From Sphaerisporangium perillae (lineage in GTDB: Bacteria; Actinomycetota; Actinomycetes; Streptosporangiales; Streptosporangiaceae): a stretch of DNA of 64,000 bases. Positions 1 through 64,000 of the stretch are shown piece after piece. The stretch spans positions 124,001-188,000 of the forward strand of contig NZ_JALLPO010000009.1 of the NCBI RefSeq assembly GCF_023276435.1, read 5' to 3'. The stretch's first letter is position 1, and the number at the start of each line of letters is the position of its first letter. The notes beneath the pieces were generated by a model that worked only from the letters and a program-made list of their open reading frames with translations, made no database searches and was not told where the DNA came from. The position numbers and the translations under genes were made by a program.

Positions 1-1
1 C

Positions 2-988
2 TTCGGGTCGGCGGCCCGGCACCACCGGCTGTACAGCCCGTGGCTCGATCCGGCCAACTGCCACGCGGGCATGCTCGGCATGCGCGGCGCGATCGCCCCG
101 ACGGCCGGCCTGATGGTGGAGGCGGTCCGCCAGATCAAGGGACTCCTGCAGGACGCCGGCCTGGCCGACGCCCCGGTGGGGGTGGACATCGTCGAGCCGC
201 CGTTCCTCTTCGAGATGCAGCGGCAGGGCCTGAAGGTCGTCGACGCCCAGCAGCTGATGCTCGACGCGCGGCAGATCAAGTCCCGGGACGAGATCATGCT
301 GCTCACCCAGGCCGCCGCGATGGTGGACGGCGTCTACCAGGACGTCGTCGAGGTGCTCAAGCCCGGCATCCGGGAGAACGAGATCGTGGCGCTGGTCAAC
401 AAGCGGCTCTACGAGATGGGCTCCGACCAGGTCGAGGCGGTCAACGCGGTGAGCGGCGAGCGATGCAACCCCCACCCGCACAACTTCTCCGACCGCCTGA
501 TCCGGCCGGGCGACCAGGCCTTCTTCGACATCATCCACTCCTACAACGGCTACCGGACCTGCTACTACCGGACGTTCAGCGTGGGCAGCGCGACGGCGAG
601 CCAGCGGGACGCCTACACCAAGGCCCGGGAGTGGATGGACGCGTCGATCAGCATGATCAAGCCCGGAGTGGGCACGGACCAGGTGGCCGCCGTGTGGCCC
701 GCGGCGACCGAGTTCGGATTCGAGAACGAGATGGCGGCCTTCGGCCTCCAGTTCGGCCACGGCCTCGGGCTGGGCCTGCACGAACGGCCGATCATCTCGC
801 GGCTCAACAGCATGCGGGAGCCGATCGAGCTCCAGGCCGGCATGGTGTTCGCGCTCGAGACGTACTGCCCCGCCAGCGACGGCTTCTCGGCGGCGCGGAT
901 CGAGGAGGAGGTCGTCGTCACCCCGGACGGCGCCCGCGTCCTCACGCTGTTCCCCGCCCAGGACCTGGTCATCGCCAACCCGTACTGA
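2..988 (+). CDS. M24-family (creatinase/aminopeptidase P-like) hydrolase, 5' truncated by window edge
   Basis: The reading frame is open from the first bases and ends at TGA 986-988, so the N-terminus lies outside the window. The C-terminal pita-bread fold of family M24 is clear: FFDI (Asp codon 527-529), GHGLGLGLHE, FALET and ARIEEE supply four of the usual five metal ligands. The second metal Asp, expected 11 residues after the first, is Cys (codon 560-562, GYRTCYYRT). It may therefore be a creatinase- or ectoine-hydrolase-like enzyme rather than a dinuclear peptidase. An aldehyde dehydrogenase follows after 31 bp, probably in the same operon. In ectoine breakdown an M24 hydrolase and an aldehyde dehydrogenase also occur together, but the substrate here is not determined. 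Confidence 0.85.
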   Translation, partial: FGSAARHHRLYSPWLDPANCHAGMLGMRGAIAPTAGLMVEAVRQIKGLLQDAGLADAPVGVDIVEPPFLFEMQRQGLKVVDAQQLMLDARQIKSRDEIMLLTQAAAMVDGVYQDVVEVLKPGIRENEIVALVNKRLYEMGSDQVEAVNAVSGERCNPHPHNFSDRLIRPGDQAFFDIIHSYNGYRTCYYRTFSVGSATASQRDAYTKAREWMDASISMIKPGVGTDQVAAVWPAATEFGFENEMAAFGLQFGHGLGLGLHERPIISRLNSMREPIELQAGMVFALETYCPASDGFSAARIEEEVVVTPDGARVLTLFPAQDLVIANPY

Positions 989-1019
989 GAGCCCCCGCTA
1001 CCCGAAAGAAGGCGTTCCG

Positions 1020-2474
1020 ATGGGAGACAAGGCATTTCTCGGCGACCTGCTCACCGACCTCTACATCGGGGGCAGGGCGGTCCCGGCACAGGACGGCGGC
1101 CGCTTCGACGTGCTCGACCCCGCGACCGGGGAGGTCGTCGCCTCGGTGTCCGACGGCACCGTGCAGGACGCGATCGCCGCCGTCGACGCGGCGGAGAAGG
1201 CGTCGGCGTCGTGGGCGGCCACGGCTCCGCGCGAGCGCGCCGAGATCCTGCGGACGGCGTTCGAGCTCATGACCGAGCAGAGCGAGGACCTCGCCATGCT
1301 GATCTCCCTGGAGAACGGCAAGGCGCTGCCGGACGCGCGGGGCGAGGTGGCCTACGCCGCGGAGTTCTTCCGCTGGTACTCCGAGGAGGCCGTCCGGAGC
1401 GTCGGGGCGCTCGCCACGGCGCCCTCCGGCGCGAACCGGATCGTCGTCCTGCACCAGCCCGTCGGCATCTGCGTGCTCGTCACGCCGTGGAACTTCCCGG
1501 CCGCGATGGCGACCCGCAAGATCGGCCCGGCCCTGGCCGCCGGCTGCACGGTGATCCTCAAACCCGCGAGCGACACGCCGCTCACGGCGCTGGCGATGGC
1601 CCGGATCCTGGAGGCGGCGGGAGTGCCACCGGGGGTGGTCAACGTGCTGCCCGCGCGCCGGTCCGGCCCGGTCGTGTCGGCGATGCTGCACGACCCCCGC
1701 GTCCGCAAGCTCTCCTTCACCGGGTCCACCGAGGTCGGCCGCGTGCTGCTCCGCGAGGCGGCGGACCAGGTCATCAACACCTCGATGGAACTCGGCGGCA
1801 ACGCACCGTTCCTGGTGTTCGCCGACGCCGACCTCGACGCGGCCATCGAAGGTGCGATGATCGCGAAGATGCGCAACGCCGGGGAGGCCTGCACGGCCGC
1901 CAACCGGTTCTACGTCGAGTCCTCGATCGCCGGCGAGTTCGGCAGGCGGCTGGCCCAGCGGATGTCGACGCTGACCGTCGGCCCCGGAACCGAGGAGGGC
2001 ACCCAGGTCGGCCCGCTGGTGAACCAGGACGCGGTGGACAAGGTCGACGGCCTCGTGCGCGGCGCCGTCGAGGAGGGCGCGCAGACGGTCGTCGGCGGCT
2101 CCCGCCCGGACCGGCCGGGCTTCTACTACGACCCGACGGTGCTGGTGAACGTCCACCCCGGCTCGCCGATCCTGCGGGAGGAGATCTTCGGCCCGGTGGC
2201 CCCGATCGTCACCTTCGACGACGAGGCCGAGGCGATCCGGCTGGCGAACGACACCGAGTTCGGGCTGGTCGCCTACGTGTACACCGGCGACCTCGCCCGG
2301 GGACTGCGGGTGACCGAGAAGCTCGAGTCGGGCATGGTCGGCCTCAACCGCGGCCTGGTCAGCGACCCGGCGGCGCCGTTCGGCGGCGTGAAGCAGAGCG
2401 GCATCGGCAGAGAGGGCGGCCACGAGGGCATGCTCGACTACCTGGAGGCCAAGTACATCGCCGTCCAATGGTGA
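1020..2474 (+). CDS. NAD(P)-dependent aldehyde dehydrogenase (succinate-semialdehyde dehydrogenase-like)
   Basis: This 484-residue protein is the full length of the aldehyde dehydrogenase superfamily. It has the cofactor-binding motif TPWNFPAAM near residue 157, the catalytic Glu in MELGGN near 257 and the catalytic Cys in GEACTAANR near 291. The FxxE-type segment EEIFGPVAP lies near residue 387. ATG 1020 is preceded by GAAAGAAGG. The sequence resembles succinate-semialdehyde dehydrogenases most, but substrate choice in this family is not readable from motifs. It follows the M24 hydrolase closely, so a semialdehyde released in that pathway is the likely substrate (inference). Confidence 0.9.
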   Translation: MGDKAFLGDLLTDLYIGGRAVPAQDGGRFDVLDPATGEVVASVSDGTVQDAIAAVDAAEKASASWAATAPRERAEILRTAFELMTEQSEDLAMLISLENGKALPDARGEVAYAAEFFRWYSEEAVRSVGALATAPSGANRIVVLHQPVGICVLVTPWNFPAAMATRKIGPALAAGCTVILKPASDTPLTALAMARILEAAGVPPGVVNVLPARRSGPVVSAMLHDPRVRKLSFTGSTEVGRVLLREAADQVINTSMELGGNAPFLVFADADLDAAIEGAMIAKMRNAGEACTAANRFYVESSIAGEFGRRLAQRMSTLTVGPGTEEGTQVGPLVNQDAVDKVDGLVRGAVEEGAQTVVGGSRPDRPGFYYDPTVLVNVHPGSPILREEIFGPVAPIVTFDDEAEAIRLANDTEFGLVAYVYTGDLARGLRVTEKLESGMVGLNRGLVSDPAAPFGGVKQSGIGREGGHEGMLDYLEAKYIAVQW

Positions 2475-2781
2475 CCCATAGTGACCGCTGAGATGCCCAA
2501 GGCAAGGGCCGAGCAGTAGGCACGCTTCGCGCAATGACGCTCGGGCCGTGTCTCTTCGGGGGCAAGCCCCCGAACCCCCGGCGAGGGGACGGCCGGCCCC
2601 TCGCGCTCCCCGGCCGTCACCAGGTCGCCGAAGGTCAACCCACGGCCGGTTCACTTCCTCGCCTGGACCCACGGCTCACTGACCGTGGCCACTTACAACA
2701 GTGGGGTCATTGGCAGCGGGAATCCATGATCATCGCTACCGTCTCCCGGCCTGTCGGGTGTTGTTGTCCAGTGGATTCAGG
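2475..2781. other. intergenic region between convergent genes, no gene seen
   Basis: These 307 bases separate the convergent aldehyde dehydrogenase and response regulator. Open frames across it have no recognisable protein. It holds two GC stem-loops, listed separately, and nothing else I can support. Confidence 0.6.
2555..2604. terminator. two adjacent stem-loops, probable bidirectional terminator
   Basis: TTCGGGGG (2555-2562) pairs perfectly with CCCCCGAA (2567-2574) around CAAG. GCGAGGGG (2581-2588) pairs with CCCCTCGC (2597-2604). There is no T-tract, as is common for actinobacterial terminators. The position between two converging transcripts supports a termination role. Confidence 0.5.
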
Positions 2782-3453
2782 TCAGCCGGTGCCGCCGGGG
2801 GAGATCAAGCCGGTCTCGTACGCGACCACCACGGCTTGGACACGGTCGCGCAGGCCGAGCTTGGACAGGATGCGCGCGACGTGGGTCTTCACCGTGGCCA
2901 CGCTGAGGGTCAGCTGGTCGGCGAGTTCGGCGTTGCTCAGTCCGGTGGCGAGCAGGCGCAGCACGTCCAGTTCCCGGGGCGTCAGCTGGGAGAGATCACG
3001 GTGGAGGGTGGGCCGCACGTTGTCGCGGCGGGCGAAACGTTCGACCAGGCGGCGGGTGATGGTAGGCGCGAGCAGGGCGTCGCCGGAGCGCACCAGGCGT
3101 ACCGCGGCCACCAGGTGTTCGGGTGTGACGTCCTTGAGCAGGAACCCGCTCGCCCCCGCGGCGAGCGCGGCGTACACGTAGTGGTCGAGGTCGTAGGTGG
3201 TCAGGATCAGCACGCGGGTCTCCTCGGCGCCGCTCGCGAGGATCCGCCGGGTGGCCTCGAGGCCGTCCATCTGCGGCATGCGGATATCCATGAGCACGAC
3301 ATCGGGCCTGGTACGGCGCACCGCGGCGACGGCTTCGCCCCCGTCGGCGGCCTCGGCCGCCACTTCGATGCCGTCGGCGGCGAGAATCATGCGGAATCCC
3401 GTGCGTACCAGTGCCTGGTCGTCGGCGATGACGGCGCGCAACCGCTCGGTCAT
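2782..3453 (-). CDS. NarL/LuxR-type response regulator
   Basis: The 223-residue protein has a receiver domain (residues 5-120) with acidic pocket DD near 11-12 and phospho-acceptor Asp near 56 in VVLMDIRMP. A C-terminal LuxR helix-turn-helix (LTPRELDVLRLLATGLSN..., about 155-215) follows. ATG 3453 is chosen over an upstream in-frame ATG because GGAGG sits six bases before it and its ATGA overlaps the stop of the histidine kinase. It is thus translationally coupled to its kinase. The divergent ABC transporter operon starting at 5220 is the most likely target. Confidence 0.93.
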   Translation of the reverse strand: MTERLRAVIADDQALVRTGFRMILAADGIEVAAEAADGGEAVAAVRRTRPDVVLMDIRMPQMDGLEATRRILASGAEETRVLILTTYDLDHYVYAALAAGASGFLLKDVTPEHLVAAVRLVRSGDALLAPTITRRLVERFARRDNVRPTLHRDLSQLTPRELDVLRLLATGLSNAELADQLTLSVATVKTHVARILSKLGLRDRVQAVVVAYETGLISPGGTG

Positions 3454-4949
3454 GCGGTCCTCCACAGGAGACGGGCCCTGATCCGGAATCCGCCCCCGGC
3501 CGTCCGCCCCGCGTCCAGAGTCCCGCCGTAGACAGCGAGCCGCTCGCGCAACCCGATCAGCCCCCTGCCGCCGCCGGTCCGCGGCCCGGCGCTCCGTGCC
3601 CCGCCGGTATCGGTCACCTCGATCTCCAGCCAGTCGCCGTCATGACCGATCGTCACGGACGCGGCGGCCCCGGCCGCGTGCTTGATCGTGTTGGTGAGGG
3701 CCTCCTGCACGACGCGGTAGGCGGCGAGGTCGATCCCGGGAGGCAGCGGCCCAGGCGGCGACACCTCGACGCTCACCGGCACGCCGGCGGCACGGACCCG
3801 TTCCACCAGGGCGTCAAGCTGGTCGAGCCCGGGTTGGGGTTCGAGCCCGTCGGAAGGCCCGTCGAGACGCTCGCCGCCCGGGCCGGCGAGCAGGCCCATG
3901 ACGTTGCGCAGTTCGGCCATGGCGGCCCGGCCGCCGGACTCGATCGCGAGCAGAGCCTGCTTCGACTGTTCCGGCTCCACGTCCATGACCTTGCGGGCCG
4001 CGCCGGCCTGGATCACCATCACGCTGACATTGTGGGTCACCACATCGTGGAGCTCGGCGGCGATCCGGGAGCGCTCCTCCGCGACAGCCCTGCGCATGGC
4101 GTTTTCCTGCGCCTGCTGCAGCTCGGCGAGCCGATTCCGGCTGGCTCCCAGCTGTCGCCGCCAGAAACGGACGAAGCTCCCGAAGACGCCGACGCTTAGC
4201 ATGACGACGAACGGTCCCATCCAAATCGGCAGCGCAGGCGCGACGTCCCGGAAGGCGCCACCGGCGAGCCCGGCCGCGAGCACGAGGCCACCCATCGCCA
4301 GGAACCTGTTACGGCTGTGGGCGACGGCACCGTACGCGGCGACAGCGCAGGTCAGCACGGTGATCCAAGTGGCACCCGCGTGGGTGGCCAGCGCCGCGGC
4401 CAGCACCACCCAGAAGGTGATGAGCGGGTACTGGCGCCGCGCCGCCAGCGGCAACGCCGTCAGCGCCACCAGGAACGCGGGCGGGTCGTAGGGCAGAGGC
4501 TGGGCCGGCGCGTTGCCGGACGGGTCGCCAGAGACTGGGGATGGGCCGTTGGACAGGACGCCAGGAGGTGGTGGGGAGCCGGTCGGGGAATCAGGAACTG
4601 CCGGGAGATCAGGAACTGCGGGGAGATCAGGAACTGCAGGGAGATCAGGAACCGGCGGTCGGGGCGAGAGGGCAGGTCGGAGCCGCAAGTACTCGATCAC
4701 ATCGGGCTGATACGCGATAGGGCCGATCACTGGATATCTCGCCGATACGGCCACCGCGATGACCGTCAGGACGATCGCGACCACCACGTCGGCGGCGAGT
4801 GCTTTGCGAGACGCCCTTGGGGGTCCGTCGCCACTCAGCCCCGGCGTGCCCCGGACGCCACGCCGGTCCGGGTAGTCCTCGTCCAGCCGGCTGTCCAGGT
4901 CGAGCACATGCCGCCACCACGGCGGTCGTTCACCGGTTTCCACCGGCAC
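3450..4949 (-). CDS. membrane sensor histidine kinase (HisKA_3 / NarL-type partner)
   Basis: A protein of about 499 residues with a first membrane helix (VVVAIVLTVIAVAV), a long Pro-rich outside loop, then three or four further helices. A HisKA_3 dimerisation domain follows with phospho-acceptor His near residue 300 in AAELHDVVTHN, and an HATPase_c domain (YRVVQEALTNTIKHA, GGGRGLIGLRERL). The loop is lengthened by an 18-bp tandem repeat. The start is uncertain: GTG 4949 places the first helix about 50 residues in, whereas the open frame continues upstream to 5201 without kinase-like sequence. It signals to the overlapping response regulator. Confidence 0.88.
   Translation of the reverse strand: MPVETGERPPWWRHVLDLDSRLDEDYPDRRGVRGTPGLSGDGPPRASRKALAADVVVAIVLTVIAVAVSARYPVIGPIAYQPDVIEYLRLRPALSPRPPVPDLPAVPDLPAVPDLPAVPDSPTGSPPPPGVLSNGPSPVSGDPSGNAPAQPLPYDPPAFLVALTALPLAARRQYPLITFWVVLAAALATHAGATWITVLTCAVAAYGAVAHSRNRFLAMGGLVLAAGLAGGAFRDVAPALPIWMGPFVVMLSVGVFGSFVRFWRRQLGASRNRLAELQQAQENAMRRAVAEERSRIAAELHDVVTHNVSVMVIQAGAARKVMDVEPEQSKQALLAIESGGRAAMAELRNVMGLLAGPGGERLDGPSDGLEPQPGLDQLDALVERVRAAGVPVSVEVSPPGPLPPGIDLAAYRVVQEALTNTIKHAAGAAASVTIGHDGDWLEIEVTDTGGARSAGPRTGGGRGLIGLRERLAVYGGTLDAGRTAGGGFRIRARLLWRTA
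4591..4652. repeat. 18-bp tandem repeat inside the histidine kinase gene
   Basis: Three near-identical 18-bp units (4591-4608, 4609-4626, 4627-4644; TCAGGAACTGC followed by one variable base and GGGAGA) and a partial fourth. On the minus strand they encode repeats of the hexapeptide PDLPAV in the loop between the first two membrane helices. Being a multiple of three, the array can expand or contract without breaking the frame. Confidence 0.9.
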
Positions 4950-5219
4950 ATTGTCACGCCTGCCTGTCCGTCCCGCATCGGCCGTTATGACGGGGCTCAC
5001 GGTCTTCGGGAGTACATCGCAGGGATGACCTCGCGGCCCTTCGTTCTCAGGAGGTACGCGATCTCGATATGACGGCCGACGCGCACCGGCATGGGCAGTG
5101 CCTAGTTTCGTTCCCGCCATCCCGCCGCTCTGGAGCCGCGGTTCCGGCCCGGGCCTCGACGAAAGCATCGAGGCGCTGTTCATGACCACCTTTCGGACCA
5201 CCTCTCAGGAGGACACAGC

Positions 5220-6110
5220 GTGACCTCTGTCCTAGAAGCCCAGGCACTGGGCAGGAAGTACGGCAAGCGCTGGGCGCTGCGCGAGTGCACCATCGACATC
5301 CCGGTGGGCCACGTCGTGGGGTTGGTGGGTCCCAACGGAGCCGGCAAGACGACGCTGCTGAAGCTGGCCTGCGGTCAGCTCGAACCGAGTGCGGGCGGCG
5401 TCACCGTGCTCGGCGGCCGGCCCGGGGACACGCCCGCGCAGCTGGCCAAGGTCGGGTTCGTCGCCCAGGACACCCCCGTCTACGCGGGACTGACCATCGC
5501 CGAACACCTGCGATTAGGCGCCCGGCTCAACCCCCGCTGGGACGAGGCCATGGCACGGGAGCGCATCGCGCAGCTCGGCCTCGCCCCCGCCCAACGGGCG
5601 GGCAAGCTGTCCGGCGGCCAACGCGCCCAGCTCGCCCTCACCCTGGGCCTGGCCAAGCGGCCCGAGCTGCTGATCCTGGACGAACCGGTCGCCTCGCTCG
5701 ACCCGCTGGCCCGCCGCGAGTTCTTGCAGGGCCTGACGGAGGCTGCCGTCGCGCACAAGCTGAGCGTGCTGCTCTCCTCCCACCTGGTCTCCGACCTGGA
5801 ACGGATCTGCGACTACGTGATCGTCCTTGCCGACTCCCGCGTCCAGATGGCCGGGAAGGTCGACCAGATAATGGCCGGCCATCACCGGCTCACCGGCCCA
5901 CGCCGCGACCCCGACCGGCTCCCCGCCGACCAGCACGTCATCTCCGCCAGCCACACCGAGCGACAGAGCACGTACGTGGTCCGTACCGACACGCCGATCC
6001 ACGACCCCGCCTGGACGGTCACCCAGCTCAGCCTGGAGGACCTCGTCCTGGCCTACATGGACAAGCGCACCGCCGACAACCGGCGAGCCGCCCTGGAGGT
6101 GCAGCGATGA
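5220..6110 (+). CDS. ABC transporter ATP-binding protein
   Basis: The 296-residue ATPase has Walker A GPNGAGKTT near residue 38, signature LSGGQRAQLAL near 126 and Walker B LLILDEPVASLD near 147, followed by the switch His in LLSSH. The C-terminal extension of about 80 residues is typical of exporter ATPases of the CcmA/YhaQ type. GTG 5220 has CAGGAGGA seven bases upstream. The gene overlaps the following permease by ATGA, so the two form one transporter. It is divergent from the sensor kinase/regulator pair, the usual arrangement for a drug- or envelope-stress-responsive exporter (inference). Confidence 0.92.
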   Translation: MTSVLEAQALGRKYGKRWALRECTIDIPVGHVVGLVGPNGAGKTTLLKLACGQLEPSAGGVTVLGGRPGDTPAQLAKVGFVAQDTPVYAGLTIAEHLRLGARLNPRWDEAMARERIAQLGLAPAQRAGKLSGGQRAQLALTLGLAKRPELLILDEPVASLDPLARREFLQGLTEAAVAHKLSVLLSSHLVSDLERICDYVIVLADSRVQMAGKVDQIMAGHHRLTGPRRDPDRLPADQHVISASHTERQSTYVVRTDTPIHDPAWTVTQLSLEDLVLAYMDKRTADNRRAALEVQR

Positions 6111-7174
6111 TCTGGCTGACCTGGCGCCAGTTCCGCGGCTCGGCCACGATGATGGCCGCCGTACTCGTGGTTCTCGCCGCCGCCCTGGCCCTGACCGGCC
6201 CGAATCTGGCCTCCGACTACGCTGCCGGGATCGCCGGCTGCACCCCGGACAACACCTGCCTCGACTTCTTCGACCGGTTCTTCGGCGAGTACGACATCCC
6301 CTTCCTGGCCCTCACCCTCGTCGTGCTGATCCTGCCGGCGCTGGTCGGGCTCTTCTGGGGAGCACCGTTGATCACCCGGGAGCTGGAGGCGGGCACGCAC
6401 CTGCTGGTGTGGAACCAGAGCATCACCCGCGGCCGCTGGCTGGCGGTCAAGCTCGGGCTCACCGGCCTGGCGGCCATGGCCGCCGCCGGCGTGTGCGGCC
6501 TCGCGGTCACCTGGTGGTCCGACCCTCTGGACAAGTCGGCCGTTCCGGAAATGGCGCAGATGGCTCCCGTGGTGTTCGGCGCGCGCGGTATCGCCCCGAT
6601 GGGGTACGCGGCCTTCGCCTTCGTCCTCGGGGTGACCGTGGGCATGCTGGTGCGCCGCACGCTGCCCGCCATGGCCCTCACCCTGGCCGTCTTCGCCGCG
6701 ATCCAGCTCGCCATGCCGCTGCTCGTCCGTCCCCACCTGATGCCCCCGGTCCCCGGGACCTTCGAGCTCGGCCGGGAGAACATGGACGGCCTCGGCGCGC
6801 CGGGAGGCGGATCCCTGCAAATCTTCCTGAGGACGTCGGCCGTTCCCGGCCACGCGGGCGCCTGGGTCCTGTCCAGCAAGCTGGTCGATCCGTCCGGACG
6901 TACGATCTCCAGCGGAGATGGAAGCTCGGGACCGTCGTCGACGATCGTGCGGGCCGTCCCGGTCTCCACGACGTCGGGACCCTGCTCACTGCAGGGACTA
7001 CCCGCGGAGGGGTGCACGGCCGAGATCAACCGGCTCGGCTACCGGCAGCAGGCGACCTACCAGCCCCTTGAGCGCTTCTGGCCCTTCCAGTGGATCGAGA
7101 CCGGGATCTACGCCCTGCTCACCCTCGGCCTCGCGTGGTTCTCCTTCTGGTGGCTCCGGAGACGCCTGTCATGA
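6107..7174 (+). CDS. ABC transporter permease
   Basis: This 355-residue membrane protein has a helix at the N-terminus (TMMAAVLVVLAAALALTG), a cluster of helices in the middle (FLALTLVVLILPALVGLFWG; LTGLAAMAAAGVCGLAVTWW; TLPAMALTLAVFAAIQLAMP) and one near the C-terminus (TGIYALLTLGLAWFSFWWL). A large external segment lies between the last two. ATG 6107 overlaps the ATPase stop as ATGA, and the gene's own stop overlaps the next start in the same way. The substrate cannot be told from sequence. Confidence 0.88.
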   Translation: MIWLTWRQFRGSATMMAAVLVVLAAALALTGPNLASDYAAGIAGCTPDNTCLDFFDRFFGEYDIPFLALTLVVLILPALVGLFWGAPLITRELEAGTHLLVWNQSITRGRWLAVKLGLTGLAAMAAAGVCGLAVTWWSDPLDKSAVPEMAQMAPVVFGARGIAPMGYAAFAFVLGVTVGMLVRRTLPAMALTLAVFAAIQLAMPLLVRPHLMPPVPGTFELGRENMDGLGAPGGGSLQIFLRTSAVPGHAGAWVLSSKLVDPSGRTISSGDGSSGPSSTIVRAVPVSTTSGPCSLQGLPAEGCTAEINRLGYRQQATYQPLERFWPFQWIETGIYALLTLGLAWFSFWWLRRRLS

Positions 7175-8589
7175 CCGCCGTCAGAACCGCCGCCGCCGGG
7201 CTCGCGCTCCTGCTGGCGGCGGCCTGCACCGCGCCGACGCCGCCGCGCGGCCAGGCAGGCACAACAACTGGTACGGTCTGCGCCCCGCCCCAGGCACCCC
7301 CAGGGGCGGAGACGGCCACCACGATCGACATCATCGAGCAGGCGTACTTCTGCATCCTCGGCAACTACTACAGCGGCGCCACGCTGGACGCCCGCTCGCT
7401 GCTGACGGCTGGATTCGTCGCCCTGACCCAGGAGCTCAACCACGACGGGCGCGACGTGCCCGGGGCGACCATGCCCGCGCTGACCGGCGACCGCAAAGCC
7501 GACTGGGCCGCTTTCGAGACCACCTACCGCAAGATCACCGACCAGGCCCCCGACCTGCGCGACAAGCTGACCGCCGTCACCCTGCAGGCCATCGTGGCCG
7601 CCCTCGGCGACAACCACGCCGACTGGAAGCACCAGGACAAGCGGCCGCCCGACTACTACGACGGCGACGGCTACGGCCTGGGCCTCGAGGCGAACGTCAA
7701 CGGCCCGCAGGTGGACACCAACCCCGGCGCCGCCGTCGCCCCGCTGTTCGTCGCCACCGTGCTCGGCGGCGCGGCGCAGGCCGCTGGGCTGCGCCCCGGC
7801 GACATCATCGAAGCGATCAACGGGTCGGCGCCCTTCATCGACGGCGAGGCCACCCCCGCGATCGCCGCCCTCTACCCGAAGTATCCGGAGGCGCGGCCGG
7901 TGCGGCTGCGGCTGCTGCGGCAGAGCACCGGCCGCCGCTGGAGCGTGACGCTCAAGCCCGGCCTCTTCCAGCGCGATCTGGCCGGCCTGCAGGTGGTGCG
8001 GTCGAAGCTGCTGGACGACGACATCGCCTACGTACGGATGACCGGATTCGCCCCCGACTCCGCGAACCGGGTCCTGCGGGCGATCACCAGGCTGCGCACC
8101 GGCCGGACGCTGTCCGGCGTCGTGCTGGACCTGCGCGGCAACGGCGGCGGCAGCCCCGTGGAGGCGGCCCGGCTGCTGAGCGCGTTCGTCCACGGCAAGA
8201 ACACCGCCTACCAGTGCACCGTCGACGGCACATGCCAGGCCACGCCGACCGACGACACCGTCGAGCTGCTTCACCTGCCGCTGGTCGTGCTCACCGACCG
8301 CGACTGCGCCTCGGCCTGCGAGCACTTCAGCGCCGCGGTCAAGGACCTGCGCATCGGCCGGCTTGCCGGCACCAGGACCGCCGGCGTGATCTCCGGCCCG
8401 GCGCAGGGGTACCTGCTCGCCAACAACACCCTCCTGAGCTTCCCCGCCAGACACCACCTCGGGCCCAACCGCGAGGTGATCGACCGGATCGGCGTGCCGC
8501 CCGACCACTACGTGCCCCTGACCCCGAAGGACGCGGCCGCCGGACGCGACCCCGCCCTGGCCAAGGCACTGACCTTGCTGCACGCGTGA
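7171..8589 (+). CDS. secreted S41-family (C-terminal processing/tricorn-like) protease, lipoprotein
   Basis: The 472-residue protein starts with a lipoprotein signal (LALLLAAACTA, lipobox Cys near residue 21). A PDZ-like segment covers about residues 165-260 (AAGLRPGDIIEAINGS) and an S41 catalytic domain follows. LDLRGNGGGSP and the Ser-containing CASACEHFSAAVKDL are the family's core motifs. ATG 7171 overlaps the permease stop (ATGA), so it is translated with the ABC exporter. It probably acts on peptides or misfolded proteins at the outer face of the membrane. The pairing with an exporter suggests processing of an exported product or envelope maintenance. Confidence 0.88.
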   Translation: MTAVRTAAAGLALLLAAACTAPTPPRGQAGTTTGTVCAPPQAPPGAETATTIDIIEQAYFCILGNYYSGATLDARSLLTAGFVALTQELNHDGRDVPGATMPALTGDRKADWAAFETTYRKITDQAPDLRDKLTAVTLQAIVAALGDNHADWKHQDKRPPDYYDGDGYGLGLEANVNGPQVDTNPGAAVAPLFVATVLGGAAQAAGLRPGDIIEAINGSAPFIDGEATPAIAALYPKYPEARPVRLRLLRQSTGRRWSVTLKPGLFQRDLAGLQVVRSKLLDDDIAYVRMTGFAPDSANRVLRAITRLRTGRTLSGVVLDLRGNGGGSPVEAARLLSAFVHGKNTAYQCTVDGTCQATPTDDTVELLHLPLVVLTDRDCASACEHFSAAVKDLRIGRLAGTRTAGVISGPAQGYLLANNTLLSFPARHHLGPNREVIDRIGVPPDHYVPLTPKDAAAGRDPALAKALTLLHA

Positions 8590-8601
8590 AGGGATCTCGC
8601 C

Positions 8602-9756
8602 ATGAGAAGACTCCTGACCCTCGCCGCGGGACTGGCCGTCCTCGCCGCGTCCGCCTGCTCCGCTCCCGCGCCGCCCAGGTCCGACGCCCCGCCGGCCAAA
8701 CCGCCCGGCCCCGCCACCCTGCCCGCCCCCACCGGCCCCCGGCCGGTCGGCACCACCGCCCTGCATCTGACCGACACCTCCCGCCCCGATCCCTGGGACC
8801 TCGACGTCGACGCCAGGGAGCTCAAGGTCACCCTGTGGTATCCGACCAAGCAGCGCGAGGGGGAGCGCGCGCCGTACATGACGGCCAAGGAAGCGGAACT
8901 CCTCCTGAAAGGCTCCGGGATCGCGACCACGCCGTACGACACGCTGAGCAAGACGCGCACGAACGCCGTCAAGGACGCCGACCCCGAGGGGAAGAAGCTT
9001 CCGCTGGTGGTGCTCTCCCCCGGCTTCACCAAGCCGATGAGCACGCTCACGTCCCTGGCCGAGGATCTCGCCAGCCGAGGGTACATCGTGGCCGGGATCG
9101 ACCACACCTACGAGAGCTACGCCACCACCCTGTCCGACGGGCGGGTCGCCGAATGCCTCGCCTGCGACAGCGACACCGACCCGGGCTCCCACGCCGCACT
9201 GGTCCAGGGCCGGGCCGCCGACGTTTCCTTCGTCCTCGACCAGCTGACCTCCACCTGGGACCGGTCCGGTTTGATCGACCGCACCCGGATCGCGATGGTG
9301 GGCCAGTCGATCGGCGGGGCCAGCGTCGTGGCGGCCATGGTCAAGGACCAGCGCATACGCGCCGGGATCGACATGGACGGCACCAGTTACGCCCGGATCC
9401 CCAAGAGCGGGTTCTCCCGGCCGTTCATGTTCCTGGGTTCGCGAGACCACGTCCCGGGCGGCCCCGACAATTCGTGGGACCGTGACTGGAAGCTGCTGAC
9501 CGGGTGGAAGCGCTGGCTCGTGCTGTCGGACGCCGAACACCAGTCCTTCACCGACATCCCGCTGGTGGCAGACGTCATCGGCATCGAACCTCTCCCTGGC
9601 ATGCTGCCCGCGGCCCGTGGCGCAGAGCTCACCCGCACCTACGTGGCGGCCTTCCTCGACCAGCACCTGAAATCACAACGACAACCCCTCCTGGACAAGC
9701 CGTCATCACGCTACCCCGAGGTCACATTCTGCCCCGCGACCTGCGGTCAATCCTGA
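8602..9756 (+). CDS. lipoprotein alpha/beta hydrolase of the PAF-acetylhydrolase type
   Basis: A 384-residue protein with an N-terminal lipobox (LAVLAASACSA). The fold of platelet-activating-factor acetylhydrolase-like esterases is visible: VVLSPGFTKP (oxyanion region), nucleophile Ser in VGQSIGGAS near residue 236, acidic residue in GIDMDG and His in DAEHQSF. ATG 8602 has AAGGGA upstream and lies 12 bp after the S41 protease, making it the last gene of the five-gene exporter operon. The acyl substrate is unknown. A role in removing or modifying a membrane lipid or exported ester is inference. Confidence 0.85.
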   Translation: MRRLLTLAAGLAVLAASACSAPAPPRSDAPPAKPPGPATLPAPTGPRPVGTTALHLTDTSRPDPWDLDVDARELKVTLWYPTKQREGERAPYMTAKEAELLLKGSGIATTPYDTLSKTRTNAVKDADPEGKKLPLVVLSPGFTKPMSTLTSLAEDLASRGYIVAGIDHTYESYATTLSDGRVAECLACDSDTDPGSHAALVQGRAADVSFVLDQLTSTWDRSGLIDRTRIAMVGQSIGGASVVAAMVKDQRIRAGIDMDGTSYARIPKSGFSRPFMFLGSRDHVPGGPDNSWDRDWKLLTGWKRWLVLSDAEHQSFTDIPLVADVIGIEPLPGMLPAARGAELTRTYVAAFLDQHLKSQRQPLLDKPSSRYPEVTFCPATCGQS

Positions 9757-10003
9757 GACCCTGCGCATCTCGATGTGCGGGTAGCCGGCCCCAGCACGGG
9801 CGATGCCCCGACCACTGGGCCGACCAGTGACCGGCCGGCGGCCAGCCGCTACGGCGTCGTGATCGGGGTGGCGGTTGCCGCCGATCCCGTGGGCGAGGGT
9901 GTCGTGGAGGCCTGCGGGTGGGCATGTCGCCCGGGACTGACCCCATCAGGGAATAACACGCGTTCGTCGGCCCGCTCCGGGGTCGGCGACACCCGCGTCG
10001 TTC

Positions 10004-12238
10004 TCAGAGGTCTGAGGACTCGATGGCGGCGAGGACCGCTTCGGGGGTGAGCGGGAGGTCTCGGACGCGTACGCCGATGGCGGCCGTGACCGCGTTGGCG
10101 ATGGCCGCGGCCGTCGGTCCCTGGGCCGCCTCGCCGGCTCCCACCGGCGGCAGCCCCGGGGCCTCGACGAGTTCGACGGAGATCTCCGGGGACTCGCCGA
10201 ACCGCAGGATCGGGTAGCTCTCCCAGTCGTCGCTGGTGATCCTTCGCCGGTCGAACCGCACGCGTTCCTTCAGCGTCCAGCTCGCCGCCTGGGTCGCTCC
10301 CCCCTCGATCTGGTTGCGCACCCCGTCCGGGTTCACCACCAGGCCGACGTCCACGGCGATGGTGAGCCGGCGGACGCGGATCTCGTGCTCGGCCTCCACC
10401 TCCGCGACCACCGCGCAGTAGGCGCCCTTGTCCTTGTAGCGGGCGAACCCGAGGCCGAGTCCCGTCCCCTCCGCCACCGGCGCCCCCCAGCCGGCCGCCT
10501 CGGCGGCGGTCTGCAGGACCTTCCGCCCCCGGGCGTCCCGCAGATGCGCCAGCCGGTACCGCAGCGGATCGATCCCCGCGGACAGCGCGAGCTCGTCCAT
10601 GAACGACTCGATCGCGAACACGTTCATGAAGGCGCCCAGGGATCGGATGGCAGACGAGCGGATCGGCGTCTCCAGCAGCCGGTGGCCGGTCACCCGGCGG
10701 TGCGGGAAGTCGTAGATGGGCACCGCGTTGCGCAGCGTTCCCGCCCCGGCGGCGACGGGAGGGTCGGCGGGCGCGGGGTAGCGCCAGGGCCGTTCGAGGT
10801 AGGCGCCGGCGAGGAGGCCGGGCACCCCGAGGTAGCCGGGACGGCTGGTGTGTCCCTGGCTCCACACCTCGTACCGCCAGGACCGCACCGCGCCGGACTC
10901 GTCGACCACCGCCTGCACGTCGGCCGACATGGCCGGTCCGAAAGGCGACCACGCGAGCTCGTCGCGCCGGCTCCACTGCACGTGAACCGGCCGGCCGGGC
11001 ACGCGGCGGGCCAGCAGCACCGCGTCGAACGCCGCGTCGTCGGCGGCGTTGTGGCCGTAGCATCCGGCGCTCTGGACGTGCTCGACATCGATCCTTTCCG
11101 CGTCGATGTCCAGGGCGAGCGCGATCGCGGCCCGCAGCCCGTGGATGCCCTGGCTGTGGCTCCAGACCGACAGGGTGCCGTCGTCGTTCCATCGGGCCAC
11201 CCCGCAGCTCGGCGCGATCGACGCGTGCGCGAGGAAGGGCCGGCTGTAGCTCGCCCGCAGGGGCCGCCCGGCCGACGCCGGCTGCCCGGCGGCCGGCGGA
11301 TGGTCGAGATCGGTGGCCGGTGGCCGCTCGGCGGTCCGCTCGGTGGCCGGTGGCCGCTCGGCGGTCCGGTCGGTGGCCGGTGGCCGCTCGGTGGCCGGCG
11401 CCTCGGTGGTCTCGTGCGGGCCGGAGCGCAGGAAGCCGCGCAGGTCGTCCTCGTCGGGCAGGGTGTCGTGCTCCTCCCAGGTCGCTGCGGCCCGCAGCGT
11501 CTCGAGGGCGCGCGTGACCTCCGCCTCGTCGGCCCCGATCACCCCCAGGAACGAGCCGTCCCGCACCAGCTCGACCGGCAGGTCCGCGAGCCGGGCCGCG
11601 TCGAGGTCGGTCAGCCTCGCACCGGGCGACGGCGGCCGCAGCACCCTGCCGAACAGCTGCCCGGGGAGCCGGAGATCGTGGATGAACCGCGGCAGGCCGG
11701 CGACCTTGCCGGGCAGGTCCAGCCGGGGAGAGCTCGTGCCTACGAGCACGGGCGGGCCGCCGTGCGTGAGAGGCCCCTGCGGATCGGCGGGCACGTCGAG
11801 GTCCACGACGCCCGCCAGCGCGCCGTAGGACGTGACCCGCTCACCGTGGCGGATGCGGCCCGCCAGTACGGTGACCCGCTCGGCGTCGACGCCCCAGCGG
11901 CGTGCCGCCTCGGCCACGAACCTGGCCCGCACCTGGGCGCAGGCCGCGCGCACGGCGGGGCCCGCCTGGGCGATCGACATGCTGCCCGCCGTCAGGCCCT
12001 CGTCGGGGCCGTGGAGCGTGTGGGCCGGCGGCATCAGGACCTGGTCGAGGCCGACACCGAGCTCGTCGGCGGCGATCTGGGCCAGCGCGGTGAGGATCCC
12101 CTGGCCGAGCTCCACCTTTCCCACCCGCACGCTGATGACGCCGCCCGCGTCGACGCTCACCCAGCGCGACAGGATCGGGTTCGCCGCGAGATCCCTCGGC
12201 AGGCCGGCGGTCCATACGGCTTCGCGTTCGGTGGTCAT
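10004..12238 (-). CDS. molybdenum hydroxylase large subunit (isoquinoline 1-oxidoreductase beta / IorB-like)
   Basis: The 744-residue protein has the molybdopterin-binding folds of the xanthine oxidase family: VGKVELGQGILTALAQIAAD near the N-terminus, TAGSMSIAQAGPAVR, and the C-terminal GLGLGFARYKDKGAYCAVV with RNQIEGGATQAASW. This layout and length match IorB-type large subunits that work with one 2Fe-2S subunit and no FAD subunit. ATG 12238 overlaps the small-subunit stop (ATGA). The enzyme hydroxylates an N-heterocycle or aldehyde using water; the exact substrate is unknown. A Pro/Thr/Glu-rich insert encoded by a 30-bp tandem repeat sits near residue 290. Confidence 0.9.
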   Translation of the reverse strand: MTTEREAVWTAGLPRDLAANPILSRWVSVDAGGVISVRVGKVELGQGILTALAQIAADELGVGLDQVLMPPAHTLHGPDEGLTAGSMSIAQAGPAVRAACAQVRARFVAEAARRWGVDAERVTVLAGRIRHGERVTSYGALAGVVDLDVPADPQGPLTHGGPPVLVGTSSPRLDLPGKVAGLPRFIHDLRLPGQLFGRVLRPPSPGARLTDLDAARLADLPVELVRDGSFLGVIGADEAEVTRALETLRAAATWEEHDTLPDEDDLRGFLRSGPHETTEAPATERPPATDRTAERPPATERTAERPPATDLDHPPAAGQPASAGRPLRASYSRPFLAHASIAPSCGVARWNDDGTLSVWSHSQGIHGLRAAIALALDIDAERIDVEHVQSAGCYGHNAADDAAFDAVLLARRVPGRPVHVQWSRRDELAWSPFGPAMSADVQAVVDESGAVRSWRYEVWSQGHTSRPGYLGVPGLLAGAYLERPWRYPAPADPPVAAGAGTLRNAVPIYDFPHRRVTGHRLLETPIRSSAIRSLGAFMNVFAIESFMDELALSAGIDPLRYRLAHLRDARGRKVLQTAAEAAGWGAPVAEGTGLGLGFARYKDKGAYCAVVAEVEAEHEIRVRRLTIAVDVGLVVNPDGVRNQIEGGATQAASWTLKERVRFDRRRITSDDWESYPILRFGESPEISVELVEAPGLPPVGAGEAAQGPTAAAIANAVTAAIGVRVRDLPLTPEAVLAAIESSDL
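11311..11400. repeat. 30-bp tandem repeat within the molybdenum hydroxylase gene
   Basis: Two full 30-bp units (11311-11340, 11341-11370) and a partial third, each beginning CGGTGGCCGGTGGCCGCTCG. On the coding strand they give repeats of ERPPAT-type segments. The low-complexity insert separates two conserved parts of the large subunit and is probably a surface loop. Confidence 0.85.
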
Positions 12239-12708
12239 TCCGCGGCCTCCTGGGATCCGGCCCTGAGGACGGCGCGCACGACACGGCGCTGGACCCCGCA
12301 GCGGCACAGGTTCCGGTCGAGCGCCTCTATGACGGCCTGCTCGCCGGGCGCCGGGTCCCGGTCGAGCAGGGCCGCCGCGCTGACGAGGATCCCCGAGACG
12401 CAGTAGCCGCACTGGACCGCCTGCTCCTCGATGAGCGCCCGCTGCACGCGGTGCAGGGCGTCCCCGGGCGCCAGCCCTTCGACGGTCACGACGGTCCGGC
12501 CGGCGGCGGACCACATGGGCGTGTCGCAGGACGGGACGACCTGGCCGTCCAGCAGGACGAAGCAGGCGCCGCACTGGCCCATCCCGCAGCCGAACCTTGC
12601 GCCCTTCAGGTCCAGCTCGGCGCGCAGGACGTGCAGGAGTGGCGTGTCCGGGTAGGTCTCGACCCGCACGCGGCTTCCGTTGACGGTGAGCTCGAACACC
12701 TCGGTCAC
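12235..12708 (-). CDS. 2Fe-2S small subunit of the molybdenum hydroxylase (IorA-like)
   Basis: The 157-residue protein has the two expected iron-sulfur domains. The plant-ferredoxin-type cluster is GCGMGQCGACFVLLDG with a further Cys in VPSCDTP. The C-terminal four-helix cluster is QCGYCVSGI and NLCRCGVQRR. GTG 12708 overlaps the stop of the upstream GntR gene (GTGA) and its stop overlaps the large subunit, so all three genes are translationally coupled. It passes electrons from the molybdenum site to an acceptor outside the complex. Confidence 0.93.
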   Translation of the reverse strand: MTEVFELTVNGSRVRVETYPDTPLLHVLRAELDLKGARFGCGMGQCGACFVLLDGQVVPSCDTPMWSAAGRTVVTVEGLAPGDALHRVQRALIEEQAVQCGYCVSGILVSAAALLDRDPAPGEQAVIEALDRNLCRCGVQRRVVRAVLRAGSQEAAE

Positions 12709-13370
12709 GGAATCGGCCCTTCGAAGACTTCCGGGTGGTGGGAGAGCTCGATGCGGGTCCGCCGGATGTGCCCGGCCAGGCACCGCTCGGCCTCGTCGGC
12801 GTCCTGCCGTTCGATGGCGTCGAGGAGCAGCCGGTGCTCGGCGTTCACGATCCAGCGCCTGGCCTGCCCGCTCAGGTGCATGTACGCCCGCCGGTAGTGC
12901 TGGGTTGAGTTCCACAGTCTGACGACCATCGAGGAGAGCTGCTCGATCGCGCATCCGGAGTAGGTCAGCAGGTGGAACTCGCGGTCCAGCGCGAGGAACT
13001 CCCCGATGTCGCCGTTGGCCTCTATGCGCTCCTGGAGCCCCTCCAGCCGGCGCAGGTCGTCCCGGGTCAGGTGCTGCAGGCTCTCGGCCAGCGCGAGCGG
13101 TTCGAGCCGCTCGCGCATCCGGTAGATGACCTCCACCTCGTGCATGTCCAGCTTGGGCACCCGGGCGCCCTTGTGCGTGTGGTGCTCGGTGAGCCCTTCG
13201 GCCTCGAGCATGCGCAGCGCCTCGCGCACCGGCAGCCGGCTCGCCCCCAGCCGCTCGGCGACCTCCTCCTGGCGGATCCGCTCTCCGGGCGCGATCTCGC
13301 CGCTGAGGATCGCCGCGCGCAGGTGGTCGGCGACGCGCCGGCTCGCCACATCGCTCCGCGCCCCGTTCAC
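12705..13370 (-). CDS. GntR-family regulator, FCD (FadR) subgroup
   Basis: The 221-residue regulator has an N-terminal winged helix (RVADHLRAAILSGEIAPGER..., QEEVAERLGASRLPVREALRML) and a C-terminal all-helical FCD ligand-binding domain (REFHLLTYSGC, LDAIERQDADEAERCLAGHI). GTG 13370 is chosen because AGGAG lies ten bases upstream and the winged helix starts right after it. It is co-transcribed with the molybdenum hydroxylase genes and the VOC gene. Two perfect TTGGATCCAA palindromes in front of the operon are its probable operators (inference). Confidence 0.92.
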   Translation of the reverse strand: MNGARSDVASRRVADHLRAAILSGEIAPGERIRQEEVAERLGASRLPVREALRMLEAEGLTEHHTHKGARVPKLDMHEVEVIYRMRERLEPLALAESLQHLTRDDLRRLEGLQERIEANGDIGEFLALDREFHLLTYSGCAIEQLSSMVVRLWNSTQHYRRAYMHLSGQARRWIVNAEHRLLLDAIERQDADEAERCLAGHIRRTRIELSHHPEVFEGPIP

Positions 13371-13405
13371 GGCCGGCTTCTCCTGTCCTGGCACATCCGA
13401 CCTTC

Positions 13406-13912
13406 TCACGGGAGTGGGGGCTGCCGGTCGAAGGCCTTGCCGTGCGGGTAGGACACGAGCTCGAACTGCATGCCCCAGGGGGCGAGGAAGTAGACCCAGC
13501 GCTGGCCCTCGCTCGGCCCCCTGCTGGCCGTCGGTTCGCCGAGCACCGTGACCTGTCTGCTCTTGAGGTACTCGACCGCGATGTCGAGGTCGTCGACGTA
13601 GAGCGCGACGTGGTGGCCGCCGATGTCGCTGTTCTTGGGCACGGTCGCGTCCTGGCCGGGCGCCGAGTACTCGAAGACCTCGAAGATGGCCTGGCCGCCG
13701 CAGCGGAAGAAGTGGAGCTCGCGCATCACCGCGCGGGGGTGCACGTTGAGGTGCTCGGACATCCACTCGCTGTCGTCATGGCGGAACGGCCCGAGGCTGT
13801 ACATGTACTCGCAGCCGAGCACGTCGACCAGGAACCCTCTGGCCTGCTCGAGATCGGGCACCGTGAAGCCGATGTGGTCCACGCGGGCGAGCCCGGGAAG
13901 TCCGGTGTTCAT
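13406..13912 (-). CDS. VOC-superfamily (glyoxalase/dioxygenase-like) protein
   Basis: This 168-residue protein shows the paired beta-alpha-beta modules of the vicinal oxygen chelate fold: VDHIGFTVPDLEQARGFLVD at the N-terminus and GGHHVALYVDDLDIAVEYLK in the middle, ending with GMQFELVSYP. The His, His and Glu at those places are the usual metal ligands. ATG 13912 has GGAAGAGGG upstream; an upstream in-frame ATG is less likely. It heads the minus-strand operon, 35 bp before the GntR gene, and probably acts in the same catabolic pathway. Isomerase, lyase and dioxygenase roles all remain possible. Confidence 0.85.
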   Translation of the reverse strand: MNTGLPGLARVDHIGFTVPDLEQARGFLVDVLGCEYMYSLGPFRHDDSEWMSEHLNVHPRAVMRELHFFRCGGQAIFEVFEYSAPGQDATVPKNSDIGGHHVALYVDDLDIAVEYLKSRQVTVLGEPTASRGPSEGQRWVYFLAPWGMQFELVSYPHGKAFDRQPPLP

Positions 13913-13935
13913 CGTGCCCTCTTCCACGAGCCGTA

Positions 13936-14008
13936 TTGGATCCAAAACACCATACATAACAGTCTAACCGCCCTCCCTGTCGGATACACGGCTAGAAGTT
14001 GGATCCAA
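13936..14008. promoter_or_regulatory. paired TTGGATCCAA palindromes, probable GntR operators
   Basis: TTGGATCCAA occurs at 13936-13945 and 13999-14008, both perfect dyads, with centres 63 bp apart (about six helical turns). They lie between the divergent VOC/GntR/molybdenum hydroxylase operon and the E1/E2 operon. One site is 23 bp upstream of the VOC start and the other 48 bp upstream of the E1 start. GntR-FCD regulators bind short dyads of this kind, so the regulator encoded 600 bp away is the obvious candidate. Confidence 0.7.
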
Positions 14009-14056
14009 TCCATGTCAGGCTTGAGTCCTTGCGATCGATTGCACGGAGGTTTGCCC

Positions 14057-16237
14057 ATGCCCCAGCACCACCGGCTCGAAGCCGCGGCGCCCTGGGTGGA
14101 GGTCGTCGCCACCGACGCCGACTGGGACGCGGCCGCCCCGGCCCTGCTGACGGCGATGCTCAGCCAGCTCGTCCTCATCCGGACCTTCGAGGAGTACGTC
14201 CTCGACCTCGCGCGCGCCGGGCTGATCCACGGGCCCGCCCACTCGAGCATCGGGCAGGAGGGCGGCGCCGTCGGGTCGATCCTCCCCCTCACCAGCAAGG
14301 ACACCGTCAACGGCTCGCACCGTGGCCACCACCAGTTCCTCGCCAAGGTGCTCGCGCACGTCGAGCCGAAGGGCATCGACCCCACCCGGGAGTTCTCCGG
14401 CGACGTGCGGGACGTGCTGCTCAGGAGCCTGGCCGAGATCTGCGGCCTGGACCGCGGCTTCAGCCACGGGCGGGGCGGGTCGATGCACCTGCGGTGGAGG
14501 GAGGCCGGCGCCATCGGCACCAACGCCATCGTCGGAGGCGGGGTTCCGCTCGCCGCCGGCTCGGCGTGGGCGCACCGGCAGGCCGGCACCGACGCCGTCG
14601 CGGTCACCTACTTCGGCGACGGGGCGGCAAACATCGGCTCCACGCTCGAGACGTTCAACCTGGCGTCCGCGTGGAAGCTGCCGTTGTGCTTCTTCATCGA
14701 GAACAACCTCTACGCCGTCTCGACCAACGTCGCCGAGGCCACCGGAGAGCCCCGCCTCTCGGCGCGCGGGCCGGGCTTCGGCATCGCGAGCTGGAAGGTC
14801 GACGGGATGGACCCGCTGGCCGTCCACCTCGCCATGAAAGAGGCGCTCACCCACCTGCGGGCGGGCCGCGGCCCCGCCGTGATCGAGGCGGACGTCTACC
14901 GCTACTTCCACCAGAACGGCCCCTTCCCCGGCAGCGCGTTCGGCTACCGGACCAAGGAGGAGGAGAAGCAGTGGCGCGACCGCGATCCGATCGAGCGGCT
15001 CTCCGGGCACCTCGTGCGGCGCGGCATCCTCACCCGGCCGGAGATCGACGCGACGGCCGAACGCGCCGGAAGACTGATGGCCGGCATCGGCGACGTGCTC
15101 CTCGAACCGCTCCCCGGCGGCAAGCCCGGCCGCCGCCGGATCAAGCCGGAAGAGTGGCCCGATCCCGGCTTCGCCGACGTGGGGGTGCGCGGCGACCTCG
15201 GCGAGTTCGCCGGCGCCCGCTTCGCCGACCGCGACACCTTCGCCGGGACGCTCGCCGAGCAGAAGTTCATCGACGCCGTCGCGGGCGTGATGGCGCGGCG
15301 GATGGAGACCGACGGCGGCGTGGTCGTGCTGGGCGAGGACGTGCACCGCCTCAACGGCGGCACCAACGGCGCGACGCGGGGCCTCAAGGAGGCCTATCCC
15401 GACCGGGTCCTCGGCACCCCGATCAGCGAGAACGCGTTCACCGGTCTCGGCGGCGGCATCGCCCTCGACGGCCGCTACAAGCCCGTTGTCGAGTTCATGT
15501 ACGCCGACTTCATGTGGGTCGCGGCCGACCAGCTCTTCAACCAGGTGGGCAAGGCCCGGCACATGTTCGGCGGTGACGACGACGTGCCGTTCGTGCTGCG
15601 GAGCAAGGTCGCGATAGGCACCGGGTACGGTTCGCAGCACTCGATGGACCCGGCCGGAATCTTCGCGACCGCTCCGGGCTGGCGCATCGTCGCTCCCTCG
15701 ACCCCGTTCGACTACGTGGGACTCATGAACAGCGCGCTGCGGTGCAAGGATCCCGTGGTCGTCCTGGAACACGTCGACCTCTACGGCTCGGTGGGAGAAG
15801 GGCCGGTGGACGACCTCGACTACTGCATCCCCGTGGGCCGCGCCGCCGTTCGCCGGTCCGGGTCCCAGATCACCGTCATCACCTACCTCGCGATGACCCA
15901 ATTCGTACTGGAAGCGGTGGACTCGCTGGGCGACGTCGACGCGGAGGTGATCGACCTTCGCTGGCTCGACCGGGCGAGCATCGACTGGGACACGATCGGC
16001 GAGAGCGTCAAGAAGACCAACAACGTGCTCATCGCGGAGCAGGGCCCGATGGGCACCTCCTACGGCGGCTGGCTGGCGGACGAGATCCAGCGCCGCTTCT
16101 TCGACTGGCTGGACCAGCCGGTACAGCGCCTCACCGGCGGTGAGGCCTCCCCCAGCATCAGCAAGGTCCTGGAGCGCGCGGCCATCGCCCGCGGCGAGGA
16201 AGTGGCCGCCAAGCTCACCGAGATCACGGAGTACTGA
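14057..16237 (+). CDS. 2-oxo acid (acetoin/branched-chain type) dehydrogenase E1, alpha and beta fused
   Basis: The 726-residue protein joins both E1 chains. The alpha part (to about residue 370) has the thiamine diphosphate motif GDGAANIGSTLETFNLAS and FFIENNLYAVST. The beta part (about 395 onward) has VVLGEDV, EFMYADFMWVAADQL and PSTPFDYVGLM. The enzyme decarboxylates a 2-oxo acid or acetoin and transfers the acyl group to lipoyl-E2. ATG 14057 follows GGAGG by seven bases. The E2 gene starts two bases after its stop. No E3 gene is in the window, so a shared dihydrolipoamide dehydrogenase is presumed. Confidence 0.9.
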   Translation: MPQHHRLEAAAPWVEVVATDADWDAAAPALLTAMLSQLVLIRTFEEYVLDLARAGLIHGPAHSSIGQEGGAVGSILPLTSKDTVNGSHRGHHQFLAKVLAHVEPKGIDPTREFSGDVRDVLLRSLAEICGLDRGFSHGRGGSMHLRWREAGAIGTNAIVGGGVPLAAGSAWAHRQAGTDAVAVTYFGDGAANIGSTLETFNLASAWKLPLCFFIENNLYAVSTNVAEATGEPRLSARGPGFGIASWKVDGMDPLAVHLAMKEALTHLRAGRGPAVIEADVYRYFHQNGPFPGSAFGYRTKEEEKQWRDRDPIERLSGHLVRRGILTRPEIDATAERAGRLMAGIGDVLLEPLPGGKPGRRRIKPEEWPDPGFADVGVRGDLGEFAGARFADRDTFAGTLAEQKFIDAVAGVMARRMETDGGVVVLGEDVHRLNGGTNGATRGLKEAYPDRVLGTPISENAFTGLGGGIALDGRYKPVVEFMYADFMWVAADQLFNQVGKARHMFGGDDDVPFVLRSKVAIGTGYGSQHSMDPAGIFATAPGWRIVAPSTPFDYVGLMNSALRCKDPVVVLEHVDLYGSVGEGPVDDLDYCIPVGRAAVRRSGSQITVITYLAMTQFVLEAVDSLGDVDAEVIDLRWLDRASIDWDTIGESVKKTNNVLIAEQGPMGTSYGGWLADEIQRRFFDWLDQPVQRLTGGEASPSISKVLERAAIARGEEVAAKLTEITEY

Positions 16238-16238
16238 C

Positions 16239-17648
16239 GTGGCGAGGCTCCTGCGCATGCCCGAAGTGGCCGCGAACGCGGCCGAGGCCGTCCTCCAGGG
16301 CTGGCCCATCGCCGAGAACACCCCGTTCGCCGCCGGCGACGTGATCGCCACCGTCGAGACCGAGAAGGCCGTGGTCGACGTGGAGGCCGAGGCGGACGGC
16401 GTGATCCTGAAGACCCTGGTGCCCGCCGGCGCCGAGGTCCGGGTCGGCGCGCCGATCGCCCTCATCGGCGACCCGGAGGAGAAGACGGACGACCTTGACG
16501 CGCTGCTCGCCGAACTCGGCGTGCCCGCCCCGGGCCGCCCGGAGGAGGCGGGAGGGGACGCGCCTCGGGAACCGGTGGTGAACGGCCGGACGGAATCCCC
16601 GGCTCCGGCGGTGAACGGCCGGGCGGAGTCCCCGGCTCCGTCCGTGGCGGGCGGCGGCTCTGCCGGGCGCGTCTTCTCCAGCCCGCTGGCCCGCCGGCTG
16701 GCCCGCACGGCCGGCATCCCGCTCCAGGAGATCACCGGGACGGGCCCGAACGGCCGGATCATCCGCAGGGACGTGGAATCGGCGATCGCACGCCGAGGCG
16801 CCGCCTCGCAGGTCCCCGCGTCGACCGTGCCGCCGGGCCCGGAGCCGGCGCCGGCGAGCATTCCGACCGCGAGCGCTCCGACGGTGAGCGCGCCGGCCGC
16901 GAGCACTCCGGTCGCGAGCGCTCCGGCGGCGGGCGCTCCGGCCGCGAGGGCCGCGGCGGCCTCGCGGGCCTTCACCGACGTACCGCACTCGCGGATCCGC
17001 CGGGCCATCGCCGCCCGGCTGACCGAGAGCAAGCAGACCACCCCGCACTTCTACCTGCGCGGCACCGCGAACGCCGGCAAGCTGATGAAGCTGCGGGCGC
17101 GGCTCAACGACGGCGGCGGCCCGGTGCGTGTCTCCGTCAACGACCTGGTGATCAAGGCCGCGGCCCGCGCCCACGTCCTGGTTCCGGCGATGAACGTCAT
17201 CTGGACTCCGGACGCGGTGCGGTCGTTCTCCTCGGTCGACGTGTCGGTGGCGATCGCGACCGGACGAGGCCTGGTGACGCCGGTGCTCAGGTCCGTCGAG
17301 GGGATGACCATCTCCTCGGTGGCCGCCGCGGTGCGGGACTTCGCCGAGCGGGCCAAGGCCGGCCGGCTCCGGCAGGACGAACTGGAGGGCGGCACCATGA
17401 GCCTGACGAACCTCGGCATGTTCGGCACCGAGGACTTCGCGGCCATCATCAACCCGCCCCAGTCCGCGATCCTCGCCGTCGGCGCCGTCCGCGAGGAGCC
17501 GATCGTCAAGAACGGCAGGCTGAAGGCCGGCACGGTGATGCGGGTGACGCTCTCGGTGGACCACCGCCCGATCGACGGGGTGGTCGCGGCCGAATGGATG
17601 AAGGTCTTCCTCGCCCTGCTCGAGAACCCCGTCCAGGCCCTGGCCTGA
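16239..17648 (+). CDS. dihydrolipoamide acyltransferase E2
   Basis: The 469-residue protein has a single N-terminal lipoyl domain with the lipoylated Lys in ETEKAVVDVE, then a variable linker. A peripheral subunit-binding domain (SSPLARRLARTAGIPL, GTGPNGRIIRRDV) follows. After a long Ala/Pro/Ser linker with degenerate repeats comes the catalytic domain ending in LSVDHRPIDGVVAAEW, which holds the active-site His and Asp. GTG 16239 lies two bases after the E1 stop. It accepts the acyl group from E1 and gives it to CoA. Together with E1 it is probably induced when the GntR ligand is present. Confidence 0.92.
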   Translation: MARLLRMPEVAANAAEAVLQGWPIAENTPFAAGDVIATVETEKAVVDVEAEADGVILKTLVPAGAEVRVGAPIALIGDPEEKTDDLDALLAELGVPAPGRPEEAGGDAPREPVVNGRTESPAPAVNGRAESPAPSVAGGGSAGRVFSSPLARRLARTAGIPLQEITGTGPNGRIIRRDVESAIARRGAASQVPASTVPPGPEPAPASIPTASAPTVSAPAASTPVASAPAAGAPAARAAAASRAFTDVPHSRIRRAIAARLTESKQTTPHFYLRGTANAGKLMKLRARLNDGGGPVRVSVNDLVIKAAARAHVLVPAMNVIWTPDAVRSFSSVDVSVAIATGRGLVTPVLRSVEGMTISSVAAAVRDFAERAKAGRLRQDELEGGTMSLTNLGMFGTEDFAAIINPPQSAILAVGAVREEPIVKNGRLKAGTVMRVTLSVDHRPIDGVVAAEWMKVFLALLENPVQALA

Positions 17649-17666
17649 TCCGGAGCCCAGCCCACC

Positions 17667-17688
17667 GGGTCCGCCACGGGGCGGACCC
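17667..17688. terminator. stem-loop between convergent genes
   Basis: GGGTCCGC (17667-17674) pairs perfectly with GCGGACCC (17681-17688) across CACGGG. It lies 19 bp after the E2 stop and 42 bp before the convergent AraC-family stop. There is no T-tract. Confidence 0.5.
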
Positions 17689-17729
17689 GCCCAGGGCCTG
17701 CCCGGGCGGTCCGGGCGGGTCCGGGGCGC

Positions 17730-18728
17730 TCACGCCCCGCCCGGCACCCCGCTCCGGACCCGGAACGTGTTCCGGTACGCCTGGGGCGACACCCCGATCG
17801 CCGCATGCAGGTGCTGCCGCAACGACGTCCCCGTGGCGAAGCCGACTTCCGCCGCGATCCGGTCGACCGGGAGGTCGCTGGTCTCCAGGAGCTGGCGGGC
17901 GCGGTGCACCCGCTGCTGGATCAGCCAGCGTCCGGGGCTCGTGCCCGTCTCCTCCTGGAAGCGGCGGGCGAACGTGCGCGGGCTCATCCGGGCATGCGCG
18001 GCCAACTCCCGCAGGGCGAGCGGCCGGTCGAGGTGCTCCAGGGCCCAGGCGCGGGTCGCCACGGTACCGCTGGCGCCCTCTGGGGGCACGGGCTGGACGA
18101 TGTACTGGGCCTGACCGCCCTCGCGCCAGGGCGGCACGACACACTGCCGGGCGACCCGGTTGGCGACGGCGCTGCCGTGGTCGGAGCGCACCAGGTGCAG
18201 GCACACGTCGATCCCGGACGCGACCCCCGCCGAGGTGAGCACGTCGCCGTCGTCGACGAACAACACCTCGGGGTCCAGGGCGACTTTAGGGAACATCCGG
18301 CGGAACAGGTCCGCGAGCGCCCAGTGCGTCGTCGCGGGCCGCCCGTCGAGCAGCCCGGCCGCGGCCAGGGTGAACGCGCCGGTGCAGAGGGAGACGATGC
18401 GCGTGCCGGGGCGGATGCGGGCGAGCGCGGCGCGCACCGGCTCCGGCAAGTCGGCTGTGAAGCGACGCAGGTCGTACGGCGGGACGACGACCGTGTCGGC
18501 GCTCTCCAGCGCCTCGGGCCCGTGTTCGAGGGTGAGGGTGAAGTCGGCGTTGGTCGCGACCGTGTGATCGTCCGTCGCCGCGCACGTCACCACCTCGTAT
18601 GCCCCCTCGACCCCGCCGAAGACCCGGTCGGGGATGCCCAGCTCGAAGGGGTACACGCCGTCGAGGGCGAGGACGACGACGCGGTGCGGCGGCTTGTCCA
18701 GGACGGTGCGGGACTCCATCGCAGGCAT
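17730..18728 (-). CDS. GlxA-type transcriptional regulator (DJ-1/PfpI domain plus AraC helix-turn-helix)
   Basis: The 332-residue protein has an N-terminal DJ-1/PfpI-like domain (VVVLALDGVYPFELGIPDRV; SLCTGAFTLAAAGLLDGR with the conserved Cys) and a C-terminal AraC domain (LRELAAHARMSPRTFARRF; VDRIAAEVGFATGTSLRQHL). The first of two possible ATGs is used; no clear ribosome-binding site precedes it and GATAGAAT lies just upstream, so a leaderless transcript is possible. It is divergent from a quinone-oxidoreductase-like gene, which it most likely controls. Confidence 0.9.
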   Translation of the reverse strand: MPAMESRTVLDKPPHRVVVLALDGVYPFELGIPDRVFGGVEGAYEVVTCAATDDHTVATNADFTLTLEHGPEALESADTVVVPPYDLRRFTADLPEPVRAALARIRPGTRIVSLCTGAFTLAAAGLLDGRPATTHWALADLFRRMFPKVALDPEVLFVDDGDVLTSAGVASGIDVCLHLVRSDHGSAVANRVARQCVVPPWREGGQAQYIVQPVPPEGASGTVATRAWALEHLDRPLALRELAAHARMSPRTFARRFQEETGTSPGRWLIQQRVHRARQLLETSDLPVDRIAAEVGFATGTSLRQHLHAAIGVSPQAYRNTFRVRSGVPGGA

Positions 18729-18798
18729 GGCACGATTCTATCGCTCATTGACCATCTTGCCATTGCCCAGGTCAGAGCCGCTGCCGCACGCTTGATCC

Positions 18799-19749
18799 AT
18801 GACCAAGAACACGATGCGGGCCATCAGCCAGGACACCCTCGGGGAGCCGGACGTCCTCCAGGAGGTCGAGCTCGACCGCCCGGAGCCCGGCGGCGGCCAG
18901 ATCCTCCTCGCCGTCCACGCCGCCGGTGTCAACCCCACCGACTGGATGCACCGCAGGCTCGGCCTCTTCCTGGGCGAGCCGCCGTTCACGCTCGGCTGGG
19001 ACGTGTCCGGTGTCGTCGAGGCGGTCGGCTTCGGTGTCTCGCTCTTCAAGCCGGGCGACGAGGTGTTCGGCATGCTGCCGTACCCGTACGGGGCCGGTTC
19101 GCACGCCGAGTACGTCACCGGGCCCGCCCGCGCCTTCGTGCCCAAGCCCGCCGCGCTGAGCCACGTCGAGGCCGGGGCGCTGCCGCTGGCGGCGCTCACC
19201 GCCTGGCAGGCCCTCGTCGACACCGCTCACGTACAGCCGGGACAGCGAGTGCTGGTGCACGCGGCGGCCGGCGGCGTGGGGCATGTCGCGGTGCAGATCG
19301 CCAAGGCACGCGGCGCGTACGTCATCGGCACGGCATCCGCCGCCAAGCACGACTTCGTGCGGGGCGTGGGCGCGGACGAGGTCATCGACTACCGCACCGC
19401 GGACTTCGTGAAGGAGGCCCGCGACATCGACGTGGTCCTCGATGCTCTCGGCGGCGCCGACCGGCTGCGCTCACTGGAGACGCTCAGGCCGGGCGGCGTT
19501 CTGGTGTCAATCCTGCCCGTCGACTTCGACGAAGTGACCGAGCGCGCCGCCGAGTTGGGGGTGCGGGCCACGGCCGTGCTGGTCGAGTACGATCAGGCGG
19601 GCATGGCCGGGATCGCCGCGCTCGTCGAGTCCGGCCAGCTGCGCGCACACGTCTCCGGTACGTACCCGCTCGCCGAGGCCGCGAAGGCCCACGCGGAGGG
19701 CGAGACGGGCCGCGTCACGGGCAAGCTGGTGCTCACCGTCCGCCCGTAG
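18799..19749 (+). CDS. NADP-dependent oxidoreductase, quinone oxidoreductase type
   Basis: The 316-residue MDR-superfamily protein has an N-terminal GroES-like domain (LAVHAAGVNPTDWMHR) and a Rossmann domain with the nucleotide-binding sequence AAAGGVGHVAVQIAKARGAY followed by ADEVIDY. Zinc ligands of alcohol dehydrogenases are absent, which fits the zinc-independent quinone oxidoreductase branch. It is divergent from the GlxA-type regulator with a 70-bp gap and convergent with the TetR gene. The electrophile or quinone substrate is unknown. Confidence 0.88.
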   Translation: MTKNTMRAISQDTLGEPDVLQEVELDRPEPGGGQILLAVHAAGVNPTDWMHRRLGLFLGEPPFTLGWDVSGVVEAVGFGVSLFKPGDEVFGMLPYPYGAGSHAEYVTGPARAFVPKPAALSHVEAGALPLAALTAWQALVDTAHVQPGQRVLVHAAAGGVGHVAVQIAKARGAYVIGTASAAKHDFVRGVGADEVIDYRTADFVKEARDIDVVLDALGGADRLRSLETLRPGGVLVSILPVDFDEVTERAAELGVRATAVLVEYDQAGMAGIAALVESGQLRAHVSGTYPLAEAAKAHAEGETGRVTGKLVLTVRP

Positions 19750-19791
19750 ACAGGGGCGCCCGGGCCCGGGCAGGCGGAGTGCGACGACGGG

Positions 19792-19807
19792 CCTGGGCCT
19801 GCCCAGG
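19792..19807. terminator. short hairpin between convergent genes
   Basis: CCTGGGC (19792-19798) pairs with GCCCAGG (19801-19807) with a two-base loop. A longer alternative pairs 19768-19775 with 19797-19804. It sits between the oxidoreductase stop and the TetR stop. No T-tract is present. Confidence 0.35.
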
Positions 19808-19813
19808 TAGGCC

Positions 19814-20461
19814 CTACCGGCGCGTCACGCGGGCGACGAGTTCCGTCCAGCCCGCCTCGAGACGCTCCGCGGGCAGCGCGCGCTCGTTGCGCAGGTAATT
19901 GATCAACGCCGTGTCCAGGTAGCCGAGCAGCGTCTCGGCGAGGAGCTCGACGTCGCCGGTGACGCCGGCCTCCTGGAGCAGGACCGTGACATGCGTGACG
20001 CGGACCGTGCGAGCCGGAACGGTGTAACGACGAGTGGAGCACTGCTCCGCCTCGAGGTACAGGTCGATGTACTTCGTCACATGACGAAGGGTCGCGACAC
20101 CGAACGCCTCGAGTCGCCGCACCGCCGGCGCGCCGGGCCCGAGCGGAGGGGGGCCGGACAGGAAGGTCTCCTGATATTCACGCTCCGCGTGGTCCAACAG
20201 GGCGCGCATCAGGCCCACGCGGTCGCCGAAACGACGGAAGACCGTGCCCTTGCCGACTGAGGCGGCGGCGGCGACGGCCTCCATCGTCACGTGTTCGGCG
20301 CCGTGCTCCGCCACCAGCCGGGAGGCGGCTTCGAGCAGGCGAGCCCGGTTGCGAGCCGCGTCGGCACGTTCCTGAGGGCGATCGTTCGCCAGAGGAAGCA
20401 GCGCCCGTGTCGCGGGCGTCGAAGGCGACTCGGCCGGGGCGAGAGAGGGGGGTGGCGCCAT
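19814..20461 (-). CDS. TetR-family repressor
   Basis: The 215-residue protein has a typical TetR N-terminal helix-turn-helix near residues 35-80 (LLEAASRLVAEHGAEHVTME; SVGKGTVFRRFGDRVGLMR) and a variable helical ligand domain. ATG 20461 is used; an open frame continues upstream but would cross the operator region. It is divergent from an NADPH-dependent FMN reductase and shares two matching operator-like sites with it, so it probably represses both genes until a quinone or similar electrophile binds. Confidence 0.9.
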   Translation of the reverse strand: MAPPPSLAPAESPSTPATRALLPLANDRPQERADAARNRARLLEAASRLVAEHGAEHVTMEAVAAAASVGKGTVFRRFGDRVGLMRALLDHAEREYQETFLSGPPPLGPGAPAVRRLEAFGVATLRHVTKYIDLYLEAEQCSTRRYTVPARTVRVTHVTVLLQEAGVTGDVELLAETLLGYLDTALINYLRNERALPAERLEAGWTELVARVTRR

Positions 20462-20490
20462 GTGGCCAGCATAGCGCGCCCGAGCACAAG

Positions 20491-20539
20491 TGGACCGTAG
20501 TCCGGTTTGTCTGATACACCTAAGGCGGACCACGGTCCG
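20491..20539. promoter_or_regulatory. two TetR operator-like sites
   Basis: CGGACCACGGTCCG lies at 20526-20539 (plus strand) and CGGACTACGGTCCA at 20491-20504 (read on the minus strand). The consensus CGGACYACGGTCCR has dyad arms around a two-base centre. They are 35 bp apart and lie between the TetR start (20461) and the FMN reductase start (20574), one nearer to each gene. Confidence 0.75.
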
Positions 20540-20573
20540 ATTACCTCTTTCTCTGCCTCCGACAGGAGTCCCC

Positions 20574-21137
20574 ATGTCCGTTCGCATCCTCGCCCTCGTC
20601 GGCAGTCTCCGTTCCGGCTCGCACAACCGGCAGCTCGCCGAAGCGGCGGTCAAGCTCGCCCCCGAAGGCATCGAGGTCGAGATCTACGACGGTCTCGCCG
20701 ACGTCCCCTTCTACAACGAGGACATCGACGTCGAGGGCGGCGTTCCCGAGGCCGCCCTGAGGCTTCGCGAGGCCGGAGAGCGGGCCGACGCCTTCCTGCT
20801 CTTCTCGCCCGAGTACAACGGCACGATTCCCGCCGTCCTGAAGAACGCGATCGACTGGTACTCCCGCCCCATGGGCTCGGGCGCCTTCGTCGGCAAGCCC
20901 GTGGCGGTCGTCGGCACGGCGTACGGCCAGTACGGCGGCGTGTGGGCCCAGGACGAGGCGCGCAAGGCCATCCGCATCGCCGGCGGCACCGTCCTGGAGG
21001 ACGTCAAGCTTTCGATCCCAAGCTCGGTCATCCGCTTCGCCGAGACCCACCCGCTCGACGACGACGAGGTCACCGTCAAGCTGGCCGCCGCCCTGAAGCA
21101 GGTCGCCGCCGCGGCCGGGCAGGCCGCGGCGGCCTGA
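20574..21137 (+). CDS. NADPH-dependent FMN reductase (flavodoxin-like quinone/azo reductase)
   Basis: The 187-residue protein has the flavodoxin-like motifs of the NADPH-dependent FMN reductase family: GSLRSGSHNRQLAEAA for the phosphate of FMN and FSPEYNGTIPAVLKNAIDW in the middle. ATG 20574 follows AGGAG by five bases. It is expected to reduce quinones, azo compounds or chromate with NADPH. The divergent TetR gene and its two operators suggest substrate-induced expression. Confidence 0.9.
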   Translation: MSVRILALVGSLRSGSHNRQLAEAAVKLAPEGIEVEIYDGLADVPFYNEDIDVEGGVPEAALRLREAGERADAFLLFSPEYNGTIPAVLKNAIDWYSRPMGSGAFVGKPVAVVGTAYGQYGGVWAQDEARKAIRIAGGTVLEDVKLSIPSSVIRFAETHPLDDDEVTVKLAAALKQVAAAAGQAAAA

Positions 21138-21200
21138 GCTCCCCATGGACGCAGTAGTTAGTTAGCGTAAGCAACTACTAGTGGGTCCATGGGAGGGTGA

Positions 21201-21474
21201 CGTAGGGGCGCCTTCCTGGGCCTGTTGGCGCTGCCGGTCGACTTCCCGTACCGGGTGTTCGCGCTGCTGCTGGCGATCAACGGCATCGGCTCGGGCATCT
21301 TGTCCTCACCCAACACCTCACGAGTGATGAGCAGCGTGCCCGCCCACCAGCGGGGGGCGGCGTCCGGCATGCAAGGCACCTTCCAGAACTCCGGCCCTGT
21401 CCATCGGCATCTTCTTCTCGCTGCTAGTTCGACGGGCGGCGGGCGAAGGCGTGATCCCGCCGGCCCCAGGGTGA
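21201..21474 (+). pseudogene. relic of an MFS (DHA2-type) drug transporter
   Basis: The frame from 21201 reads GAFLGLLALPVDFPYRVFAL and RVMSSVPAHQRGAASGMQGT, the conserved C-terminal half of a 14-helix MFS exporter. At about 21395 the frame must shift for the family sequence to continue (ALSIGIFFSLL), and the shifted frame stops at 21472-21474. There is no start or upstream half. It is a truncated, frameshifted remnant between the FMN reductase and the box cluster. Confidence 0.75.
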
Positions 21475-21479
21475 TCCAT

Positions 21480-21809
21480 CTAGTGATCCGCGACCGTCGG
21501 GGTGTCCACGCCGATGCGGCCCGTCTTGTGCGAGCCACCGGGCGCGCCGATCGGCTCACCGCGCCCCGGCAGCCGCTCGGTGAAGAAGCGGCGGTTGTCC
21601 TCGACGAAGCCGAGGTGCTCCGGGGCGGCGCGCCGGTCCTGGCTGATCGCCTCGACGGGGCACACCGGCTCGCAGGCGCCGCAGTCGATGCACTCCTTGG
21701 GGTTGATGTAGAGCTTGCGGTCCCCCTCGTATATGCAGTCGACCGGGCACTCCTCCACGCACGACTTGTCCATGACGTCGATGCACGGTGCGGCGATGAT
21801 GTACGGCAT
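21480..21809 (-). CDS. 7Fe-8S ferredoxin (FdxA-type)
   Basis: The 109-residue ferredoxin has the Azotobacter/FdxA pattern: Cys9, Cys17 and Cys21 near the N-terminus (3Fe-4S site) and CIDCGACEPVCP at 40-51 (4Fe-4S site). ATG 21809 begins MPYIIAAPC, typical of the family. It is downstream of a ferredoxin-NADP reductase and two box genes on the same strand. The natural reading is that ferredoxin plus reductase do the work of BoxA, the reductase that feeds electrons to the BoxB epoxidase, here split over two polypeptides. Confidence 0.93.
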   Translation of the reverse strand: MPYIIAAPCIDVMDKSCVEECPVDCIYEGDRKLYINPKECIDCGACEPVCPVEAISQDRRAAPEHLGFVEDNRRFFTERLPGRGEPIGAPGGSHKTGRIGVDTPTVADH

Positions 21810-21857
21810 GTGGATCTCCAGGTTGCGAGAGGACTCCTAGGCTGCGGGGTCGTCGTC

Positions 21858-22880
21858 TCAGGCGGGCGCCGGCCGTGGTACCGATGCCGGGCCGTCGGTC
21901 GAGTGACCGGGGAACAGCTGGGCGCCGGGGTCGATGTGCACGGCGGCGTTGTTGACAGCGGTCGCCACTTCGCCGAAGCCGACCGCGATCAGGCGCACCT
22001 TGCCGTCGTAGTCCGCGATGTCGCCGGCGGCGTAGATGCCGGGCACGTTGGTGCGCATCGCGGAGTCGACCACCAGATGGCGGTTGTCGTGCAGCTCGAG
22101 GCCCCACTCTCGCAGCGGCCCGAGGTCGGCGGTGAAACCGAGCGCGGCGACGAGCCGCTCGCACGGCAGCGTGCGCCCGCCGTCCTCGCCGGCCGTGGTG
22201 ATCTCGACCTGCTCGAGCCGGCCGTTTCCGCCGGCCGCGGTGACCTGGGCGTTGGTGACGATCCGCACGGGCGAGGCCTTGAGCCGCTCGACGGATCCGT
22301 GGTGGGCCCGGAACGCCGCGCGGCGGTGCACGAGCGTCACGCTCCTCGCGGTGGGATGGAGCATGAGGGCCCAGTCCACGGCGCTGTCGCCGCCGCCCAC
22401 GACGACGACGTCCTTGCCGGCGTACTCCGCGCTGTCCGGCACGAAGTAGGCGAGCCCCCTGCCGAGGAACTCCTCACCGGCCGGCAGCGGGCGTGGCGTG
22501 AACGTGCCGATGCCACCGGTCACGACGACCGCTCCGGCGGCGATCTCGGTTCCGGCGCTGGTCTTGACCACGAGCAGGTCGGGCCGGCCGTCGCGGGGTA
22601 GGCGGTCGAGCCGCTGGGCCTCCTGGCCCAGCAGGTACGCGGGGTCGTACTGCGCGGCCTGCTCCACCAGGTCGGCGATGAGCCGGCGGCCGGAGACGGC
22701 GGGGAACCCGGCGATGTCGAAGATCTGCTTCTCCGGATACATCGCGATGACCTGGCCGCCGACCTGGCTCAGCGAGTCGACGACCGCGGTCCGCAGGCCG
22801 CGCACGCCGGCGTAGTAGGCGCCGAAGATGCCGACGGGCCCGGCTCCGATGATCAGCAGGTCGACTTCCAGGGCGCTCAT
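21858..22880 (-). CDS. ferredoxin-NADP+ reductase, thioredoxin-reductase-like type
   Basis: The 340-residue flavoprotein has an N-terminal FAD site (LLIIGAGPVGIFGAYYAG), a second dinucleotide site (VVVVGGGDSAVDWAL) and a C-terminal FAD contact (GIYAAGDIADYDG). The redox CxxC of thioredoxin reductase is absent, matching TrxB-like ferredoxin reductases. ATG 22880 overlaps the stop of the upstream ligase relic (ATGA). The ferredoxin gene is 48 bp downstream. It should supply NADPH electrons through that ferredoxin to BoxB. Confidence 0.92.
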   Translation of the reverse strand: MSALEVDLLIIGAGPVGIFGAYYAGVRGLRTAVVDSLSQVGGQVIAMYPEKQIFDIAGFPAVSGRRLIADLVEQAAQYDPAYLLGQEAQRLDRLPRDGRPDLLVVKTSAGTEIAAGAVVVTGGIGTFTPRPLPAGEEFLGRGLAYFVPDSAEYAGKDVVVVGGGDSAVDWALMLHPTARSVTLVHRRAAFRAHHGSVERLKASPVRIVTNAQVTAAGGNGRLEQVEITTAGEDGGRTLPCERLVAALGFTADLGPLREWGLELHDNRHLVVDSAMRTNVPGIYAAGDIADYDGKVRLIAVGFGEVATAVNNAAVHIDPGAQLFPGHSTDGPASVPRPAPA

Positions 22881-23259
22881 CCGCGCACTCCCTCGTTAAC
22901 GGTGGACGCCACCTCGGTCGGTCCCGGCGCGGCGAGCTCCGCCACGGCCTCGCGGACCTTGAACCGCTGGATCTTGTGGATGTCGTAGCCCGGCACGGGA
23001 CGACCGGTGGTGCCCGGGCGCACCTCACCGGGCACGGAGGTGTAGAGCCACAGGGCCCACGCGTCCTCGGGCGTCGGGGCGGGCTCCCGCCGTTCCCTCG
23101 GCTCCCGCTCCCCCGCCGCGACCAGCTCCGCCCAGGTCCACGGCGTGACCCCGGGCGCCGCTTCCCCGTCGCACACCAGGTGGCGCAGCTCGGACGCCGC
23201 GGCGACCGCCTGCTCGACCTCGGGCCCGTACTCGGCGCTCGCCACCACGCCGCCCACGG

Positions 23260-23263
<4 letters not shown>
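22877..23263 (-). pseudogene. in-frame deleted relic of benzoate-CoA ligase
   Basis: The 128-codon frame is a collage of an AMP-forming benzoate-CoA ligase. The parts are an internal stretch (SAEYGPEVEQAV to PEDAWALWLYTS), then, without the nucleotide loop and about 150 following residues, GEVRPGTTGRPVPGYDIH, then the extreme C-terminal KIQRFKVREAV that normally contains the last catalytic Lys. The N-terminal hundred residues and most of the C-terminal domain are missing. All joins keep the frame, and both stop-start overlaps with boxC (GTGA) and the reductase (ATGA) survive. It cannot be an active ligase. A small protein with a new role is possible but unsupported. Confidence 0.75.
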
Positions 23264-25002
<1,739 letters not shown>

Positions 25003-25032
25003 CGCGGGAAGGTAGGGGTTCAGAGATTCAAT

Positions 25033-25077
25033 GTTCTACGATTATCGAGTCACACGTCAAGGCTTTGTAGTACTTAT
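25033..25077. promoter_or_regulatory. boxC/paaX control region with 27-bp element
   Basis: The 27-bp element at 25051-25077 (CACACGTCAAG, then G, then CTTTGTAGTACTTAT) recurs at 40203-40229 with one change. Read on the minus strand, TTGACG (25055-25060) and TAGAAC (25033-25038) with a 16-bp spacer form a fair promoter for boxC. The element overlaps the -35 and lies 94 bp before paaX, so a regulator bound here could control both directions. Confidence 0.7.
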
Positions 25078-25171
25078 TACCGACGATAAGCTTGGTTCCC
25101 GTACCAGCGCGCGCGACGGGTTACGCGAGGGCGCGCGTCATCCGGGGTGACGGACGACAGGAAAGAAGACG

Positions 25172-26053
25172 GTGGCCACGCGCGAACGGAGCAATACAGC
25201 CGGCTCAGCGGCCGAGCCCTCGGGACGTCAGCGCGAGACGACCTCCCCGAGCGCCCGCTCGATCCTGCTGACGATCCTCGGCGAGTTCGTCCTGCCGCGC
25301 GGGGGCGAGGTCTGGACGGGCACCCTCGTCGACGCGCTGGGCGCCCTCGGCGTCGAGGAGAAGTCCGCGCGCCAGGCCCTGTCCCGCACCGCGGCCGAGG
25401 GGCTGCTCACCTCGACCCGCCACGGCCGCAAGGTCCGCTGGAATCTGACGCCGGCCGCCGAGCGGCTGCTCCAGGAGGGCACGGAACGCATCTACGGCTT
25501 CATGCGCAAGCCCCACGGGTGGAACGGCCGCTGGCTCGTCCTCACGGTGGGAGTGCCAGAGACACAGCGCCGGCTGCGGCACGCTCTGCGCACGCGGCTG
25601 ACCTGGCTCGGCCTCGGCTCTCCCTCCCCCGGCCTGTGGATCGTCCCCGACGCCTCCAAGGAGGCCGCGGTCCGTGCGATCATCGCCGAGCTCCGGCTGG
25701 AGGACCGCGCCTTCGCCTGGACGGGCCCGTCGGCCGCGATCGGCGACGCCGGCGCGCTGCTCCTGGCGGCTTGGGACCTCGATGACGTCGAGCAGCGCTA
25801 TCTCGGCTTCATCGAGCGCTTCGAGCATGTGTCGGTCTCCTCCGGCCGGGAGGCGTTCGTCCACCAGGTGCAGCTCATCCAGGAATGGCGGCGTTTCCCC
25901 TTCCTGGACCCCGACCTCCCCGGCGAGCTGCTCCGGCACGACTGGCCGGGCCCGCGGGCGGCGGCCACGTTCCACGACCGCCACGACCGCTGGCACCGCC
26001 GGGCGCAGGACGAGTGGGACCGCATGGACAAGGAGGCCGGCACCCGCAACTGA
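25172..26053 (+). CDS. PaaX-family transcriptional regulator
   Basis: The 293-residue protein has the PaaX architecture: a winged helix (SARSILLTILGEFVLPRGGE; EKSARQALSRTAAEGLL), a central domain (LGLGSPSPGLWIVPDASKEA) and a C-terminal segment ending in LIQEWRRFPFLDPDLPGELL, highly typical of the family. GTG 25172 has AGGAAAG upstream. PaaX proteins respond to aryl-CoA thioesters, classically phenylacetyl-CoA. Embedded between boxC and boxB, this one probably senses benzoyl-CoA or a related ester and controls the box genes. Confidence 0.92.
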   Translation: MATRERSNTAGSAAEPSGRQRETTSPSARSILLTILGEFVLPRGGEVWTGTLVDALGALGVEEKSARQALSRTAAEGLLTSTRHGRKVRWNLTPAAERLLQEGTERIYGFMRKPHGWNGRWLVLTVGVPETQRRLRHALRTRLTWLGLGSPSPGLWIVPDASKEAAVRAIIAELRLEDRAFAWTGPSAAIGDAGALLLAAWDLDDVEQRYLGFIERFEHVSVSSGREAFVHQVQLIQEWRRFPFLDPDLPGELLRHDWPGPRAAATFHDRHDRWHRRAQDEWDRMDKEAGTRN

Positions 26054-26157
26054 GCGTCGCGCCTGCCGGCCCATCCCTGGCATACCCGCGCACCCGGTGC
26101 CGGGCGCGGCGCCGGCGGACGCGGGTCCGCCACCGCCGCGACGTCCAGGCGCCGGCC

Positions 26158-27636
26158 TCAGACCAGGCCCTCCTCGGCCAGGTGCACGTAGTCGAACTCG
26201 ACCGGCTGGTCGTTGATGCCGGTCTTCGGCGGCGCGATCCAGCCGGCGAACTTGCCGTACTCGTACTCGGGGATCATGAGCGCCTGCACGTTCTCACGGT
26301 CCCGGGCGCCGGGCAGCCACTCGGAGGCCCTGGCCTGCCAGGTGGCCTGGTCGACGACCTCGCCCTGCGGCGTCACGTGGTGGCCCGCGTAGACGCCGAC
26401 CTGGCGGTTGAAGCCCTCGTGCGGCAGGGACAGCCGCTCCTCGAGCCCGGCGTCCTCGAGCGCCTGGTTCCAGCGGCGGACGCCGTTGGCGCAGTCCGCG
26501 ACGTACTCGTCCCGCAGGTCCAGGTTGAGCGCGCTCAGCATCGGCACCGTCTTGGTCTTGATCCGGCCGTCCTCGACGTAGCTCAGCTCGCGGGTGGCAT
26601 CGAGCAGGACGTGGTCGTCCTTGCGCTTGGTCTCCATCCAGCGGCCCTTCAGACCGGAGGAGTAGTAGTTGCCGGCGTTGGTGGACTGCTCGGAGCCGAA
26701 CAGGTCCATCGAGACCGAGAACTGGAAGTTCAGGTACTTCTGGATCACCTCCAGCGGGATGCCTCCGTGGGAGAAGACCTCCGCGGTGCCGTGCTCCTTC
26801 ATGAGCTCGGCGGTGCGTTCCAGGATCCGCTGGACGCCCGTGGTGCCCACGAACATGTGGTGGGCCTCCTCCTTGAGCATGAACTCGCAGGTGCGGGCCA
26901 GCGGGTCGAAGGCCGACTCCTTGAGCGTGCCGAGCTGGTACTTCCCGTCGCGGTCGGTGAAGTAGGTGAACATGAAGAACTGCAGCCAGTCGGTGGTCTC
27001 CTCGTTGAAGGCGCCGAGGATGCGCGGGGCGTCGAGGTCGCCGGAGTTGCGCTTGAGCAGCTGCTCGGCCTCCTCCCGGCCCTCCCGGCCGAAGTAGGCG
27101 TGCAGGAGGTAGACCATCGCCCACAGGTGGCGGCCCTCCTCCACGTTGACCTGGAACAGGTTGCGCAGATCGTAGATGCTCGGCGCGGTGCGGCCGAGGA
27201 CGCGCTGCTGCTCGACCGAGGCGGGCTCGGTGTCGCCCTGCACGACGATGAGGCGCATCAGGTCGGCGCGGTGCTCGCCCGGGACCTCCTGCCAGGCCGC
27301 CCCGCCCTTGTGCTTGCCGAAGCCGACCTTCCGGCCGGGGTCCCGCTCCGCGAGGAAGATGCCCCAGCGGTATCGCTCCATCGGGACGTGATCGAAGTGC
27401 GCCCACCCGTCACGCCCCACGGCGATCGCGGTGCGCAGGTAGACGTCCTTGGTCGGCAGGGACGGACCGAGCTGCCTCCACCAGTCGAGGAACTTCGGCT
27501 GCCATCCCTCGAGCGCGCGCTGCAGACGGCGGTCGCCGGCCAGGTCGACGTTGTTGGGAATCCGCTCGCTGTAGTCGATCTCGCTGATCGGTCCGGTGGG
27601 CAAGGGGGCGATGCCGGTGCGAGAGTCGATGCTCAT
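26158..27636 (-). CDS. boxB: benzoyl-CoA 2,3-epoxidase
   Basis: The 492-residue protein matches BoxB over its length, with the two diiron carboxylate motifs NVEEGRHLWAM and LKEEAHHMFVG, the intervening NEETTDWLQF, and the C-terminal YEYGKFAGWIAPP. With electrons from a BoxA-type reductase it epoxidises benzoyl-CoA using O2. ATG 27636 is preferred over GTG 27639 because AGGAG sits at normal spacing. It is transcribed alone or with boxD upstream, and is separated from boxC by paaX on the other strand. Confidence 0.93.
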   Translation of the reverse strand: MSIDSRTGIAPLPTGPISEIDYSERIPNNVDLAGDRRLQRALEGWQPKFLDWWRQLGPSLPTKDVYLRTAIAVGRDGWAHFDHVPMERYRWGIFLAERDPGRKVGFGKHKGGAAWQEVPGEHRADLMRLIVVQGDTEPASVEQQRVLGRTAPSIYDLRNLFQVNVEEGRHLWAMVYLLHAYFGREGREEAEQLLKRNSGDLDAPRILGAFNEETTDWLQFFMFTYFTDRDGKYQLGTLKESAFDPLARTCEFMLKEEAHHMFVGTTGVQRILERTAELMKEHGTAEVFSHGGIPLEVIQKYLNFQFSVSMDLFGSEQSTNAGNYYSSGLKGRWMETKRKDDHVLLDATRELSYVEDGRIKTKTVPMLSALNLDLRDEYVADCANGVRRWNQALEDAGLEERLSLPHEGFNRQVGVYAGHHVTPQGEVVDQATWQARASEWLPGARDRENVQALMIPEYEYGKFAGWIAPPKTGINDQPVEFDYVHLAEEGLV

Positions 27637-27673
27637 CACTGCTCTCCTGTCGTCAGGACGCCGTTCTCAGACA

Positions 27674-27714
27674 AAGTTCTACACTTCTTCTGCGTTCAAT
27701 CAAATATCTGTCAA
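27674..27714 (-). promoter_or_regulatory. probable boxB promoter and GTAGAACTT motif
   Basis: On the minus strand TTGACA (27709-27714) overlaps the upstream gene's stop codon. GTGTAGAACTTTG follows just before the boxB leader. GTAGAACTT matches the core GTAGTACTT of the 27-bp element upstream of boxC at eight of nine bases. The similarity is short, so the assignment is tentative. Confidence 0.35.
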
Positions 27715-29282
27715 CTATTTGCAGGCCGTTCACTCGTGATCGCCTCGAGGACGGCGGGGCTGCCCTGGACGGCGGTGCGCTGCAGGTGGGCATGGACGGC
27801 ACGCAGGCCGCCCTCCTCCTCGCCGCCGCCCGCACGGCCGGGGCCACCATGGACCAGCTGGGGCATGGGCGTGCCATGGCCGGTGGACTCCGCGGCGCTG
27901 TCGTGGTCCAGGACGAGGATGCGGCCGTGGTGGGCGGCCGCCGCGAGCACCACTTCACGGACGAAGTCCTTGTCGGCCGAGACCACGGAGCCGGCCAGGG
28001 ACCCCTCGCCGCAAGCGATCAGATCTCGCAGCTGCTCGGTGCCGGTGTACGGCATGAGGGTGCTCACCGGGCCGAACGCCTCCACCTCGTGCGGCTCCGG
28101 CCGGGCCACATCGTCGACGCGCACCAGCAGCGGGGACAGGAAGGCGCCGCGCTCCGGGTCCGCCCCCACGACCTCGACCTTGGCGAGGTCGCCGTGGACG
28201 ACCGACCCGGCGGAGGCGATCCGCGCCGCCGCCGCGCGCACGTCCTCACGCTGCGGGAGACCGACGAGCGGGCCCATGGTCACCCCGTCGGCGCCGGGTG
28301 CGCCCACGACCACGCGGGCGAGTTCGGCCTCGACGGCCTGCGCGACCATGTCGATCCGCGCCGCCGGGACGAACGCGCGCCGGATCGCCGTGCACTTCTG
28401 TCCCGCCTTGACCGTCATCTCGGTGACCAGGGCGCCCACGAACAGATCGAACTCCGGCCGGCCCGGCACGGCGTCCGGCCCGAGCACCGAGCAGTTGAGC
28501 GAGTCGGCCTCGGCGTTGAAGCGCGCCGAACGCCGCGTGACGGCCGCGTCGGCACGCAGCCGGGCGGCCGTGGACGCCGAACCGGTGAACCCGATGTGGT
28601 CCTGACCGCCCAGCAGGTCGAACAGGCCGGGGATGGCACCGCCGACAAGCTGGATCGCGCCCGGCGGCAGGGCTCCGGACTCCTCCATGATGAGCACCGC
28701 CCGCGCGGCGATGTACGCCGTGGGCGTCGCCGGCTTCACGATGGTCGGCAGCCCGGCGAGCAGGGCGGGCGCGAGCTTCTCGAGCATGCCCCACACCGGG
28801 AAGTTGAACGCGTTGATCTGCACGGCGATGCCGCGCGGTGTGGTGAGGATGTGCCGCCCCGCGAAGGTGCCCCCCTTGCCCAACGGCACCGCGTCGTCCT
28901 CGACGATGACCGTGCCGTCGGGAAGCCCCTTGCGGCCGAGGCTCGCATAGACCAGCGCGGTGCCGATGCCGCCGTCGACGTCGACCTTGGCGTCGCGCCG
29001 GGTGGCGCCGGCCCGGGCCGACAGGTCGTACAGCTCCTGCTTGCGCTCCTCAAGCGCCAGGGCGGCCGCCTTGAGCACGGCGGCCCGCTGGGGGAAGGTC
29101 AGCTCGCGGAGCGCGGCACCGCCGGTCCGTCGCGCGTAGCCGACCGCCCTGCCGAGGTCGAGCCCGTCGCTGCTCACCCGGGTGATGATCTCGCCCGTCA
29201 CCGCGTCGGCGACCTCGGCCCCGTCGCCGGTGCCGGCCTGCCAGGCCCCTTCCAGGTAACTCCGCAGAATCTCGGTGCTCAC
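27711..29282 (-). CDS. boxD: 3,4-dehydroadipyl-CoA semialdehyde dehydrogenase (BoxD / PaaZ aldehyde dehydrogenase type)
   Basis: The 523-residue protein matches the aldehyde dehydrogenase part of PaaZ and BoxD: INAFNFPVWGMLEKLAPALL near residue 150, ARFNAEADSLNCSVLGPDA, and catalytic Cys in VKAGQKCTAIRRA near residue 297. The MaoC-like hydratase half of PaaZ is absent, so it is the stand-alone form expected in a box pathway. It oxidises the CoA-linked semialdehyde made by BoxC to the dicarboxylyl-CoA. GTG 29282 overlaps the stop of the upstream dehydrogenase gene (GTGA). Confidence 0.88.
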   Translation of the reverse strand: MSTEILRSYLEGAWQAGTGDGAEVADAVTGEIITRVSSDGLDLGRAVGYARRTGGAALRELTFPQRAAVLKAAALALEERKQELYDLSARAGATRRDAKVDVDGGIGTALVYASLGRKGLPDGTVIVEDDAVPLGKGGTFAGRHILTTPRGIAVQINAFNFPVWGMLEKLAPALLAGLPTIVKPATPTAYIAARAVLIMEESGALPPGAIQLVGGAIPGLFDLLGGQDHIGFTGSASTAARLRADAAVTRRSARFNAEADSLNCSVLGPDAVPGRPEFDLFVGALVTEMTVKAGQKCTAIRRAFVPAARIDMVAQAVEAELARVVVGAPGADGVTMGPLVGLPQREDVRAAAARIASAGSVVHGDLAKVEVVGADPERGAFLSPLLVRVDDVARPEPHEVEAFGPVSTLMPYTGTEQLRDLIACGEGSLAGSVVSADKDFVREVVLAAAAHHGRILVLDHDSAAESTGHGTPMPQLVHGGPGRAGGGEEEGGLRAVHAHLQRTAVQGSPAVLEAITSERPANS

Positions 29283-30169
29283 GCCGGCTCCTCGCTCCAG
29301 TCGTAGAAACCTCTGCCGGTCTTACGTCCGAGATGTCCCTGTTCGACGAGCTCGACGAGCAGCCTCGGCGGGGCGAACCGCGGGCCGAGCTCGCCCTCGA
29401 GGTACCGCGCGATGCCCAGGCGGACGTCGAGGCCGACGAGGTCGGTGAGGCGCAGCGGCCCGGTCGGGTGGCCGTAGCCGAGCGTCATCGCGGCGTCGAT
29501 GTCCGCCGCGGAGGCGACGCCGGATTCGACCATGCGGATCGCCTCGAGACCGAGGGCGACTCCGAGCCGGCTGCTGGCGAACCCAGGGGCGTTCTTGACC
29601 ACCACCGCGGTCTTGCCGAGCCGCTCAACCCAGGCGACGGCCCGCTCGCGCAGGCCGGGATCGGTGGCGCCGGCGATGACCACCTCGACGAGCCTGCTGG
29701 CGGGGACGGGGTTGAAGAAATGCAGCCCGAGCAGCCGCTCCGGCCGGGCCAGGGCCTGGGCGAGCGTGTCGAGCGAGATGCTGCTGGTGTTGGAGGCGAT
29801 GACCGCGCCGGGGCCTGTCGCGTCCTCGATGGCGCGCAGGGTGACGAGCTTGAGATCGAGGTCTTCGGGCACCGCCTCGATCACGAGCCCCGACCCGGAA
29901 AGATCACGGGGGTCGGCCACGGCTCGCAGCCGCGACATCACCTTCCCCGCTTCCTCGGTGTGGCCGCGCCGCACACTGCCTTCGACCGTGTGCCGCACCC
30001 GGTCCCGGGCGGTCGCCGCGGCCTGTTCGTCGCGCTCCACGAGGATCACGCCGCAGCCGGCGAGGAGCAGGGCGTGGGCGATGCCCGCGCCCATCCGCCC
30101 GCCGCCCACCACCCCGCATCGAACGGGCAGCCGGAGACCGCCGGCGTCGGCGGCGGTGGTATCGGTCAC
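29279..30169 (-). CDS. 3-hydroxyacyl-CoA dehydrogenase
   Basis: The 296-residue protein has the N-terminal NAD site CGVVGGGRMGAGIAHALLLA, the substrate-site motif LLGLHFFNPVP with the catalytic His, and a C-terminal helical domain (GYGHPTGPLRLTDLVGLDV; GHLGRKTGRGFYDW). GTG 30169 is chosen because GGAG lies seven bases upstream; the frame remains open to 30265 without family sequence. It is coupled to the boxD gene by GTGA and should oxidise the 3-hydroxyadipyl-type CoA ester formed in the lower box pathway, giving a 3-oxo ester for thiolysis. Confidence 0.9.
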   Translation of the reverse strand: MTDTTAADAGGLRLPVRCGVVGGGRMGAGIAHALLLAGCGVILVERDEQAAATARDRVRHTVEGSVRRGHTEEAGKVMSRLRAVADPRDLSGSGLVIEAVPEDLDLKLVTLRAIEDATGPGAVIASNTSSISLDTLAQALARPERLLGLHFFNPVPASRLVEVVIAGATDPGLRERAVAWVERLGKTAVVVKNAPGFASSRLGVALGLEAIRMVESGVASAADIDAAMTLGYGHPTGPLRLTDLVGLDVRLGIARYLEGELGPRFAPPRLLVELVEQGHLGRKTGRGFYDWSEEPA

Positions 30170-30274
30170 CGCGGTGCTCCCGCTCCTGCGAGCACCAACG
30201 CGCTGGATGCCGTCATGACCATGCCTCACTTCGATACAGGCAGTTGCACGAACATAACCTGCCACGTTTTCCTT

Positions 30275-30398
30275 ACGTAGCAGAAGTCAAACGTAGCATG
30301 TACTCGCGCCCACCACCGGAGTGGACCACACTCCGCCCGCCCGGTCGGCCTGGACGTGGCAACGCCTGAGCGCGGATCACACACTCAACAGAGTGTGT
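30275..30398. promoter_or_regulatory. control region between hydroxyacyl-CoA dehydrogenase and enoyl-CoA hydratase genes
   Basis: The divergent gap holds three structured elements. ACGTAGCA is directly repeated at 30275-30282 and 30291-30298, 16 bp apart. CGGAGTG (30317-30323) pairs with CACTCCG (30329-30335). ACACACTC (30379-30386) pairs with GAGTGTGT (30391-30398). TTTGTAGCATTACC just before the hydratase ATG resembles part of the 27-bp boxC element. Which protein binds is not known. Confidence 0.5.
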
Positions 30399-30430
30399 GT
30401 CTGGCGTCGGTGATTTGTAGCATTACCACC

Positions 30431-31177
30431 ATGAACGGCACTCTGAACATCGAAGAGGGACCCGACCGCGTGCTCGTGCGGCTGAACCGCCCGCACGTGC
30501 GCAACGCCATCGACGCGGCCATGGTGGCCGACCTTCACGAGATCTGCGCCGAGCTGGAACGCCGCCCCCGGCTGCTGGTGCTGACCGGGACCGATGGCGT
30601 GTTCGCCGCCGGCGCCGACATCCGGGAGCTGCGCGACCGCCGCAAGGAGGACGCGCTCGCCGGGATCAACAGCGGCCTGTTCGAGCGGATCGCCAGACTG
30701 CCGCTGCCGACCGTCGCCGCCGTGGACGGCCCCGCGCTCGGAGGCGGAGCCGAGCTCTCCTACGCCTGCGACTTCCGGATCGCGACGCCGGGCGCACGCT
30801 TCGGCAATCCCGAGACGGGGCTCGGCATCATGGCCGCCGCCGGCGCCTGCTGGCGGCTGCGGGAGCTGGTCGGCGAGCCGCTGGCCAAGGAGGTCCTGCT
30901 CGCGGGCCGCGTCCTGTCGGCGGCCGAGGCCCGCGCGGCCGGGCTGGTCAACGAGCTGGTCCCGGCGGAGGAGCTGCTCGGCACGGCCGGACGCTGGGCC
31001 GACCGGATCCTCACGAGCGCGCCGCTGGCCTTGCGGCTGACCAAGCTGGCCCTCGCCGCCCCGCCCGGCGCCCATCCGGCCTTCGACGACGTGGCGCAGG
31101 CCGTCCTCTTCGAGACCGACGAGAAGCAGCGGCGGATGACCGCCTTCCTCGAGCGCCGGGCGGGAGCCGGTCAATGA
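30431..31177 (+). CDS. enoyl-CoA hydratase/isomerase
   Basis: A 248-residue crotonase with the oxyanion-hole segments GTDGVFAAGADIREL near residue 56 and VDGPALGGGAELSYACDFRI near 98. Glu of NPETGLG near residue 123 is the likely catalytic acid/base. ATG 30431 is used; an open frame continues upstream over the control region. It is divergent from the hydroxyacyl-CoA dehydrogenase, and together they perform hydration and oxidation of the adipyl-CoA-type product of ring cleavage. Confidence 0.9.
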   Translation: MNGTLNIEEGPDRVLVRLNRPHVRNAIDAAMVADLHEICAELERRPRLLVLTGTDGVFAAGADIRELRDRRKEDALAGINSGLFERIARLPLPTVAAVDGPALGGGAELSYACDFRIATPGARFGNPETGLGIMAAAGACWRLRELVGEPLAKEVLLAGRVLSAAEARAAGLVNELVPAEELLGTAGRWADRILTSAPLALRLTKLALAAPPGAHPAFDDVAQAVLFETDEKQRRMTAFLERRAGAGQ

Positions 31178-31248
31178 GGCCACCGCCCGGCATCAGTCCG
31201 CCTTCGGCCGCCGCCAGGGCGCCGGGACACCGGATGTCCGCGGTCAAG

Positions 31249-31271
31249 GTTCTAAATTGGAACAGGTTCTA
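31249..31271. promoter_or_regulatory. IclR-type operator upstream of the LLM oxidoreductase
   Basis: TGGAACAGGTTCTA at 31258-31271 is a TAGAAC-NN-GTTCTA type dyad, and a further half-site GTTCTA lies at 31249-31254. It ends 15 bp before the ATG, a position suited to repression. Related sites lie at 32174, 32669 and 34094. Confidence 0.65.
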
Positions 31272-31286
31272 CTACGCTCTCGTTCC

Positions 31287-32165
31287 ATGCGGTTCACCTA
31301 TGCCGAGGCCATGACCGACCCGTCCTACTACCTTCCGCTGGCCAAGGCCGCCGAGGCCGCGGGGTACACCAGCATCAGCGTGTCCGACTCCCTGATCTAT
31401 CCGAAGGAGTCCGACGCGAGCTATCCGTACACCGCGGACGGCGACCGGGAATTCCTCGCGGACAAGAGCTTCATCGAGACGTTCATCCTCATCGCGGCCA
31501 TGGGAGCGGTCACCTCGACGATCCGGTTCACGCCGTTCGTGCTCAAGCTGCCGGTGCGCCCGCCGGTGCTGGTCGCCAAGCAGGCGAGCTCGATCGCCTA
31601 CCTGACCGGCAACCGGCTCGGCCTCGGCGTCGGGCTCAGCCCCTGGCCGGAGGACTTCGCGGCGATGGGAGTGCCATGGTCGCGGCGCGGCAGGCGGATG
31701 GACGAGGCCATCGAAGTCGTCCGCGGCCTGACGGGCGGCGGCTACTTCGAGTACCACGGCGAGTTCTACGACCTGCCGCCGGTGAAGATCTCCCCGGTTC
31801 CCACGGAGCCGATTCCCATCCTGGTCGGCGGGCACAGCGAGGCGGCGCTGCGCCGGGCCGCCCGTCTCGGCGACGGCTGGATGCACGGCGGAGGCGACGC
31901 CCGCGAACTGGACGCGCTGCTGACCAGGCTGGCCGCCCTGCGCGCCGAGGAGGGCACCACCGGGCGGCCGTTCGAGGTCCATGTGATCTCCCTCGACGCG
32001 TACACGGTGGACGGGGTGCGGCGGCTGGCCGACAAGGGGGTCACCGACCTGATCGTCGGCTTCCGGATGCCCTACATCAAGGGTCCGGACACCGAACCGC
32101 TGGCCAAGAAGATCGAGCACCTGGAGCGCTTCGCCGAGTCGGTGATCGCGAAGATCGAGCCTTGA
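31287..32165 (+). CDS. LLM-class (probably F420-dependent) flavin-type oxidoreductase
   Basis: The 292-residue protein has the luciferase-like TIM-barrel pattern: FTYAEAMTDPSYYLPLAKAA, RLGLGVGLSPWPEDFAAMGV, and the family's repeated PIPILVGGHSEAALRRAARL followed by GDGWMHGG. It resembles actinobacterial F420-dependent oxidoreductases. ATG 31287 follows an IclR-type operator. It opens a run of genes that look like one catabolic unit, and would oxidise or reduce a hydride-accepting organic substrate that I cannot name. Confidence 0.85.
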   Translation: MRFTYAEAMTDPSYYLPLAKAAEAAGYTSISVSDSLIYPKESDASYPYTADGDREFLADKSFIETFILIAAMGAVTSTIRFTPFVLKLPVRPPVLVAKQASSIAYLTGNRLGLGVGLSPWPEDFAAMGVPWSRRGRRMDEAIEVVRGLTGGGYFEYHGEFYDLPPVKISPVPTEPIPILVGGHSEAALRRAARLGDGWMHGGGDARELDALLTRLAALRAEEGTTGRPFEVHVISLDAYTVDGVRRLADKGVTDLIVGFRMPYIKGPDTEPLAKKIEHLERFAESVIAKIEP

Positions 32166-32173
32166 CCAGAAAA

Positions 32174-32187
32174 AAGAACGGGTTACA
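32174..32187. promoter_or_regulatory. degenerate IclR-type operator
   Basis: AAGAACGGGTTACA matches the TAGAAC-NN-GTTCTA dyad with three mismatches and ends eight bases before the GTG of the next gene. It is the weakest of the four sites. Confidence 0.35.
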
Positions 32188-32195
32188 GTTTCATT

Positions 32196-32642
32196 GTGAT
32201 CGATTCCACCGCTGTAACCTGGGAAGCATCGGACGCCGCCCACCCGGCGCGCCGGGCCGCACGCCTGTCCATGGCCACGGTCGCCGCCGGGCGCAAGGAG
32301 GACTGGCTCGGCCTGTTCACCCCCGACGCCCTCGTCGAGGATCCCGTCGGCCCCTCGATGCTCGACCCCGGGGGGAAGGGGCACCGTGGCCACGACGGGA
32401 TCCGGCGGTTCTGGGACGACAACTTCGGCTCGGCACAGGGGTTCCACTTCCGGGTCAGGGACTCCTTCGCCAATGGGCCGTGCTGCGCCAACGTCACCAC
32501 CATCACCGTCACCCTGCGCGGCGGCACGACCATGAAGGTGGACTGCGTGATCATCTACACGGTCGACGACGCGGGGCTGATCACCTCGCTCCGCGCCCAT
32601 TGGGAGCCCGATCGCGCGCTGGCCACCCTGACCACGCCATAG
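32196..32642 (+). CDS. NTF2-like (SnoaL/ketosteroid isomerase-fold) protein
   Basis: The 148-residue protein has the cone-shaped NTF2 fold signature: an N-terminal helix ending in DWLGLFTPDALVEDPVGPS, GHDGIRRFWDDNF, and a long beta sheet (TTMKVDCVIIYTVDDAGLITSLRAHW). Such proteins serve as isomerases, hydratases or decarboxylases on small ring compounds. GTG 32196 lies 30 bp after the LLM oxidoreductase stop. The neighbours suggest a catabolic isomerase or hydratase, but no catalytic pair can be assigned with confidence. Confidence 0.75.
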   Translation: MIDSTAVTWEASDAAHPARRAARLSMATVAAGRKEDWLGLFTPDALVEDPVGPSMLDPGGKGHRGHDGIRRFWDDNFGSAQGFHFRVRDSFANGPCCANVTTITVTLRGGTTMKVDCVIIYTVDDAGLITSLRAHWEPDRALATLTTP

Positions 32643-32668
32643 GCCCCCTCACCCGGGCGACCGTAAAC

Positions 32669-32682
32669 TAGAACGCGTTCTT
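32669..32682. promoter_or_regulatory. IclR-type operator upstream of the second NTF2-like gene
   Basis: TAGAACGCGTTCTT is a near-perfect TAGAAC-NN-GTTCTA dyad. It lies 34 bp before the ATG at 32717, so this gene may have its own promoter. Confidence 0.65.
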
Positions 32683-32716
32683 GCCAACCGGCACGCGGTC
32701 GAGCATGCTGGGGCGC

Positions 32717-33196
32717 ATGGATCTGATCGCGCTGGAGGAGATCCGCCAGACGAAGTACCGCTACCTGCGCTGCCTGGACCTCAAGCTCTGGGACGGCTTC
32801 GCCGACACCCTCACCGAGGACGCCGCGGCGGAGTACGACACCCACGTGGTCGGCGACCCGCTGCGCCTGGCCGGGCGTGAGGCCATCCTCGGCTACATGC
32901 GGGCCAACGTGGGGCCCGAGGTGATCACGACGCACCTCGTCAGCCACCCCGAGATCGAGATCGACGGCGACCATGCCAAGGGCACCTGGTGCCTCGACGA
33001 CACCGTCGTCGCCACGGCCTACCGCCTGCTGATCCGCGGATCCGCCTACTACGAGGACACCTACCGGCGCTGCTCCGACGGGCGGTGGCGGATCAGCGGC
33101 ACCGGCTACAAGCGGACCTACGAGTACACCGTGTCCCTCGACGACCTGCCCAGCCTCAGATTGACCGCGAACCGCTGGTCGACGCCCGCGACCTGA
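32717..33196 (+). CDS. NTF2-like (SnoaL_4-type) protein
   Basis: The 159-residue protein opens with EEIRQTKYRYLRCLDLKLWD and AYYEDTYRRCSDGRWRISGT closes its sheet, a pattern of SnoaL_4 proteins linked with aromatic-ring and polyketide catabolism. ATG 32717 is used, with an IclR-type dyad upstream. Its last 41 bases overlap the 3' end of the convergent IclR gene. It differs clearly from the preceding NTF2-like protein, so the two probably act on different intermediates. Confidence 0.78.
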   Translation: MDLIALEEIRQTKYRYLRCLDLKLWDGFADTLTEDAAAEYDTHVVGDPLRLAGREAILGYMRANVGPEVITTHLVSHPEIEIDGDHAKGTWCLDDTVVATAYRLLIRGSAYYEDTYRRCSDGRWRISGTGYKRTYEYTVSLDDLPSLRLTANRWSTPAT

Positions 33197-34082
33197 CCGG
33201 CGGCGCGCCGCCGAGCTCCGCGGTGACGGCGGCGGCGGCCGCGACGAGTTCGGCGCCGCGCCGGGCGATCTCCGCGCCGGTGACCGAGGCGCCGACGTGC
33301 AGGGTGAGAACCAGCTCCTGCCCGCCGTCGGCGTCGTAGGTGGGCGCGGCGATGAGGTTGACCGGGTGCCTCTTGCGCGGATCGAGGCCGGCGCCGAGGT
33401 AGACGCGTTCCCCGAGGCTCGACACCATCTCGCCGACCAGGGCGCGCACCTCCTGCGGCAGCTCGTACGCGGCGACACCGGCCATCAGCGAGTGCAGCCG
33501 CATGCCGGCCGGCGTGAGGCTCTCCACGAGGTATCCCGCCGCCCGGCAATGCTCGACGACCGCACGGAGATGCTCGCGGTCCATCCGCACCGGCAGCGTC
33601 GGCTCCTTGGCCAGCCACCGGTCGAGCTCCCTGTCGGGCCCCCACAGCACGTACATCAGGCCGACCGGCGGCGCGAACGGGTAGCGCTCGCCCACCTTGA
33701 CCGCCGGGGCGTCCGGCGGGGCGACCGCGTCGAGGATCATGATCTCCTCGCCGACGACGGCCGACGCGGTGCACGTGGCGTGATGGCGCTCGGCCAGCGG
33801 CGCCAGGTGCCGCCGCGCGACCTCACCGGCGGCGAAACTCCGCTGCGCGGCCCGTCCCGCCGCGACGAGAGCGGGGCCGAGGCGGTAGGCCGTCGTCCGC
33901 GCGTCACGCACCAGATAGCCGGCCGCGACCAGCTCGGTGAGGATGCCAAGGCAGGTGGGCTTGCTGATGCCGAGCTCGCGGGCGAGGACGGACAGGCCGA
34001 GCGGGCGGCCGCGGGCCGCGACGAAGTGGTCCAGGACGGCGATCACCCGCTGGGTCGGCGGCGAACGCCGGGCCGTTGCCAT
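33156..34082 (-). CDS. IclR-family transcriptional regulator
   Basis: The 308-residue protein has the IclR N-terminal winged helix (QRVIAVLDHFVAARGRPLGL; ARELGISKPTCLGILTELVAAGYLVRD) and the C-terminal effector domain (GEEIMILDAVAPP; GYLVESLTPAGM; NLIAAPTYDADG). ATG 34082 is used, since the frame upstream runs over the operator. A perfect TAGAAC-GA-GTTCTA dyad sits 12 bp before the start, suggesting autoregulation, and similar dyads precede the neighbouring genes. It is the likely regulator of the 31.3-37.3 kb genes. Confidence 0.92.
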   Translation of the reverse strand: MATARRSPPTQRVIAVLDHFVAARGRPLGLSVLARELGISKPTCLGILTELVAAGYLVRDARTTAYRLGPALVAAGRAAQRSFAAGEVARRHLAPLAERHHATCTASAVVGEEIMILDAVAPPDAPAVKVGERYPFAPPVGLMYVLWGPDRELDRWLAKEPTLPVRMDREHLRAVVEHCRAAGYLVESLTPAGMRLHSLMAGVAAYELPQEVRALVGEMVSSLGERVYLGAGLDPRKRHPVNLIAAPTYDADGGQELVLTLHVGASVTGAEIARRGAELVAAAAAVTAELGGAPPVRSRASTSGSRSI

Positions 34083-34093
34083 TGACCCCCACC

Positions 34094-34153
34094 TAGAACG
34101 AGTTCTACTCTCACCTGGAAGACAACCTACCGCCTCGGTACATATTTGTACCG
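34094..34153. promoter_or_regulatory. divergent operator region: TAGAAC dyad and CGGTACA dyad
   Basis: TAGAACGAGTTCTA (34094-34107) has perfect six-base arms. CGGTACATATTTGTACCG (34136-34153) has perfect seven-base arms around TATT. Both lie between the IclR start (34082) and the DUF1214 start (34172). The first matches the sites upstream of three other genes; the second is unique here. Confidence 0.7.
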
Positions 34154-34171
34154 CAACCCCGAGGGAGTCCG

Positions 34172-35350
34172 GTGTCTCCGCAGTCATTCGCCCAGGCGAT
34201 CACCGAGGCCGAGCAGATCATCCGCTCGGCGCCGCACGTGCGGACCGAGCAGGATCTCGCCGAGGGCCTGGACTACCTCGCCGGCAGCATCAAGGCGACG
34301 CTGCACATGGTCTGGGCCTACGACCGCGACTTCCCGTTCTTCGCCGCCTCCACCGGGCCGTACACCAAGCTCGGCCTGGACAACCCCGACACGCTCTACT
34401 TCCACGCCTACATCCGCGACGACGCGGAGTACGTCGTCACCGGCCGCCGCGGCACCACCGCCGACCTGAGCTTCCAGGTGCTCAACGGCGACTACTCGCC
34501 CTCACGGTCGCCCGACAGCCTCGCGGCCTTCGACGACCGCGACATCGAGATCGCCGCGGACGGGACGTACGAGCTGCGCTTCGGCCCCCCGCGACCGGAC
34601 GCGGGCCCGAACCACTTCACGCTCGGGCCGGGCGCGGCGATGCTGCTGGCGCGCGAGGTCTACAGCGACTGGCAGACGGAGCGGCCCGGCGAGATCCGCA
34701 TCCACCGGGCCGACACGCTCGGGTCCGCTCCCCCGCCGGTGCCGGTGGACAGGATGGCCCGAAGGTACGAGGTGGCCGGCAAGATGCTGGTCTCGCGGCT
34801 GCGCACCTTCCTCGCGTTCCCGGAGTGGCACTACCTCAACCTGCCCGTCAACACGATGACCGGGCCGCGGCCCACGCCCGGCGGCCTGGCGACGCAGTAC
34901 TCCTCGGTCGGCCACTACGACCTCGACGACGACCAGGTCATGGTGATCACCGTCCCGGTGCTGGCCCGCGCGGACGCGCCGTACCACGGCTTCCAGCTCG
35001 GCAGCATGTGGTACATCTCGCTGGACTACATCAACCACCAGACCAGCCTCACCGCCGACCAGGCGCGCGTCGATCCCGACGGGAAGATCCGCTACGTCGT
35101 CAGCGAGCGGGATCCGAGCCTCGCCAACTGGGTCGAGCGCACCGGGCACCGCCGCGGATACCTGCAGTTCCGCTGGCAGCGGCTCGGCCGCGAGCTCAAG
35201 CCCGACGACGGCCCCGAGGTGGAGGTGGTCGCGTTCGACGAGCTGCCGGACCGGCTCCCCTACTACGAACGCCAGCGGGTGACCCCGCAGGAGTGGGCGG
35301 CCCGGATCGCGGCCCGCCAGACCGCCGTCGCCGGAAGGATGCTGGGCTGA
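34172..35350 (+). CDS. DUF1214-domain protein
   Basis: The 392-residue soluble protein resembles DUF1214 family members: an N-terminal helical segment (AGSIKATLHMVWAYDRDFPF), then a beta-rich part with LGLDNPDTLYFHAYIRD, LTLGPGAAMLLAREVYSDW-type sequence, and near the C-terminus GFQLGSMWYISLDYINHQTS. No catalytic residues are known for the family and no signal peptide is seen. GTG 34172 has GAGGGAG upstream. It overlaps the SDR gene by ATGA and belongs to the IclR-controlled set. Confidence 0.72.
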   Translation: MSPQSFAQAITEAEQIIRSAPHVRTEQDLAEGLDYLAGSIKATLHMVWAYDRDFPFFAASTGPYTKLGLDNPDTLYFHAYIRDDAEYVVTGRRGTTADLSFQVLNGDYSPSRSPDSLAAFDDRDIEIAADGTYELRFGPPRPDAGPNHFTLGPGAAMLLAREVYSDWQTERPGEIRIHRADTLGSAPPPVPVDRMARRYEVAGKMLVSRLRTFLAFPEWHYLNLPVNTMTGPRPTPGGLATQYSSVGHYDLDDDQVMVITVPVLARADAPYHGFQLGSMWYISLDYINHQTSLTADQARVDPDGKIRYVVSERDPSLANWVERTGHRRGYLQFRWQRLGRELKPDDGPEVEVVAFDELPDRLPYYERQRVTPQEWAARIAARQTAVAGRMLG

Positions 35351-36126
35351 TGTCACTGGAGAACCGAGTCATTGTGATCTCCGGCGTCGGGCCGGGCCTC
35401 GGCCGCGGCCTCGCGCTCCAGTGCGCCAAGGCCGGCGCCGACGTGGTGCTGGCGGCGCGGAACGAGGCGCGGCTGACCGAGGTGGCGCGGGAGGTCGAGA
35501 AGCTCGGCCGCCGCGCGGTCCCCGTACCGACCGACATCACCGACGAGGCGTCCTGCGCGCGGCTGGCCGAGACGGCGCTGGACTCCTGCGGCCGGGTGGA
35601 CGGCCTGGTGCACAACGCCTTCGCGATGCCGCCGATGACCGATCTGATCACCATGGACCTCGACGCGATACGCACCGCCTTCGAGACCAACGTGGTCGCC
35701 GCGCTGCGGCTCACCCAGCTCTTCGTGCCCGCGCTCGCCGAGCACGGCGGCTCCGTCGTGATGATCAACTCGGCGGTGCTGCGGCACTCACGGCGTACCT
35801 ACGGCGCGTACAAGATGACCAAGTCCGGCCTGCTCTCCATCGCGCAGAGCCTGGCGACCGAACTCGGGCCGCGGGGCGTCCGGGTCAACACCGTCGCGCC
35901 CGGATACATCTGGGCGGACAACCTGCAGTGGTACTTCGCCTTCCTCGCAAAGAAACGCGGCGTCCCGACCCAGCAGGTGTACGACGAGACCGCCGCCGGC
36001 CTGGATCTGCGCCGGCTTCCCGAGCCCGACGAGATCGCCGACGCCGCGGTGTTCCTGCTGTCCCCGCTGGCGCGGGCGATCACCGGTCAGTGCCTCGACG
36101 TCAACTGCGGTGAATGGCACCACTGA
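35350..36126 (+). CDS. short-chain dehydrogenase/reductase
   Basis: The 258-residue SDR has the nucleotide motif SGVGPGLGRGLALQCAKAG, the acidic DITD, the NAF variant of the NAG motif in HNAFAMPP, Ser in VMINSAVL and the catalytic YGAYK. The C-terminus (PDEIADAAVFLLSPLARAIT) is typical of oxidoreductases acting on cyclic alcohols or acyl-CoA esters. ATG 35350 overlaps the DUF1214 stop, so the two are co-translated. The substrate is unknown; the neighbours suggest a hydroxyl-bearing intermediate of the IclR-linked pathway. Confidence 0.9.
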   Translation: MSLENRVIVISGVGPGLGRGLALQCAKAGADVVLAARNEARLTEVAREVEKLGRRAVPVPTDITDEASCARLAETALDSCGRVDGLVHNAFAMPPMTDLITMDLDAIRTAFETNVVAALRLTQLFVPALAEHGGSVVMINSAVLRHSRRTYGAYKMTKSGLLSIAQSLATELGPRGVRVNTVAPGYIWADNLQWYFAFLAKKRGVPTQQVYDETAAGLDLRRLPEPDEIADAAVFLLSPLARAITGQCLDVNCGEWHH

Positions 36127-36145
36127 CCCCGGAGGAACCGCGCCA

Positions 36146-37291
36146 ATGAGCACAGGACGCGAAAGTGTCGGCACCGCCGAGGACCTGCACGCCTCGGCCA
36201 GCAAGATCACGGGCCTGACCGACTTCGGCGAAGACCCCTACCTCGACGGCCTGGAGGTGCTGCTCTCGTCCTATGCCGGCGACGCGGCGCTCACCCCCCG
36301 GGGCAACAAGGCGGCACACGCGCTGCTGCGCGGCGCGCTCGCCGCCCGGCTGCTGTCGGAGGCGGCGTGGAAGCAGCACCCGGAGCACGCGGACGTATCC
36401 ATCGAGCGGCCCATCTTCGTCACGGGCCTGCCACGCACCGGCACCACCGCGCTGCACCGGCTGCTCGCCGCCGACCCCGCGCACCAGGGGCTGGAGGTGT
36501 GGCTGACCGAGAGGCCCCAGCCGCGGCCGCCACGCGAGACGTGGGCGGGCAACCCGGTCTTCCAGGCCGTCCAGTCCGGATACGAGCGCCACCACGTGCG
36601 CAACCCCGAGTTCATGGGCGTGCACTACATATCGGCCGACATGGTCGAGGAGTGCTGGCAACTGCTGCGCCAGTCGATGCGCGCGATCTCCTTCGAGTGC
36701 CTCGCCCACCTGCCGACGTACTCCGCGTGGCTGGAGACGCAGGACTGGACGCCGGCCTACCGCCGGCACCGGCGCAACCTGCGGCTCATCGGGCTCCACG
36801 ACGCCGGCCGGCGCTGGGTGCTGAAGCATCCCAGCCACCTGTTCGCCCTGGACGCACTGATGGAGGTCTACCCCGACGCGCTGGTCATCCAGACCCATCG
36901 CTCGCCGCGGACCGCCATGGCGTCGATGTGCAGCCTCGCGGCCCACGCGACCGCGGGCTGGTCGGAGGTGTTCACCGGCGCGGTGCTCGGGCGGGACCAG
37001 CTGGAGCTGTGGGGCCGCGGCCTCGACCGGTTCCGCGCGGAGCGCGCGAAGCACGATCCGGCGCGGTTCTTCGACGTCGACTACGACGCGTTCGTACGCA
37101 ACCCCCTCGGCACGATCGAGGCCGTCTACGCCCACTTCGGGCTGCCTTTCGACGACGCCGCGCGCAAGGCCATGAGCGCGCTGCACGAGGAGAGCCGCAC
37201 AGGCGCGAGCCGGCCGGCCCATCGCTACGACCTGTCCGACTTCGGGCTGACCGGCGAACAGATCGACGAGCGCTTCGCCTTCTCCGGATAG
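36146..37291 (+). CDS. sulfotransferase family protein
   Basis: The 381-residue protein has the sulfotransferase PAPS-binding loop RPIFVTGLPRTGTTALHRLL near residue 90 and the second nucleotide segment VLKHPSHLFALDALMEVYPD with IQTHRSPRTAMAS. This long actinobacterial form is often found in steroid or lipid catabolic clusters. ATG 36146 has GGAGGAA upstream and lies 19 bp after the SDR, so it is the end of the operon. A true sulfuryl transfer to a hydroxyl made by the pathway is possible, but acceptor and activity are unproven. Confidence 0.85.
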   Translation: MSTGRESVGTAEDLHASASKITGLTDFGEDPYLDGLEVLLSSYAGDAALTPRGNKAAHALLRGALAARLLSEAAWKQHPEHADVSIERPIFVTGLPRTGTTALHRLLAADPAHQGLEVWLTERPQPRPPRETWAGNPVFQAVQSGYERHHVRNPEFMGVHYISADMVEECWQLLRQSMRAISFECLAHLPTYSAWLETQDWTPAYRRHRRNLRLIGLHDAGRRWVLKHPSHLFALDALMEVYPDALVIQTHRSPRTAMASMCSLAAHATAGWSEVFTGAVLGRDQLELWGRGLDRFRAERAKHDPARFFDVDYDAFVRNPLGTIEAVYAHFGLPFDDAARKAMSALHEESRTGASRPAHRYDLSDFGLTGEQIDERFAFSG

Positions 37292-37327
37292 CCCGTCAAG
37301 CCACGCACCAGGGCATCTCGGTCCGGT

Positions 37328-37767
37328 GATCCCCCAAACGTCGTCACCGGCGGCGAGCCGCACGAGCAGCGGGGCTACGGCGACTTCCTGGACAAGACGT
37401 CCCGGTATGAGCGCGCGGACGAGTTCCTGCACGTGGTGCGGGCGCTGTGGTCCGGCGAGACGGTCGATTTCACGGGAAGGCACATCCAGATCGAGGGCGG
37501 GCGCATCCCCCGCGTCCCCGATCCGCTGCCGCCGATCTACTTCGGCGGCTCCTCCGGCCCGGCCGGTCCGGTCGCGGCACTCCGATGTCTACCTCACCTG
37601 GGGCGAGCCGCCCGCGGCGGTCGCCGGCACGCTCGAGTGGATCAGGTCGCTGGCGGCCGAGCGGGGCCGCACGCTGCGGTACGGCCGTCGACGCCCCCGG
37701 CTTCGGCGCCCTCCGCCGCCGCCTGCTCGCCCTCCTGCACGTCCCCGCCGGCCCGGACGAGCCGTAG
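37328..37767 (+). pseudogene. relic of an alkanesulfonate-monooxygenase-like (SsuD) LLM flavoprotein
   Basis: The sequence NVVTGGEPHEQRGYGDFLDK, then ERADEFLHVVRALWSG and PPIYFGGSSG is the central part of SsuD-type monooxygenases. At about 37580 a frameshift is needed to continue (HSDVYLTWGEPPAAVAGTLE and SLAAERGRTLRYG). Start and C-terminal parts are missing, and the last stretch (APGFGALRRRLLALLHV) does not match the family. It is a truncated and frameshifted remnant downstream of the sulfotransferase gene. Confidence 0.8.
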
Positions 37768-37783
37768 CGGGTCCCGCCGCGGC

Positions 37784-39283
37784 TCAAAGTGATCGCCGAT
37801 GGGTCCACCGGCCGCCCAGGAGCGTGCCGAGCACCGCCGGACGGCGCAGTTCCTCAGGGGTGAGCAGGGACGGGTCCCGCTCCAGGATCATCAGGTCGGC
37901 CGGGTCTCCTACCTGTACGGCAGTGCGTCCCCTGCCGGCCGCGGCGAGCGCCGCCCGGAGCGGGATGGCCTGCTCGGGATGCCAGGGCGGGCGCTCGTCA
38001 TCGGTCCGGGCCACCGCCGAGGCGATGCCGTCCCAAGGGTCCAGCGGCGCGACCGGGGCGTCGGAACCGAGCTCCAGGGTCGCGCCCGCCGCGAGCAGAT
38101 CGGCGTACGCGAAGGCCCGGGAGGTGCGGCCGCGCCAGGCGGTGTCGGCGACCTCGCGGTCGTCCGGGGCATGCGCCGGCTGCACCCCGGCGACCAGGCC
38201 CGGCCGCGCGAACCTGGCGAAGTCGGCCGCGCGGACGAGTTGCGCGTGCTCGATGCGCCCCGGACAGCCGACGGAGTCGAAGGCGTCGAGCGCGATCGAG
38301 GCCGCGAGGTCCCCGATGGCGTGCACGGCTGGGTGCAGACCGTGCCGGGCGGCGAGCGCCATCGTCCCGACCAGCTCGTCCGGCGCCATCTCCAGCCGCC
38401 CGCACCCCCCGGAGCCCGGGTACGGGTCGTCACAGCAGGCGGTACGGGTGTTGAGCGAACCGTCGAGGAAGATCTTGACCGGCCCCACCTCCAGCAGCCC
38501 GCCGGAACCCGGCACCGGGTCGCCGGTGCGCAGCCCGCGGGCGATCGCCTCGTCGAGCCGGCTCCCAGGAATCGAGCAGGTCACCCGCACGGCGACAGCC
38601 TGCTCGCCGACCCGCCGCAGCCAGTCCGTGACGTTGTCGGCGAACTCGAAATCCAGCAGGCCCGTCACGCCGAGCTCCGCGGCCGCGGCGGTCGCCTCGG
38701 CCACCCACCTGTCCAGCAGATCGAGAGGGGGCGGTGGCAGCGCGGCCAGCGCCTGGTAGCACTCCCCGTCACGCAGCACCCCGGTCGGATGGTCACCCCT
38801 GCCGATGAGAGCGAGCGCGGCGGGGCTGAGCCAGATCGTGTGCAGGTCGTTGCTGATCAACACGACGGGATGGGCCGCGGGAAGCAGCGACTTGTCCGGC
38901 TCGTCCGGCCAAAGTGCGTCACGGAACCCGAACCCCACGGCCGGCTCGGACGACCGGACGTGCGGCCGGACCAGGTCGGCGGCCTCCCGCGCCGAACGCG
39001 CACCACGCAGATCGATCCGCCGGCGGGCCTGGGCCCACTGCACGCTGTGCACGTGCGCGTCCCAGAGCCCAGGCAGAAGCGTCGCCCCCTCAAGATCCAC
39101 GTCCTGGACGCCGGCCCCGGCGGCGGGCCGCTCGTCCCGCACGGCGGCCACCCGGCCGCCCGAGATCAGAACGTGCCGCAGGGGCCCGTCCAGGCCGACC
39201 CGCGCGTTACGCAACAGCAGACCCGGCCGCACATCGGGAGTCGGAGGAACAGAAGGCGTCGAGCCCACAGCACCAGAGGACAT
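37784..39283 (-). CDS. amidohydrolase family protein (YtcJ-like)
   Basis: The 499-residue protein has the metal-dependent amidohydrolase layout: N-terminal beta domain (LLLRNARVGLDG; LEGATLLPGLWDAHVHS with the HxH metal ligands), a TIM barrel with HPAVHAIGDLA and RIEHAQLV, and C-terminal GSDAPVAPLDPW with the last metal Asp. DGSLNTRTACC is a hallmark of the YtcJ branch. Enzymes of this branch hydrolyse N-acyl or formamide-like bonds; the substrate is not predictable. It is transcribed alone, convergent with the sulfotransferase unit. Confidence 0.88.
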   Translation of the reverse strand: MSSGAVGSTPSVPPTPDVRPGLLLRNARVGLDGPLRHVLISGGRVAAVRDERPAAGAGVQDVDLEGATLLPGLWDAHVHSVQWAQARRRIDLRGARSAREAADLVRPHVRSSEPAVGFGFRDALWPDEPDKSLLPAAHPVVLISNDLHTIWLSPAALALIGRGDHPTGVLRDGECYQALAALPPPPLDLLDRWVAEATAAAAELGVTGLLDFEFADNVTDWLRRVGEQAVAVRVTCSIPGSRLDEAIARGLRTGDPVPGSGGLLEVGPVKIFLDGSLNTRTACCDDPYPGSGGCGRLEMAPDELVGTMALAARHGLHPAVHAIGDLAASIALDAFDSVGCPGRIEHAQLVRAADFARFARPGLVAGVQPAHAPDDREVADTAWRGRTSRAFAYADLLAAGATLELGSDAPVAPLDPWDGIASAVARTDDERPPWHPEQAIPLRAALAAAGRGRTAVQVGDPADLMILERDPSLLTPEELRRPAVLGTLLGGRWTHRRSL

Positions 39284-39556
39284 GCCGGAACCCTAACCAC
39301 CGGGCAGCCGCCCACCACGACGAGGCCGTCCAGGACATCCCGCGGCCGATCCGCCGCGCCGCCCGAGGCCCCGACGGAACGTCCGAAGAGACGCCGGCCG
39401 CTCCCCTGACCGGGATCAGGCCGGACGTGGATCTGGAGCGCTCGGCAACGCGTGCGAAGCTCTTCACCTGCTGGATATGCCATCCTGGCTGGAGAACCGT
39501 GCGGACATGTGTCACGGTTCTCGGGTGCTCTCGGTGCCGGGTTCGCCGTTGAGCGG

Positions 39557-40084
39557 CTACGGGTCGATCCTGCGCAGCTCCTGCCGGTAGCGCTTCGCGT
39601 TGTCGAGATATTCACCTACCCCGTAGTCGATCCACTCGGCCTGCGCGGTGCCGTCCATCGGCCTGGGCCGGGCGGGCACGCCGAGGGCCATGTGGCCGGC
39701 GGGGACCTCCAGGCCCTCTGGCACGAGCGCCTGCGCGCCGATCACCGACCCCGCGCGCACGACGGCGTGGTTGAGGACCACGGCACCCGAGCCGATGAGG
39801 CAGCGGTCCTCGACCGTGCACCCCTCGAGATGGGCGTTGTGCCCGACCACGCAGTCACTGCCGATCACGGTCGGCCGCTGCTCGGTCGTGTGCAGGACCG
39901 TGCCGTCCTGAATGGAGGTGCGCTCTCCGACGCCGATCCACCCGAAGTCGCCCCGCAGCACCGCCGTCGGCCATATCGACGCCTCGGCGCCGATCCGCAC
40001 GTCGCCGATGACGACGGCGTCCGGGTGGACGTAAGCGTCCGGATGGATCCGGGGCACCTGGTCTCCGAGCGCGTAGATGGGCAT
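39557..40084 (-). CDS. gamma-carbonic-anhydrase-like hexapeptide protein (PaaY-like)
   Basis: The 175-residue left-handed beta-helix protein has successive hexapeptide turns (HPDAVVIGDVRIGAEASIWP; VVGHNAHLEGCTVEDRC; GSGAVVLNHAVV) and the His metal ligands in TVLHTTE and GHNAHLEG. Both gamma carbonic anhydrases and PaaY thioesterases look like this. Its upstream region carries the 27-bp element otherwise found only between boxC and paaX. That makes a PaaY-type role, cleaning up dead-end CoA thioesters of the aromatic pathway, the better guess. Confidence 0.8.
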   Translation of the reverse strand: MPIYALGDQVPRIHPDAYVHPDAVVIGDVRIGAEASIWPTAVLRGDFGWIGVGERTSIQDGTVLHTTEQRPTVIGSDCVVGHNAHLEGCTVEDRCLIGSGAVVLNHAVVRAGSVIGAQALVPEGLEVPAGHMALGVPARPRPMDGTAQAEWIDYGVGEYLDNAKRYRQELRRIDP

Positions 40085-40202
40085 CTCTCACTCCACCGCG
40101 GAATCCGCGACCATCGGGGTGTCCACGGCCGGAAACCATCGTCGCCGAGGACGACCCGGCCGCGGGGGTCTCAAGCCTCAATATTCGGCGATTCTACAGT
40201 TC

Positions 40203-40229
40203 CACACGTCAAGACTTTGTAGTACTTAT
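40203..40229. promoter_or_regulatory. second copy of the 27-bp boxC/paaX element
   Basis: CACACGTCAAG, then A, then CTTTGTAGTACTTAT: identical to 25051-25077 at 26 of 27 bases. ATTCTAC lies upstream as TTCTAC does at boxC, but six bases closer. It lies 118 bp before the paaY-like start and 144 bp before the methyltransferase start. Confidence 0.75.
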
Positions 40230-40373
40230 GCTTCACGCTCATCGCAATCACGCGATGAGGAACCGGCCGGCTCGGCGGCACTCTCGGCCGGGCGGCACGG
40301 AGCCGGGTTCGGGCATGGCCGCCCGTTCCTGCTCCCGGAAGGCGAATACCGTGGGCAGAAACAGGGGGATGCC

Positions 40374-41009
40374 ATGTCGACGACGCGTGTCAGCCATCCG
40401 GTCTTCGCCCGGTTCTACACCTGGCTCAGCCAGGTGCTGGAGCATCACGGCCTGGCCGAACACCGGCAGGCGTTGCTGGCCGGGCTGTCGGGGCCGGTGA
40501 TCGAGGTCGGCGCCGGCAACGGGCTCAACTTCGCCCACTACCCGCCGTCCGTCACCGGCGTGGTCGCCATCGAGCCAGAGCCACGGCTGCGAGCCACCGC
40601 CCACCGCGCCGCCACACGGGCACCCGTGCCGATCGAGGTCACCGGCGGCCTGGCCGAGCAGCTGCCCGCCGCCGATGCGAGCTTCGACGCCGCGGTGGTC
40701 TCATTCGTACTGTGCTCGCTGGCCGACCCCGGCGCCGCGTTGCGGGAGATGCGCCGTGTCCTGGTACCCGGCGGCCGGCTGCGTTTCCTCGAACACGTCC
40801 GCGCCGACACCCCCGGCTGGGCGCGGACGCAGCGTCTGCTGGACGCCACCGTGTGGCCGCGGCTGGCCGGCGGCTGCCACACCGCCCGCGACAGCGCCGC
40901 CGCGATCGAGGCGGCCGGCTTCACCATCGAGGCCGAGGAGCGGTTCCTGTTCCCCGCCGGGGTTCACAGCCCGATCTCCTTCTGCATCCGCGGGCTGGCC
41001 CGCAGATGA
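40374..41009 (+). CDS. class I SAM-dependent methyltransferase
   Basis: The 211-residue protein has the SAM-binding motif VIEVGAGNGLNFAHYP, a post-I acidic residue in VVAIEPEPRL, and SFDAAVVSFVLCSLADPGAA with RRVLVPGGRLRFLEHV. It resembles the UbiE/Methyltransf_11 group. ATG 40374 follows AGGGGGAT. It is divergent from the paaY-like gene and shares its upstream region with the 27-bp element, though whether it is regulated by it is unknown. The methyl acceptor cannot be inferred. Confidence 0.85.
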   Translation: MSTTRVSHPVFARFYTWLSQVLEHHGLAEHRQALLAGLSGPVIEVGAGNGLNFAHYPPSVTGVVAIEPEPRLRATAHRAATRAPVPIEVTGGLAEQLPAADASFDAAVVSFVLCSLADPGAALREMRRVLVPGGRLRFLEHVRADTPGWARTQRLLDATVWPRLAGGCHTARDSAAAIEAAGFTIEAEERFLFPAGVHSPISFCIRGLARR

Positions 41010-41228
41010 CCTCGCACGAATTCAAAGGCCGGCTGTAGAACGCACCGATGCGATCGCCGAGGGCGCCCTTCTTGAACCGTGAACTTCACCGCGACAAGCC
41101 AGATCACCCCCGGCGGCAGGGAGAATCCGGGCGCTTTTGGCGGCGCCGTCCTCAGGCGGGCGGCGTTCCAATTGATCTCGTCCATTGGTAGCTTCGGGCC
41201 ATAGGCCAACCGGGTCAGGGGCGTCTCC

Positions 41229-41777
41229 ATGCGCGGTGCAACCGATCTTCACAAAGCGGTCGCCTCGCGGCGTTTGCTGTTGTTCTGTGGCGCCGGGATC
41301 AGCATGGATCCGCCGTCGACGCTGCCTGACTGGCACACGCTTCGCGACGAGACGCTTCGCGCGATCGCCACCCGCGACACATATCTCGCCAGGCATCTGG
41401 AGGGGAACCCGCACGGCGCGGCCGCCCTGCTGCGCCTCGCGAGGTCCTTGGCCGAAGGGTTCGGCATCCCGCAGGGCGCCTACGCCGCGCTGCGGGAGCT
41501 GGCCCTGCAGGCCGAGCCGGAAAGCGCCGCCGAATGCCTGAAGGATGCGGAGGCGATCCGGTCGGACTTCCAGAAATGGGCGGACGCCCGGCAGATCGCC
41601 GCCTTCTCCACTCCTGACGGCGAGCTGCCTGCCTGGTCGCGCCTCGGCGTCCTGCTGTTCCTCCACGGTCAGCGGATCACGCGCCAAGACGCCCCGGCCC
41701 CCGAGCGTGTGATCACGACCCTGCTCCGCGCGGCGCACATGTACTCGTTCACGGAACCGGTGAGTAGCGCTCCCTGA
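41229..41777 (+). CDS. hypothetical protein with a truncated SIR2-like start
   Basis: The 182-residue protein begins with LLLFCGAGISMDPPSTLPDW, the nucleotide-binding start of SIR2-like domains found in many phage-defence proteins. After about residue 50 the similarity stops and a helical stretch of unknown kind follows. The usual remaining 150 or more residues of SIR2, including the catalytic region, are missing. ATG 41229 is preceded by CAGGGG. It stands alone between unrelated genes. It may be a recombined fragment of a larger defence gene, or a small protein of unknown role; I do not recognise the C-terminal part. Confidence 0.5.
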   Translation: MRGATDLHKAVASRRLLLFCGAGISMDPPSTLPDWHTLRDETLRAIATRDTYLARHLEGNPHGAAALLRLARSLAEGFGIPQGAYAALRELALQAEPESAAECLKDAEAIRSDFQKWADARQIAAFSTPDGELPAWSRLGVLLFLHGQRITRQDAPAPERVITTLLRAAHMYSFTEPVSSAP

Positions 41778-41821
41778 ACACCCTGCCCCTCTGCGGCTTG
41801 TCGCAGGTGCGACCGACGCGC

Positions 41822-42583
41822 TCAGCGCAGCAGGGATCTCGCGGTGGGAGCCAGTCGCAACCGCTGCGGGGTTCTGGCCGGCATCGCCGACAAGGTGGGC
41901 AGCACCTTGTCGCGCCACCGATCCGAGTGCTCCAAGCGGTCCAGATGCTCGACGAGGTGCCGCTCGTCGGCGAACCGGGCGAACCACACGAAGACGTTCT
42001 CGCCGGTTCGCACCGGCAGCGCCGGGAAGGTGTTCGCCGCGTGTTCGGTCTGCAGGCAGGCCAGTGGCGTGGCGCCCGCCTCCGTCAGGGCGGGGCAGAT
42101 CTGCCGGTCGAAGAACTCCACGAACGTCTCGTCGAACGGGCCGTCGCCGTAGTAGATCGTCGCGAGCACGACCGGCGGAGGCGGGGTCGTCCCGCCGGCC
42201 GGCGGAGGCGGGGTCGTCTCGCCGGCCGGCGGCCGGGCGGCGGCGGCGGCAGGGAAGCCGGTCCGCGCGGTGACGGGCCTCAGCAGCAGTACGTCGTCCG
42301 AGTCGATCATCGTGGCGTTGGCCTGCTCGCGGTGCGCCTTCCAGATCGGCCCGCCGTAGAAGCGGCCGAGCGCCTCGGCGCGGTGCGGCATGTCGTCGAA
42401 TCCCCGCAGCCAGACGAACCGGTCCGGGTCGTCCAGGTCGCGGAACTGTCCGAGGACCGTCATGCCGACCGCCTCCTGCGACTCGACGAACTCCCGGTCG
42501 AAAAGGCTGATCAGCACGTCGCGCTGACCGGGGTGCAGCGTGTACTGCCTCAGCTCGACGATCGGGCATCGTACGTCGGACAC
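41822..42583 (-). CDS. NIPSNAP-family protein
   Basis: The 253-residue protein begins ELRQYTLHPGQRDVLISLFD, the start of a NIPSNAP dimeric alpha/beta-barrel domain, with a second related half after a Pro/Thr-rich linker (ETTPPPPAGGTTPPPP). WLRGFDDMPHRAEALGRFYG is typical of the first half. NIPSNAP proteins are found in stress and catabolic clusters but have no assigned reaction. GTG 42583 is used. The upstream region holds a 21-bp dyad similar to one before the neighbouring Rrf2 gene. Confidence 0.8.
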   Translation of the reverse strand: MSDVRCPIVELRQYTLHPGQRDVLISLFDREFVESQEAVGMTVLGQFRDLDDPDRFVWLRGFDDMPHRAEALGRFYGGPIWKAHREQANATMIDSDDVLLLRPVTARTGFPAAAAARPPAGETTPPPPAGGTTPPPPVVLATIYYGDGPFDETFVEFFDRQICPALTEAGATPLACLQTEHAANTFPALPVRTGENVFVWFARFADERHLVEHLDRLEHSDRWRDKVLPTLSAMPARTPQRLRLAPTARSLLR

Positions 42584-42602
42584 GAGGATCTCCTTCTGTT
42601 CA

Positions 42603-42623
42603 TTAGAACAACTTTTGTTACAA
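42603..42623. promoter_or_regulatory. Rrf2-type operator upstream of the NIPSNAP gene
   Basis: On the minus strand this reads TTGTAACAA, AAG, TTGTTCTAA: two nine-base arms (7 of 9 paired) around three bases. It has the same 9-3-9 layout as the site at 43104-43124. It lies 19 bp upstream of the NIPSNAP start. Confidence 0.5.
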
Positions 42624-42660
42624 CAAGGAGTACGCCGAAGGCCGCCAGCCCCAGGGGCGC

Positions 42661-43092
42661 CTAGCTCACCTGCAGGGTCTCGCGTAGCACGTCGGCTATC
42701 GACGTGCGCCCCAACTCCGCACGCAGGGCCAACTCGGCCTTGCCGTACACATCACCCAGTACAGGCCGGATCCCCTTGCCGACCGGGCATTCGAGGTTGG
42801 GCTCGGTGTGATGCATGCCGAACAACGGCTCCCCCTCGACGGCGTCGTACACGTCGAGCAGCACGATCTCCTCCGGCACGCGGGCCAGGCTCCACCCCGC
42901 CCCCGCGCCGTGACGCACGGTCACCAGGCCCGCCCGCCGCAGGTCACCGAGACTACGCCGGATGATCACCGGATTCGTGTTGACGCTGGCGGCGACCTCG
43001 TCAGAGGTCAGCAGCTCCGTTCCGCGCCGGTGCGCGAGGGCCAACCACGTCAGAATGTGCACGGCGATCGTGAGCCGGCTGTTCGCTGCCAT
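42661..43092 (-). CDS. Rrf2-family transcriptional regulator
   Basis: The 143-residue protein has the Rrf2 winged helix (RLTIAVHILTWLALAHRRG; SDEVAASVNTNPVIIRRSLGDLRRAGLV) and the C-terminal dimer helix. The three clustered cysteines of IscR/NsrR iron-sulfur members are not present; only one Cys (NLECPVG) is seen. It therefore belongs to the cluster-free group that senses small molecules, such as YwnA-like regulators. ATG 43092 follows AGGAGG at short spacing. It probably represses itself and the NIPSNAP gene through the two matching dyads. Confidence 0.9.
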   Translation of the reverse strand: MAANSRLTIAVHILTWLALAHRRGTELLTSDEVAASVNTNPVIIRRSLGDLRRAGLVTVRHGAGAGWSLARVPEEIVLLDVYDAVEGEPLFGMHHTEPNLECPVGKGIRPVLGDVYGKAELALRAELGRTSIADVLRETLQVS

Positions 43093-43103
43093 CACCCCTC
43101 CTG

Positions 43104-43124
43104 CTGTAACAGCCTCTATTACAG
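43104..43124. promoter_or_regulatory. Rrf2-type operator upstream of the Rrf2 gene
   Basis: CTGTAACAG, CCT, CTATTACAG: nine-base arms pairing at eight of nine positions around three bases. It lies 11 bp before the Rrf2 start, suited to autorepression. Confidence 0.65.
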
Positions 43125-43135
43125 TCGAAAGGATG

Positions 43136-43398
43136 TCAACCGGACGCCCATCCCAAGGCGTCTCCCCCGCCCAGCATGAGCCGTCTTGCTGACTTCTCGC
43201 TGACTCGCGGGACCTCACCCGGCGGACCGCCGTAGTCGCCGGCGAATGCGTGGCCGAAGTCGGAGAGCATCCGCGACGGCGCCTCGCCCGTGTGGCCGCG
43301 CCCGAGCGCCTCCTCGACGTCTGCCAGTTCGCTGGTGTGGTCAACCCCAGCACCGTGCCCGTGATCACCAGGTCGACGAAGAAGTCCAGGTCACTCAT
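43136..43398 (-). pseudogene. frameshifted small hypothetical gene
   Basis: From 43398 the minus strand reads MSDLDFFVDLVITGTVLGLT, a plausible start of a small actinobacterial protein. From about 43340 the coding-like sequence continues only after a frame change: ELADVEEALGRGHTGE and MLSDFGHAFAGDYGGPPGE, to a TGA at 43136-43138. Without the shift the frame turns into Arg/Ser-rich nonsense and runs into the Rrf2 gene. I read this as a short gene broken by a frameshift. The function is not recognised; similarity to small immunity-like proteins is only an impression. Confidence 0.45.
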
Positions 43399-43503
43399 CG
43401 GTGCTCAAGCACTACGAACGCATCCGAATATCGGCTGACACCGTTTCCTGGCTCGTTCGCGGCGTCCAGAGCACTGTGGTAATCGCTCAGGAACTCGCTC
43501 TGA

Positions 43504-44403
43504 TCAGTGCGGCGTTCGCTTCCGATCGTCCATGACACCGTAGGTGGACGCCCGGAACAGGAAAGAGGCCCAGGAGCGGTAGGGCCGCCATTCCTCCGAC
43601 AGCCTCCGGTACGCGGCCGGCGGGGCGTCCTCCGGCAGGCCGTACACCTCACGCAGGATCGCGAACAGGCGCGGCTCGTCGCCCGGGAACGCGTCCGGCG
43701 CGCCCGCGCCGCGGATCAGGATCAGGCCTGCGGAGAACGGCCCGACGCCGGGCAGGGCACGCAACTCGGCAAGGGCCTCCTCCGGGCCGAGCGCGCGCAG
43801 GTGCTCGGTGGTGAGCACGCCGTCGAGCGCGGCGCGGGCCAGCCCGCGCAGCCACTCCTCCTTCTGTGCGGGCAGACCGAGGCCGCCGGCCTCCAGCAGC
43901 GTCACGGGAGGGGGGAAGGCCGAGTACGCCCGCCCGTCCACGATGACCTTAGCGCCGTACCGCTCCGCGATGCGCTGCTTGAGCCGGGCGGCGATCAGCA
44001 TCGACGAGCGCTGCACGATCACCGCCCAGCACGCCGCCTCCCACGGACTCCAGAAGCACACTGGCCGCAGGCCGGGGCTGCGCCGCTGGAGGTCGCCGAG
44101 CACCGGGTCGGCCTCGCCGAGTTCGGCGAAGCCGGTGCCGTCCACGTCAAGGGAGAGGGTCCGCGCCACCTCGTCCCGGATCCGCGGCCCCGCGGCCCGC
44201 GTCGTGGCGACGGCGACCCCGCCCGGCGCGGCCGTCACGGTCACGCCGATCGGCAGCCAGTCGGACTCCGCGCAGTAGGCGAAGCGCAGCGCCTGCCCGT
44301 CGGAGGGCAGCGCGCTGGTGGCCGGCCAGTCCTCGACGAAGCGCAGCGAGGCGCCGAAGTCGAACAGCCCCTCGGCGGTGAGAGCGAATCCGTGCGTGGT
44401 CAT
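43504..44403 (-). CDS. DNA-3-methyladenine glycosylase II (AlkA-like, HhH-GPD)
   Basis: The 299-residue protein has the HhH-GPD fold: a helix-hairpin-helix ELRALPGVGPFSAGLILIRG near residue 205, followed by the catalytic Asp region DAFPGDEPRLFAILREVYG. The N-terminal part contains the AlkA-like domain (SLDVDGTGFAELGEADPVLG). It removes alkylated bases from DNA and starts base-excision repair. ATG 44403 is the natural start. It is a single gene with no obvious operon partners. Confidence 0.88.
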   Translation of the reverse strand: MTTHGFALTAEGLFDFGASLRFVEDWPATSALPSDGQALRFAYCAESDWLPIGVTVTAAPGGVAVATTRAAGPRIRDEVARTLSLDVDGTGFAELGEADPVLGDLQRRSPGLRPVCFWSPWEAACWAVIVQRSSMLIAARLKQRIAERYGAKVIVDGRAYSAFPPPVTLLEAGGLGLPAQKEEWLRGLARAALDGVLTTEHLRALGPEEALAELRALPGVGPFSAGLILIRGAGAPDAFPGDEPRLFAILREVYGLPEDAPPAAYRRLSEEWRPYRSWASFLFRASTYGVMDDRKRTPH

Positions 44404-44629
44404 GCGCCGTATGGTAGGAGGCCGGGCGAACCGGCCGGTACGGGCCTCCCCGACCGTTACGGAGACTGTCGGCCTTGGCCCTCACCGCGGGGTGGTCCAT
44501 CTCCTCGTCGGGCAGCCTAGCCATGCCGGGGCCGTCGGCTCGGGGTCCCAGCTTGCGGGCTCCGTGGAAACGCCCGGGTCTGGGGTCAAAGAGTCTGAAG
44601 AGACCCACGGAGCCCTGGGATTATTCCCG

Positions 44630-44917
44630 TCAGAGTCGTTCGGTGAGGTGAACGGTGATCACGTCACCGGCTTGCTTCCCCATCGCCCGGCGCAGCGCAG
44701 CTGAGAACGGCAGTTTATGGGTACCATCCCCCAGCGCCATGAACGAGCTCTGGAACGGGTGTCCGTCCATGGTGCCCCGGACCTTGACCAGCCCCCGGGT
44801 GCCGAAGTACTCGACCGAGTCGGGCATCACCGCGTAGGTCCACCCGCCCTTGCTGGGACTCTTCCGCATGATCGCGGTGAACTGCTTGTCCAGCGTTCCC
44901 CGGGTGTGCCCGTTCAT
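44630..44917 (-). CDS. DUF1905-domain protein
   Basis: The 95-residue protein is a compact DUF1905 beta-barrel ([59 protein letters not shown]). The family has no known reaction and occurs near YCII and YdhG-like small proteins. ATG 44917 is preferred because it falls six bases after the upstream stop and has GGAGGTGA upstream; an earlier ATG at 44932 would overlap the neighbour. It forms a two-gene operon with the DUF1761 membrane protein, divergent from the sigma-factor unit. Confidence 0.82.
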
Positions 44918-44922
44918 GCCCC

Positions 44923-45315
44923 TCACCTCCATGTCCCGACGATGACCGTGATCGCGGCCAGCTTGACCAGCCAGTCTCCCGCGTGGATGGCGGCCAGCCG
45001 CCACGGAACCTTCTCGTGCAGCACCGAGCCGGCCAGCAACACGACAGGGAAGCCGATCCACAAGACGCATGCTAGGCGGAGCGCCTCGATCCACCCGGTC
45101 GCGTCCACCTTGCCGGTGAGCCACGCGAGGACCACCGCTACCAGCGCGCCGCGGAGCAGCTCCGCCATCATCATCCAGGCCGGTGGCCGCTCCTCAGTGG
45201 CGTAGGCGTCCGCCAGCTTCGCCAATCGGGTACCGAACCCGATGTACCAGACAGTGCTCAGCAAAAACGCCACGACCGCGGCCGCCACGACCGCGAGATA
45301 GTTCAGCTCGGTCAA
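44923..45315 (-). CDS. DUF1761-family membrane protein
   Basis: The 130-residue protein has four predicted membrane helices ([69 protein letters not shown]), the size and pattern of DUF1761. TTG 45315 is accepted because GGAGGG precedes it at normal distance and the first helix follows at once. It is divergent from the DGPF/ECF sigma operon with a 115-bp gap and coupled to the DUF1905 gene. Such small proteins commonly accompany ECF42-type sigma factors (known association, role unknown). Confidence 0.82.
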
Positions 45316-45430
45316 CGTCGAACCCTCCTCGTCTCAGAGCTCTCGGCTGAGTGGCTCTCACGGGGGACGTCGGGGCCGAGTGGGTATTCTCGACAGGCCA
45401 CACCAGGAGAATTCGGACCGGGAACCTGTC

Positions 45431-45802
45431 ATGAAGTATTTGATCCTGATCTACAGCAACCCGGAGTCCCGGCAGCTGTGGAGCCAGCTATCCGCCGAGC
45501 AGCGCAGGGGAGGGCTCGAGGCCTACACCACCCTCAACGAGGCGTTGGCCGCGACCGGCGAACTGATCGTCACGGAGGCTCTCGCCGACCCGACCACGGC
45601 CAGGCGGGTTCGGGTGGAGGCGGGGCAGGCGACCGCGACCGACGGGCCCTTCGCCGAGGTCAAGGAGCTCGTGGCCGGTTTCTACCTCGTCGAGTGCGAC
45701 AGCATCGACCGTGCAGTCGAGATCGCCGCACGCATCCCCGAAGCGGCCATGGGCCTCGTCGAGGTGAGGCCGGTGATGGCGCTGTCCGGCTTCGAGGTAT
45801 GA
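45431..45802 (+). CDS. YCII/DGPF-domain protein
   Basis: The 123-residue protein starts MKYLILIYSNPESRQLWSQL and carries the name-giving DGPF motif in TDGPFAEVKELVAGFYLVEC. It is a small dimeric alpha/beta-barrel of unknown reaction. ATG 45431 is used. Its TGA overlaps the start of the following sigma factor (ATGA). DGPF proteins are the standard genetic partners of ECF42 sigma factors and are thought to be part of, or controlled by, their regulon. Confidence 0.9.
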   Translation: MKYLILIYSNPESRQLWSQLSAEQRRGGLEAYTTLNEALAATGELIVTEALADPTTARRVRVEAGQATATDGPFAEVKELVAGFYLVECDSIDRAVEIAARIPEAAMGLVEVRPVMALSGFEV

Positions 45803-47019
45803 GCAGCCACGTCGAGTTCGAGCGACAACTGCTGCGCGAACTGGCCCCGCAAGTCCTCGGGGCGCTGGTCCGCCACCACGGCAGTTTCGACGCCTGCGAG
45901 GACGCGCTCCAAGAAGCTCTGGTGGCCGCGACAACCCAGTGGCCCACCCAAGGTGTACCGACCAACCCCAAGGCATGGCTGATCACCGTCGCCTCCCGTC
46001 GGTTCATCGACCGATACCGCAGTGACGCTGCCCGCGCAGACAGGGAGCGGGCGCTCGCCATCCTCGCGTCTGCCGATCCAGGGGCTGTTTCACCCGTCGA
46101 CGACACCCTCACCCTGTTCCTGATGTGCTGTCACCCCAGCCTCACCCCGCCGTCCCAGGTCGCGCTGACCCTGCGTGCGGTCGGCGGGCTGACCACCGCC
46201 GAGATCGCTCGCGGGCTGCTGGTGCCCGAGGCCACCGTGGCGCAGCGCATCAGCCGGGCCAAGCAGCGCATCAAGGCGTCCGGGACACGGTTCCGGCTCC
46301 CCGACACCGCCGATCGCGCCGCGCGGATCCGGAGCGTGATGGAGGTCCTCTACCTGATCTTCACCGAGGGATCAACCGCCAGCTCTGGGCCCACTGTCAA
46401 CCGGGTCGAGCTGTCCACCGAGGCGATCCGACTGGCGCGCCAACTGCACGTCCACCTGCCGGATGACGGTGAGATCGCCGGGCTGCTGGCCCTCATGCTG
46501 CTCACCGAGGCGCGCAGCCCGGCCCGCAACACACCCTCCGGCGACCTCGTGCCCCTCTCGGAGCAGGACCGCACTCGGTGGGACGCCGCAGCGATCACCG
46601 AAGGAACCGCGCTGATCACCCATGCCCTGCAGACCGCTCCGATCGGCCCCTACCAGCTTCAGGCAGCCATCGCAGCCGTCCACGACGAAGCCGGCCGACC
46701 CGAGGACACCGACTGGAGTCAGATCCTCGTCCTCTACGACCTACTGACTCGGCTCGCCCCAGGTCCTATGGTCACGCTGAACCGGATCGTGGCCCTCGGC
46801 ATGGCGCACGGCCCCGCAGCCGGGCTGGAGGAGCTCCGCGCCGCCCGGGCAGAACCGGCCATCGCCGAGCACTACCGGTTCGACGCCGTCCATGGATACC
46901 TCCTCGACCTCGCCGGTGACCACGCGGCCGCAAAGGAGTGCTACGCCCAGGCTGCCAGGCGCACCTTCAGCCTGCCCGAACAGCGCTACCTGCAGTCGCG
47001 CGCCAGAGTCGACTCTTGA
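45799..47019 (+). CDS. ECF42-type RNA polymerase sigma factor with C-terminal extension
   Basis: The 406-residue protein has sigma region 2 (DACEDALQEALVAATTQWPT; PKAWLITVASRRFIDRYRSD) and region 4 (ALTLRAVGGLTTAEIARGLL; EATVAQRISRAKQRIK) in the first 180 residues. A long helical TPR-like extension follows (DTDWSQILVLYDLLTRLAPG; GYLLDLAGDHAAAKECYAQA) that replaces an anti-sigma factor in this group. ATG 45799 overlaps the DGPF gene. No anti-sigma gene is adjacent, consistent with ECF42. The signal it answers is unknown. Confidence 0.9.
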   Translation: MSSHVEFERQLLRELAPQVLGALVRHHGSFDACEDALQEALVAATTQWPTQGVPTNPKAWLITVASRRFIDRYRSDAARADRERALAILASADPGAVSPVDDTLTLFLMCCHPSLTPPSQVALTLRAVGGLTTAEIARGLLVPEATVAQRISRAKQRIKASGTRFRLPDTADRAARIRSVMEVLYLIFTEGSTASSGPTVNRVELSTEAIRLARQLHVHLPDDGEIAGLLALMLLTEARSPARNTPSGDLVPLSEQDRTRWDAAAITEGTALITHALQTAPIGPYQLQAAIAAVHDEAGRPEDTDWSQILVLYDLLTRLAPGPMVTLNRIVALGMAHGPAAGLEELRAARAEPAIAEHYRFDAVHGYLLDLAGDHAAAKECYAQAARRTFSLPEQRYLQSRARVDS

Positions 47020-47255
47020 CCTTCCCCAGCCTGGAGGCCCCGATGGGTTCCGGACCCGCGACGGTCGACCGGCCCTTTGGCGTCCCCGGAGCTGTCCGCC
47101 TCATTCGCGGACATGCGGTTCGGCAGGGCTCGTGCGGTCTTCGCTGACTTTCGCTGACTGCGATCAGCAGTGAAGATCAGAAAGCCGCCGGCAAGCGATC
47201 CGAGGGAGATCCCTCCGGGGGCGGTCCGTCGACATTGCCCTGGACAGCAGTAGGA

Positions 47256-47276
47256 CCCTGAAGGGTGTCAAAATTC
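47256..47276 (+). repeat. left terminal inverted repeat of the IS
   Basis: CCCTGAAGGGTGTCAAAA followed by TTC. It matches the right repeat at 20 of 21 positions. Confidence 0.85.
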
Positions 47277-47323
47277 GGCCATGAGTGTTGACTTGCGGCC
47301 TTCGCAGCCGAGCCTGTCCTTGG

Positions 47324-48352
47324 TCAGCCTGCTCTCTCGTACTCGTTGATCAGACCGCCGAGGACTTGGCGGCGTTCGATCCAGCCGACCGGGAGGCGGA
47401 TCAGGTCTGCGCCGTCGGCGGGAGGTCGAAGATCCAAGGATCGGTGTGGCCTGTGCTGGTTGTAGTGGGCCGCGTATTCGGTCAGCATCATCCGCAGGTG
47501 CCACTCCCCGAAGATCAACATCCGGTCAGTGCACTCGCAACGCGCTGTCCGCACCCACCGCTCCGCGAACGCATTCGCGCGAGGCGAGCGGGGCGGGATT
47601 TTGATCACTCTTGTGCCATTCCCGGCCATGACCTCATCGAAGGCCCGCGTGAACTTGGCGTCCCGGTCGCGGACAAGGAACCGAAACTCGCCAGCACGGT
47701 CCCCTAGATCGATCAGGAGGTTGCGGGCCTGCTGGGCGACCCATGCTCCGTCTGGTCTGGCGGTCACGCCCAGGACGTGAACGAACCGGGTTCCGACCTC
47801 GGCCACGAAGAAGACGTACAAGCGGCGCAGCGTAACGGTGTCGACCGAGAAGAAGTCACACGCCAGCGTGCTGGCTGCGTGGGCGCGGATGAAATCGCGC
47901 CACTGGTCATTGCCGCGCCGAGGTGCAGGCTCCAGGCCGGCCCGCTTCAAGATCCGGCGGATCGTCGCACCGCTGACCCTGTACCCGAGATTCTTCAGCT
48001 CGCCGCGTATCCGCTCGTACCCCCACGACGAGTTCTCCCGGGCCAGCCTCAGCACTAGCGCCACGATCGTCGGGTCGGTCGGTGGCCTGCCCGGTTTTCG
48101 CTGAGGATAGGTCCACTGGCGGGCGACCAGTCGCTGGTGCCAGCGCAACAGTGTGCCTGGCGTCACCAGCCGATGCACACGTAGCGCCTTCGGCAGTGGT
48201 CTGACCAACGCGGACAAGATCGCACGATCGGCCCACGACAACCGCGGCCGGTCCACCTGACGGCGTAGGACGGCGACCTCATGACGCAGCACCAGGATCT
48301 CCAGCACCTTCGCGGCATCGTTACGAGCCAACAGGGACAGCCAGCCGACCAA
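47324..48352 (-). CDS. integrase-core transposase
   Basis: The 342-residue protein has an N-terminal helix-turn-helix region (VLEILVLRHEVAVLRRQVDR; SWGYERIRGELKNLGYRVSG) and an rve integrase core with the catalytic triad: Asp in CDFFSVDTVTL, Asp in VRDRDAKFTRAF and Glu in NAFAERWVRTARCE. The C-terminal YNQHRPHRSLDLRPP is typical of IS3-like transposases. Single-frame coding distinguishes it from two-frame IS3 elements. All catalytic residues are present, so it may be active. Confidence 0.9.
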   Translation of the reverse strand: MVGWLSLLARNDAAKVLEILVLRHEVAVLRRQVDRPRLSWADRAILSALVRPLPKALRVHRLVTPGTLLRWHQRLVARQWTYPQRKPGRPPTDPTIVALVLRLARENSSWGYERIRGELKNLGYRVSGATIRRILKRAGLEPAPRRGNDQWRDFIRAHAASTLACDFFSVDTVTLRRLYVFFVAEVGTRFVHVLGVTARPDGAWVAQQARNLLIDLGDRAGEFRFLVRDRDAKFTRAFDEVMAGNGTRVIKIPPRSPRANAFAERWVRTARCECTDRMLIFGEWHLRMMLTEYAAHYNQHRPHRSLDLRPPADGADLIRLPVGWIERRQVLGGLINEYERAG

Positions 48353-48467
48353 TCAGCAGAAGATCAAATACATCAAGTGCAGCGCCACGACTGTCGAGGA
48401 TGCCAGACCCAGCCACCTCTTCGAGAGCTATCGATTACACATCACCGCAGCTCACGACCTCGCGGCA

Positions 48468-48488
48468 GAGTTTTGACACCCTTCAGGG
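48468..48488 (-). repeat. right terminal inverted repeat of the IS
   Basis: On the minus strand CCCTGAAGGGTGTCAAAA followed by CTC, one base different from the left repeat. Confidence 0.85.
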
Positions 48489-48620
48489 CTGTGAAGTAGG
48501 CCCGAGTTACGGAAGCCGGGCCATCGCCCCCGCTAGCACTCCCTCTGGCGGACGAGCTCTGCCACCGGCACCCGTCGATGTACTCACTGAGTCAGCCATG
48601 TGCTGAGACCCGCTCCTTTC

Positions 48621-49091
48621 TCACCAACGCCGGTCCCACCGGCCTCCGTCGCAGCATGTACGAGTGGTCCAGCCGGACGTGGCGGTCCGGCCGTCCTGGC
48701 AGGACAGCAGGTGCCAGGCGTCGGGGGTCCAGGCGAAGATGGCGTCCTGGCCGTAGCGGCGGCCGATGGCGCGGGCCTTACGGTCGTCGAGACCGGCCAC
48801 GGCGACGCTGTCCTCCGCGTGGCCGGCGGTGAAGTCACCGCCTACGGCGGGCCGCCATGTCAGGCCGAGCGCGTCGAGTTCGGCGACGAGCGCGGTTTGT
48901 GCGCGGGCGTTGACGGCGGCGGCAGCCATGCGGCCGCCCGGGTTGAACCCCGTGATCACGTGCAGGGTGACGTCGCCGAAGGGTGTGGCGCCTGTGCGTA
49001 CCCCGGGCGCGGCAGGGGTCAACTCCAGGACGTGGTCATCCAGCCAGAAGCGGACCGTCGCGGTGCCGTACATCTCCCAGGTCGAGGTCAT
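48621..49091 (-). CDS. DUF3293-domain protein (first of two)
   Basis: The 156-residue protein has the DUF3293 pattern: HVITGFNPGGRMAAAAVNAR, then LVAELDALGLTWRPAVGGDF, EDSVAVAGLDDRKARAIGRR and YGQDAIFAWTPDAWHLLSC. The function of the family is unknown. ATG 49091 is used. It is divergent from a second, larger DUF3293 protein 400 bp away. Its end lies about 130 bp from the intact IS. Nothing in sequence indicates a substrate or location; no signal peptide is present. Confidence 0.75.
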   Translation of the reverse strand: MTSTWEMYGTATVRFWLDDHVLELTPAAPGVRTGATPFGDVTLHVITGFNPGGRMAAAAVNARAQTALVAELDALGLTWRPAVGGDFTAGHAEDSVAVAGLDDRKARAIGRRYGQDAIFAWTPDAWHLLSCQDGRTATSGWTTRTCCDGGRWDRRW

Positions 49092-49494
49092 GAGGGTCCT
49101 TGTCGTTCCGGGACCCCCTTACCCCGCGGGCAGGGAGATCCGCGCTTGCCCCTGCCGTGCCGGCAGCGGCCAGGTCTTCCCTGGAGGGCACCTTGCGCGG
49201 TTAGGCGAGGTTGCCAGCCGAGGATCGTCCAGGGGCGCAATCGGCTTCGTGACCCGGCGCAGATGTTGGCACACCACGCCTGCGCCTGTCCAGAGATTGA
49301 CCATTGCCCGATCGCGTCGCTAATGTCCCGGTCTGGGTCACGAGTTCCAGCGTCAAGCCCCGGCTCGCTGGACGGCATCCCGCCCGCTGCGGGTGCCCCG
49401 GGTGACGACCCGCTCCACGCAGGGAGCGTGGAGAACGGCGGATCACCGGGGCCGCAGGTTACCGGGGTCCACGTGGATCTCCGGAGATGTGCCC
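49092..49494. other. 403-bp gap between two divergent DUF3293 genes
   Basis: The gap contains several GC-rich short inverted repeats and open frames that give Arg/Gly/Pro-rich nonsense on translation. I see no convincing gene, RNA or clear promoter. It presumably holds the two divergent promoters. Confidence 0.5.
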
Positions 49495-50457
49495 ATGACC
49501 GTCCCCAGCGACTCCTACGCCCGGCGCCACAAGTACTGCCCCGGCTGCGACATCTTCTTCAGCCTCGTCGGTTTGGGTGCTGCCGAGCCCATCACCGAAG
49601 CCGACCCCGGCGTCTACTACGCCGAATGCCGCCATTGCCGGGCACGCTGGCACGTCCACCGCCCCGGCACTCCAGAGCGCGAGCGAGCCGAACCCGAGGT
49701 CGCCAAGCGGCCTATCGAGCAGCCCGACATGGCCGCGGCATGGTCCGGCGGCGTCCTGCGCCTCACCCTGGACGGGCATGTCCATGAGGCAGCCGCGAGG
49801 GCCGTCCTTCCGAAAGACGCTGACATCGTCGCCCACCCCTTCACCGAGGGCGCCCACGTGCTGACCGCGTGGAACCCCGGCGGGAGGCCTGGACGGCTGG
49901 ATGAGAACCTGGCCACGCACGCGGCTCTGCTCGCGCGCCTGCGCGACTACGACTGGCACCTCCTGGCCGAGGCCGCCTCCCGTCACCCCGGCTTCGCCTG
50001 GGCCGAGCAGTCGGTCGTGATCGTCGGAGCGGGCGAAGACCAGGTCACGGCTCTCGCGCGGGAGTTCGGCCAGCCCGCTGTGCTGCGCTGGACCCCTGGG
50101 CTGCTCACCGCTATCGACACCGCCACCGGCGCGTCGCTCAGCCCCGGCGAGCCGGTCGTCGTCGCCCGGTTGCCCCATCGCCCGTGCGTGATGAAGGGCG
50201 AGGTCCGCGACGAGGTCTGCCGCAACCCCGGCGGGCCGTGGATCAGCAGGGCCATGCAGTACGCCAGGGACTGGAGCGAGCGGCGCACCTCTTTGTTCGC
50301 CGCCCTCGGCTGCGACACCTGCCTGGGCGGACCGGCCGAGGGACCGATGGGCAAGCGAGCCGACTCCGGCCGCCTTCAGGATCGGCAGGCCGTGCCCAGC
50401 CGGTACGGAGTCGGCCGCCGCCCCGACACACCTCCACGAGCATCGCGTAAGCCCTGA
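49495..50457 (+). CDS. DUF3293-domain protein with N-terminal zinc ribbon
   Basis: The 320-residue protein starts with a CxxC pair, YCPGCDIFF, and a second, ECRHCRARWHV, together a probable zinc ribbon (residues 10-50). A DUF3293 domain follows at about 85-215 (HVLTAWNPGGRPGRLDENLA; AEQSVVIVGAGEDQVTALAR; FGQPAVLRWTPGLL). The C-terminal 100 residues are not recognised but include GCDTC. ATG 49495 has GGAGATG upstream. It sits in an accessory stretch with no catabolic neighbours. Confidence 0.7.
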   Translation: MTVPSDSYARRHKYCPGCDIFFSLVGLGAAEPITEADPGVYYAECRHCRARWHVHRPGTPERERAEPEVAKRPIEQPDMAAAWSGGVLRLTLDGHVHEAAARAVLPKDADIVAHPFTEGAHVLTAWNPGGRPGRLDENLATHAALLARLRDYDWHLLAEAASRHPGFAWAEQSVVIVGAGEDQVTALAREFGQPAVLRWTPGLLTAIDTATGASLSPGEPVVVARLPHRPCVMKGEVRDEVCRNPGGPWISRAMQYARDWSERRTSLFAALGCDTCLGGPAEGPMGKRADSGRLQDRQAVPSRYGVGRRPDTPPRASRKP

Positions 50458-50601
50458 AAGTCCTCACGCAGCCGTTACACCCGCCTGGCCGCGAACGAGC
50501 AATCCATGATATATTGTGTACTCTATTCACATCACTTTCACCTGTGCCTGACGGTTCAGGTGGATATGTTCATCGCACCTAAGCCACCAGAGGGTTGGCG
50601 C

Positions 50602-50703
50602 ATGGGAAACGGCTACGGAACCTGCATCTACTGCAACAACGGACGCTGCGACCTGTGCAGTGGCAGCCGCTGCTCGTGCGCCGACCAGCAGCACCGTCGT
50701 TAG
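50602..50703 (+). CDS. 33-residue cysteine-rich protein
   Basis: The short frame begins at ATG 50602, seven bases after AGAGGG, and encodes MGNGYGTCIYCNNGRCDLCS and a tail ending in QQHRR. Six cysteines in 33 residues form CxxC, CxxC and CxC pairs (positions 8, 11, 16, 19, 24, 26), a likely zinc-binding knuckle. The AT-rich stretch just upstream (50500-50535) and the dyad CCTGA-CGGT-TCAGG (50547-50560) look like a promoter region. It lies 37 bp before the next gene, so they may form an operon. No family is recognised; coding status rests on the start signal and the Cys pattern. Confidence 0.5.
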   Translation: MGNGYGTCIYCNNGRCDLCSGSRCSCADQQHRR

Positions 50704-50740
50704 TCCTGGATCCCCGAACCCCGTCCGATAAGGGAAAACG

Positions 50741-51910
50741 ATGACGACCATTCGTATCCGGATCGACCACCAGTGGATCACGGTGGTGTCCGCCGGCATC
50801 GGCACCGCCTCGGGGGCACGGCCCGCACCGGCCGAAACCCCCATCCACGTCATCGGCGGTACCGGGACGGACGGCTCCTGGCCGGCCGAGTATGGCGAGC
50901 CTGGCCGCGCGACCCCGGCATTCGCGCTCACCGGCCTGACCCACGATGAGGCCTGCGAGCTTGGTCCAGACGGACTCCAGAGGTGCACCGTGCCCGATTC
51001 CCGATCACTCATCCCCGCCGACGCAGTCGCCCCGCTTGCGCTGCTCCGCTGGCACGACCACGGGAGACGTGCGATCCCTGCCGATGAGGCCGACGACCTG
51101 CTCGACCTGCCACCGAAAGAGCTCTGGAGCTGGCTCGGCGGTGACCACGAGGCCCTCGTCCCCTGCGGGAGGAGGTACTGCCGGATCGTCCTCCATGACG
51201 GCGGGCGTGTGGACCGGCTCGATCATCGGCGTGACGATGCCCTGAAGGACACCTGCGGCAGAGTCGTGAAGTTCCTACGGGCATCTCGCGGCCTGACCAA
51301 CGTCTGGCCGTGGGCATCGCCTGATCGCCGCGACTGGCGGCGGGAGGCCCTCGACCCGCACGCCGGCGCTCTGATCGTCGGATTCCTGCTTCATCAATGG
51401 CGCGGTGATCCTTCACCGTCCGATGAGAAGTGGGAGCGGATTCGCTGGGGCATCGGCCCGAAGAGCCCTGTCAAGCCGCCCGCCCTTGGGGAGTTTCCGG
51501 CCCGGCGTCCGCCCTACCTGGGGACCGGATTTCCCGGCGGCGTTGCCATGACGAGCCCCGGCATCTGGAGGAAAGCCCAGGAATCGGGAGCTCAGCGCAG
51601 GGCATGCACCATCTGCTGGGAGTACGGGGTCCGCGATTTCATGGCGGACATCTGCAGGCGCTGCACCGACCTGATCAGCAGCAGGCAGAAATTCTTCACC
51701 CAGCCCGGACACCCGCTGGCGCTCGATGACCTTCGCTGCGCGCTCATCAGCCTGTCCGTGCTGTCTCCGGCGCTCAGGACCCTTCCCGACGAGGACCTTG
51801 AGTCCAACGACCCTCTGCTCAAGGATGCGATCCGCGCGCTGCTGACGGCCGACGGCTACCCGGAATCGCTGGCACGCCTCATCTGGCCCGAACCTGGGAA
51901 GGGCCGCTGA
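50741..51910 (+). CDS. hypothetical protein, 389 residues
   Basis: I do not recognise this protein. It starts MTTIRIRIDHQWITVVSAGI and has a possible zinc site near residues 290-312 (CTICWEYGVRDF and DICRRC). A Trp-rich segment (LPPKELWSWLGGDHEALVPC; TNVWPWASPDRRDWRRE) lies in the middle. No signal peptide or membrane helix is seen. Codon use is typical of the genome. It follows the 33-residue Cys protein by 37 bp. With the DUF3293 genes it fills the accessory stretch between the intact IS and the truncated element. Confidence 0.65.
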   Translation: MTTIRIRIDHQWITVVSAGIGTASGARPAPAETPIHVIGGTGTDGSWPAEYGEPGRATPAFALTGLTHDEACELGPDGLQRCTVPDSRSLIPADAVAPLALLRWHDHGRRAIPADEADDLLDLPPKELWSWLGGDHEALVPCGRRYCRIVLHDGGRVDRLDHRRDDALKDTCGRVVKFLRASRGLTNVWPWASPDRRDWRREALDPHAGALIVGFLLHQWRGDPSPSDEKWERIRWGIGPKSPVKPPALGEFPARRPPYLGTGFPGGVAMTSPGIWRKAQESGAQRRACTICWEYGVRDFMADICRRCTDLISSRQKFFTQPGHPLALDDLRCALISLSVLSPALRTLPDEDLESNDPLLKDAIRALLTADGYPESLARLIWPEPGKGR

Positions 51911-52205
51911 GGGACCTTGCGCGCTGACCGTTCCCTTCTCGCCCCGAAGCGGGCAAGGGAGTTCACGAGGTCCAGGTCGGCGAATGGCACGACCAATTCC
52001 CGCCCTGGACCTCGGCCACCTTGCCGGGCGTCTCAACCGGCTGACCGCGTAGATCCCCAAGCCCCCCAACATCCGTCACAACCGCCCCCTCTAGAAGATC
52101 GGACACGATATTGAGCACCAGCCCGCGAGAGCAGCCGAACCTCAACATCGGGGAAGCTCGCGAAATGTTCGCCGCCGCTATCGGAAGCGCGGTTCTTATA
52201 ACTGG

Positions 52206-52436
52206 GTGCAGATGGATCGGCTTGCGGAGGACAACAGCGGTGATGGCGGAGGCGGGAAGCTGAGCGAGTCCGAACGCGAGGAGCTGGCGCGGCTGCGTCG
52301 GCAGAAGGCCGAGATGGCCCGCGAGTACGCCAGGGAGAAGGCGGCCTGGGACAAGGAGCGCGCCGAGCTGAAGATGGAGCGCGATGTTCTCAAACGATCC
52401 GTGGTCCTGTGGGTGAAGGACTCGATGGGCCGTTGA
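52206..52436 (+). pseudogene. IS3-type orfA fragment
   Basis: The frame encodes only the C-terminal part of OrfA: a Lys/Glu-rich coiled coil (SESEREELARLRRQKAEMAR) ending in the usual MERDVLKRSVVLWVKDS. The DNA-binding N-terminus is missing; upstream sequence in the same frame is unrelated. It overlaps the orfB frame by 28 bp, where a -1 frameshift would normally make the full transposase. Confidence 0.8.
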
Positions 52437-53080
52437 TCGTGGCGGCTTTCATCGCGTCCCAGAGGACCGAACACGGTGTTCCTCACGAGATCTCTTGCCG
52501 GGCGCTGGGAGTGTCGCCCTCCTGGTTCTACAAGTGGAAGACACGTACCCCGACCGCGCGGGAACAGCGGCGCGCCCGCTTGGATGAGGAGATTGGCAAG
52601 CACTTCACCGCCTCTGGCGGCACCTACGGGTCCCCGCGGATCGCTCGTGACTTGCGGGAGGTGGGTTGGCGGGTGTCGGAGAACACGGTCGCTCCGCGGA
52701 TGGTCGAGCTCGGCCTGGCCGGGCGCACGCCCAAGAGGCCGCGGTCTTTGACCCGTCAGGGTAGGCGGGCCGCTGCGCCGGACCTGGTCAGGCGGAAGTT
52801 CACGGCGGTCGCGCCGGATGTGCTGTGGGTGGGCGACGGGACGATGATCCACACCGGCGAGGGGCCGCTCTACCTGGCCACGGTGGAGGACCTGTTCTCC
52901 CGCCGGCTGCTCGGTTTCGCCATGTCCGAGCACCACGACGCCGCGTTGACGGTGGCGTCGTTGCAGATGGCCGTCGCGACACGGGGCGGCGACGTGGACG
53001 GGGTGATCTTCCACTCCGATCGCGGCTCGGAAGCCGAAGCGATGGACCGGATCTTCCCGAACGTCGACGACGGAGCCTAG
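52409..53080 (+). pseudogene. IS3-type orfB (transposase) fragment, C-terminally truncated
   Basis: The frame has VPHEISCRALGVSPSWFYKW, an HTH_21-like region (GGTYGSPRIARDLREVGWRV) and the integrase core up to WVGDGTMI (first Asp) and IFHSDRGSE (second Asp). The expected Glu and last 80 or so residues are replaced by a short unrelated tail to the stop at 53078-53080. It cannot be active. Confidence 0.85.
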
Positions 53081-53106
53081 TCACTCAGTTGGTCACTCGG
53101 AAGATC

Positions 53107-53141
53107 AAAAAGGCCGCTTCCCCGAAAGGGGAGCGGCCTTT
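53107..53141 (-). terminator. Rho-independent terminator of tRNA-Val(CAC)
   Basis: Read on the minus strand, GGCCGCTCCCC pairs with GGGGAAGCGGCC around TTTC, with one bulge, and a TTTTT run follows (53107-53111). It begins nine bases after the tRNA. Confidence 0.85.
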
Positions 53142-53149
53142 GAGCTGGG

Positions 53150-53221
53150 TGGGCGATACTGGGATCGAACCAGTGACTTCTTCGGTGTGAACGAAGCGCT
53201 CTCCCGCTGAGCTAATCGCCC
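53150..53221 (-). tRNA. tRNA-Val (anticodon CAC)
   Basis: The cloverleaf is complete on the minus strand: acceptor GGGCGAT/ATCGCCC, D arm TTAGCTCAGCGGGAGAGC, anticodon stem CTTCG/CGAAG with loop TTCACAC (anticodon CAC), and T arm CACTGGTTCGATCCCAGT. CCA is not encoded in full. A strong terminator follows. Confidence 0.96.
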
Positions 53222-53664
53222 TCCAGTGCCGGACCCTCGCTCGGAGGGCTTGCCGACGGGGAAAACCATACCTCACTCCGAGGGCTCCTGGCGAAGCGGG
53301 CCGAGGATCCGGAAGGAAAGGTTGGCCGGAGTCCGGCGGCGTGGCGCCCTGTTGTCATAGCATCGTCATGCCCCATACTCATCCGAATCGCACCACTTAT
53401 GATCTTTACCCCGAGACACCCGCAGATGCACCGAAGGACGGCAGGATCGACGCGCAAAACCCTTGCAAACACGCACCTCTAAGCGATGTTTGACCAGGTA
53501 GAGGCACAAATGTCGCGCTGTGATATGCGTTACAGAAGGGCCCAGGAGCGGAATCTCTCCTGCAGGTCTCTTCGTTTCGCAGACACAGCTCCGAGCGAAG
53601 TCCTTCAGAGCACCGCAACCCAAGCCCCGCGCAGGGGACCCACCGACGAAAGGTTTGGCTGACG
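53222..53664. other. 443-bp non-coding region upstream of ssgB
   Basis: It holds the tRNA-Val promoter (reading left) and a long upstream region of ssgB (reading right). Its middle part (53350-53540) is less GC-rich than the surroundings and contains no convincing open frame. The length fits a developmental gene with several promoters, but no specific site can be named. Confidence 0.5.
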
Positions 53665-54078
53665 ATGAACGCCACCGTCTCTGCCGAGCTGGGCCTTCGA
53701 CTTGTGGTCCCCGACCGTACGACCGTCCCCCTCCTCGCCGGCCTGAGCTATACGGCCGACGACCCGTACGCCATCAGGATGGCCTTCCACGTGGGGAACG
53801 ACGAGCCGGTCGAGTGGATCTTCGCCCGCGAGCTGCTGACCGTCGGCATCGTCCGGCGGGTCGGCGACGGCGACGTCCAGGTGTGGCCGGCGCGGGCGGA
53901 CGGCGAGCGCACGCTGAACATCAGCCTCACCTCGCCCTTCGGGCAGGCGCTGTTCGAGGTCCCGCTGCCGCCGCTGACCGAGTTCCTGCACCGCACCTAC
54001 GAGCTGGTCTCCGCCGGCCGTGAGACCGACTTCATGGACCTGGACGAAGAGCTGACCAACATGCTGTGGAGTTCCTGA
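53665..54078 (+). CDS. ssgB: SsgA-family sporulation/cell-division protein, SsgB-type
   Basis: The 137-residue protein matches the SsgB branch of SsgA-like proteins: VSAELGLRLVVPDRTTVPLL, YAIRMAFHVGNDEPVEWIFA and the C-terminal FMDLDEELTNML. SsgB recruits FtsZ to future septum sites during sporulation in filamentous actinomycetes. ATG 53665 is the conserved start; AAAGG lies 12 bases upstream. It is a single gene with a long leader. Its presence is the best evidence in the window for a sporulating host. Confidence 0.9.
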   Translation: MNATVSAELGLRLVVPDRTTVPLLAGLSYTADDPYAIRMAFHVGNDEPVEWIFARELLTVGIVRRVGDGDVQVWPARADGERTLNISLTSPFGQALFEVPLPPLTEFLHRTYELVSAGRETDFMDLDEELTNMLWSS

Positions 54079-54209
54079 CCGACTCCTCGCCCGCTTTTGC
54101 ACCGCCTCCGACCGGCAGGCGGTAAGGCGCGCCCGGCGGGCCCACCGTGAGGCCGTGAAGCCAAAGGGCTGTGAAGCCACGAGCCGTGGGGCCGGGAAGC
54201 CACGAAGCC

Positions 54210-54893
54210 CTATCTCATCAGTTTCCGCATCCTGCCGATCTCCACGCGCTGCCCGGAGGCCATGTCCTGGGCCATCTTGCGCATGATCTGGTCTGTGCCG
54301 CCCGAGAGCTCCTCCCCCGCCATCTTCACGGCCCCCTCGTGATGCCTGATCATCAGGCGCAGGAACAGCGCGTCGAACGCGGTCTCGCGTGAGGAGCGCA
54401 GCCGGTTCATCTCCGCGAGGCTCGCCATGCCGTACCCGCCCGGGTCCGGTGTGGCGGCGTGGTCGTCGTGGCCGTCCCCGGCGGCGCGGCCGAGTGACCG
54501 CAGCCACCGCGACATCACGTCGATCTCCGGCCGCTGGCCCACCGCGATCCGCTCGGCGATGCGCCGGAGGCCCCGGTTGGAGGTGCGGGAGGGGGCGAGG
54601 CCGGCCATCTCCAGCGCCTGCCGGTGGTGGGGGATCATCCGCTGGGTGAACAGCACGTCGGTGGCGGACGGTCCTGGACCCGACAAGCCGACCCGCTCGC
54701 CGGGCCTCGCCGTGCGTCCCTGGTCGCCGGGCGCGCCCGGGACGATCACCGGCGCGTCGGTGCCGGCGACCAGGGGCGTACCGGTCCGCGGCCCCTCGCT
54801 TGTGCAGCCGGCGAGCGCGCAGGCCGGCCCCGATGCCAGCACAACCGTTACGAAAACCCTGCACATGCGGCCCCGGATCGACATAACTTCCAT
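54210..54893 (-). CDS. DUF305-domain lipoprotein
   Basis: About 227 residues with a lipoprotein signal (VFVTVVLASGPACALAGCTS) and a DUF305 ferritin-like four-helix unit: FTQRMIPHHRQALEMAGLAP and LFLRLMIRHHEGAVKMAGEE, each with the paired His, and EIDVMSRWL. The family is tied to copper and oxidative stress, and the His and Met residues may bind metal. Three ATGs (54893, 54884, 54866) are possible; the longest is given. It is divergent from the LVIVD-repeat lipoprotein, a recurring pair in actinobacteria. Confidence 0.85.
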   Translation of the reverse strand: MEVMSIRGRMCRVFVTVVLASGPACALAGCTSEGPRTGTPLVAGTDAPVIVPGAPGDQGRTARPGERVGLSGPGPSATDVLFTQRMIPHHRQALEMAGLAPSRTSNRGLRRIAERIAVGQRPEIDVMSRWLRSLGRAAGDGHDDHAATPDPGGYGMASLAEMNRLRSSRETAFDALFLRLMIRHHEGAVKMAGEELSGGTDQIMRKMAQDMASGQRVEIGRMRKLMR

Positions 54894-54941
54894 ACTGGGG
54901 CACTTTCCCAAATATGGACGAGCAACGGGGGCATTGTGGGC

Positions 54942-56363
54942 ATGCGGCGAATCGGTGCGATGGCGTCTGCGGCGGGCGCGGTCCTGCTTCTGGGGGCCTG
55001 TTCCGGCGGCCCGCAGCCCTCCGCCCCCGCCGCCTCCCGCGAGTCGCCCGGCGCCCCGCCGTCCGCATCCGCATCCGCCTCCGACGCCCGGCACAGCGCC
55101 AACGCGAGGATCGTGGCGAACGTCCCGCTCTCCGCGCCGTTCGACGGCGAGGAGGCCATCGGCACCGACCTGGCCTTCCAGGGCAACTACGCCTTCGTCG
55201 GCAACTACGAGGGCTTCACGATCCACGACATCAGCGACCCGGCCAAGCCGAAGGTGGTCACCCGGGTCGCCTGCCCTGGCGGCCAGAACGACATCTCGGT
55301 CACCGGGAACCTGCTGTTCCTCTCAGTGGACGACCCCAGGGACGGCGACACCTGCGACAGCAGCGGCAGCCCCGACCCCGACGGCGGCTGGGAGGGCATC
55401 CGGATCTTCGACATCTCGGACAAGACCCACCCCCGCTACCTCAAGTCCCTCGCCACAGCGTGCGGGTCGCACACCCACACGCTGGTGCCCGGTAAGGATC
55501 CCGGCAAGGTCTACCTGTACGTCTCCTCGTTCGGGCCGGACGCCGGGTCCACGACCTGCAAGCCGCCGCACGACTCCATCGCGATCGTCGAGGTCCCCGT
55601 CGGCTCCCCCGCTCAGGCGAAGATCGTCGCCCAGCCGGTGCTGTTCCACGACGGCGCCGCGGACGACGACACCACGCCGGGCGCCACGAGTGGCTGCCAC
55701 GACATCACGGTGTACCCGGAGAAGGACCTGGCCGCCGGGGCGTGCCTCGGGAACGGCATCCTCATGGACATCTCGGACCGGGTGAACCCCAAGGTCCTCC
55801 AGGAGGTCACCGACACCGAGAACTTCTCGATCTGGCACTCGGCGACGTTCAGCAACGACGCGAGCAGGGTCGTGTTCTCCGACGAGCTCGGCGGCGGCGT
55901 GGCCCCGGCGTGCGACGCCAAGACCGGGCCGACACGGGGGGCCGACGCCGTGTACGACATCACCGCGGACCGCAAGCTGGAGCGCCGCGGATTCTTCAAG
56001 ATCCCTCGCTACCAGACGGAGACCGAGAACTGCGTCGCGCACAACGGCTCGCTGCTCCCCGTGCCCGGAAAGACCATCATGGTGCAGGCCTGGTACCAGG
56101 GCGGCGTGTCGGTGATCGACTTCACCGACGCCGACCACCCCAAGGAGATCGCCTACGTCGACCCCGCCCCCCTCAGCGGCCCCGAGGAGCAGCCGAGGCT
56201 TGGCGGATCATGGTCGGCGTACTACTACAACGGCTACATCTACTCCAGCGACATCACCAAGGGCCTGGACGTCATCGCGATCGACGACCCCCTCACCGAC
56301 CCGGCGAAGAAGGTCAAGGTGACCGAGCTCAACGCCCAGACCCAGGTGTCCTACCCGGAGTGA
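54942..56363 (+). CDS. LVIVD-repeat secreted lipoprotein
   Basis: A 473-residue protein with a lipobox (AAGAVLLLGACSGG), a low-complexity Ser/Ala/Pro segment, and then a beta-propeller of LVIVD-type repeats: FVGNYEGFTIHDISDPAKPK, GIRIFDISDKTHPRYLKSLA, GILMDISDRVNPKVLQEV, and GVSVIDFTDADHPKEIAYV. It is anchored outside the membrane and probably binds rather than catalyses. ATG 54942 is used; GTG 54936 is an alternative. It is divergent from the DUF305 lipoprotein and probably works with it. Confidence 0.88.
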   Translation: MRRIGAMASAAGAVLLLGACSGGPQPSAPAASRESPGAPPSASASASDARHSANARIVANVPLSAPFDGEEAIGTDLAFQGNYAFVGNYEGFTIHDISDPAKPKVVTRVACPGGQNDISVTGNLLFLSVDDPRDGDTCDSSGSPDPDGGWEGIRIFDISDKTHPRYLKSLATACGSHTHTLVPGKDPGKVYLYVSSFGPDAGSTTCKPPHDSIAIVEVPVGSPAQAKIVAQPVLFHDGAADDDTTPGATSGCHDITVYPEKDLAAGACLGNGILMDISDRVNPKVLQEVTDTENFSIWHSATFSNDASRVVFSDELGGGVAPACDAKTGPTRGADAVYDITADRKLERRGFFKIPRYQTETENCVAHNGSLLPVPGKTIMVQAWYQGGVSVIDFTDADHPKEIAYVDPAPLSGPEEQPRLGGSWSAYYYNGYIYSSDITKGLDVIAIDDPLTDPAKKVKVTELNAQTQVSYPE

Positions 56364-56389
56364 TCACCGGCAGGCGCCGGGAGTGACGA

Positions 56390-57220
56390 TCAGGGGTCGA
56401 TGTCGGCCGCGCTGCGCTCGGCGAAGACGCGCATCGCCTTGGCGGTGACCGGCCCGGGCGTCGCGGGGAGCACGGTGTCGTCCACGAGCCGGATCGGCTG
56501 GACGTCACGGGTCGTGGAGGTCAGGAACGCCTCATCGGCCTCGTACAGCGCCGAGATCGGCACGTCGGCCTCCTCGCCGCCGTTCCACTCGAGCACCAGG
56601 GCGCGCGTGACGCCGGCCAGGCAGCCGGAGGCGAGCGTGGGCGTGATCAGGTGGCCGTCGCGGACAATGAAGATGTTGCTGCCCGTGCCCTCGCACAGGT
56701 TGCCGGCCAGGTTCTCGAAGATGGCCTCCTGGCCGCCGCGCTCCTTGGCGTACGCGAGCGCCTTGGCGTTGTCACCGTAGGAGGTGCTCTTCACCCCCGA
56801 GAGCGCCCCGCGCTCGTTGCGGGGCCAGGGGACGACGGTGACGGCCGCGCTCTCGGGGAACGGCGCCTGCGCCCCCACGATCACCACGGCGGTGGTGCCC
56901 TGGTTGCCGCGGTCGGAGCCGAGCGGGCCGTTGCCGCTGGTGTAGGTGACCCGGATGCGGCCGAGCGGCCACGGCGGCGCCGCCGCCAGGCAGGCGCGCA
57001 CGCCCTCGGCGATCGCGTCCACGTCGGGCGCGGGCAGGCCGAGGCGCTCGGCTGAGAGCTTCAGCCGGTCCAGGTGCCGGGTGAGGGCGAACGACTCGCC
57101 GTTCAAGCACTTGATCGTCTCGAACACACCGTCCCCGACCATCAGCCCGTGGTCGAAGACGGAGACGCTGGCCTGCGTGGGATCGAGCAGTTCGCCGTTG
57201 ACCCAGACCGGAACGTTCAT
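56390..57220 (-). CDS. pabC: 4-amino-4-deoxychorismate lyase / class IV aminotransferase
   Basis: The 276-residue PLP enzyme has class IV features: FDHGLMVGDGVFETIKCLNG at the N-terminus, the Lys region GVKSTSYGDNAKALAYAKER, and EGTGSNIFIVRDGHLITPTL with SGCLAGVTRALVL. ATG 57220 follows AAGGAG. Because the next gene upstream on the same strand is a PabB-type synthase, the lyase role (releasing pyruvate to give 4-aminobenzoate for folate) is favoured over branched-chain amino acid transamination. A remnant of about 260 bp separates the two genes. Confidence 0.8.
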   Translation of the reverse strand: MNVPVWVNGELLDPTQASVSVFDHGLMVGDGVFETIKCLNGESFALTRHLDRLKLSAERLGLPAPDVDAIAEGVRACLAAAPPWPLGRIRVTYTSGNGPLGSDRGNQGTTAVVIVGAQAPFPESAAVTVVPWPRNERGALSGVKSTSYGDNAKALAYAKERGGQEAIFENLAGNLCEGTGSNIFIVRDGHLITPTLASGCLAGVTRALVLEWNGGEEADVPISALYEADEAFLTSTTRDVQPIRLVDDTVLPATPGPVTAKAMRVFAERSAADIDP

Positions 57221-57236
57221 CAAAGCTCCTTGAGCG

Positions 57237-57498
57237 TGGAAACCCCCGCCTTCAGGCAGGGAAGGAAGCGCGGCGCGGTGCCGCAGAGTTCGGTAATGTG
57301 TGCGGCGGCGAGGATAACCAAGCCGCCGAATGCGTGACCAGCAGTGCCCTCGCCGCCGGGCTGGCGGAGAGGTGAAACGCCTGTAGAGCTGGTGTAAGAC
57401 CTCAAGGAGAGTCCTCTCTGGCAGGCGACTGGCTGTGAAGCAGGAAGCCCAGCCCGTGAGGGTTGGATTCCCCCCCGTTCACGAGGGAGATGATGTCA
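57237..57498 (+). mobile_element. remnant resembling an IS200/IS605 right end with its guide-RNA region
   Basis: The stretch between pabC and pabB has no open frame. It carries two end-type hairpins in the same orientation: ACCCCCGCCTTCAGGCAGGG with AAGGAAG after it (about 57242-57267), and TTCCCCCCCGTTCACGAGGG with AGATGATGTCA (57468-57498), ending next to the pabB stop. Between them TGTGAAGCAGGAAGCCC and nearby sequence look like the 3' part of tnpB-type elements, where the guide (omega) RNA is encoded. No TnpA or TnpB frame remains. The assignment rests on memory of such ends and is tentative. Confidence 0.45.
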
Positions 57499-57499
57499 G

Positions 57500-58510
57500 C
57501 TATCGGTTCTCCATTCTTGCTGCGTCAGGCATCCCGGAGGCGAGTGCGACGAGACGGGACGCTTTGAGCTCGGTCTCCTGCCACTCGCGCCGCGGATCGG
57601 AGCCCCAGGTGATGCCGGCTCCCGTGCCGAAACGGATGAGATCGTGCTCGATCCAGAAGGTGCGGATGCCCACGGCCAGCGCGGCCTCGCGCCGGTCGGC
57701 GTCGACCCAGCCCACTGCCCCACAGTACGGCCCCCGGGGCTCAGGTTCGAGTTCATTGATGATACGAAGCGCCGAGGACTTCGGCGCGCCGCTGATCGAT
57801 CCGGCGGGGAAGGTGGCGGCGAACAGTTCCGGCCAGCCCTGCCCCGCAGCCAGTGTCGCCCGTACGGTCGAGACCAGGTGCACCAGGCCGGGATGCTCCT
57901 CGACCTCGCACAGGGCGGGAACTGTGACGGAACCCACCTCGGCGACCCTGCCGAGGTCGTTCCGCACCAGGTCCACGATCATCACGTTCTCGGCGTGGTC
58001 CTTGTCGAGCAGGTCATCGGCGGTGAGGCCCGTTCCCTTGATCGGCTTGGACTCGACGACGTTCCCCTCGCGCGAGAGGTACAGCTCCGGCGAGGCCGAC
58101 ACGATCGACAGGCCGGGCACCATGACGGTGGCGGCGTAGGGCGCCGGGTTGTCCCGCGCCAGCCGTCCCGCCAGCACGAGCGGGTCGGAGCCGGCGGGCA
58201 GCCGCGCCGTGAGGATCCGGCAGAGGTTCGCCTGGTAGACCTCGCCGTGCTCGATCTCGTCGCGGATCCGCCGCACGCCGTCCTCGTACCCCCGCTGGTC
58301 GAGCGAGGTGGTCCACTCCAGCGTCGCGGGCCATGGGCCGGTGGGCTCGGGGAGCGGCGCCGGCCGGACCTCGTCGAAGCGGGCACAGGTGACCTTGCCT
58401 TCGTAGGTGACCACGACGGCCCACCAGCCGGTCCCGTCGAGGGCGCCGAGATCGGTGGTCACATCCCGCAGCCCGGTGGCCCACCGGCCGCCGACATGGG
58501 CGAAATACAC
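57500..58510 (-). CDS. pabB: aminodeoxychorismate synthase component I (chorismate-binding)
   Basis: A protein of about 336 residues with the chorismate-binding core: HGEVYQANLCRILTARLPAG, SASPELYLSREGNVVESKPI, KGTGLTADDLLDKDHAENVM, VDLVRNDLGRVAEVGSV and FPAGSISGAPKSSALRIINE. PIKGT is a PabB/TrpE active-site motif. The start is uncertain: GTG 58510 gives a protein beginning VYFAHVGGRW, but its GGAG is very close, so translation may be leaderless or start upstream. With PabC downstream it makes 4-aminobenzoate. Confidence 0.82.
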   Translation of the reverse strand: MYFAHVGGRWATGLRDVTTDLGALDGTGWWAVVVTYEGKVTCARFDEVRPAPLPEPTGPWPATLEWTTSLDQRGYEDGVRRIRDEIEHGEVYQANLCRILTARLPAGSDPLVLAGRLARDNPAPYAATVMVPGLSIVSASPELYLSREGNVVESKPIKGTGLTADDLLDKDHAENVMIVDLVRNDLGRVAEVGSVTVPALCEVEEHPGLVHLVSTVRATLAAGQGWPELFAATFPAGSISGAPKSSALRIINELEPEPRGPYCGAVGWVDADRREAALAVGIRTFWIEHDLIRFGTGAGITWGSDPRREWQETELKASRLVALASGMPDAARMENR

Positions 58511-58623
58511 CTCTCCATTGTCTCGCGACCTGGGGGTGCCCTGAATACGTCTCCGCGCGACCGGCACGGCCCCGGCGGGCCGCCGAGCACGTCCGCCTCG
58601 CGACATTCCTCCCCCGAATGGGT

Positions 58624-58669
58624 GCTATGCCATCTTTGCGCTGGTGACCGGCCCGGCGGATGGCATAGC
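58624..58669. promoter_or_regulatory. 11-bp inverted repeat upstream of the NAD(P)-binding protein gene
   Basis: GCTATGCCATC (58624-58634) is exactly repeated in inverse as GATGGCATAGC (58659-58669), 24 bases between. It ends nine bases before the GTG at 58679. It may be an operator pair or an RNA hairpin covering the start region. Confidence 0.55.
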
Positions 58670-58678
58670 GTCGCGACA

Positions 58679-59533
58679 GTGATCGCATTTCTCGGACTGG
58701 GGCGCATGGGCGCCCCCATGGCCCGCCGTCTCGTGGACGCCGGGCACGACGTGACGGTGTGGAACCGTACGCCCCGTGCGGTGCCGGGCGCCGCGACCGC
58801 CGCCTCGCCCGCCGAGGCCGTCGCGGACGCCGGCCTGGTCATCACCATGTTGCGCGACCCGGCGGCCGTCGAGGAGGTCCTGGAGGCGGCGGCGCCACGG
58901 CCCGGCTCGCTGGTGGTGGAGATGTCCACCATCGGGCCGGAGGCGGTCTCGCGCCTCCGCTCGCTGCTCCCCGGCGGCGTCGGACTGGTGGACGCTCCCG
59001 TGCTCGGCAGCGTCCAGCCGGCCGCCCAGGGCACGCTGACGGTGCTGGCCGGCGGGTCGGACGCCGACCTCGCGCGCTGCCGTGACGTCCTGGCCGTCTT
59101 CGGCACCGTCCGCGAGGCGGGCCCGCTCGGGGCCGGCGCGGCGCTGAAGCTGGCGGTGATGAGCACGCTGGTCCCCGCCCAGGTGCTGATCGCCGAGGCG
59201 CTGGCCTACGCGGCCGCCCGCGGCGTCGACCGCGTCGCGCTGCTGGAGGTGCTGTCCGCGACGCCGCTCGCACCGCTGGCGGAGCGCCTGCGGCCCGCCG
59301 CCCTGGACGGGCCCGCCGAGACCCGCTACGCCCTCGGCCTGGCCGCCAAGGACCTGACCCTGGCCGCCCACGAGACGCAGACCATCGCGGCCGCGGCACG
59401 CGAGCGCCTCGACGAGGCCGCGCGGGCAGGCCTCGGTGACAGCGACCTCACGGCCATCCTCACCTCCCCCACGCTGCGCGCCACGACCCGCCAGGGGGAT
59501 CTGGGAGCGCGCGACGGCGAACCGGCGGAGTGA
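58679..59533 (+). CDS. NAD(P)-dependent beta-hydroxyacid dehydrogenase (3-hydroxyisobutyrate dehydrogenase family)
   Basis: The 284-residue protein has the N-terminal site IAFLGLGRMGAPMARRLVDA with NRT for NADP, the substrate loop DAPVLGSVQPAAQGTLTVLA and the catalytic Lys in GAGAALKLAVMSTLV. It ends with a helical domain (LGLAAKDLTLAAHETQT). GTG 58679 is used. Members reduce or oxidise small beta-hydroxy acids or act as imine reductases; the exact role is unclear. Its stop lies seven bases from the convergent hutH stop. Confidence 0.88.
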   Translation: MIAFLGLGRMGAPMARRLVDAGHDVTVWNRTPRAVPGAATAASPAEAVADAGLVITMLRDPAAVEEVLEAAAPRPGSLVVEMSTIGPEAVSRLRSLLPGGVGLVDAPVLGSVQPAAQGTLTVLAGGSDADLARCRDVLAVFGTVREAGPLGAGAALKLAVMSTLVPAQVLIAEALAYAAARGVDRVALLEVLSATPLAPLAERLRPAALDGPAETRYALGLAAKDLTLAAHETQTIAAAARERLDEAARAGLGDSDLTAILTSPTLRATTRQGDLGARDGEPAE

Positions 59534-59540
59534 GCGCGGC

Positions 59541-61088
59541 TCAGGCGAGCGGGCCGGTGACCGACTCGGCGGCGGTGAGCAGCGTGCCGTCGCCGACCAG
59601 CCGCACGACCGACTCGACCTCCGGGGCGAGGAACCGGTCCGGCCCCGGCCCCGGCACCTCCTGGCGCAGGGCGGCGACCACGGCGCCGGTCGCGGGGGCG
59701 GCCCGCAGCGGCCGGCGCAGGTCGATCGCCCGCGCGGCGGTCAGGATCTCGATGGCCAGCACGCGCGTGAGCCCGTCGATCGAGCGCCGCAGCTTGCGGG
59801 CGGCCGACCAGCCCATGGAGACGTGGTCCTCCTGCATCGCCGAGCTCGGGATCGAGTCGACGCTCGCCGGGACGGCGAGGCGCTTCAGCTCCGACACGAT
59901 CGCCGCCTGGGTGTACTGGGCGATCATGTGCCCGGAGTCGACGCCCGGGTCGTCGGCGAGGAAGGCGGGCAGGCCATGGCTGCGCGCGACGTCCAGCATC
60001 CGGTCGGTACGCCGCTCGGCCATCGAGGCGACGTCGGCCACGGCGATGGCGAGGAAGTCCAGCACGTAGCCCACCGGGGCGCCGTGGAAGTTGCCGTTGG
60101 ACTCGACCCGGCCGTCGTCGAGCACCACGGGATTGTCGACGGCGGAGGCCAGCTCCCGGCCCGCCACCGTGGCGGCGTGCGCGGCGGTGTCCCGGGCCGC
60201 GCCGGCGACCTGGGGCGCGCAGCGCAGCGAGTAGGCGTCCTGCACGCGGGTGCACGAGTCGTCCCGGTGCGAGGCCATGATCCCCGAGTCGCGCAGGAGC
60301 GCCCGCAGGTTGGCGGCGGAGGCGGCCTGGCCGGGATGGGGGCGCAGGGCCTGCAACTCGGGCGCGAACACTCGATCGGTGCCGAGCAACGCCTCCACGC
60401 TCATCGCCGCGCTGAGGTCGGCGGTCTTGAGCAGCCGCGCCAGATCGTCCAGGGCGAGCACCAGCATGCCGAGCATGCCGTCGGTCCCGTTGATCAGGGC
60501 GAGGCCCTCCTTGGCGGCCAGCTCGACCGGCTCGAGACCGGCGCGCTTCAGCGCCTCGGCGGCGCTGGCGGGCTCGCCGGCGCGGTCGCGTACCGGCCCC
60601 TCCCCCATCAGGGCGAGGGCGACGTGGGACAGCGGGGCCAGGTCGCCGGAGCAGCCGAGGCTCCCGTACTCGTGCACGACCGGGGTGATCCCCGTGCTGA
60701 GCAGCCCCGCAAGGGCCCGCGCGGTGGACGGCCGGACCCCGGTGTGCCCGGTGGCGAGGGTGTGCAGGCGAAGCAGCATCATGGCCCGGACGACCTCGGT
60801 CTCCACCTCCGGACCCGACCCGGCGGCGTGCGAGCGGACCAGGGAACGCTGCAGCTGCGCGCGCAGCTGCGGGTCGATGTGCCGGGTGGCGAGCGCGCCG
60901 AATCCGGTCGAGACACCGTAGGCGGGAGTGGGGCTCTCGGCGAGCTCCTCGACGCGCGCCCGGGCCCTGGCCATGGCCGCGACCGCCTCGTCGGTGAGGC
61001 GCACGGCGGCGCCGTGCCGGGCGACCCTGATGACGTCGGCGAAACTCAGCGGCTCCGGACCGATCTCCACGACCTCGCTGTCGCGCAT
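59541..61088 (-). CDS. hutH: histidine ammonia-lyase
   Basis: The 515-residue enzyme has the family layout: YGVSTGFGALATRHI near residue 57 with the catalytic Tyr, the MIO-forming triad region GSLGCSGDLAPLSHVALALM near 143-162 (here Cys-Ser-Gly, as in some actinobacterial enzymes), NGTDGMLGML, and SMGWSAARKLRRSIDGLTRV. It removes ammonia from histidine to give urocanate. ATG 61088 is natural. The other hut genes are not in the window. It is convergent with the beta-hydroxyacid dehydrogenase. Confidence 0.92.
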   Translation of the reverse strand: MRDSEVVEIGPEPLSFADVIRVARHGAAVRLTDEAVAAMARARARVEELAESPTPAYGVSTGFGALATRHIDPQLRAQLQRSLVRSHAAGSGPEVETEVVRAMMLLRLHTLATGHTGVRPSTARALAGLLSTGITPVVHEYGSLGCSGDLAPLSHVALALMGEGPVRDRAGEPASAAEALKRAGLEPVELAAKEGLALINGTDGMLGMLVLALDDLARLLKTADLSAAMSVEALLGTDRVFAPELQALRPHPGQAASAANLRALLRDSGIMASHRDDSCTRVQDAYSLRCAPQVAGAARDTAAHAATVAGRELASAVDNPVVLDDGRVESNGNFHGAPVGYVLDFLAIAVADVASMAERRTDRMLDVARSHGLPAFLADDPGVDSGHMIAQYTQAAIVSELKRLAVPASVDSIPSSAMQEDHVSMGWSAARKLRRSIDGLTRVLAIEILTAARAIDLRRPLRAAPATGAVVAALRQEVPGPGPDRFLAPEVESVVRLVGDGTLLTAAESVTGPLA

Positions 61089-61145
61089 GGTGTCACTCTC
61101 TCGCTTAGGTAACTGGCATATCGCATGTTAGCCCCTTACAGCCCC

Positions 61146-61838
61146 TTAATAGGAGAACATCGCGGCCAGGCCCTTTCGTCCCAGGTCCGTCACCTCCAGC
61201 ACCCGCCTCGCCGATCCCCGCCGGTACCAGTCGCGCTCCAGCAGCGACCTGGTGACCGCCGCGCCGAGGGCGCCCGCCAGGTGCGGCCGGCGCTCGGTCC
61301 AGTCGAGGCACGCGGGCGCGAACCTGCGCCGGGAGGCCCGCGCCGCGGCGACGTCGACGCCCAGCTCCGCCAGGGCCGCCTCGCCCGCCGCGGTCAGCTC
61401 GAAGGCGTCCTGCCCGACCAGGTGCCCGGCCTCGACCAGGTGGGTCAGCAGCTCGACTCCGGCCCGTCCGGCCAGGTGGTCGTAACAGGTGCGCGCCTCC
61501 TCCAGCAGCCGGGCCTGCCGGGACTGGCGCAGCGAGCGTACGGCCGGGCGCGGGCTGACCCGGGCCAGCACCTCCAGCACCTCGGCCACCTCTGGGCCGG
61601 ACAGCCGGTAGTAGCGATGGCGGCCCTGCGTGGCCACGGTCACCAGCCCGCCGGCCAGCAACCTGGCCAGGTGGGAGCTCGCCGTGGCCGGGCTCACCCC
61701 CGCGAGCCGGGCGAGCTCCCCGGCCGCGAGCGCGCGGCCGTCCAGCAGCGCGGTGAGGACGGCGGCCCGGGTCGGGTCGGCGATCAGTGCGGCGACCTTG
61801 GCGATATCGGCGTCGTTGGCGACGTGCTCGGCGACCAT
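61146..61838 (-). CDS. ArsR-type winged-helix regulator with extended C-terminus
   Basis: The 230-residue protein has an N-terminal ArsR winged helix (ALIADPTRAAVLTALLDGRA; AGELARLAGVSPATASSHLARL; GGLVTVATQGRHRYYRLSGP). A second helical and winged part of about 130 residues follows (CYDHLAGRAGVELLTHLVEA; SLLERDWYRRGSARRVLEVT). The CxC metal site of ArsR/SmtB is absent. ATG 61838 lies inside a 48-bp nested dyad, so tight autorepression is likely. A DinB-like fragment is divergent from it. Confidence 0.85.
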   Translation of the reverse strand: MVAEHVANDADIAKVAALIADPTRAAVLTALLDGRALAAGELARLAGVSPATASSHLARLLAGGLVTVATQGRHRYYRLSGPEVAEVLEVLARVSPRPAVRSLRQSRQARLLEEARTCYDHLAGRAGVELLTHLVEAGHLVGQDAFELTAAGEAALAELGVDVAAARASRRRFAPACLDWTERRPHLAGALGAAVTRSLLERDWYRRGSARRVLEVTDLGRKGLAAMFSY

Positions 61839-61883
61839 GCTTCGACGGTAGCCCAACCATGGTTGCACCAGGATCGAAGCATG
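61836..61883. promoter_or_regulatory. 48-bp nested dyad at the ArsR-type start
   Basis: CATGCTTCGA (61836-61845) and TCGAAGCATG (61874-61883) are perfect inverse copies. AACCATGGTT (61855-61864) is a perfect dyad between them. Both share the same centre (between 61859 and 61860). The outer arms contain the ATG of the minus-strand regulator and of the plus-strand fragment. Confidence 0.75.
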
Positions 61884-62087
61884 GACGGACACCCGGCCCG
61901 TTCGCGCTGGAGGCGGCTCGGCCGCTGCTACCTGCACCGGTACGCGGCCGCCGGCACAGGCGCCTGTGATCTCCCCCGCGACCCCGGCTGGACGCTGCGG
62001 CGCATCGCCGAACATGTGGCGGGGATCACCTGGTACGCCGAGCGGGTCGGCGGGCTTCGGTTTGGGGAGTTGGCCGGAATTCGCTAG
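61881..62087 (+). pseudogene. fragment of a DinB-like protein
   Basis: A 68-codon frame from ATG 61881 with DPGWTLRRIAEHVAGITWYA, a typical His-containing helix of DinB/mycothiol-dependent enzymes, and a stop at 62085-62087. Normal members have about 150 or more residues, so this is a short remnant. It is divergent from the ArsR-type regulator, as the target of such a repressor would be. Confidence 0.55.
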
Positions 62088-62126
62088 AGTTCTCTGCGTG
62101 AGGCCGGGTGTTCACCGGCCGATCAC

Positions 62127-62199
62127 GCGGACGTGGCTCAGCTGGTAGAGCATCACCTTGCCAAGGTGAGGGTCGCGGGTTCGAATCCCGTCGTCCGCT
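62127..62199 (+). tRNA. tRNA-Gly (anticodon GCC)
   Basis: Acceptor GCGGACG/CGTCCGC, D arm TGGCTCAGCTGGTAGAGCA, anticodon stem TCACC/GGTGA with loop TTGCCAA (anticodon GCC), and T arm CGCGGGTTCGAATCCCGT. CCA is not encoded. First of three tRNAs. Confidence 0.97.
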
Positions 62200-62231
62200 C
62201 GGAGAGGCCTTGCCGCGACGAGGCCTCGCCC

Positions 62232-62302
62232 GGTGGAGTGGCCGAGAGGCGAGGCAGCGGCCTGCAAAGCCGCGTACACGGGTTCAAATCCCGTCTCCAC
62301 CT
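62232..62302 (+). tRNA. tRNA-Cys (anticodon GCA)
   Basis: Acceptor GGTGGAG/CTCCACC, anticodon stem GCGGC/GCCGC with loop CTGCAAA (anticodon GCA), and T arm ACGGGTTCAAATCCCGT. CCA is not encoded. Second of three tRNAs. Confidence 0.97.
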
Positions 62303-62319
62303 CTGTTCCACCGCAACGC

Positions 62320-62391
62320 GGGCGATTAGCTCAGTGGGAGAGCGCTACCTTGACACGGTAGAGGCCACTGGTTCAATCCCAGTATCGCCCA
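62320..62391 (+). tRNA. tRNA-Val (anticodon GAC)
   Basis: Acceptor GGGCGAT/ATCGCCC, D arm TTAGCTCAGTGGGAGAGC, anticodon stem CTACC/GGTAG with loop TTGACAC (anticodon GAC), and T arm CACTGGTTCAATCCCAGT. Outside the anticodon arm it is nearly identical to tRNA-Val(CAC) at 53150-53221. Confidence 0.97.
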
Positions 62392-62397
62392 CCACAG

Positions 62398-62431
62398 AAT
62401 CCCCAGGTCAGACGCCTGGGGATTCTTCGTT
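62398..62431 (+). terminator. Rho-independent terminator of the tRNA cluster
   Basis: AATCCCCAGG (62398-62407) pairs with CCTGGGGATT (62415-62424) around TCAGACG, followed by CTTCGTTT. It lies six bases after tRNA-Val(GAC). Confidence 0.85.
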
Positions 62432-62566
62432 TCCCGATCGACCCCGCCCCGCTCCTCCCCAGGTCATCGACCGCGACGCGTCTTCCGCGCCCTCGACGGC
62501 CGGCCCCTCACCGTCGAGCCGGACGACGGCGAGAGACCTGGATCACCGAGAAGGCGGCGGACGGCC

Positions 62567-63454
62567 TCAAGCGGCGGGGCCGCCGCAGTCGTCGAGTCCG
62601 GCGCACGCCACGAAGTGGCCCTCGTCGGCCGCAAGGAGCCTGCCGGTCGCGCCCTTCTGGTGGTAGAGGCAGCCGTCGGCCGGGGCCGCCTCCTCCCACG
62701 GCGAGCCCAGCCGGGGTACCGCTGACAGCAGTTGCCGGGTGTACGGGTGCAGCGGGTCGCCGAAGACCTTCTCGGTCAGTCCCATCTCGACCACCGTCCC
62801 GTGGCGCAGCACGACCGTGCGCTCGGCGAGGTAGTTGCCCAGCGACAGGTCGTGGGTGATGTACAGGACGCCGAGCCCCCGGGCCTTGAGGTCGGCGAGC
62901 AGGTTCAGCACGTCGATGCGGGTGGAGGCGTCGAGCATGCTGGTGATCTCGTCGGCGACCAGCAGCTTGATCTCCAGCAGCAGTGCCCGCGCGATGAGCA
63001 GGCGCTGGAGCTGGCCACCGCTGAGCTGGTGCGGGAACTTGTCGAGCACCTGACCCGGATTGAGGCGGACCGCCGCCAGTGCCTCCTCGACGCGATCGTC
63101 CCAGTCCGGCACCGAAGGGAAGTACTGCTCCTTGATCATCCGAAGCACGCGGTCGGCCTTGAACACCGGGTTGTAGGAGCTGAACGGGTCCTGGAAGACC
63201 CCCTGGACGCTGCGGTAGTAGGCCTTGCCGGGCTTCACCGGGGCGCCGTCGAGGGTGATCGACCCCGAGGTGAGGGAGGTGAGGCCGAGGATCATCCTGC
63301 CGATCGTGGTCTTGCCGCTGCCGCTCTCCCCGATGAGGGAGACGACCTCGCCGGTGCCGACGTCGAAGCTCACGCCATCGACGGCGGTCATGGTCTTGCC
63401 GCCGAAGGCTCCCACCTTGTAGACCTTCGTGACGTCATGAAGTTCGAGCATCAT
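62567..63454 (-). CDS. oligopeptide-type ABC transporter ATP-binding protein (DppF/OppF-like)
   Basis: The 295-residue ATPase has Walker A IGESGSGKTTIGRM near residue 45, Q-loop QDPFSSYNPVF, signature LSGGQLQRLLIARALL and Walker B LLVADEITSMLD, plus the C-terminal oligopeptide-transporter region DPLHPYTRQLLSAVP with a Cys-containing tail. ATG 63454 overlaps the stop of the upstream ATPase. Together they drive import of peptides or similar solutes. The permease and binding-protein genes must lie beyond the window edge. Confidence 0.92.
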   Translation of the reverse strand: MMLELHDVTKVYKVGAFGGKTMTAVDGVSFDVGTGEVVSLIGESGSGKTTIGRMILGLTSLTSGSITLDGAPVKPGKAYYRSVQGVFQDPFSSYNPVFKADRVLRMIKEQYFPSVPDWDDRVEEALAAVRLNPGQVLDKFPHQLSGGQLQRLLIARALLLEIKLLVADEITSMLDASTRIDVLNLLADLKARGLGVLYITHDLSLGNYLAERTVVLRHGTVVEMGLTEKVFGDPLHPYTRQLLSAVPRLGSPWEEAAPADGCLYHQKGATGRLLAADEGHFVACAGLDDCGGPAA

Positions 63455-64000
63455 GCCTTCCAGCAGGCGACGAAGTGATCGGGCTCGACCTCGACCGCCG
63501 GTGGCTCCTCCTCGGCGCACTTGGCGAACGCGAGGGGGCAGCGGTCCCTGAACCGGCAGCCCGAGGGCGGGTCGAGCAACGAGGGCGGGCTGCCCGGGAT
63601 GCCGGAGAGCCTCTTGTCGGCGTACCGCACGCCGACTTCCGGTAGCGAGTTGATCAGCAGCTGGGCGTACGGGTGCCGTGGCGCGCTGACGATCGTGTGC
63701 GCCGGGGCCTTCTCGGCCAGCTTCCCGGCGTACATCACCATGATCGTGTCGGCTATCTGATAGGTCAGCGAGATGTCGTGCGTGATGAAGATCATGCTCT
63801 TCACGAAGCCCGCGTCGCGGAACCCGACCAGCGCCTTGGCCACCGCCTTCTGCGTGGACACGTCCAGCGCCGAGGTGATCTCGTCGGCGATGAGCAGCGA
63901 CGGGTTGAGCAACGTGGAGATCACCATCACCATGCGCTGCTTCATGCCGCCGGACAACTCGATCGGGTACCGGTCGAGCACCTCGCGGGGCAGCGAGACC
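63451..64000 (-). CDS. oligopeptide-type ABC transporter ATP-binding protein (DppD/OppD-like), truncated by window edge
   Basis: Only the C-terminal 182 residues are inside the window; the frame is open to base 64000. Signature LSGGMKQRMVMVISTLL, Walker B LLIADEITSALD and switch His in FITHDISLTYQIAD are followed by the oligopeptide-transporter C-terminal domain PRHPYAQLLINSLP and the Cys pattern CRFRDRCPLAFAKC, which in this family may hold an iron-sulfur cluster. Its TGA overlaps the ATG of the DppF-like gene. Confidence 0.93.
   Translation of the reverse strand, partial: VSLPREVLDRYPIELSGGMKQRMVMVISTLLNPSLLIADEITSALDVSTQKAVAKALVGFRDAGFVKSMIFITHDISLTYQIADTIMVMYAGKLAEKAPAHTIVSAPRHPYAQLLINSLPEVGVRYADKRLSGIPGSPPSLLDPPSGCRFRDRCPLAFAKCAEEEPPAVEVEPDHFVACWKA

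Follow-up and report, generated by a model that had tools for sequence, protein, structure and literature searches.

A promoter-embedded element shared by box-pathway genes of Sphaerisporangium perillae and its relatives, a candidate operator of a PaaX-family regulator

Results

We describe a 27-bp element that recurs in the window (the whole 64,000-nucleotide stretch of Sphaerisporangium perillae DNA analysed here) and that is probably an operator embedded in the promoters of a box (benzoyl-CoA) regulon. A PaaX-family protein is its most likely binder, and the copy upstream of a paaY-like gene would be a promoter that arose from a deletion within a box operon. This reading is drawn from sequence comparison, and the features on which it depends are listed below.

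21480..21809, minus strand: box-operon ferredoxin gene, of the family from which the paaY leader remnant comes
23260..25002, minus strand: boxC, ATG at 25002 (TIGR03222, 850.6 bits, cut-off 712.3)
25031..25070, minus strand: extended boxC promoter/operator CTACAA-N4-TTGACG-N14-CGTAGAACAT, with presumed -35 and -10; same architecture in the 297-genome scan
25051..25077, minus strand: element copy 1, CTACAA-N4-TTGACG on the boxC strand, an exact match to the extended pattern
25055-25060: TTGACG, presumed -35 box of boxC
25172..26053, plus strand: PaaX-family regulator (box clade), GTG at 25172
26158..27639, minus strand: boxB, benzoyl-CoA 2,3-epoxidase (TIGR03225, 751.8 bits, cut-off 499.1)
27711..29282, minus strand: NF008868 match (597.1 bits, cut-off 444)
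29279..30265, minus strand: 3-hydroxyacyl-CoA dehydrogenase (hcdh), by profile matches
30405..30427, minus strand: element copy 3, weaker (CGTCGG for CGTCAA; distal half intact)
30431..31177, plus strand: enoyl-CoA hydratase (ECH), ATG at 30431; longest ORF from 30356
39557..40084, minus strand: paaY-like hexapeptide protein, 175 aa, box-linked clade, ATG at 40084
40104..40127, minus strand: ferredoxin 3'-end remnant (VDTPMVAD) in the paaY leader
40203..40229, minus strand: element copy 2, upstream of the paaY-like gene
40374, plus strand: ATG of a methyltransferase gene divergent from paaY

BoxB and BoxC both exceed the cut-offs of their box-pathway equivalogs. The sequence CACACGTCAAG[G/A]CTTTGTAGTACTTAT reads on the plus strand at 25051-25077 and 40203-40229 with 26 of 27 bases identical, as the earlier note had reported, and both gaps are divergent as it had described them: boxC (minus) and paaX (plus) flank one, paaY (minus) and the methyltransferase gene (plus) the other. 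Searching the window for the 27-mer with up to three mismatches returned these two matches versus none in 100 shuffles. The 9.3 Mb genome holds the exact 14-base core CTTTGTAGTACTTA only at the two window copies, and a tolerance of two mismatches adds a single two-mismatch match, for three in all. Thirty sites selected with the core pattern agree pairwise at an average of 18.7 of 27 bases, and neither window copy shares more than 23 of 27 with a site of another genome. Because a family-wide consensus supplies part of the identity, the fair background is the motif and not random DNA; the window copies are well above that background. The earlier claim that chance matches are negligible is thus right in that the likeness is well above background, but it used random DNA as the yardstick where consensus explains part of the identity.

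The two main copies resemble each other over a stretch of about 65 bp that includes the -10 region, and their spacing differs by 2 bp. A site matrix scored them at 35.7 bits (25051) and 37.0 bits (40203), and outside the three copies nothing in the window scored above 12.3 bits. The third copy (19.5 bits), which the earlier note had missed, appears in the extended-pattern scan at 30381-30420 with three mismatches, between ECH and the hcdh-paaZ-boxB operon.

Read on the boxC strand, the element overlaps the -35 box and forms part of a longer pattern, CTACAA-N4-TTGACG-N14-YGTNGANYMT, in which TTGACG and the -10-like YGTNGANYMT are about 18 bp apart. On the other strand the conserved core is CGTCAA-N4-NNGTAG. 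The CTAC block, about 9 bp upstream of the -35 box, is kept as GTAG in 43 of 46 sites and CGTCAA in 42 of 46, these sites having been picked with the matrix. A simple sigma-70, E. coli-type promoter scan returned nothing in the boxC/paaX or paaY gap, and a long-range dyad test (position 5 versus 31 and 34, 26 sites) gave no clear covariation. TNGTNNNACNA is a FadR/GntR-type motif; a reading of TTGTAGTACTT (TNGTNNNACNA) along those lines was dropped in view of the conserved core, CGTCAA-N4-NNGTAG.

Searches with the short motif CGTCAADNNNTTGTAGYNNNT were unspecific. With up to two mismatches it gave 29 matches in the home genome versus 83 for the reversed control, and at this stage only the three exact home-genome matches were retained; with up to one mismatch it gave 34 versus 103 in 18 genomes. 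The 15 exact matches in these 18 genomes all lie at boxC/paaX, paaX2 or paaY, and only three of the 19 one-mismatch matches are known to lie at box genes. We therefore used the extended pattern instead. It was derived partly from earlier sites, so that exact matches in the home genome and at known loci are partly by construction; independent of its derivation are the site at C38:88246, the window site at 30381 and most of the matches in 297 genomes.

The home genome carries about ten sites. They lie at boxC/paaX, a second paaX (contig C47), a second boxCB operon, paaY, ECH/hcdh, an acyl-CoA synthetase gene, an ABC uptake gene (two), a decayed ABC gene and an acetophenone-carboxylase operon. 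Two matches of the extended-pattern scan are on contigs C55 and C54. Elsewhere in this genome, on C47 and C2, box pieces occur with the promoter kept and the genes broken.

Across 297 family genomes the extended pattern, with at most one mismatch, gave 84 sites in 56 genomes and none with the reversed control. All 77 sites outside the home genome were inspected: boxC lies directly downstream of 51 (including locus L316, where only a boxC remnant precedes a ligase gene), a benzoate-CoA ligase gene of 14, an ABC substrate-binding gene of seven and paaX of one. In many genomes the site thus immediately precedes box-pathway genes, and other positions are rare; the many copies unrelated to aromatic genes that the earlier note had named as counter-evidence were not encountered, since 73 of the 77 have a recognised target of these kinds. 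Two of the four sites without one, in the only two site-bearing genomes that lack PaaX, are probably chance matches.

The regulator at 25172-26053 belongs to the PaaX family, with the PaaX HTH (PF07848, 64.4 bits, cut-off 24.8), the Cas2-like middle domain (PF20803, 66.4 bits, cut-off 24) and the C-terminal domain (PF08223, 68.0 bits, cut-off 22) all over cut-off, and it matches PDB chain 8a39, a repressor of phenylacetate degradation, at E 3.7e-22. Against the TIGR02277 equivalog, PaaX of phenylacetate degradation, it scores 164.5 bits, below the 264.55 cut-off. At 80 boxC loci from named genomes, a site of at least 14 bits lies upstream of boxC in 46, as scored by a matrix whose 12 training sites overlap the 80 loci in at least two cases (Acrocarpospora and Thermocatellispora). 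A PaaX homologue is present in all 46 genomes with a boxC site and in 19 of the 33 genomes searched from the 34 without one; this agrees in direction with the PaaX operator predicted in the earlier note. PaaX is encoded at 47 of the 80 loci, and the other regulators considered (AraC, IclR and Rrf2 of the window and a FeaR-like protein of contig C26) at none.

With the PaaX class cut at about 40% identity, the 297 genomes divide into 54 with both PaaX and site, 36 with PaaX only, two with the site only and 205 with neither. Box-type PaaX is thus present in 54 of the 56 site-bearing genomes, and 36 of the 90 PaaX genomes are without the extended pattern at one mismatch or fewer. A paaX gene lies within 300 bp of 36 of the 84 sites. 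Site-bearing and site-lacking loci showed no clean split in the recognition-helix region of PaaX. Where paaX stands apart from boxC (L100, L103, L107), no site with a GTAG half lies upstream of it, the L107 gene having only a 15-bit match without that half, and the genomes in question keep the site at boxC or a benzoate-CoA ligase gene elsewhere. The site therefore follows the box genes more than paaX. Its ability to stay with box genes and be absent at paaX is against simple autoregulation.

The paaY-like protein falls below the cut-offs of both TIGR02287 for PaaY (136.8 bits, cut-off 319.6) and NF050158 for gamma carbonic anhydrase (134.8 bits, cut-off 250). In a tree, a branch with 100/99 support separates 25 box-linked sequences, the window protein included, from 18 gamma-carbonic-anhydrase-like paralogues, and E. 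coli PaaY groups with CaiE on a branch apart; by this sequence evidence the window protein belongs to a separate box-linked clade. Seven of 17 relatives have an orthologue (80-88% identical) that is oriented like the boxC element and lies 4.6-5.7 kb downstream of it; close relatives having this paaY carry it inside the box operon. At locus L112, paaY and paaX are divergent with the site between them. In the window the 175-aa frame is intact and 88% identical to the best relative.

The paaY leader also holds a ferredoxin remnant, 23 of whose 24 bases equal positions 21487-21510 of the window ferredoxin gene; shuffled ferredoxin reached at most 18 in 60 shuffles. The leader thus seems to be a boxC-type promoter fused to the last ferredoxin codons, a scar left where a duplicated operon lost an internal segment. 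The proposed tie of paaY to benzoyl-CoA metabolism gains support in direction from the box-operon orthologues, the L112 layout and this remnant. The argument first offered for it, the linkage of paaX and paaY in other bacteria, holds as an analogy with E. coli only; the protein is below the TIGR02287 cut-off and sits in the separate box-linked clade.

Discussion

We suggest that the operator is built into box promoters, as CTACAA-N4-TTGACG (-35), 14 bases, and then YGTNGANYMT holding the -10. The PaaX-family winged-helix protein (25172-26053, with its second copy on C47) would most likely bind it and block RNA polymerase, and an aromatic CoA ester, most likely benzoyl-CoA, would release the protein and thereby switch on uptake, CoA activation, epoxidation, ring opening and paaY together. 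The paaY-like gene would originally have been a distal member of a box operon. A boxC-type promoter may now drive it directly because a duplicated operon lost the stretch from the promoter to the end of the ferredoxin gene.

The chief alternative, which we hold to be unlikely, is that another lineage-restricted regulator binds the operator of the box regulon and that PaaX is a mere neighbour. Box genes and PaaX are linked to each other, so co-occurrence cannot tell PaaX from any other regulator confined to this lineage. Where paaX lies elsewhere, boxC or a benzoate-CoA ligase gene retains the site (L173/L285 in genome G251, contig C28 of G274 and contig C14 of G201), the lone paaX genes there are without a GTAG-half site, and the pattern is absent from two-fifths of PaaX genomes (36 of 90). 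Against this stand the presence of box-type PaaX in all 46 site-bearing boxC-locus genomes and nearly all site-bearing family genomes, the absence of the four other regulators from the 80 boxC loci, and the nearness of 36 sites to paaX. That the element amounts to no more than a strong, conserved promoter (a TTGACG -35 plus a -10), duplicated with the operon and holding no specific operator, is very improbable. Its two blocks are promoter-like in sequence and spacing, and the window copies are paralogous over some 65 bp; yet CTAC lies outside the promoter and is kept at 43 of the 46 sites, matrix-picked and so not selection-free, and the extended pattern is nearly confined to aromatic-CoA genes in the 297 genomes, unlike a housekeeping promoter.

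The paaY copy taken by itself might be a decaying relic, with paaY either silent or expressed from another place. Compared with boxC, it has 2 bp more between -35 and -10, so the paaY promoter may be weak, and on C47 and C2 box genes behind kept promoters are broken. We nonetheless consider this quite unlikely, since the copy keeps 26 of 27 bases and the top score in the window, and the paaY frame is intact, with 88% identity to the best relative.

Beyond the PaaX-bound box operator favoured here, we give about an even chance to a wider reading, in which a PaaX-family protein would run a dispersed benzoyl-CoA regulon in many Actinobacteria through a bipartite operator (CTACA ... 25 bp ... YGTNG). 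Its members would be ABC uptake, CoA ligases, acetophenone carboxylase, boxCB, the lower pathway and paaY. Repeated duplication and internal deletion would have rearranged the home regulon, with the operator-promoter kept and fused to new first genes, as at paaY.

Within the literature searched, specific control of the aerobic box pathway has so far been described for proteobacterial BoxR/BzdR; neither a PaaX-controlled box regulon nor this operator is described there, most subscription papers being outside its scope. If the proposal is right, Actinobacteria gain a defined benzoyl-CoA operator with a named candidate regulator, and with it a candidate benzoyl-CoA sensor. Regulon members could be predicted by sequence, an approach that has already brought in the acetophenone-carboxylase operon and an ABC uptake system. 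The locus would also show operon break-up in a form that can be read from the sequence: paaY kept its regulation because the deletion brought the promoter to the gene.

The BoxR/BzdR regulon of Betaproteobacteria, as described in PMC6449761, serves the same pathway and has a similar membership (box genes, benzoate-CoA ligase and benzoate ABC uptake), but its repressor is of the XRE type, another regulator family, and its TGCA repeats are absent from the three site-bearing gaps of the window. The TetR-type PaaR regulons of Burkholderia, Corynebacterium and Thermus, as described in PMC9493321, pair a CoA-ester-responsive repressor with a hybrid aromatic-CoA pathway and differ in protein family, in their palindromes and in controlling paa, not box. 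Closest is the E. coli PaaX regulon (paaZ, paaABCDEFGHIJK, paaXY; inducer phenylacetyl-CoA), which shares a PaaX-family regulator, an operator over the promoter, an aromatic-CoA pathway and a PaaY-type hexapeptide gene among its members, whereas it controls paa and the present candidate regulon is that of the box pathway. For E. coli PaaX a long-spaced inverted operator, TGATTC(N27)GAATCA, is reported in PMC9493321. TGATTC and GAATCA are absent from all three window gaps, TGATTC-N20-34-GAATCA occurs nowhere in the window, and the window protein scores under the threshold of the PaaX equivalog; the bipartite operator proposed here thus recalls that of E. coli PaaX in spacing, not in sequence.

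The element in its gene context

A sequence search recovered the element at both positions claimed in the earlier note, the copies differing at one base, and its 14-base core CTTTGTAGTACTTA has exactly two exact matches in the whole 9.3 Mb genome. Copy 1 is flanked by boxC and a PaaX-family regulator gene; copy 2 lies between the gene of a PaaY-like hexapeptide protein and that of a methyltransferase (+). The window also carries boxB and genes for a boxD/paaZ-type dehydrogenase, a 3-hydroxyacyl-CoA dehydrogenase (hcdh) and an enoyl-CoA hydratase (ECH).

Features of the window
21480-21809 (-), ferredoxin
23260-25002 (-), boxC
25051-25077, element copy 1
25172-26053 (+), paaX
26158-27639 (-), boxB
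29279-30265 (-), hcdh
30431-31177 (+), ECH
39557-40084 (-), paaY-like
40203-40229, element copy 2

Within the box operon, a 128-aa frame (22877-23263) has as its sole NCBIfam match positions 106-170 of the benzoate-CoA ligase model, relatives such as L006 carry a full ligase gene in its place, and it reads as a ligase remnant; a full ligase gene of the home genome lies on contig C38. Thioredoxin-reductase-like flavoprotein and ferredoxin genes (21480-22880) accompany boxC in many actinobacterial loci, and their products may supply BoxB with electrons in place of BoxA. At 34172-35350, a 392-aa frame shows a strong coding bias, with GC3 at 0.97; Pfam gave no match for it at E 0.001.

Alignment of boxC promoters from relatives extended the element, on the boxC strand, to CTACAA-N4-TTGACG followed by N14 and YGTNGANYMT. 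TTGACG would serve naturally as the -35 box, with GANYMT as the -10, 18 bp downstream. The element would thus cover the -35 box and the bases ahead of it, a position from which a bound repressor would keep RNA polymerase off. A simple E. coli-type promoter scan found no promoter in the boxC/paaX or paaY gap. The paaY copy escapes the extended pattern because its -35/-10 spacing is 2 bp longer.

The extended element marks aromatic-CoA genes

With up to three mismatches, the extended pattern matched the home genome 11 times, compared with 2 for a reversed control, and seven of these matches had 0 or 1 mismatch.

Matches to the extended pattern in the home genome
Window, boxC/paaX gap: 0-1 mismatch
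C47, second paaX: 0-1 mismatch
C47, before an ABC substrate-binding gene with a permease gene: two sites, 0-1 mismatch
C38, second boxC-boxB-benzoate-CoA ligase-amidohydrolase operon: 0-1 mismatch
C26, operon of four acetophenone-carboxylase-like subunits (scoring below strict equivalog cut-offs) and an acyl-CoA synthetase: 0-1 mismatch
C2, start of a decayed substrate-binding gene: 0-1 mismatch
C38, before an acyl-CoA synthetase gene, halves one base further apart: weaker
Window 30381-30420, between ECH and hcdh: weaker
C55 and C54: the two remaining matches

Both weaker sites also lie at aromatic-CoA-type genes. The C26 operon (L262, G000:C26:155001-168500, 2902-12089) is preceded by a perfect match to the extended element and is a candidate for the regulon's upper pathway. 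Genes for an Amidohydro_2 protein, a box-linked enzyme, recur (L006 14585-15454; L159 15191-16051): in L006 the gene falls between those for ferredoxin and paaY, and in the second boxCB operon it follows that for benzoate-CoA ligase.

Across 297 family genomes, the extended pattern with at most one mismatch occurred 84 times in 56 genomes, with none for the reversed control; seven sites belong to the home genome. Context was taken for all 77 others in two sets, of 30 and then 47 loci. Sites were directly upstream of boxC (51; 24 + 27), a benzoate-CoA ligase gene (14; 3 + 11), an ABC substrate-binding gene (7; 3 + 4) or paaX (1), and four had no recognised target. The scan of the genome and its relatives thus bore out the predicted association, with 73 of 77 sites outside the home genome at such genes. 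Two targetless sites adjoin hcdh-paaZ and boxB (L304 and L334), and two are near none of the queried genes (L321 and L331); the latter look like chance matches, since their genomes (G234, G148) are the only two that have a site but no PaaX. One locus, L316 (G252:C9:40138-44177, 1663-2040), was counted under boxC though it holds only a boxC remnant: its site lies beside an intact-looking paaX, followed by the boxC fragment and a ligase gene, an arrangement that may reflect a second internal deletion behind the operator.

In named genomes, we also scanned 80 boxC loci over a region that starts 250 bp before the boxC match and reaches 60 bp into it. The matrix was built from 12 training sites belonging to the closest clade; two or more of these come from genomes also among the 80 loci. 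Forty-six loci scored at least 14 bits; first-order resamples of the same regions reached the observed score in 0/100 cases for 45 of them and 1/100 for L019. The 34 lower-scoring loci include proteobacterial, Rokubacteria and Dormibacterota ones, as well as actinobacterial loci from Actinomycetospora, Geodermatophilus, Blastococcus and most of those from Pseudonocardia.

Which protein binds the element

All three Pfam domains place the window regulator in the PaaX family, and it has a match in the PDB to a repressor of phenylacetate degradation (8a39); its score falls below the PaaX equivalog cut-off. A box-type paaX lies within 10 kb of 60 of the 84 sites and within 300 bp of 36. PaaX at about 40% identity or more was found in 90 of the 297 genomes and the site in 56, 54 of which have both. 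Likewise, in the 80-locus set PaaX occurs in 46/46 site-bearing genomes compared with 19 of the 33 searched without a site, a group that excludes L054 and in which one of the 19 matches is weak (33%). If another protein bound the site, it would have to follow the same distribution, and four other regulators had a match in none of the 80 boxC loci. However, the site tends to stay with the box genes where paaX lies elsewhere (G251, G274, G201), and the extended pattern at up to one mismatch is absent from 36 genomes that have PaaX, as expected if the binder were a different protein. Because box genes and PaaX travel together, the correlation does not decide which protein binds; taken together, the sequence comparisons point to the PaaX-family protein as the likely binder.

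The paaY-like gene and the origin of its promoter

The earlier note had tied the stand-alone paaY-like gene to benzoyl-CoA metabolism, and its relatives uphold that tie. Of 17 related genomes, 7 have an orthologue (80-88% identical) that shares contig and strand with the boxC element and is located 4.6-5.7 kb downstream of it. Among the 80 named boxC loci, 18 have a PaaY-like match of at least 44%, which is partial in three (L005, L007, L008), and there is one additional distant match (34%). In L295, L297 and L340 paaY stands directly behind the ligase gene or its site. In a tree, the window protein and 24 box-linked homologues fall together; a branch with 100/99 support divides them from 18 gamma-carbonic-anhydrase-like paralogues, and the E. 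coli PaaY/CaiE pair is also separate. We conclude that the paaY-like gene is a box-cluster gene in relatives.

The leader would explain how this gene came to stand alone. It runs 118 bases from element to start codon; element and leader share about 65 bp of homology with the boxC promoter, and the leader ends in the final codons of a ferredoxin gene of the box-operon type (VDTPMVAD). These match the ferredoxin gene of the window itself at 23 of 24 bases, compared with at most 18 in shuffles. L196 and L054 have the same order, with ferredoxin immediately before paaY. The remnant encodes M, as in all eight close relatives (L193-L199, L201), where the window's ferredoxin has T, so it probably derives from another copy. 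Exactly this leader would result if a duplicated operon had lost the whole stretch between a point just behind the promoter and the ferredoxin gene end.

Such wreckage is present on C47: a promoter, fragments of boxC (71 residues), boxB (47) and hcdh (84), and intact paaX and paaZ-type genes. This decayed second box cluster (L157, G000:C47:40001-60000, 12568-15852) has kept its operator, with paaX2 (72%) and the paaZ-type gene (82%) intact. On C2 (L263, G000:C2:130001-144500, 12700-13083), the element precedes a signal peptide and an ABC substrate-binding scrap that soon reaches a stop, with a tannase-type gene nearby, and appears to be another promoter left by a deletion.

Proposed mechanism and comparison with known systems

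Without aromatic substrate, PaaX would occupy CTACAA-N4-TTGACG and block the promoters; benzoyl-CoA, formed by the ligases or from acetophenone via benzoylacetate, would release it. As a whole this mechanism is likely. In E. coli, phenylacetyl-CoA releases PaaX, and PaaY hydrolyses a dead-end ring-expanded CoA ester (PMC9493321, PMC4498308), so a natural guess is that the window paaY-like product rescues the box pathway in a similar way. The operator sequences differ: neither the E. coli PaaX halves TGATTC/GAATCA nor the BoxR TGCA occurs in the boxC/paaX, hcdh/ECH or paaY/methyltransferase gaps. A literature search, with most subscription papers outside its reach, found neither a box regulon under a PaaX-family protein nor this operator. 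The regulons described in the literature searched are proteobacterial box regulons under BoxR and paa regulons under PaaX; compared with these, the proposed PaaX-family control of box genes through this operator is apparently new.
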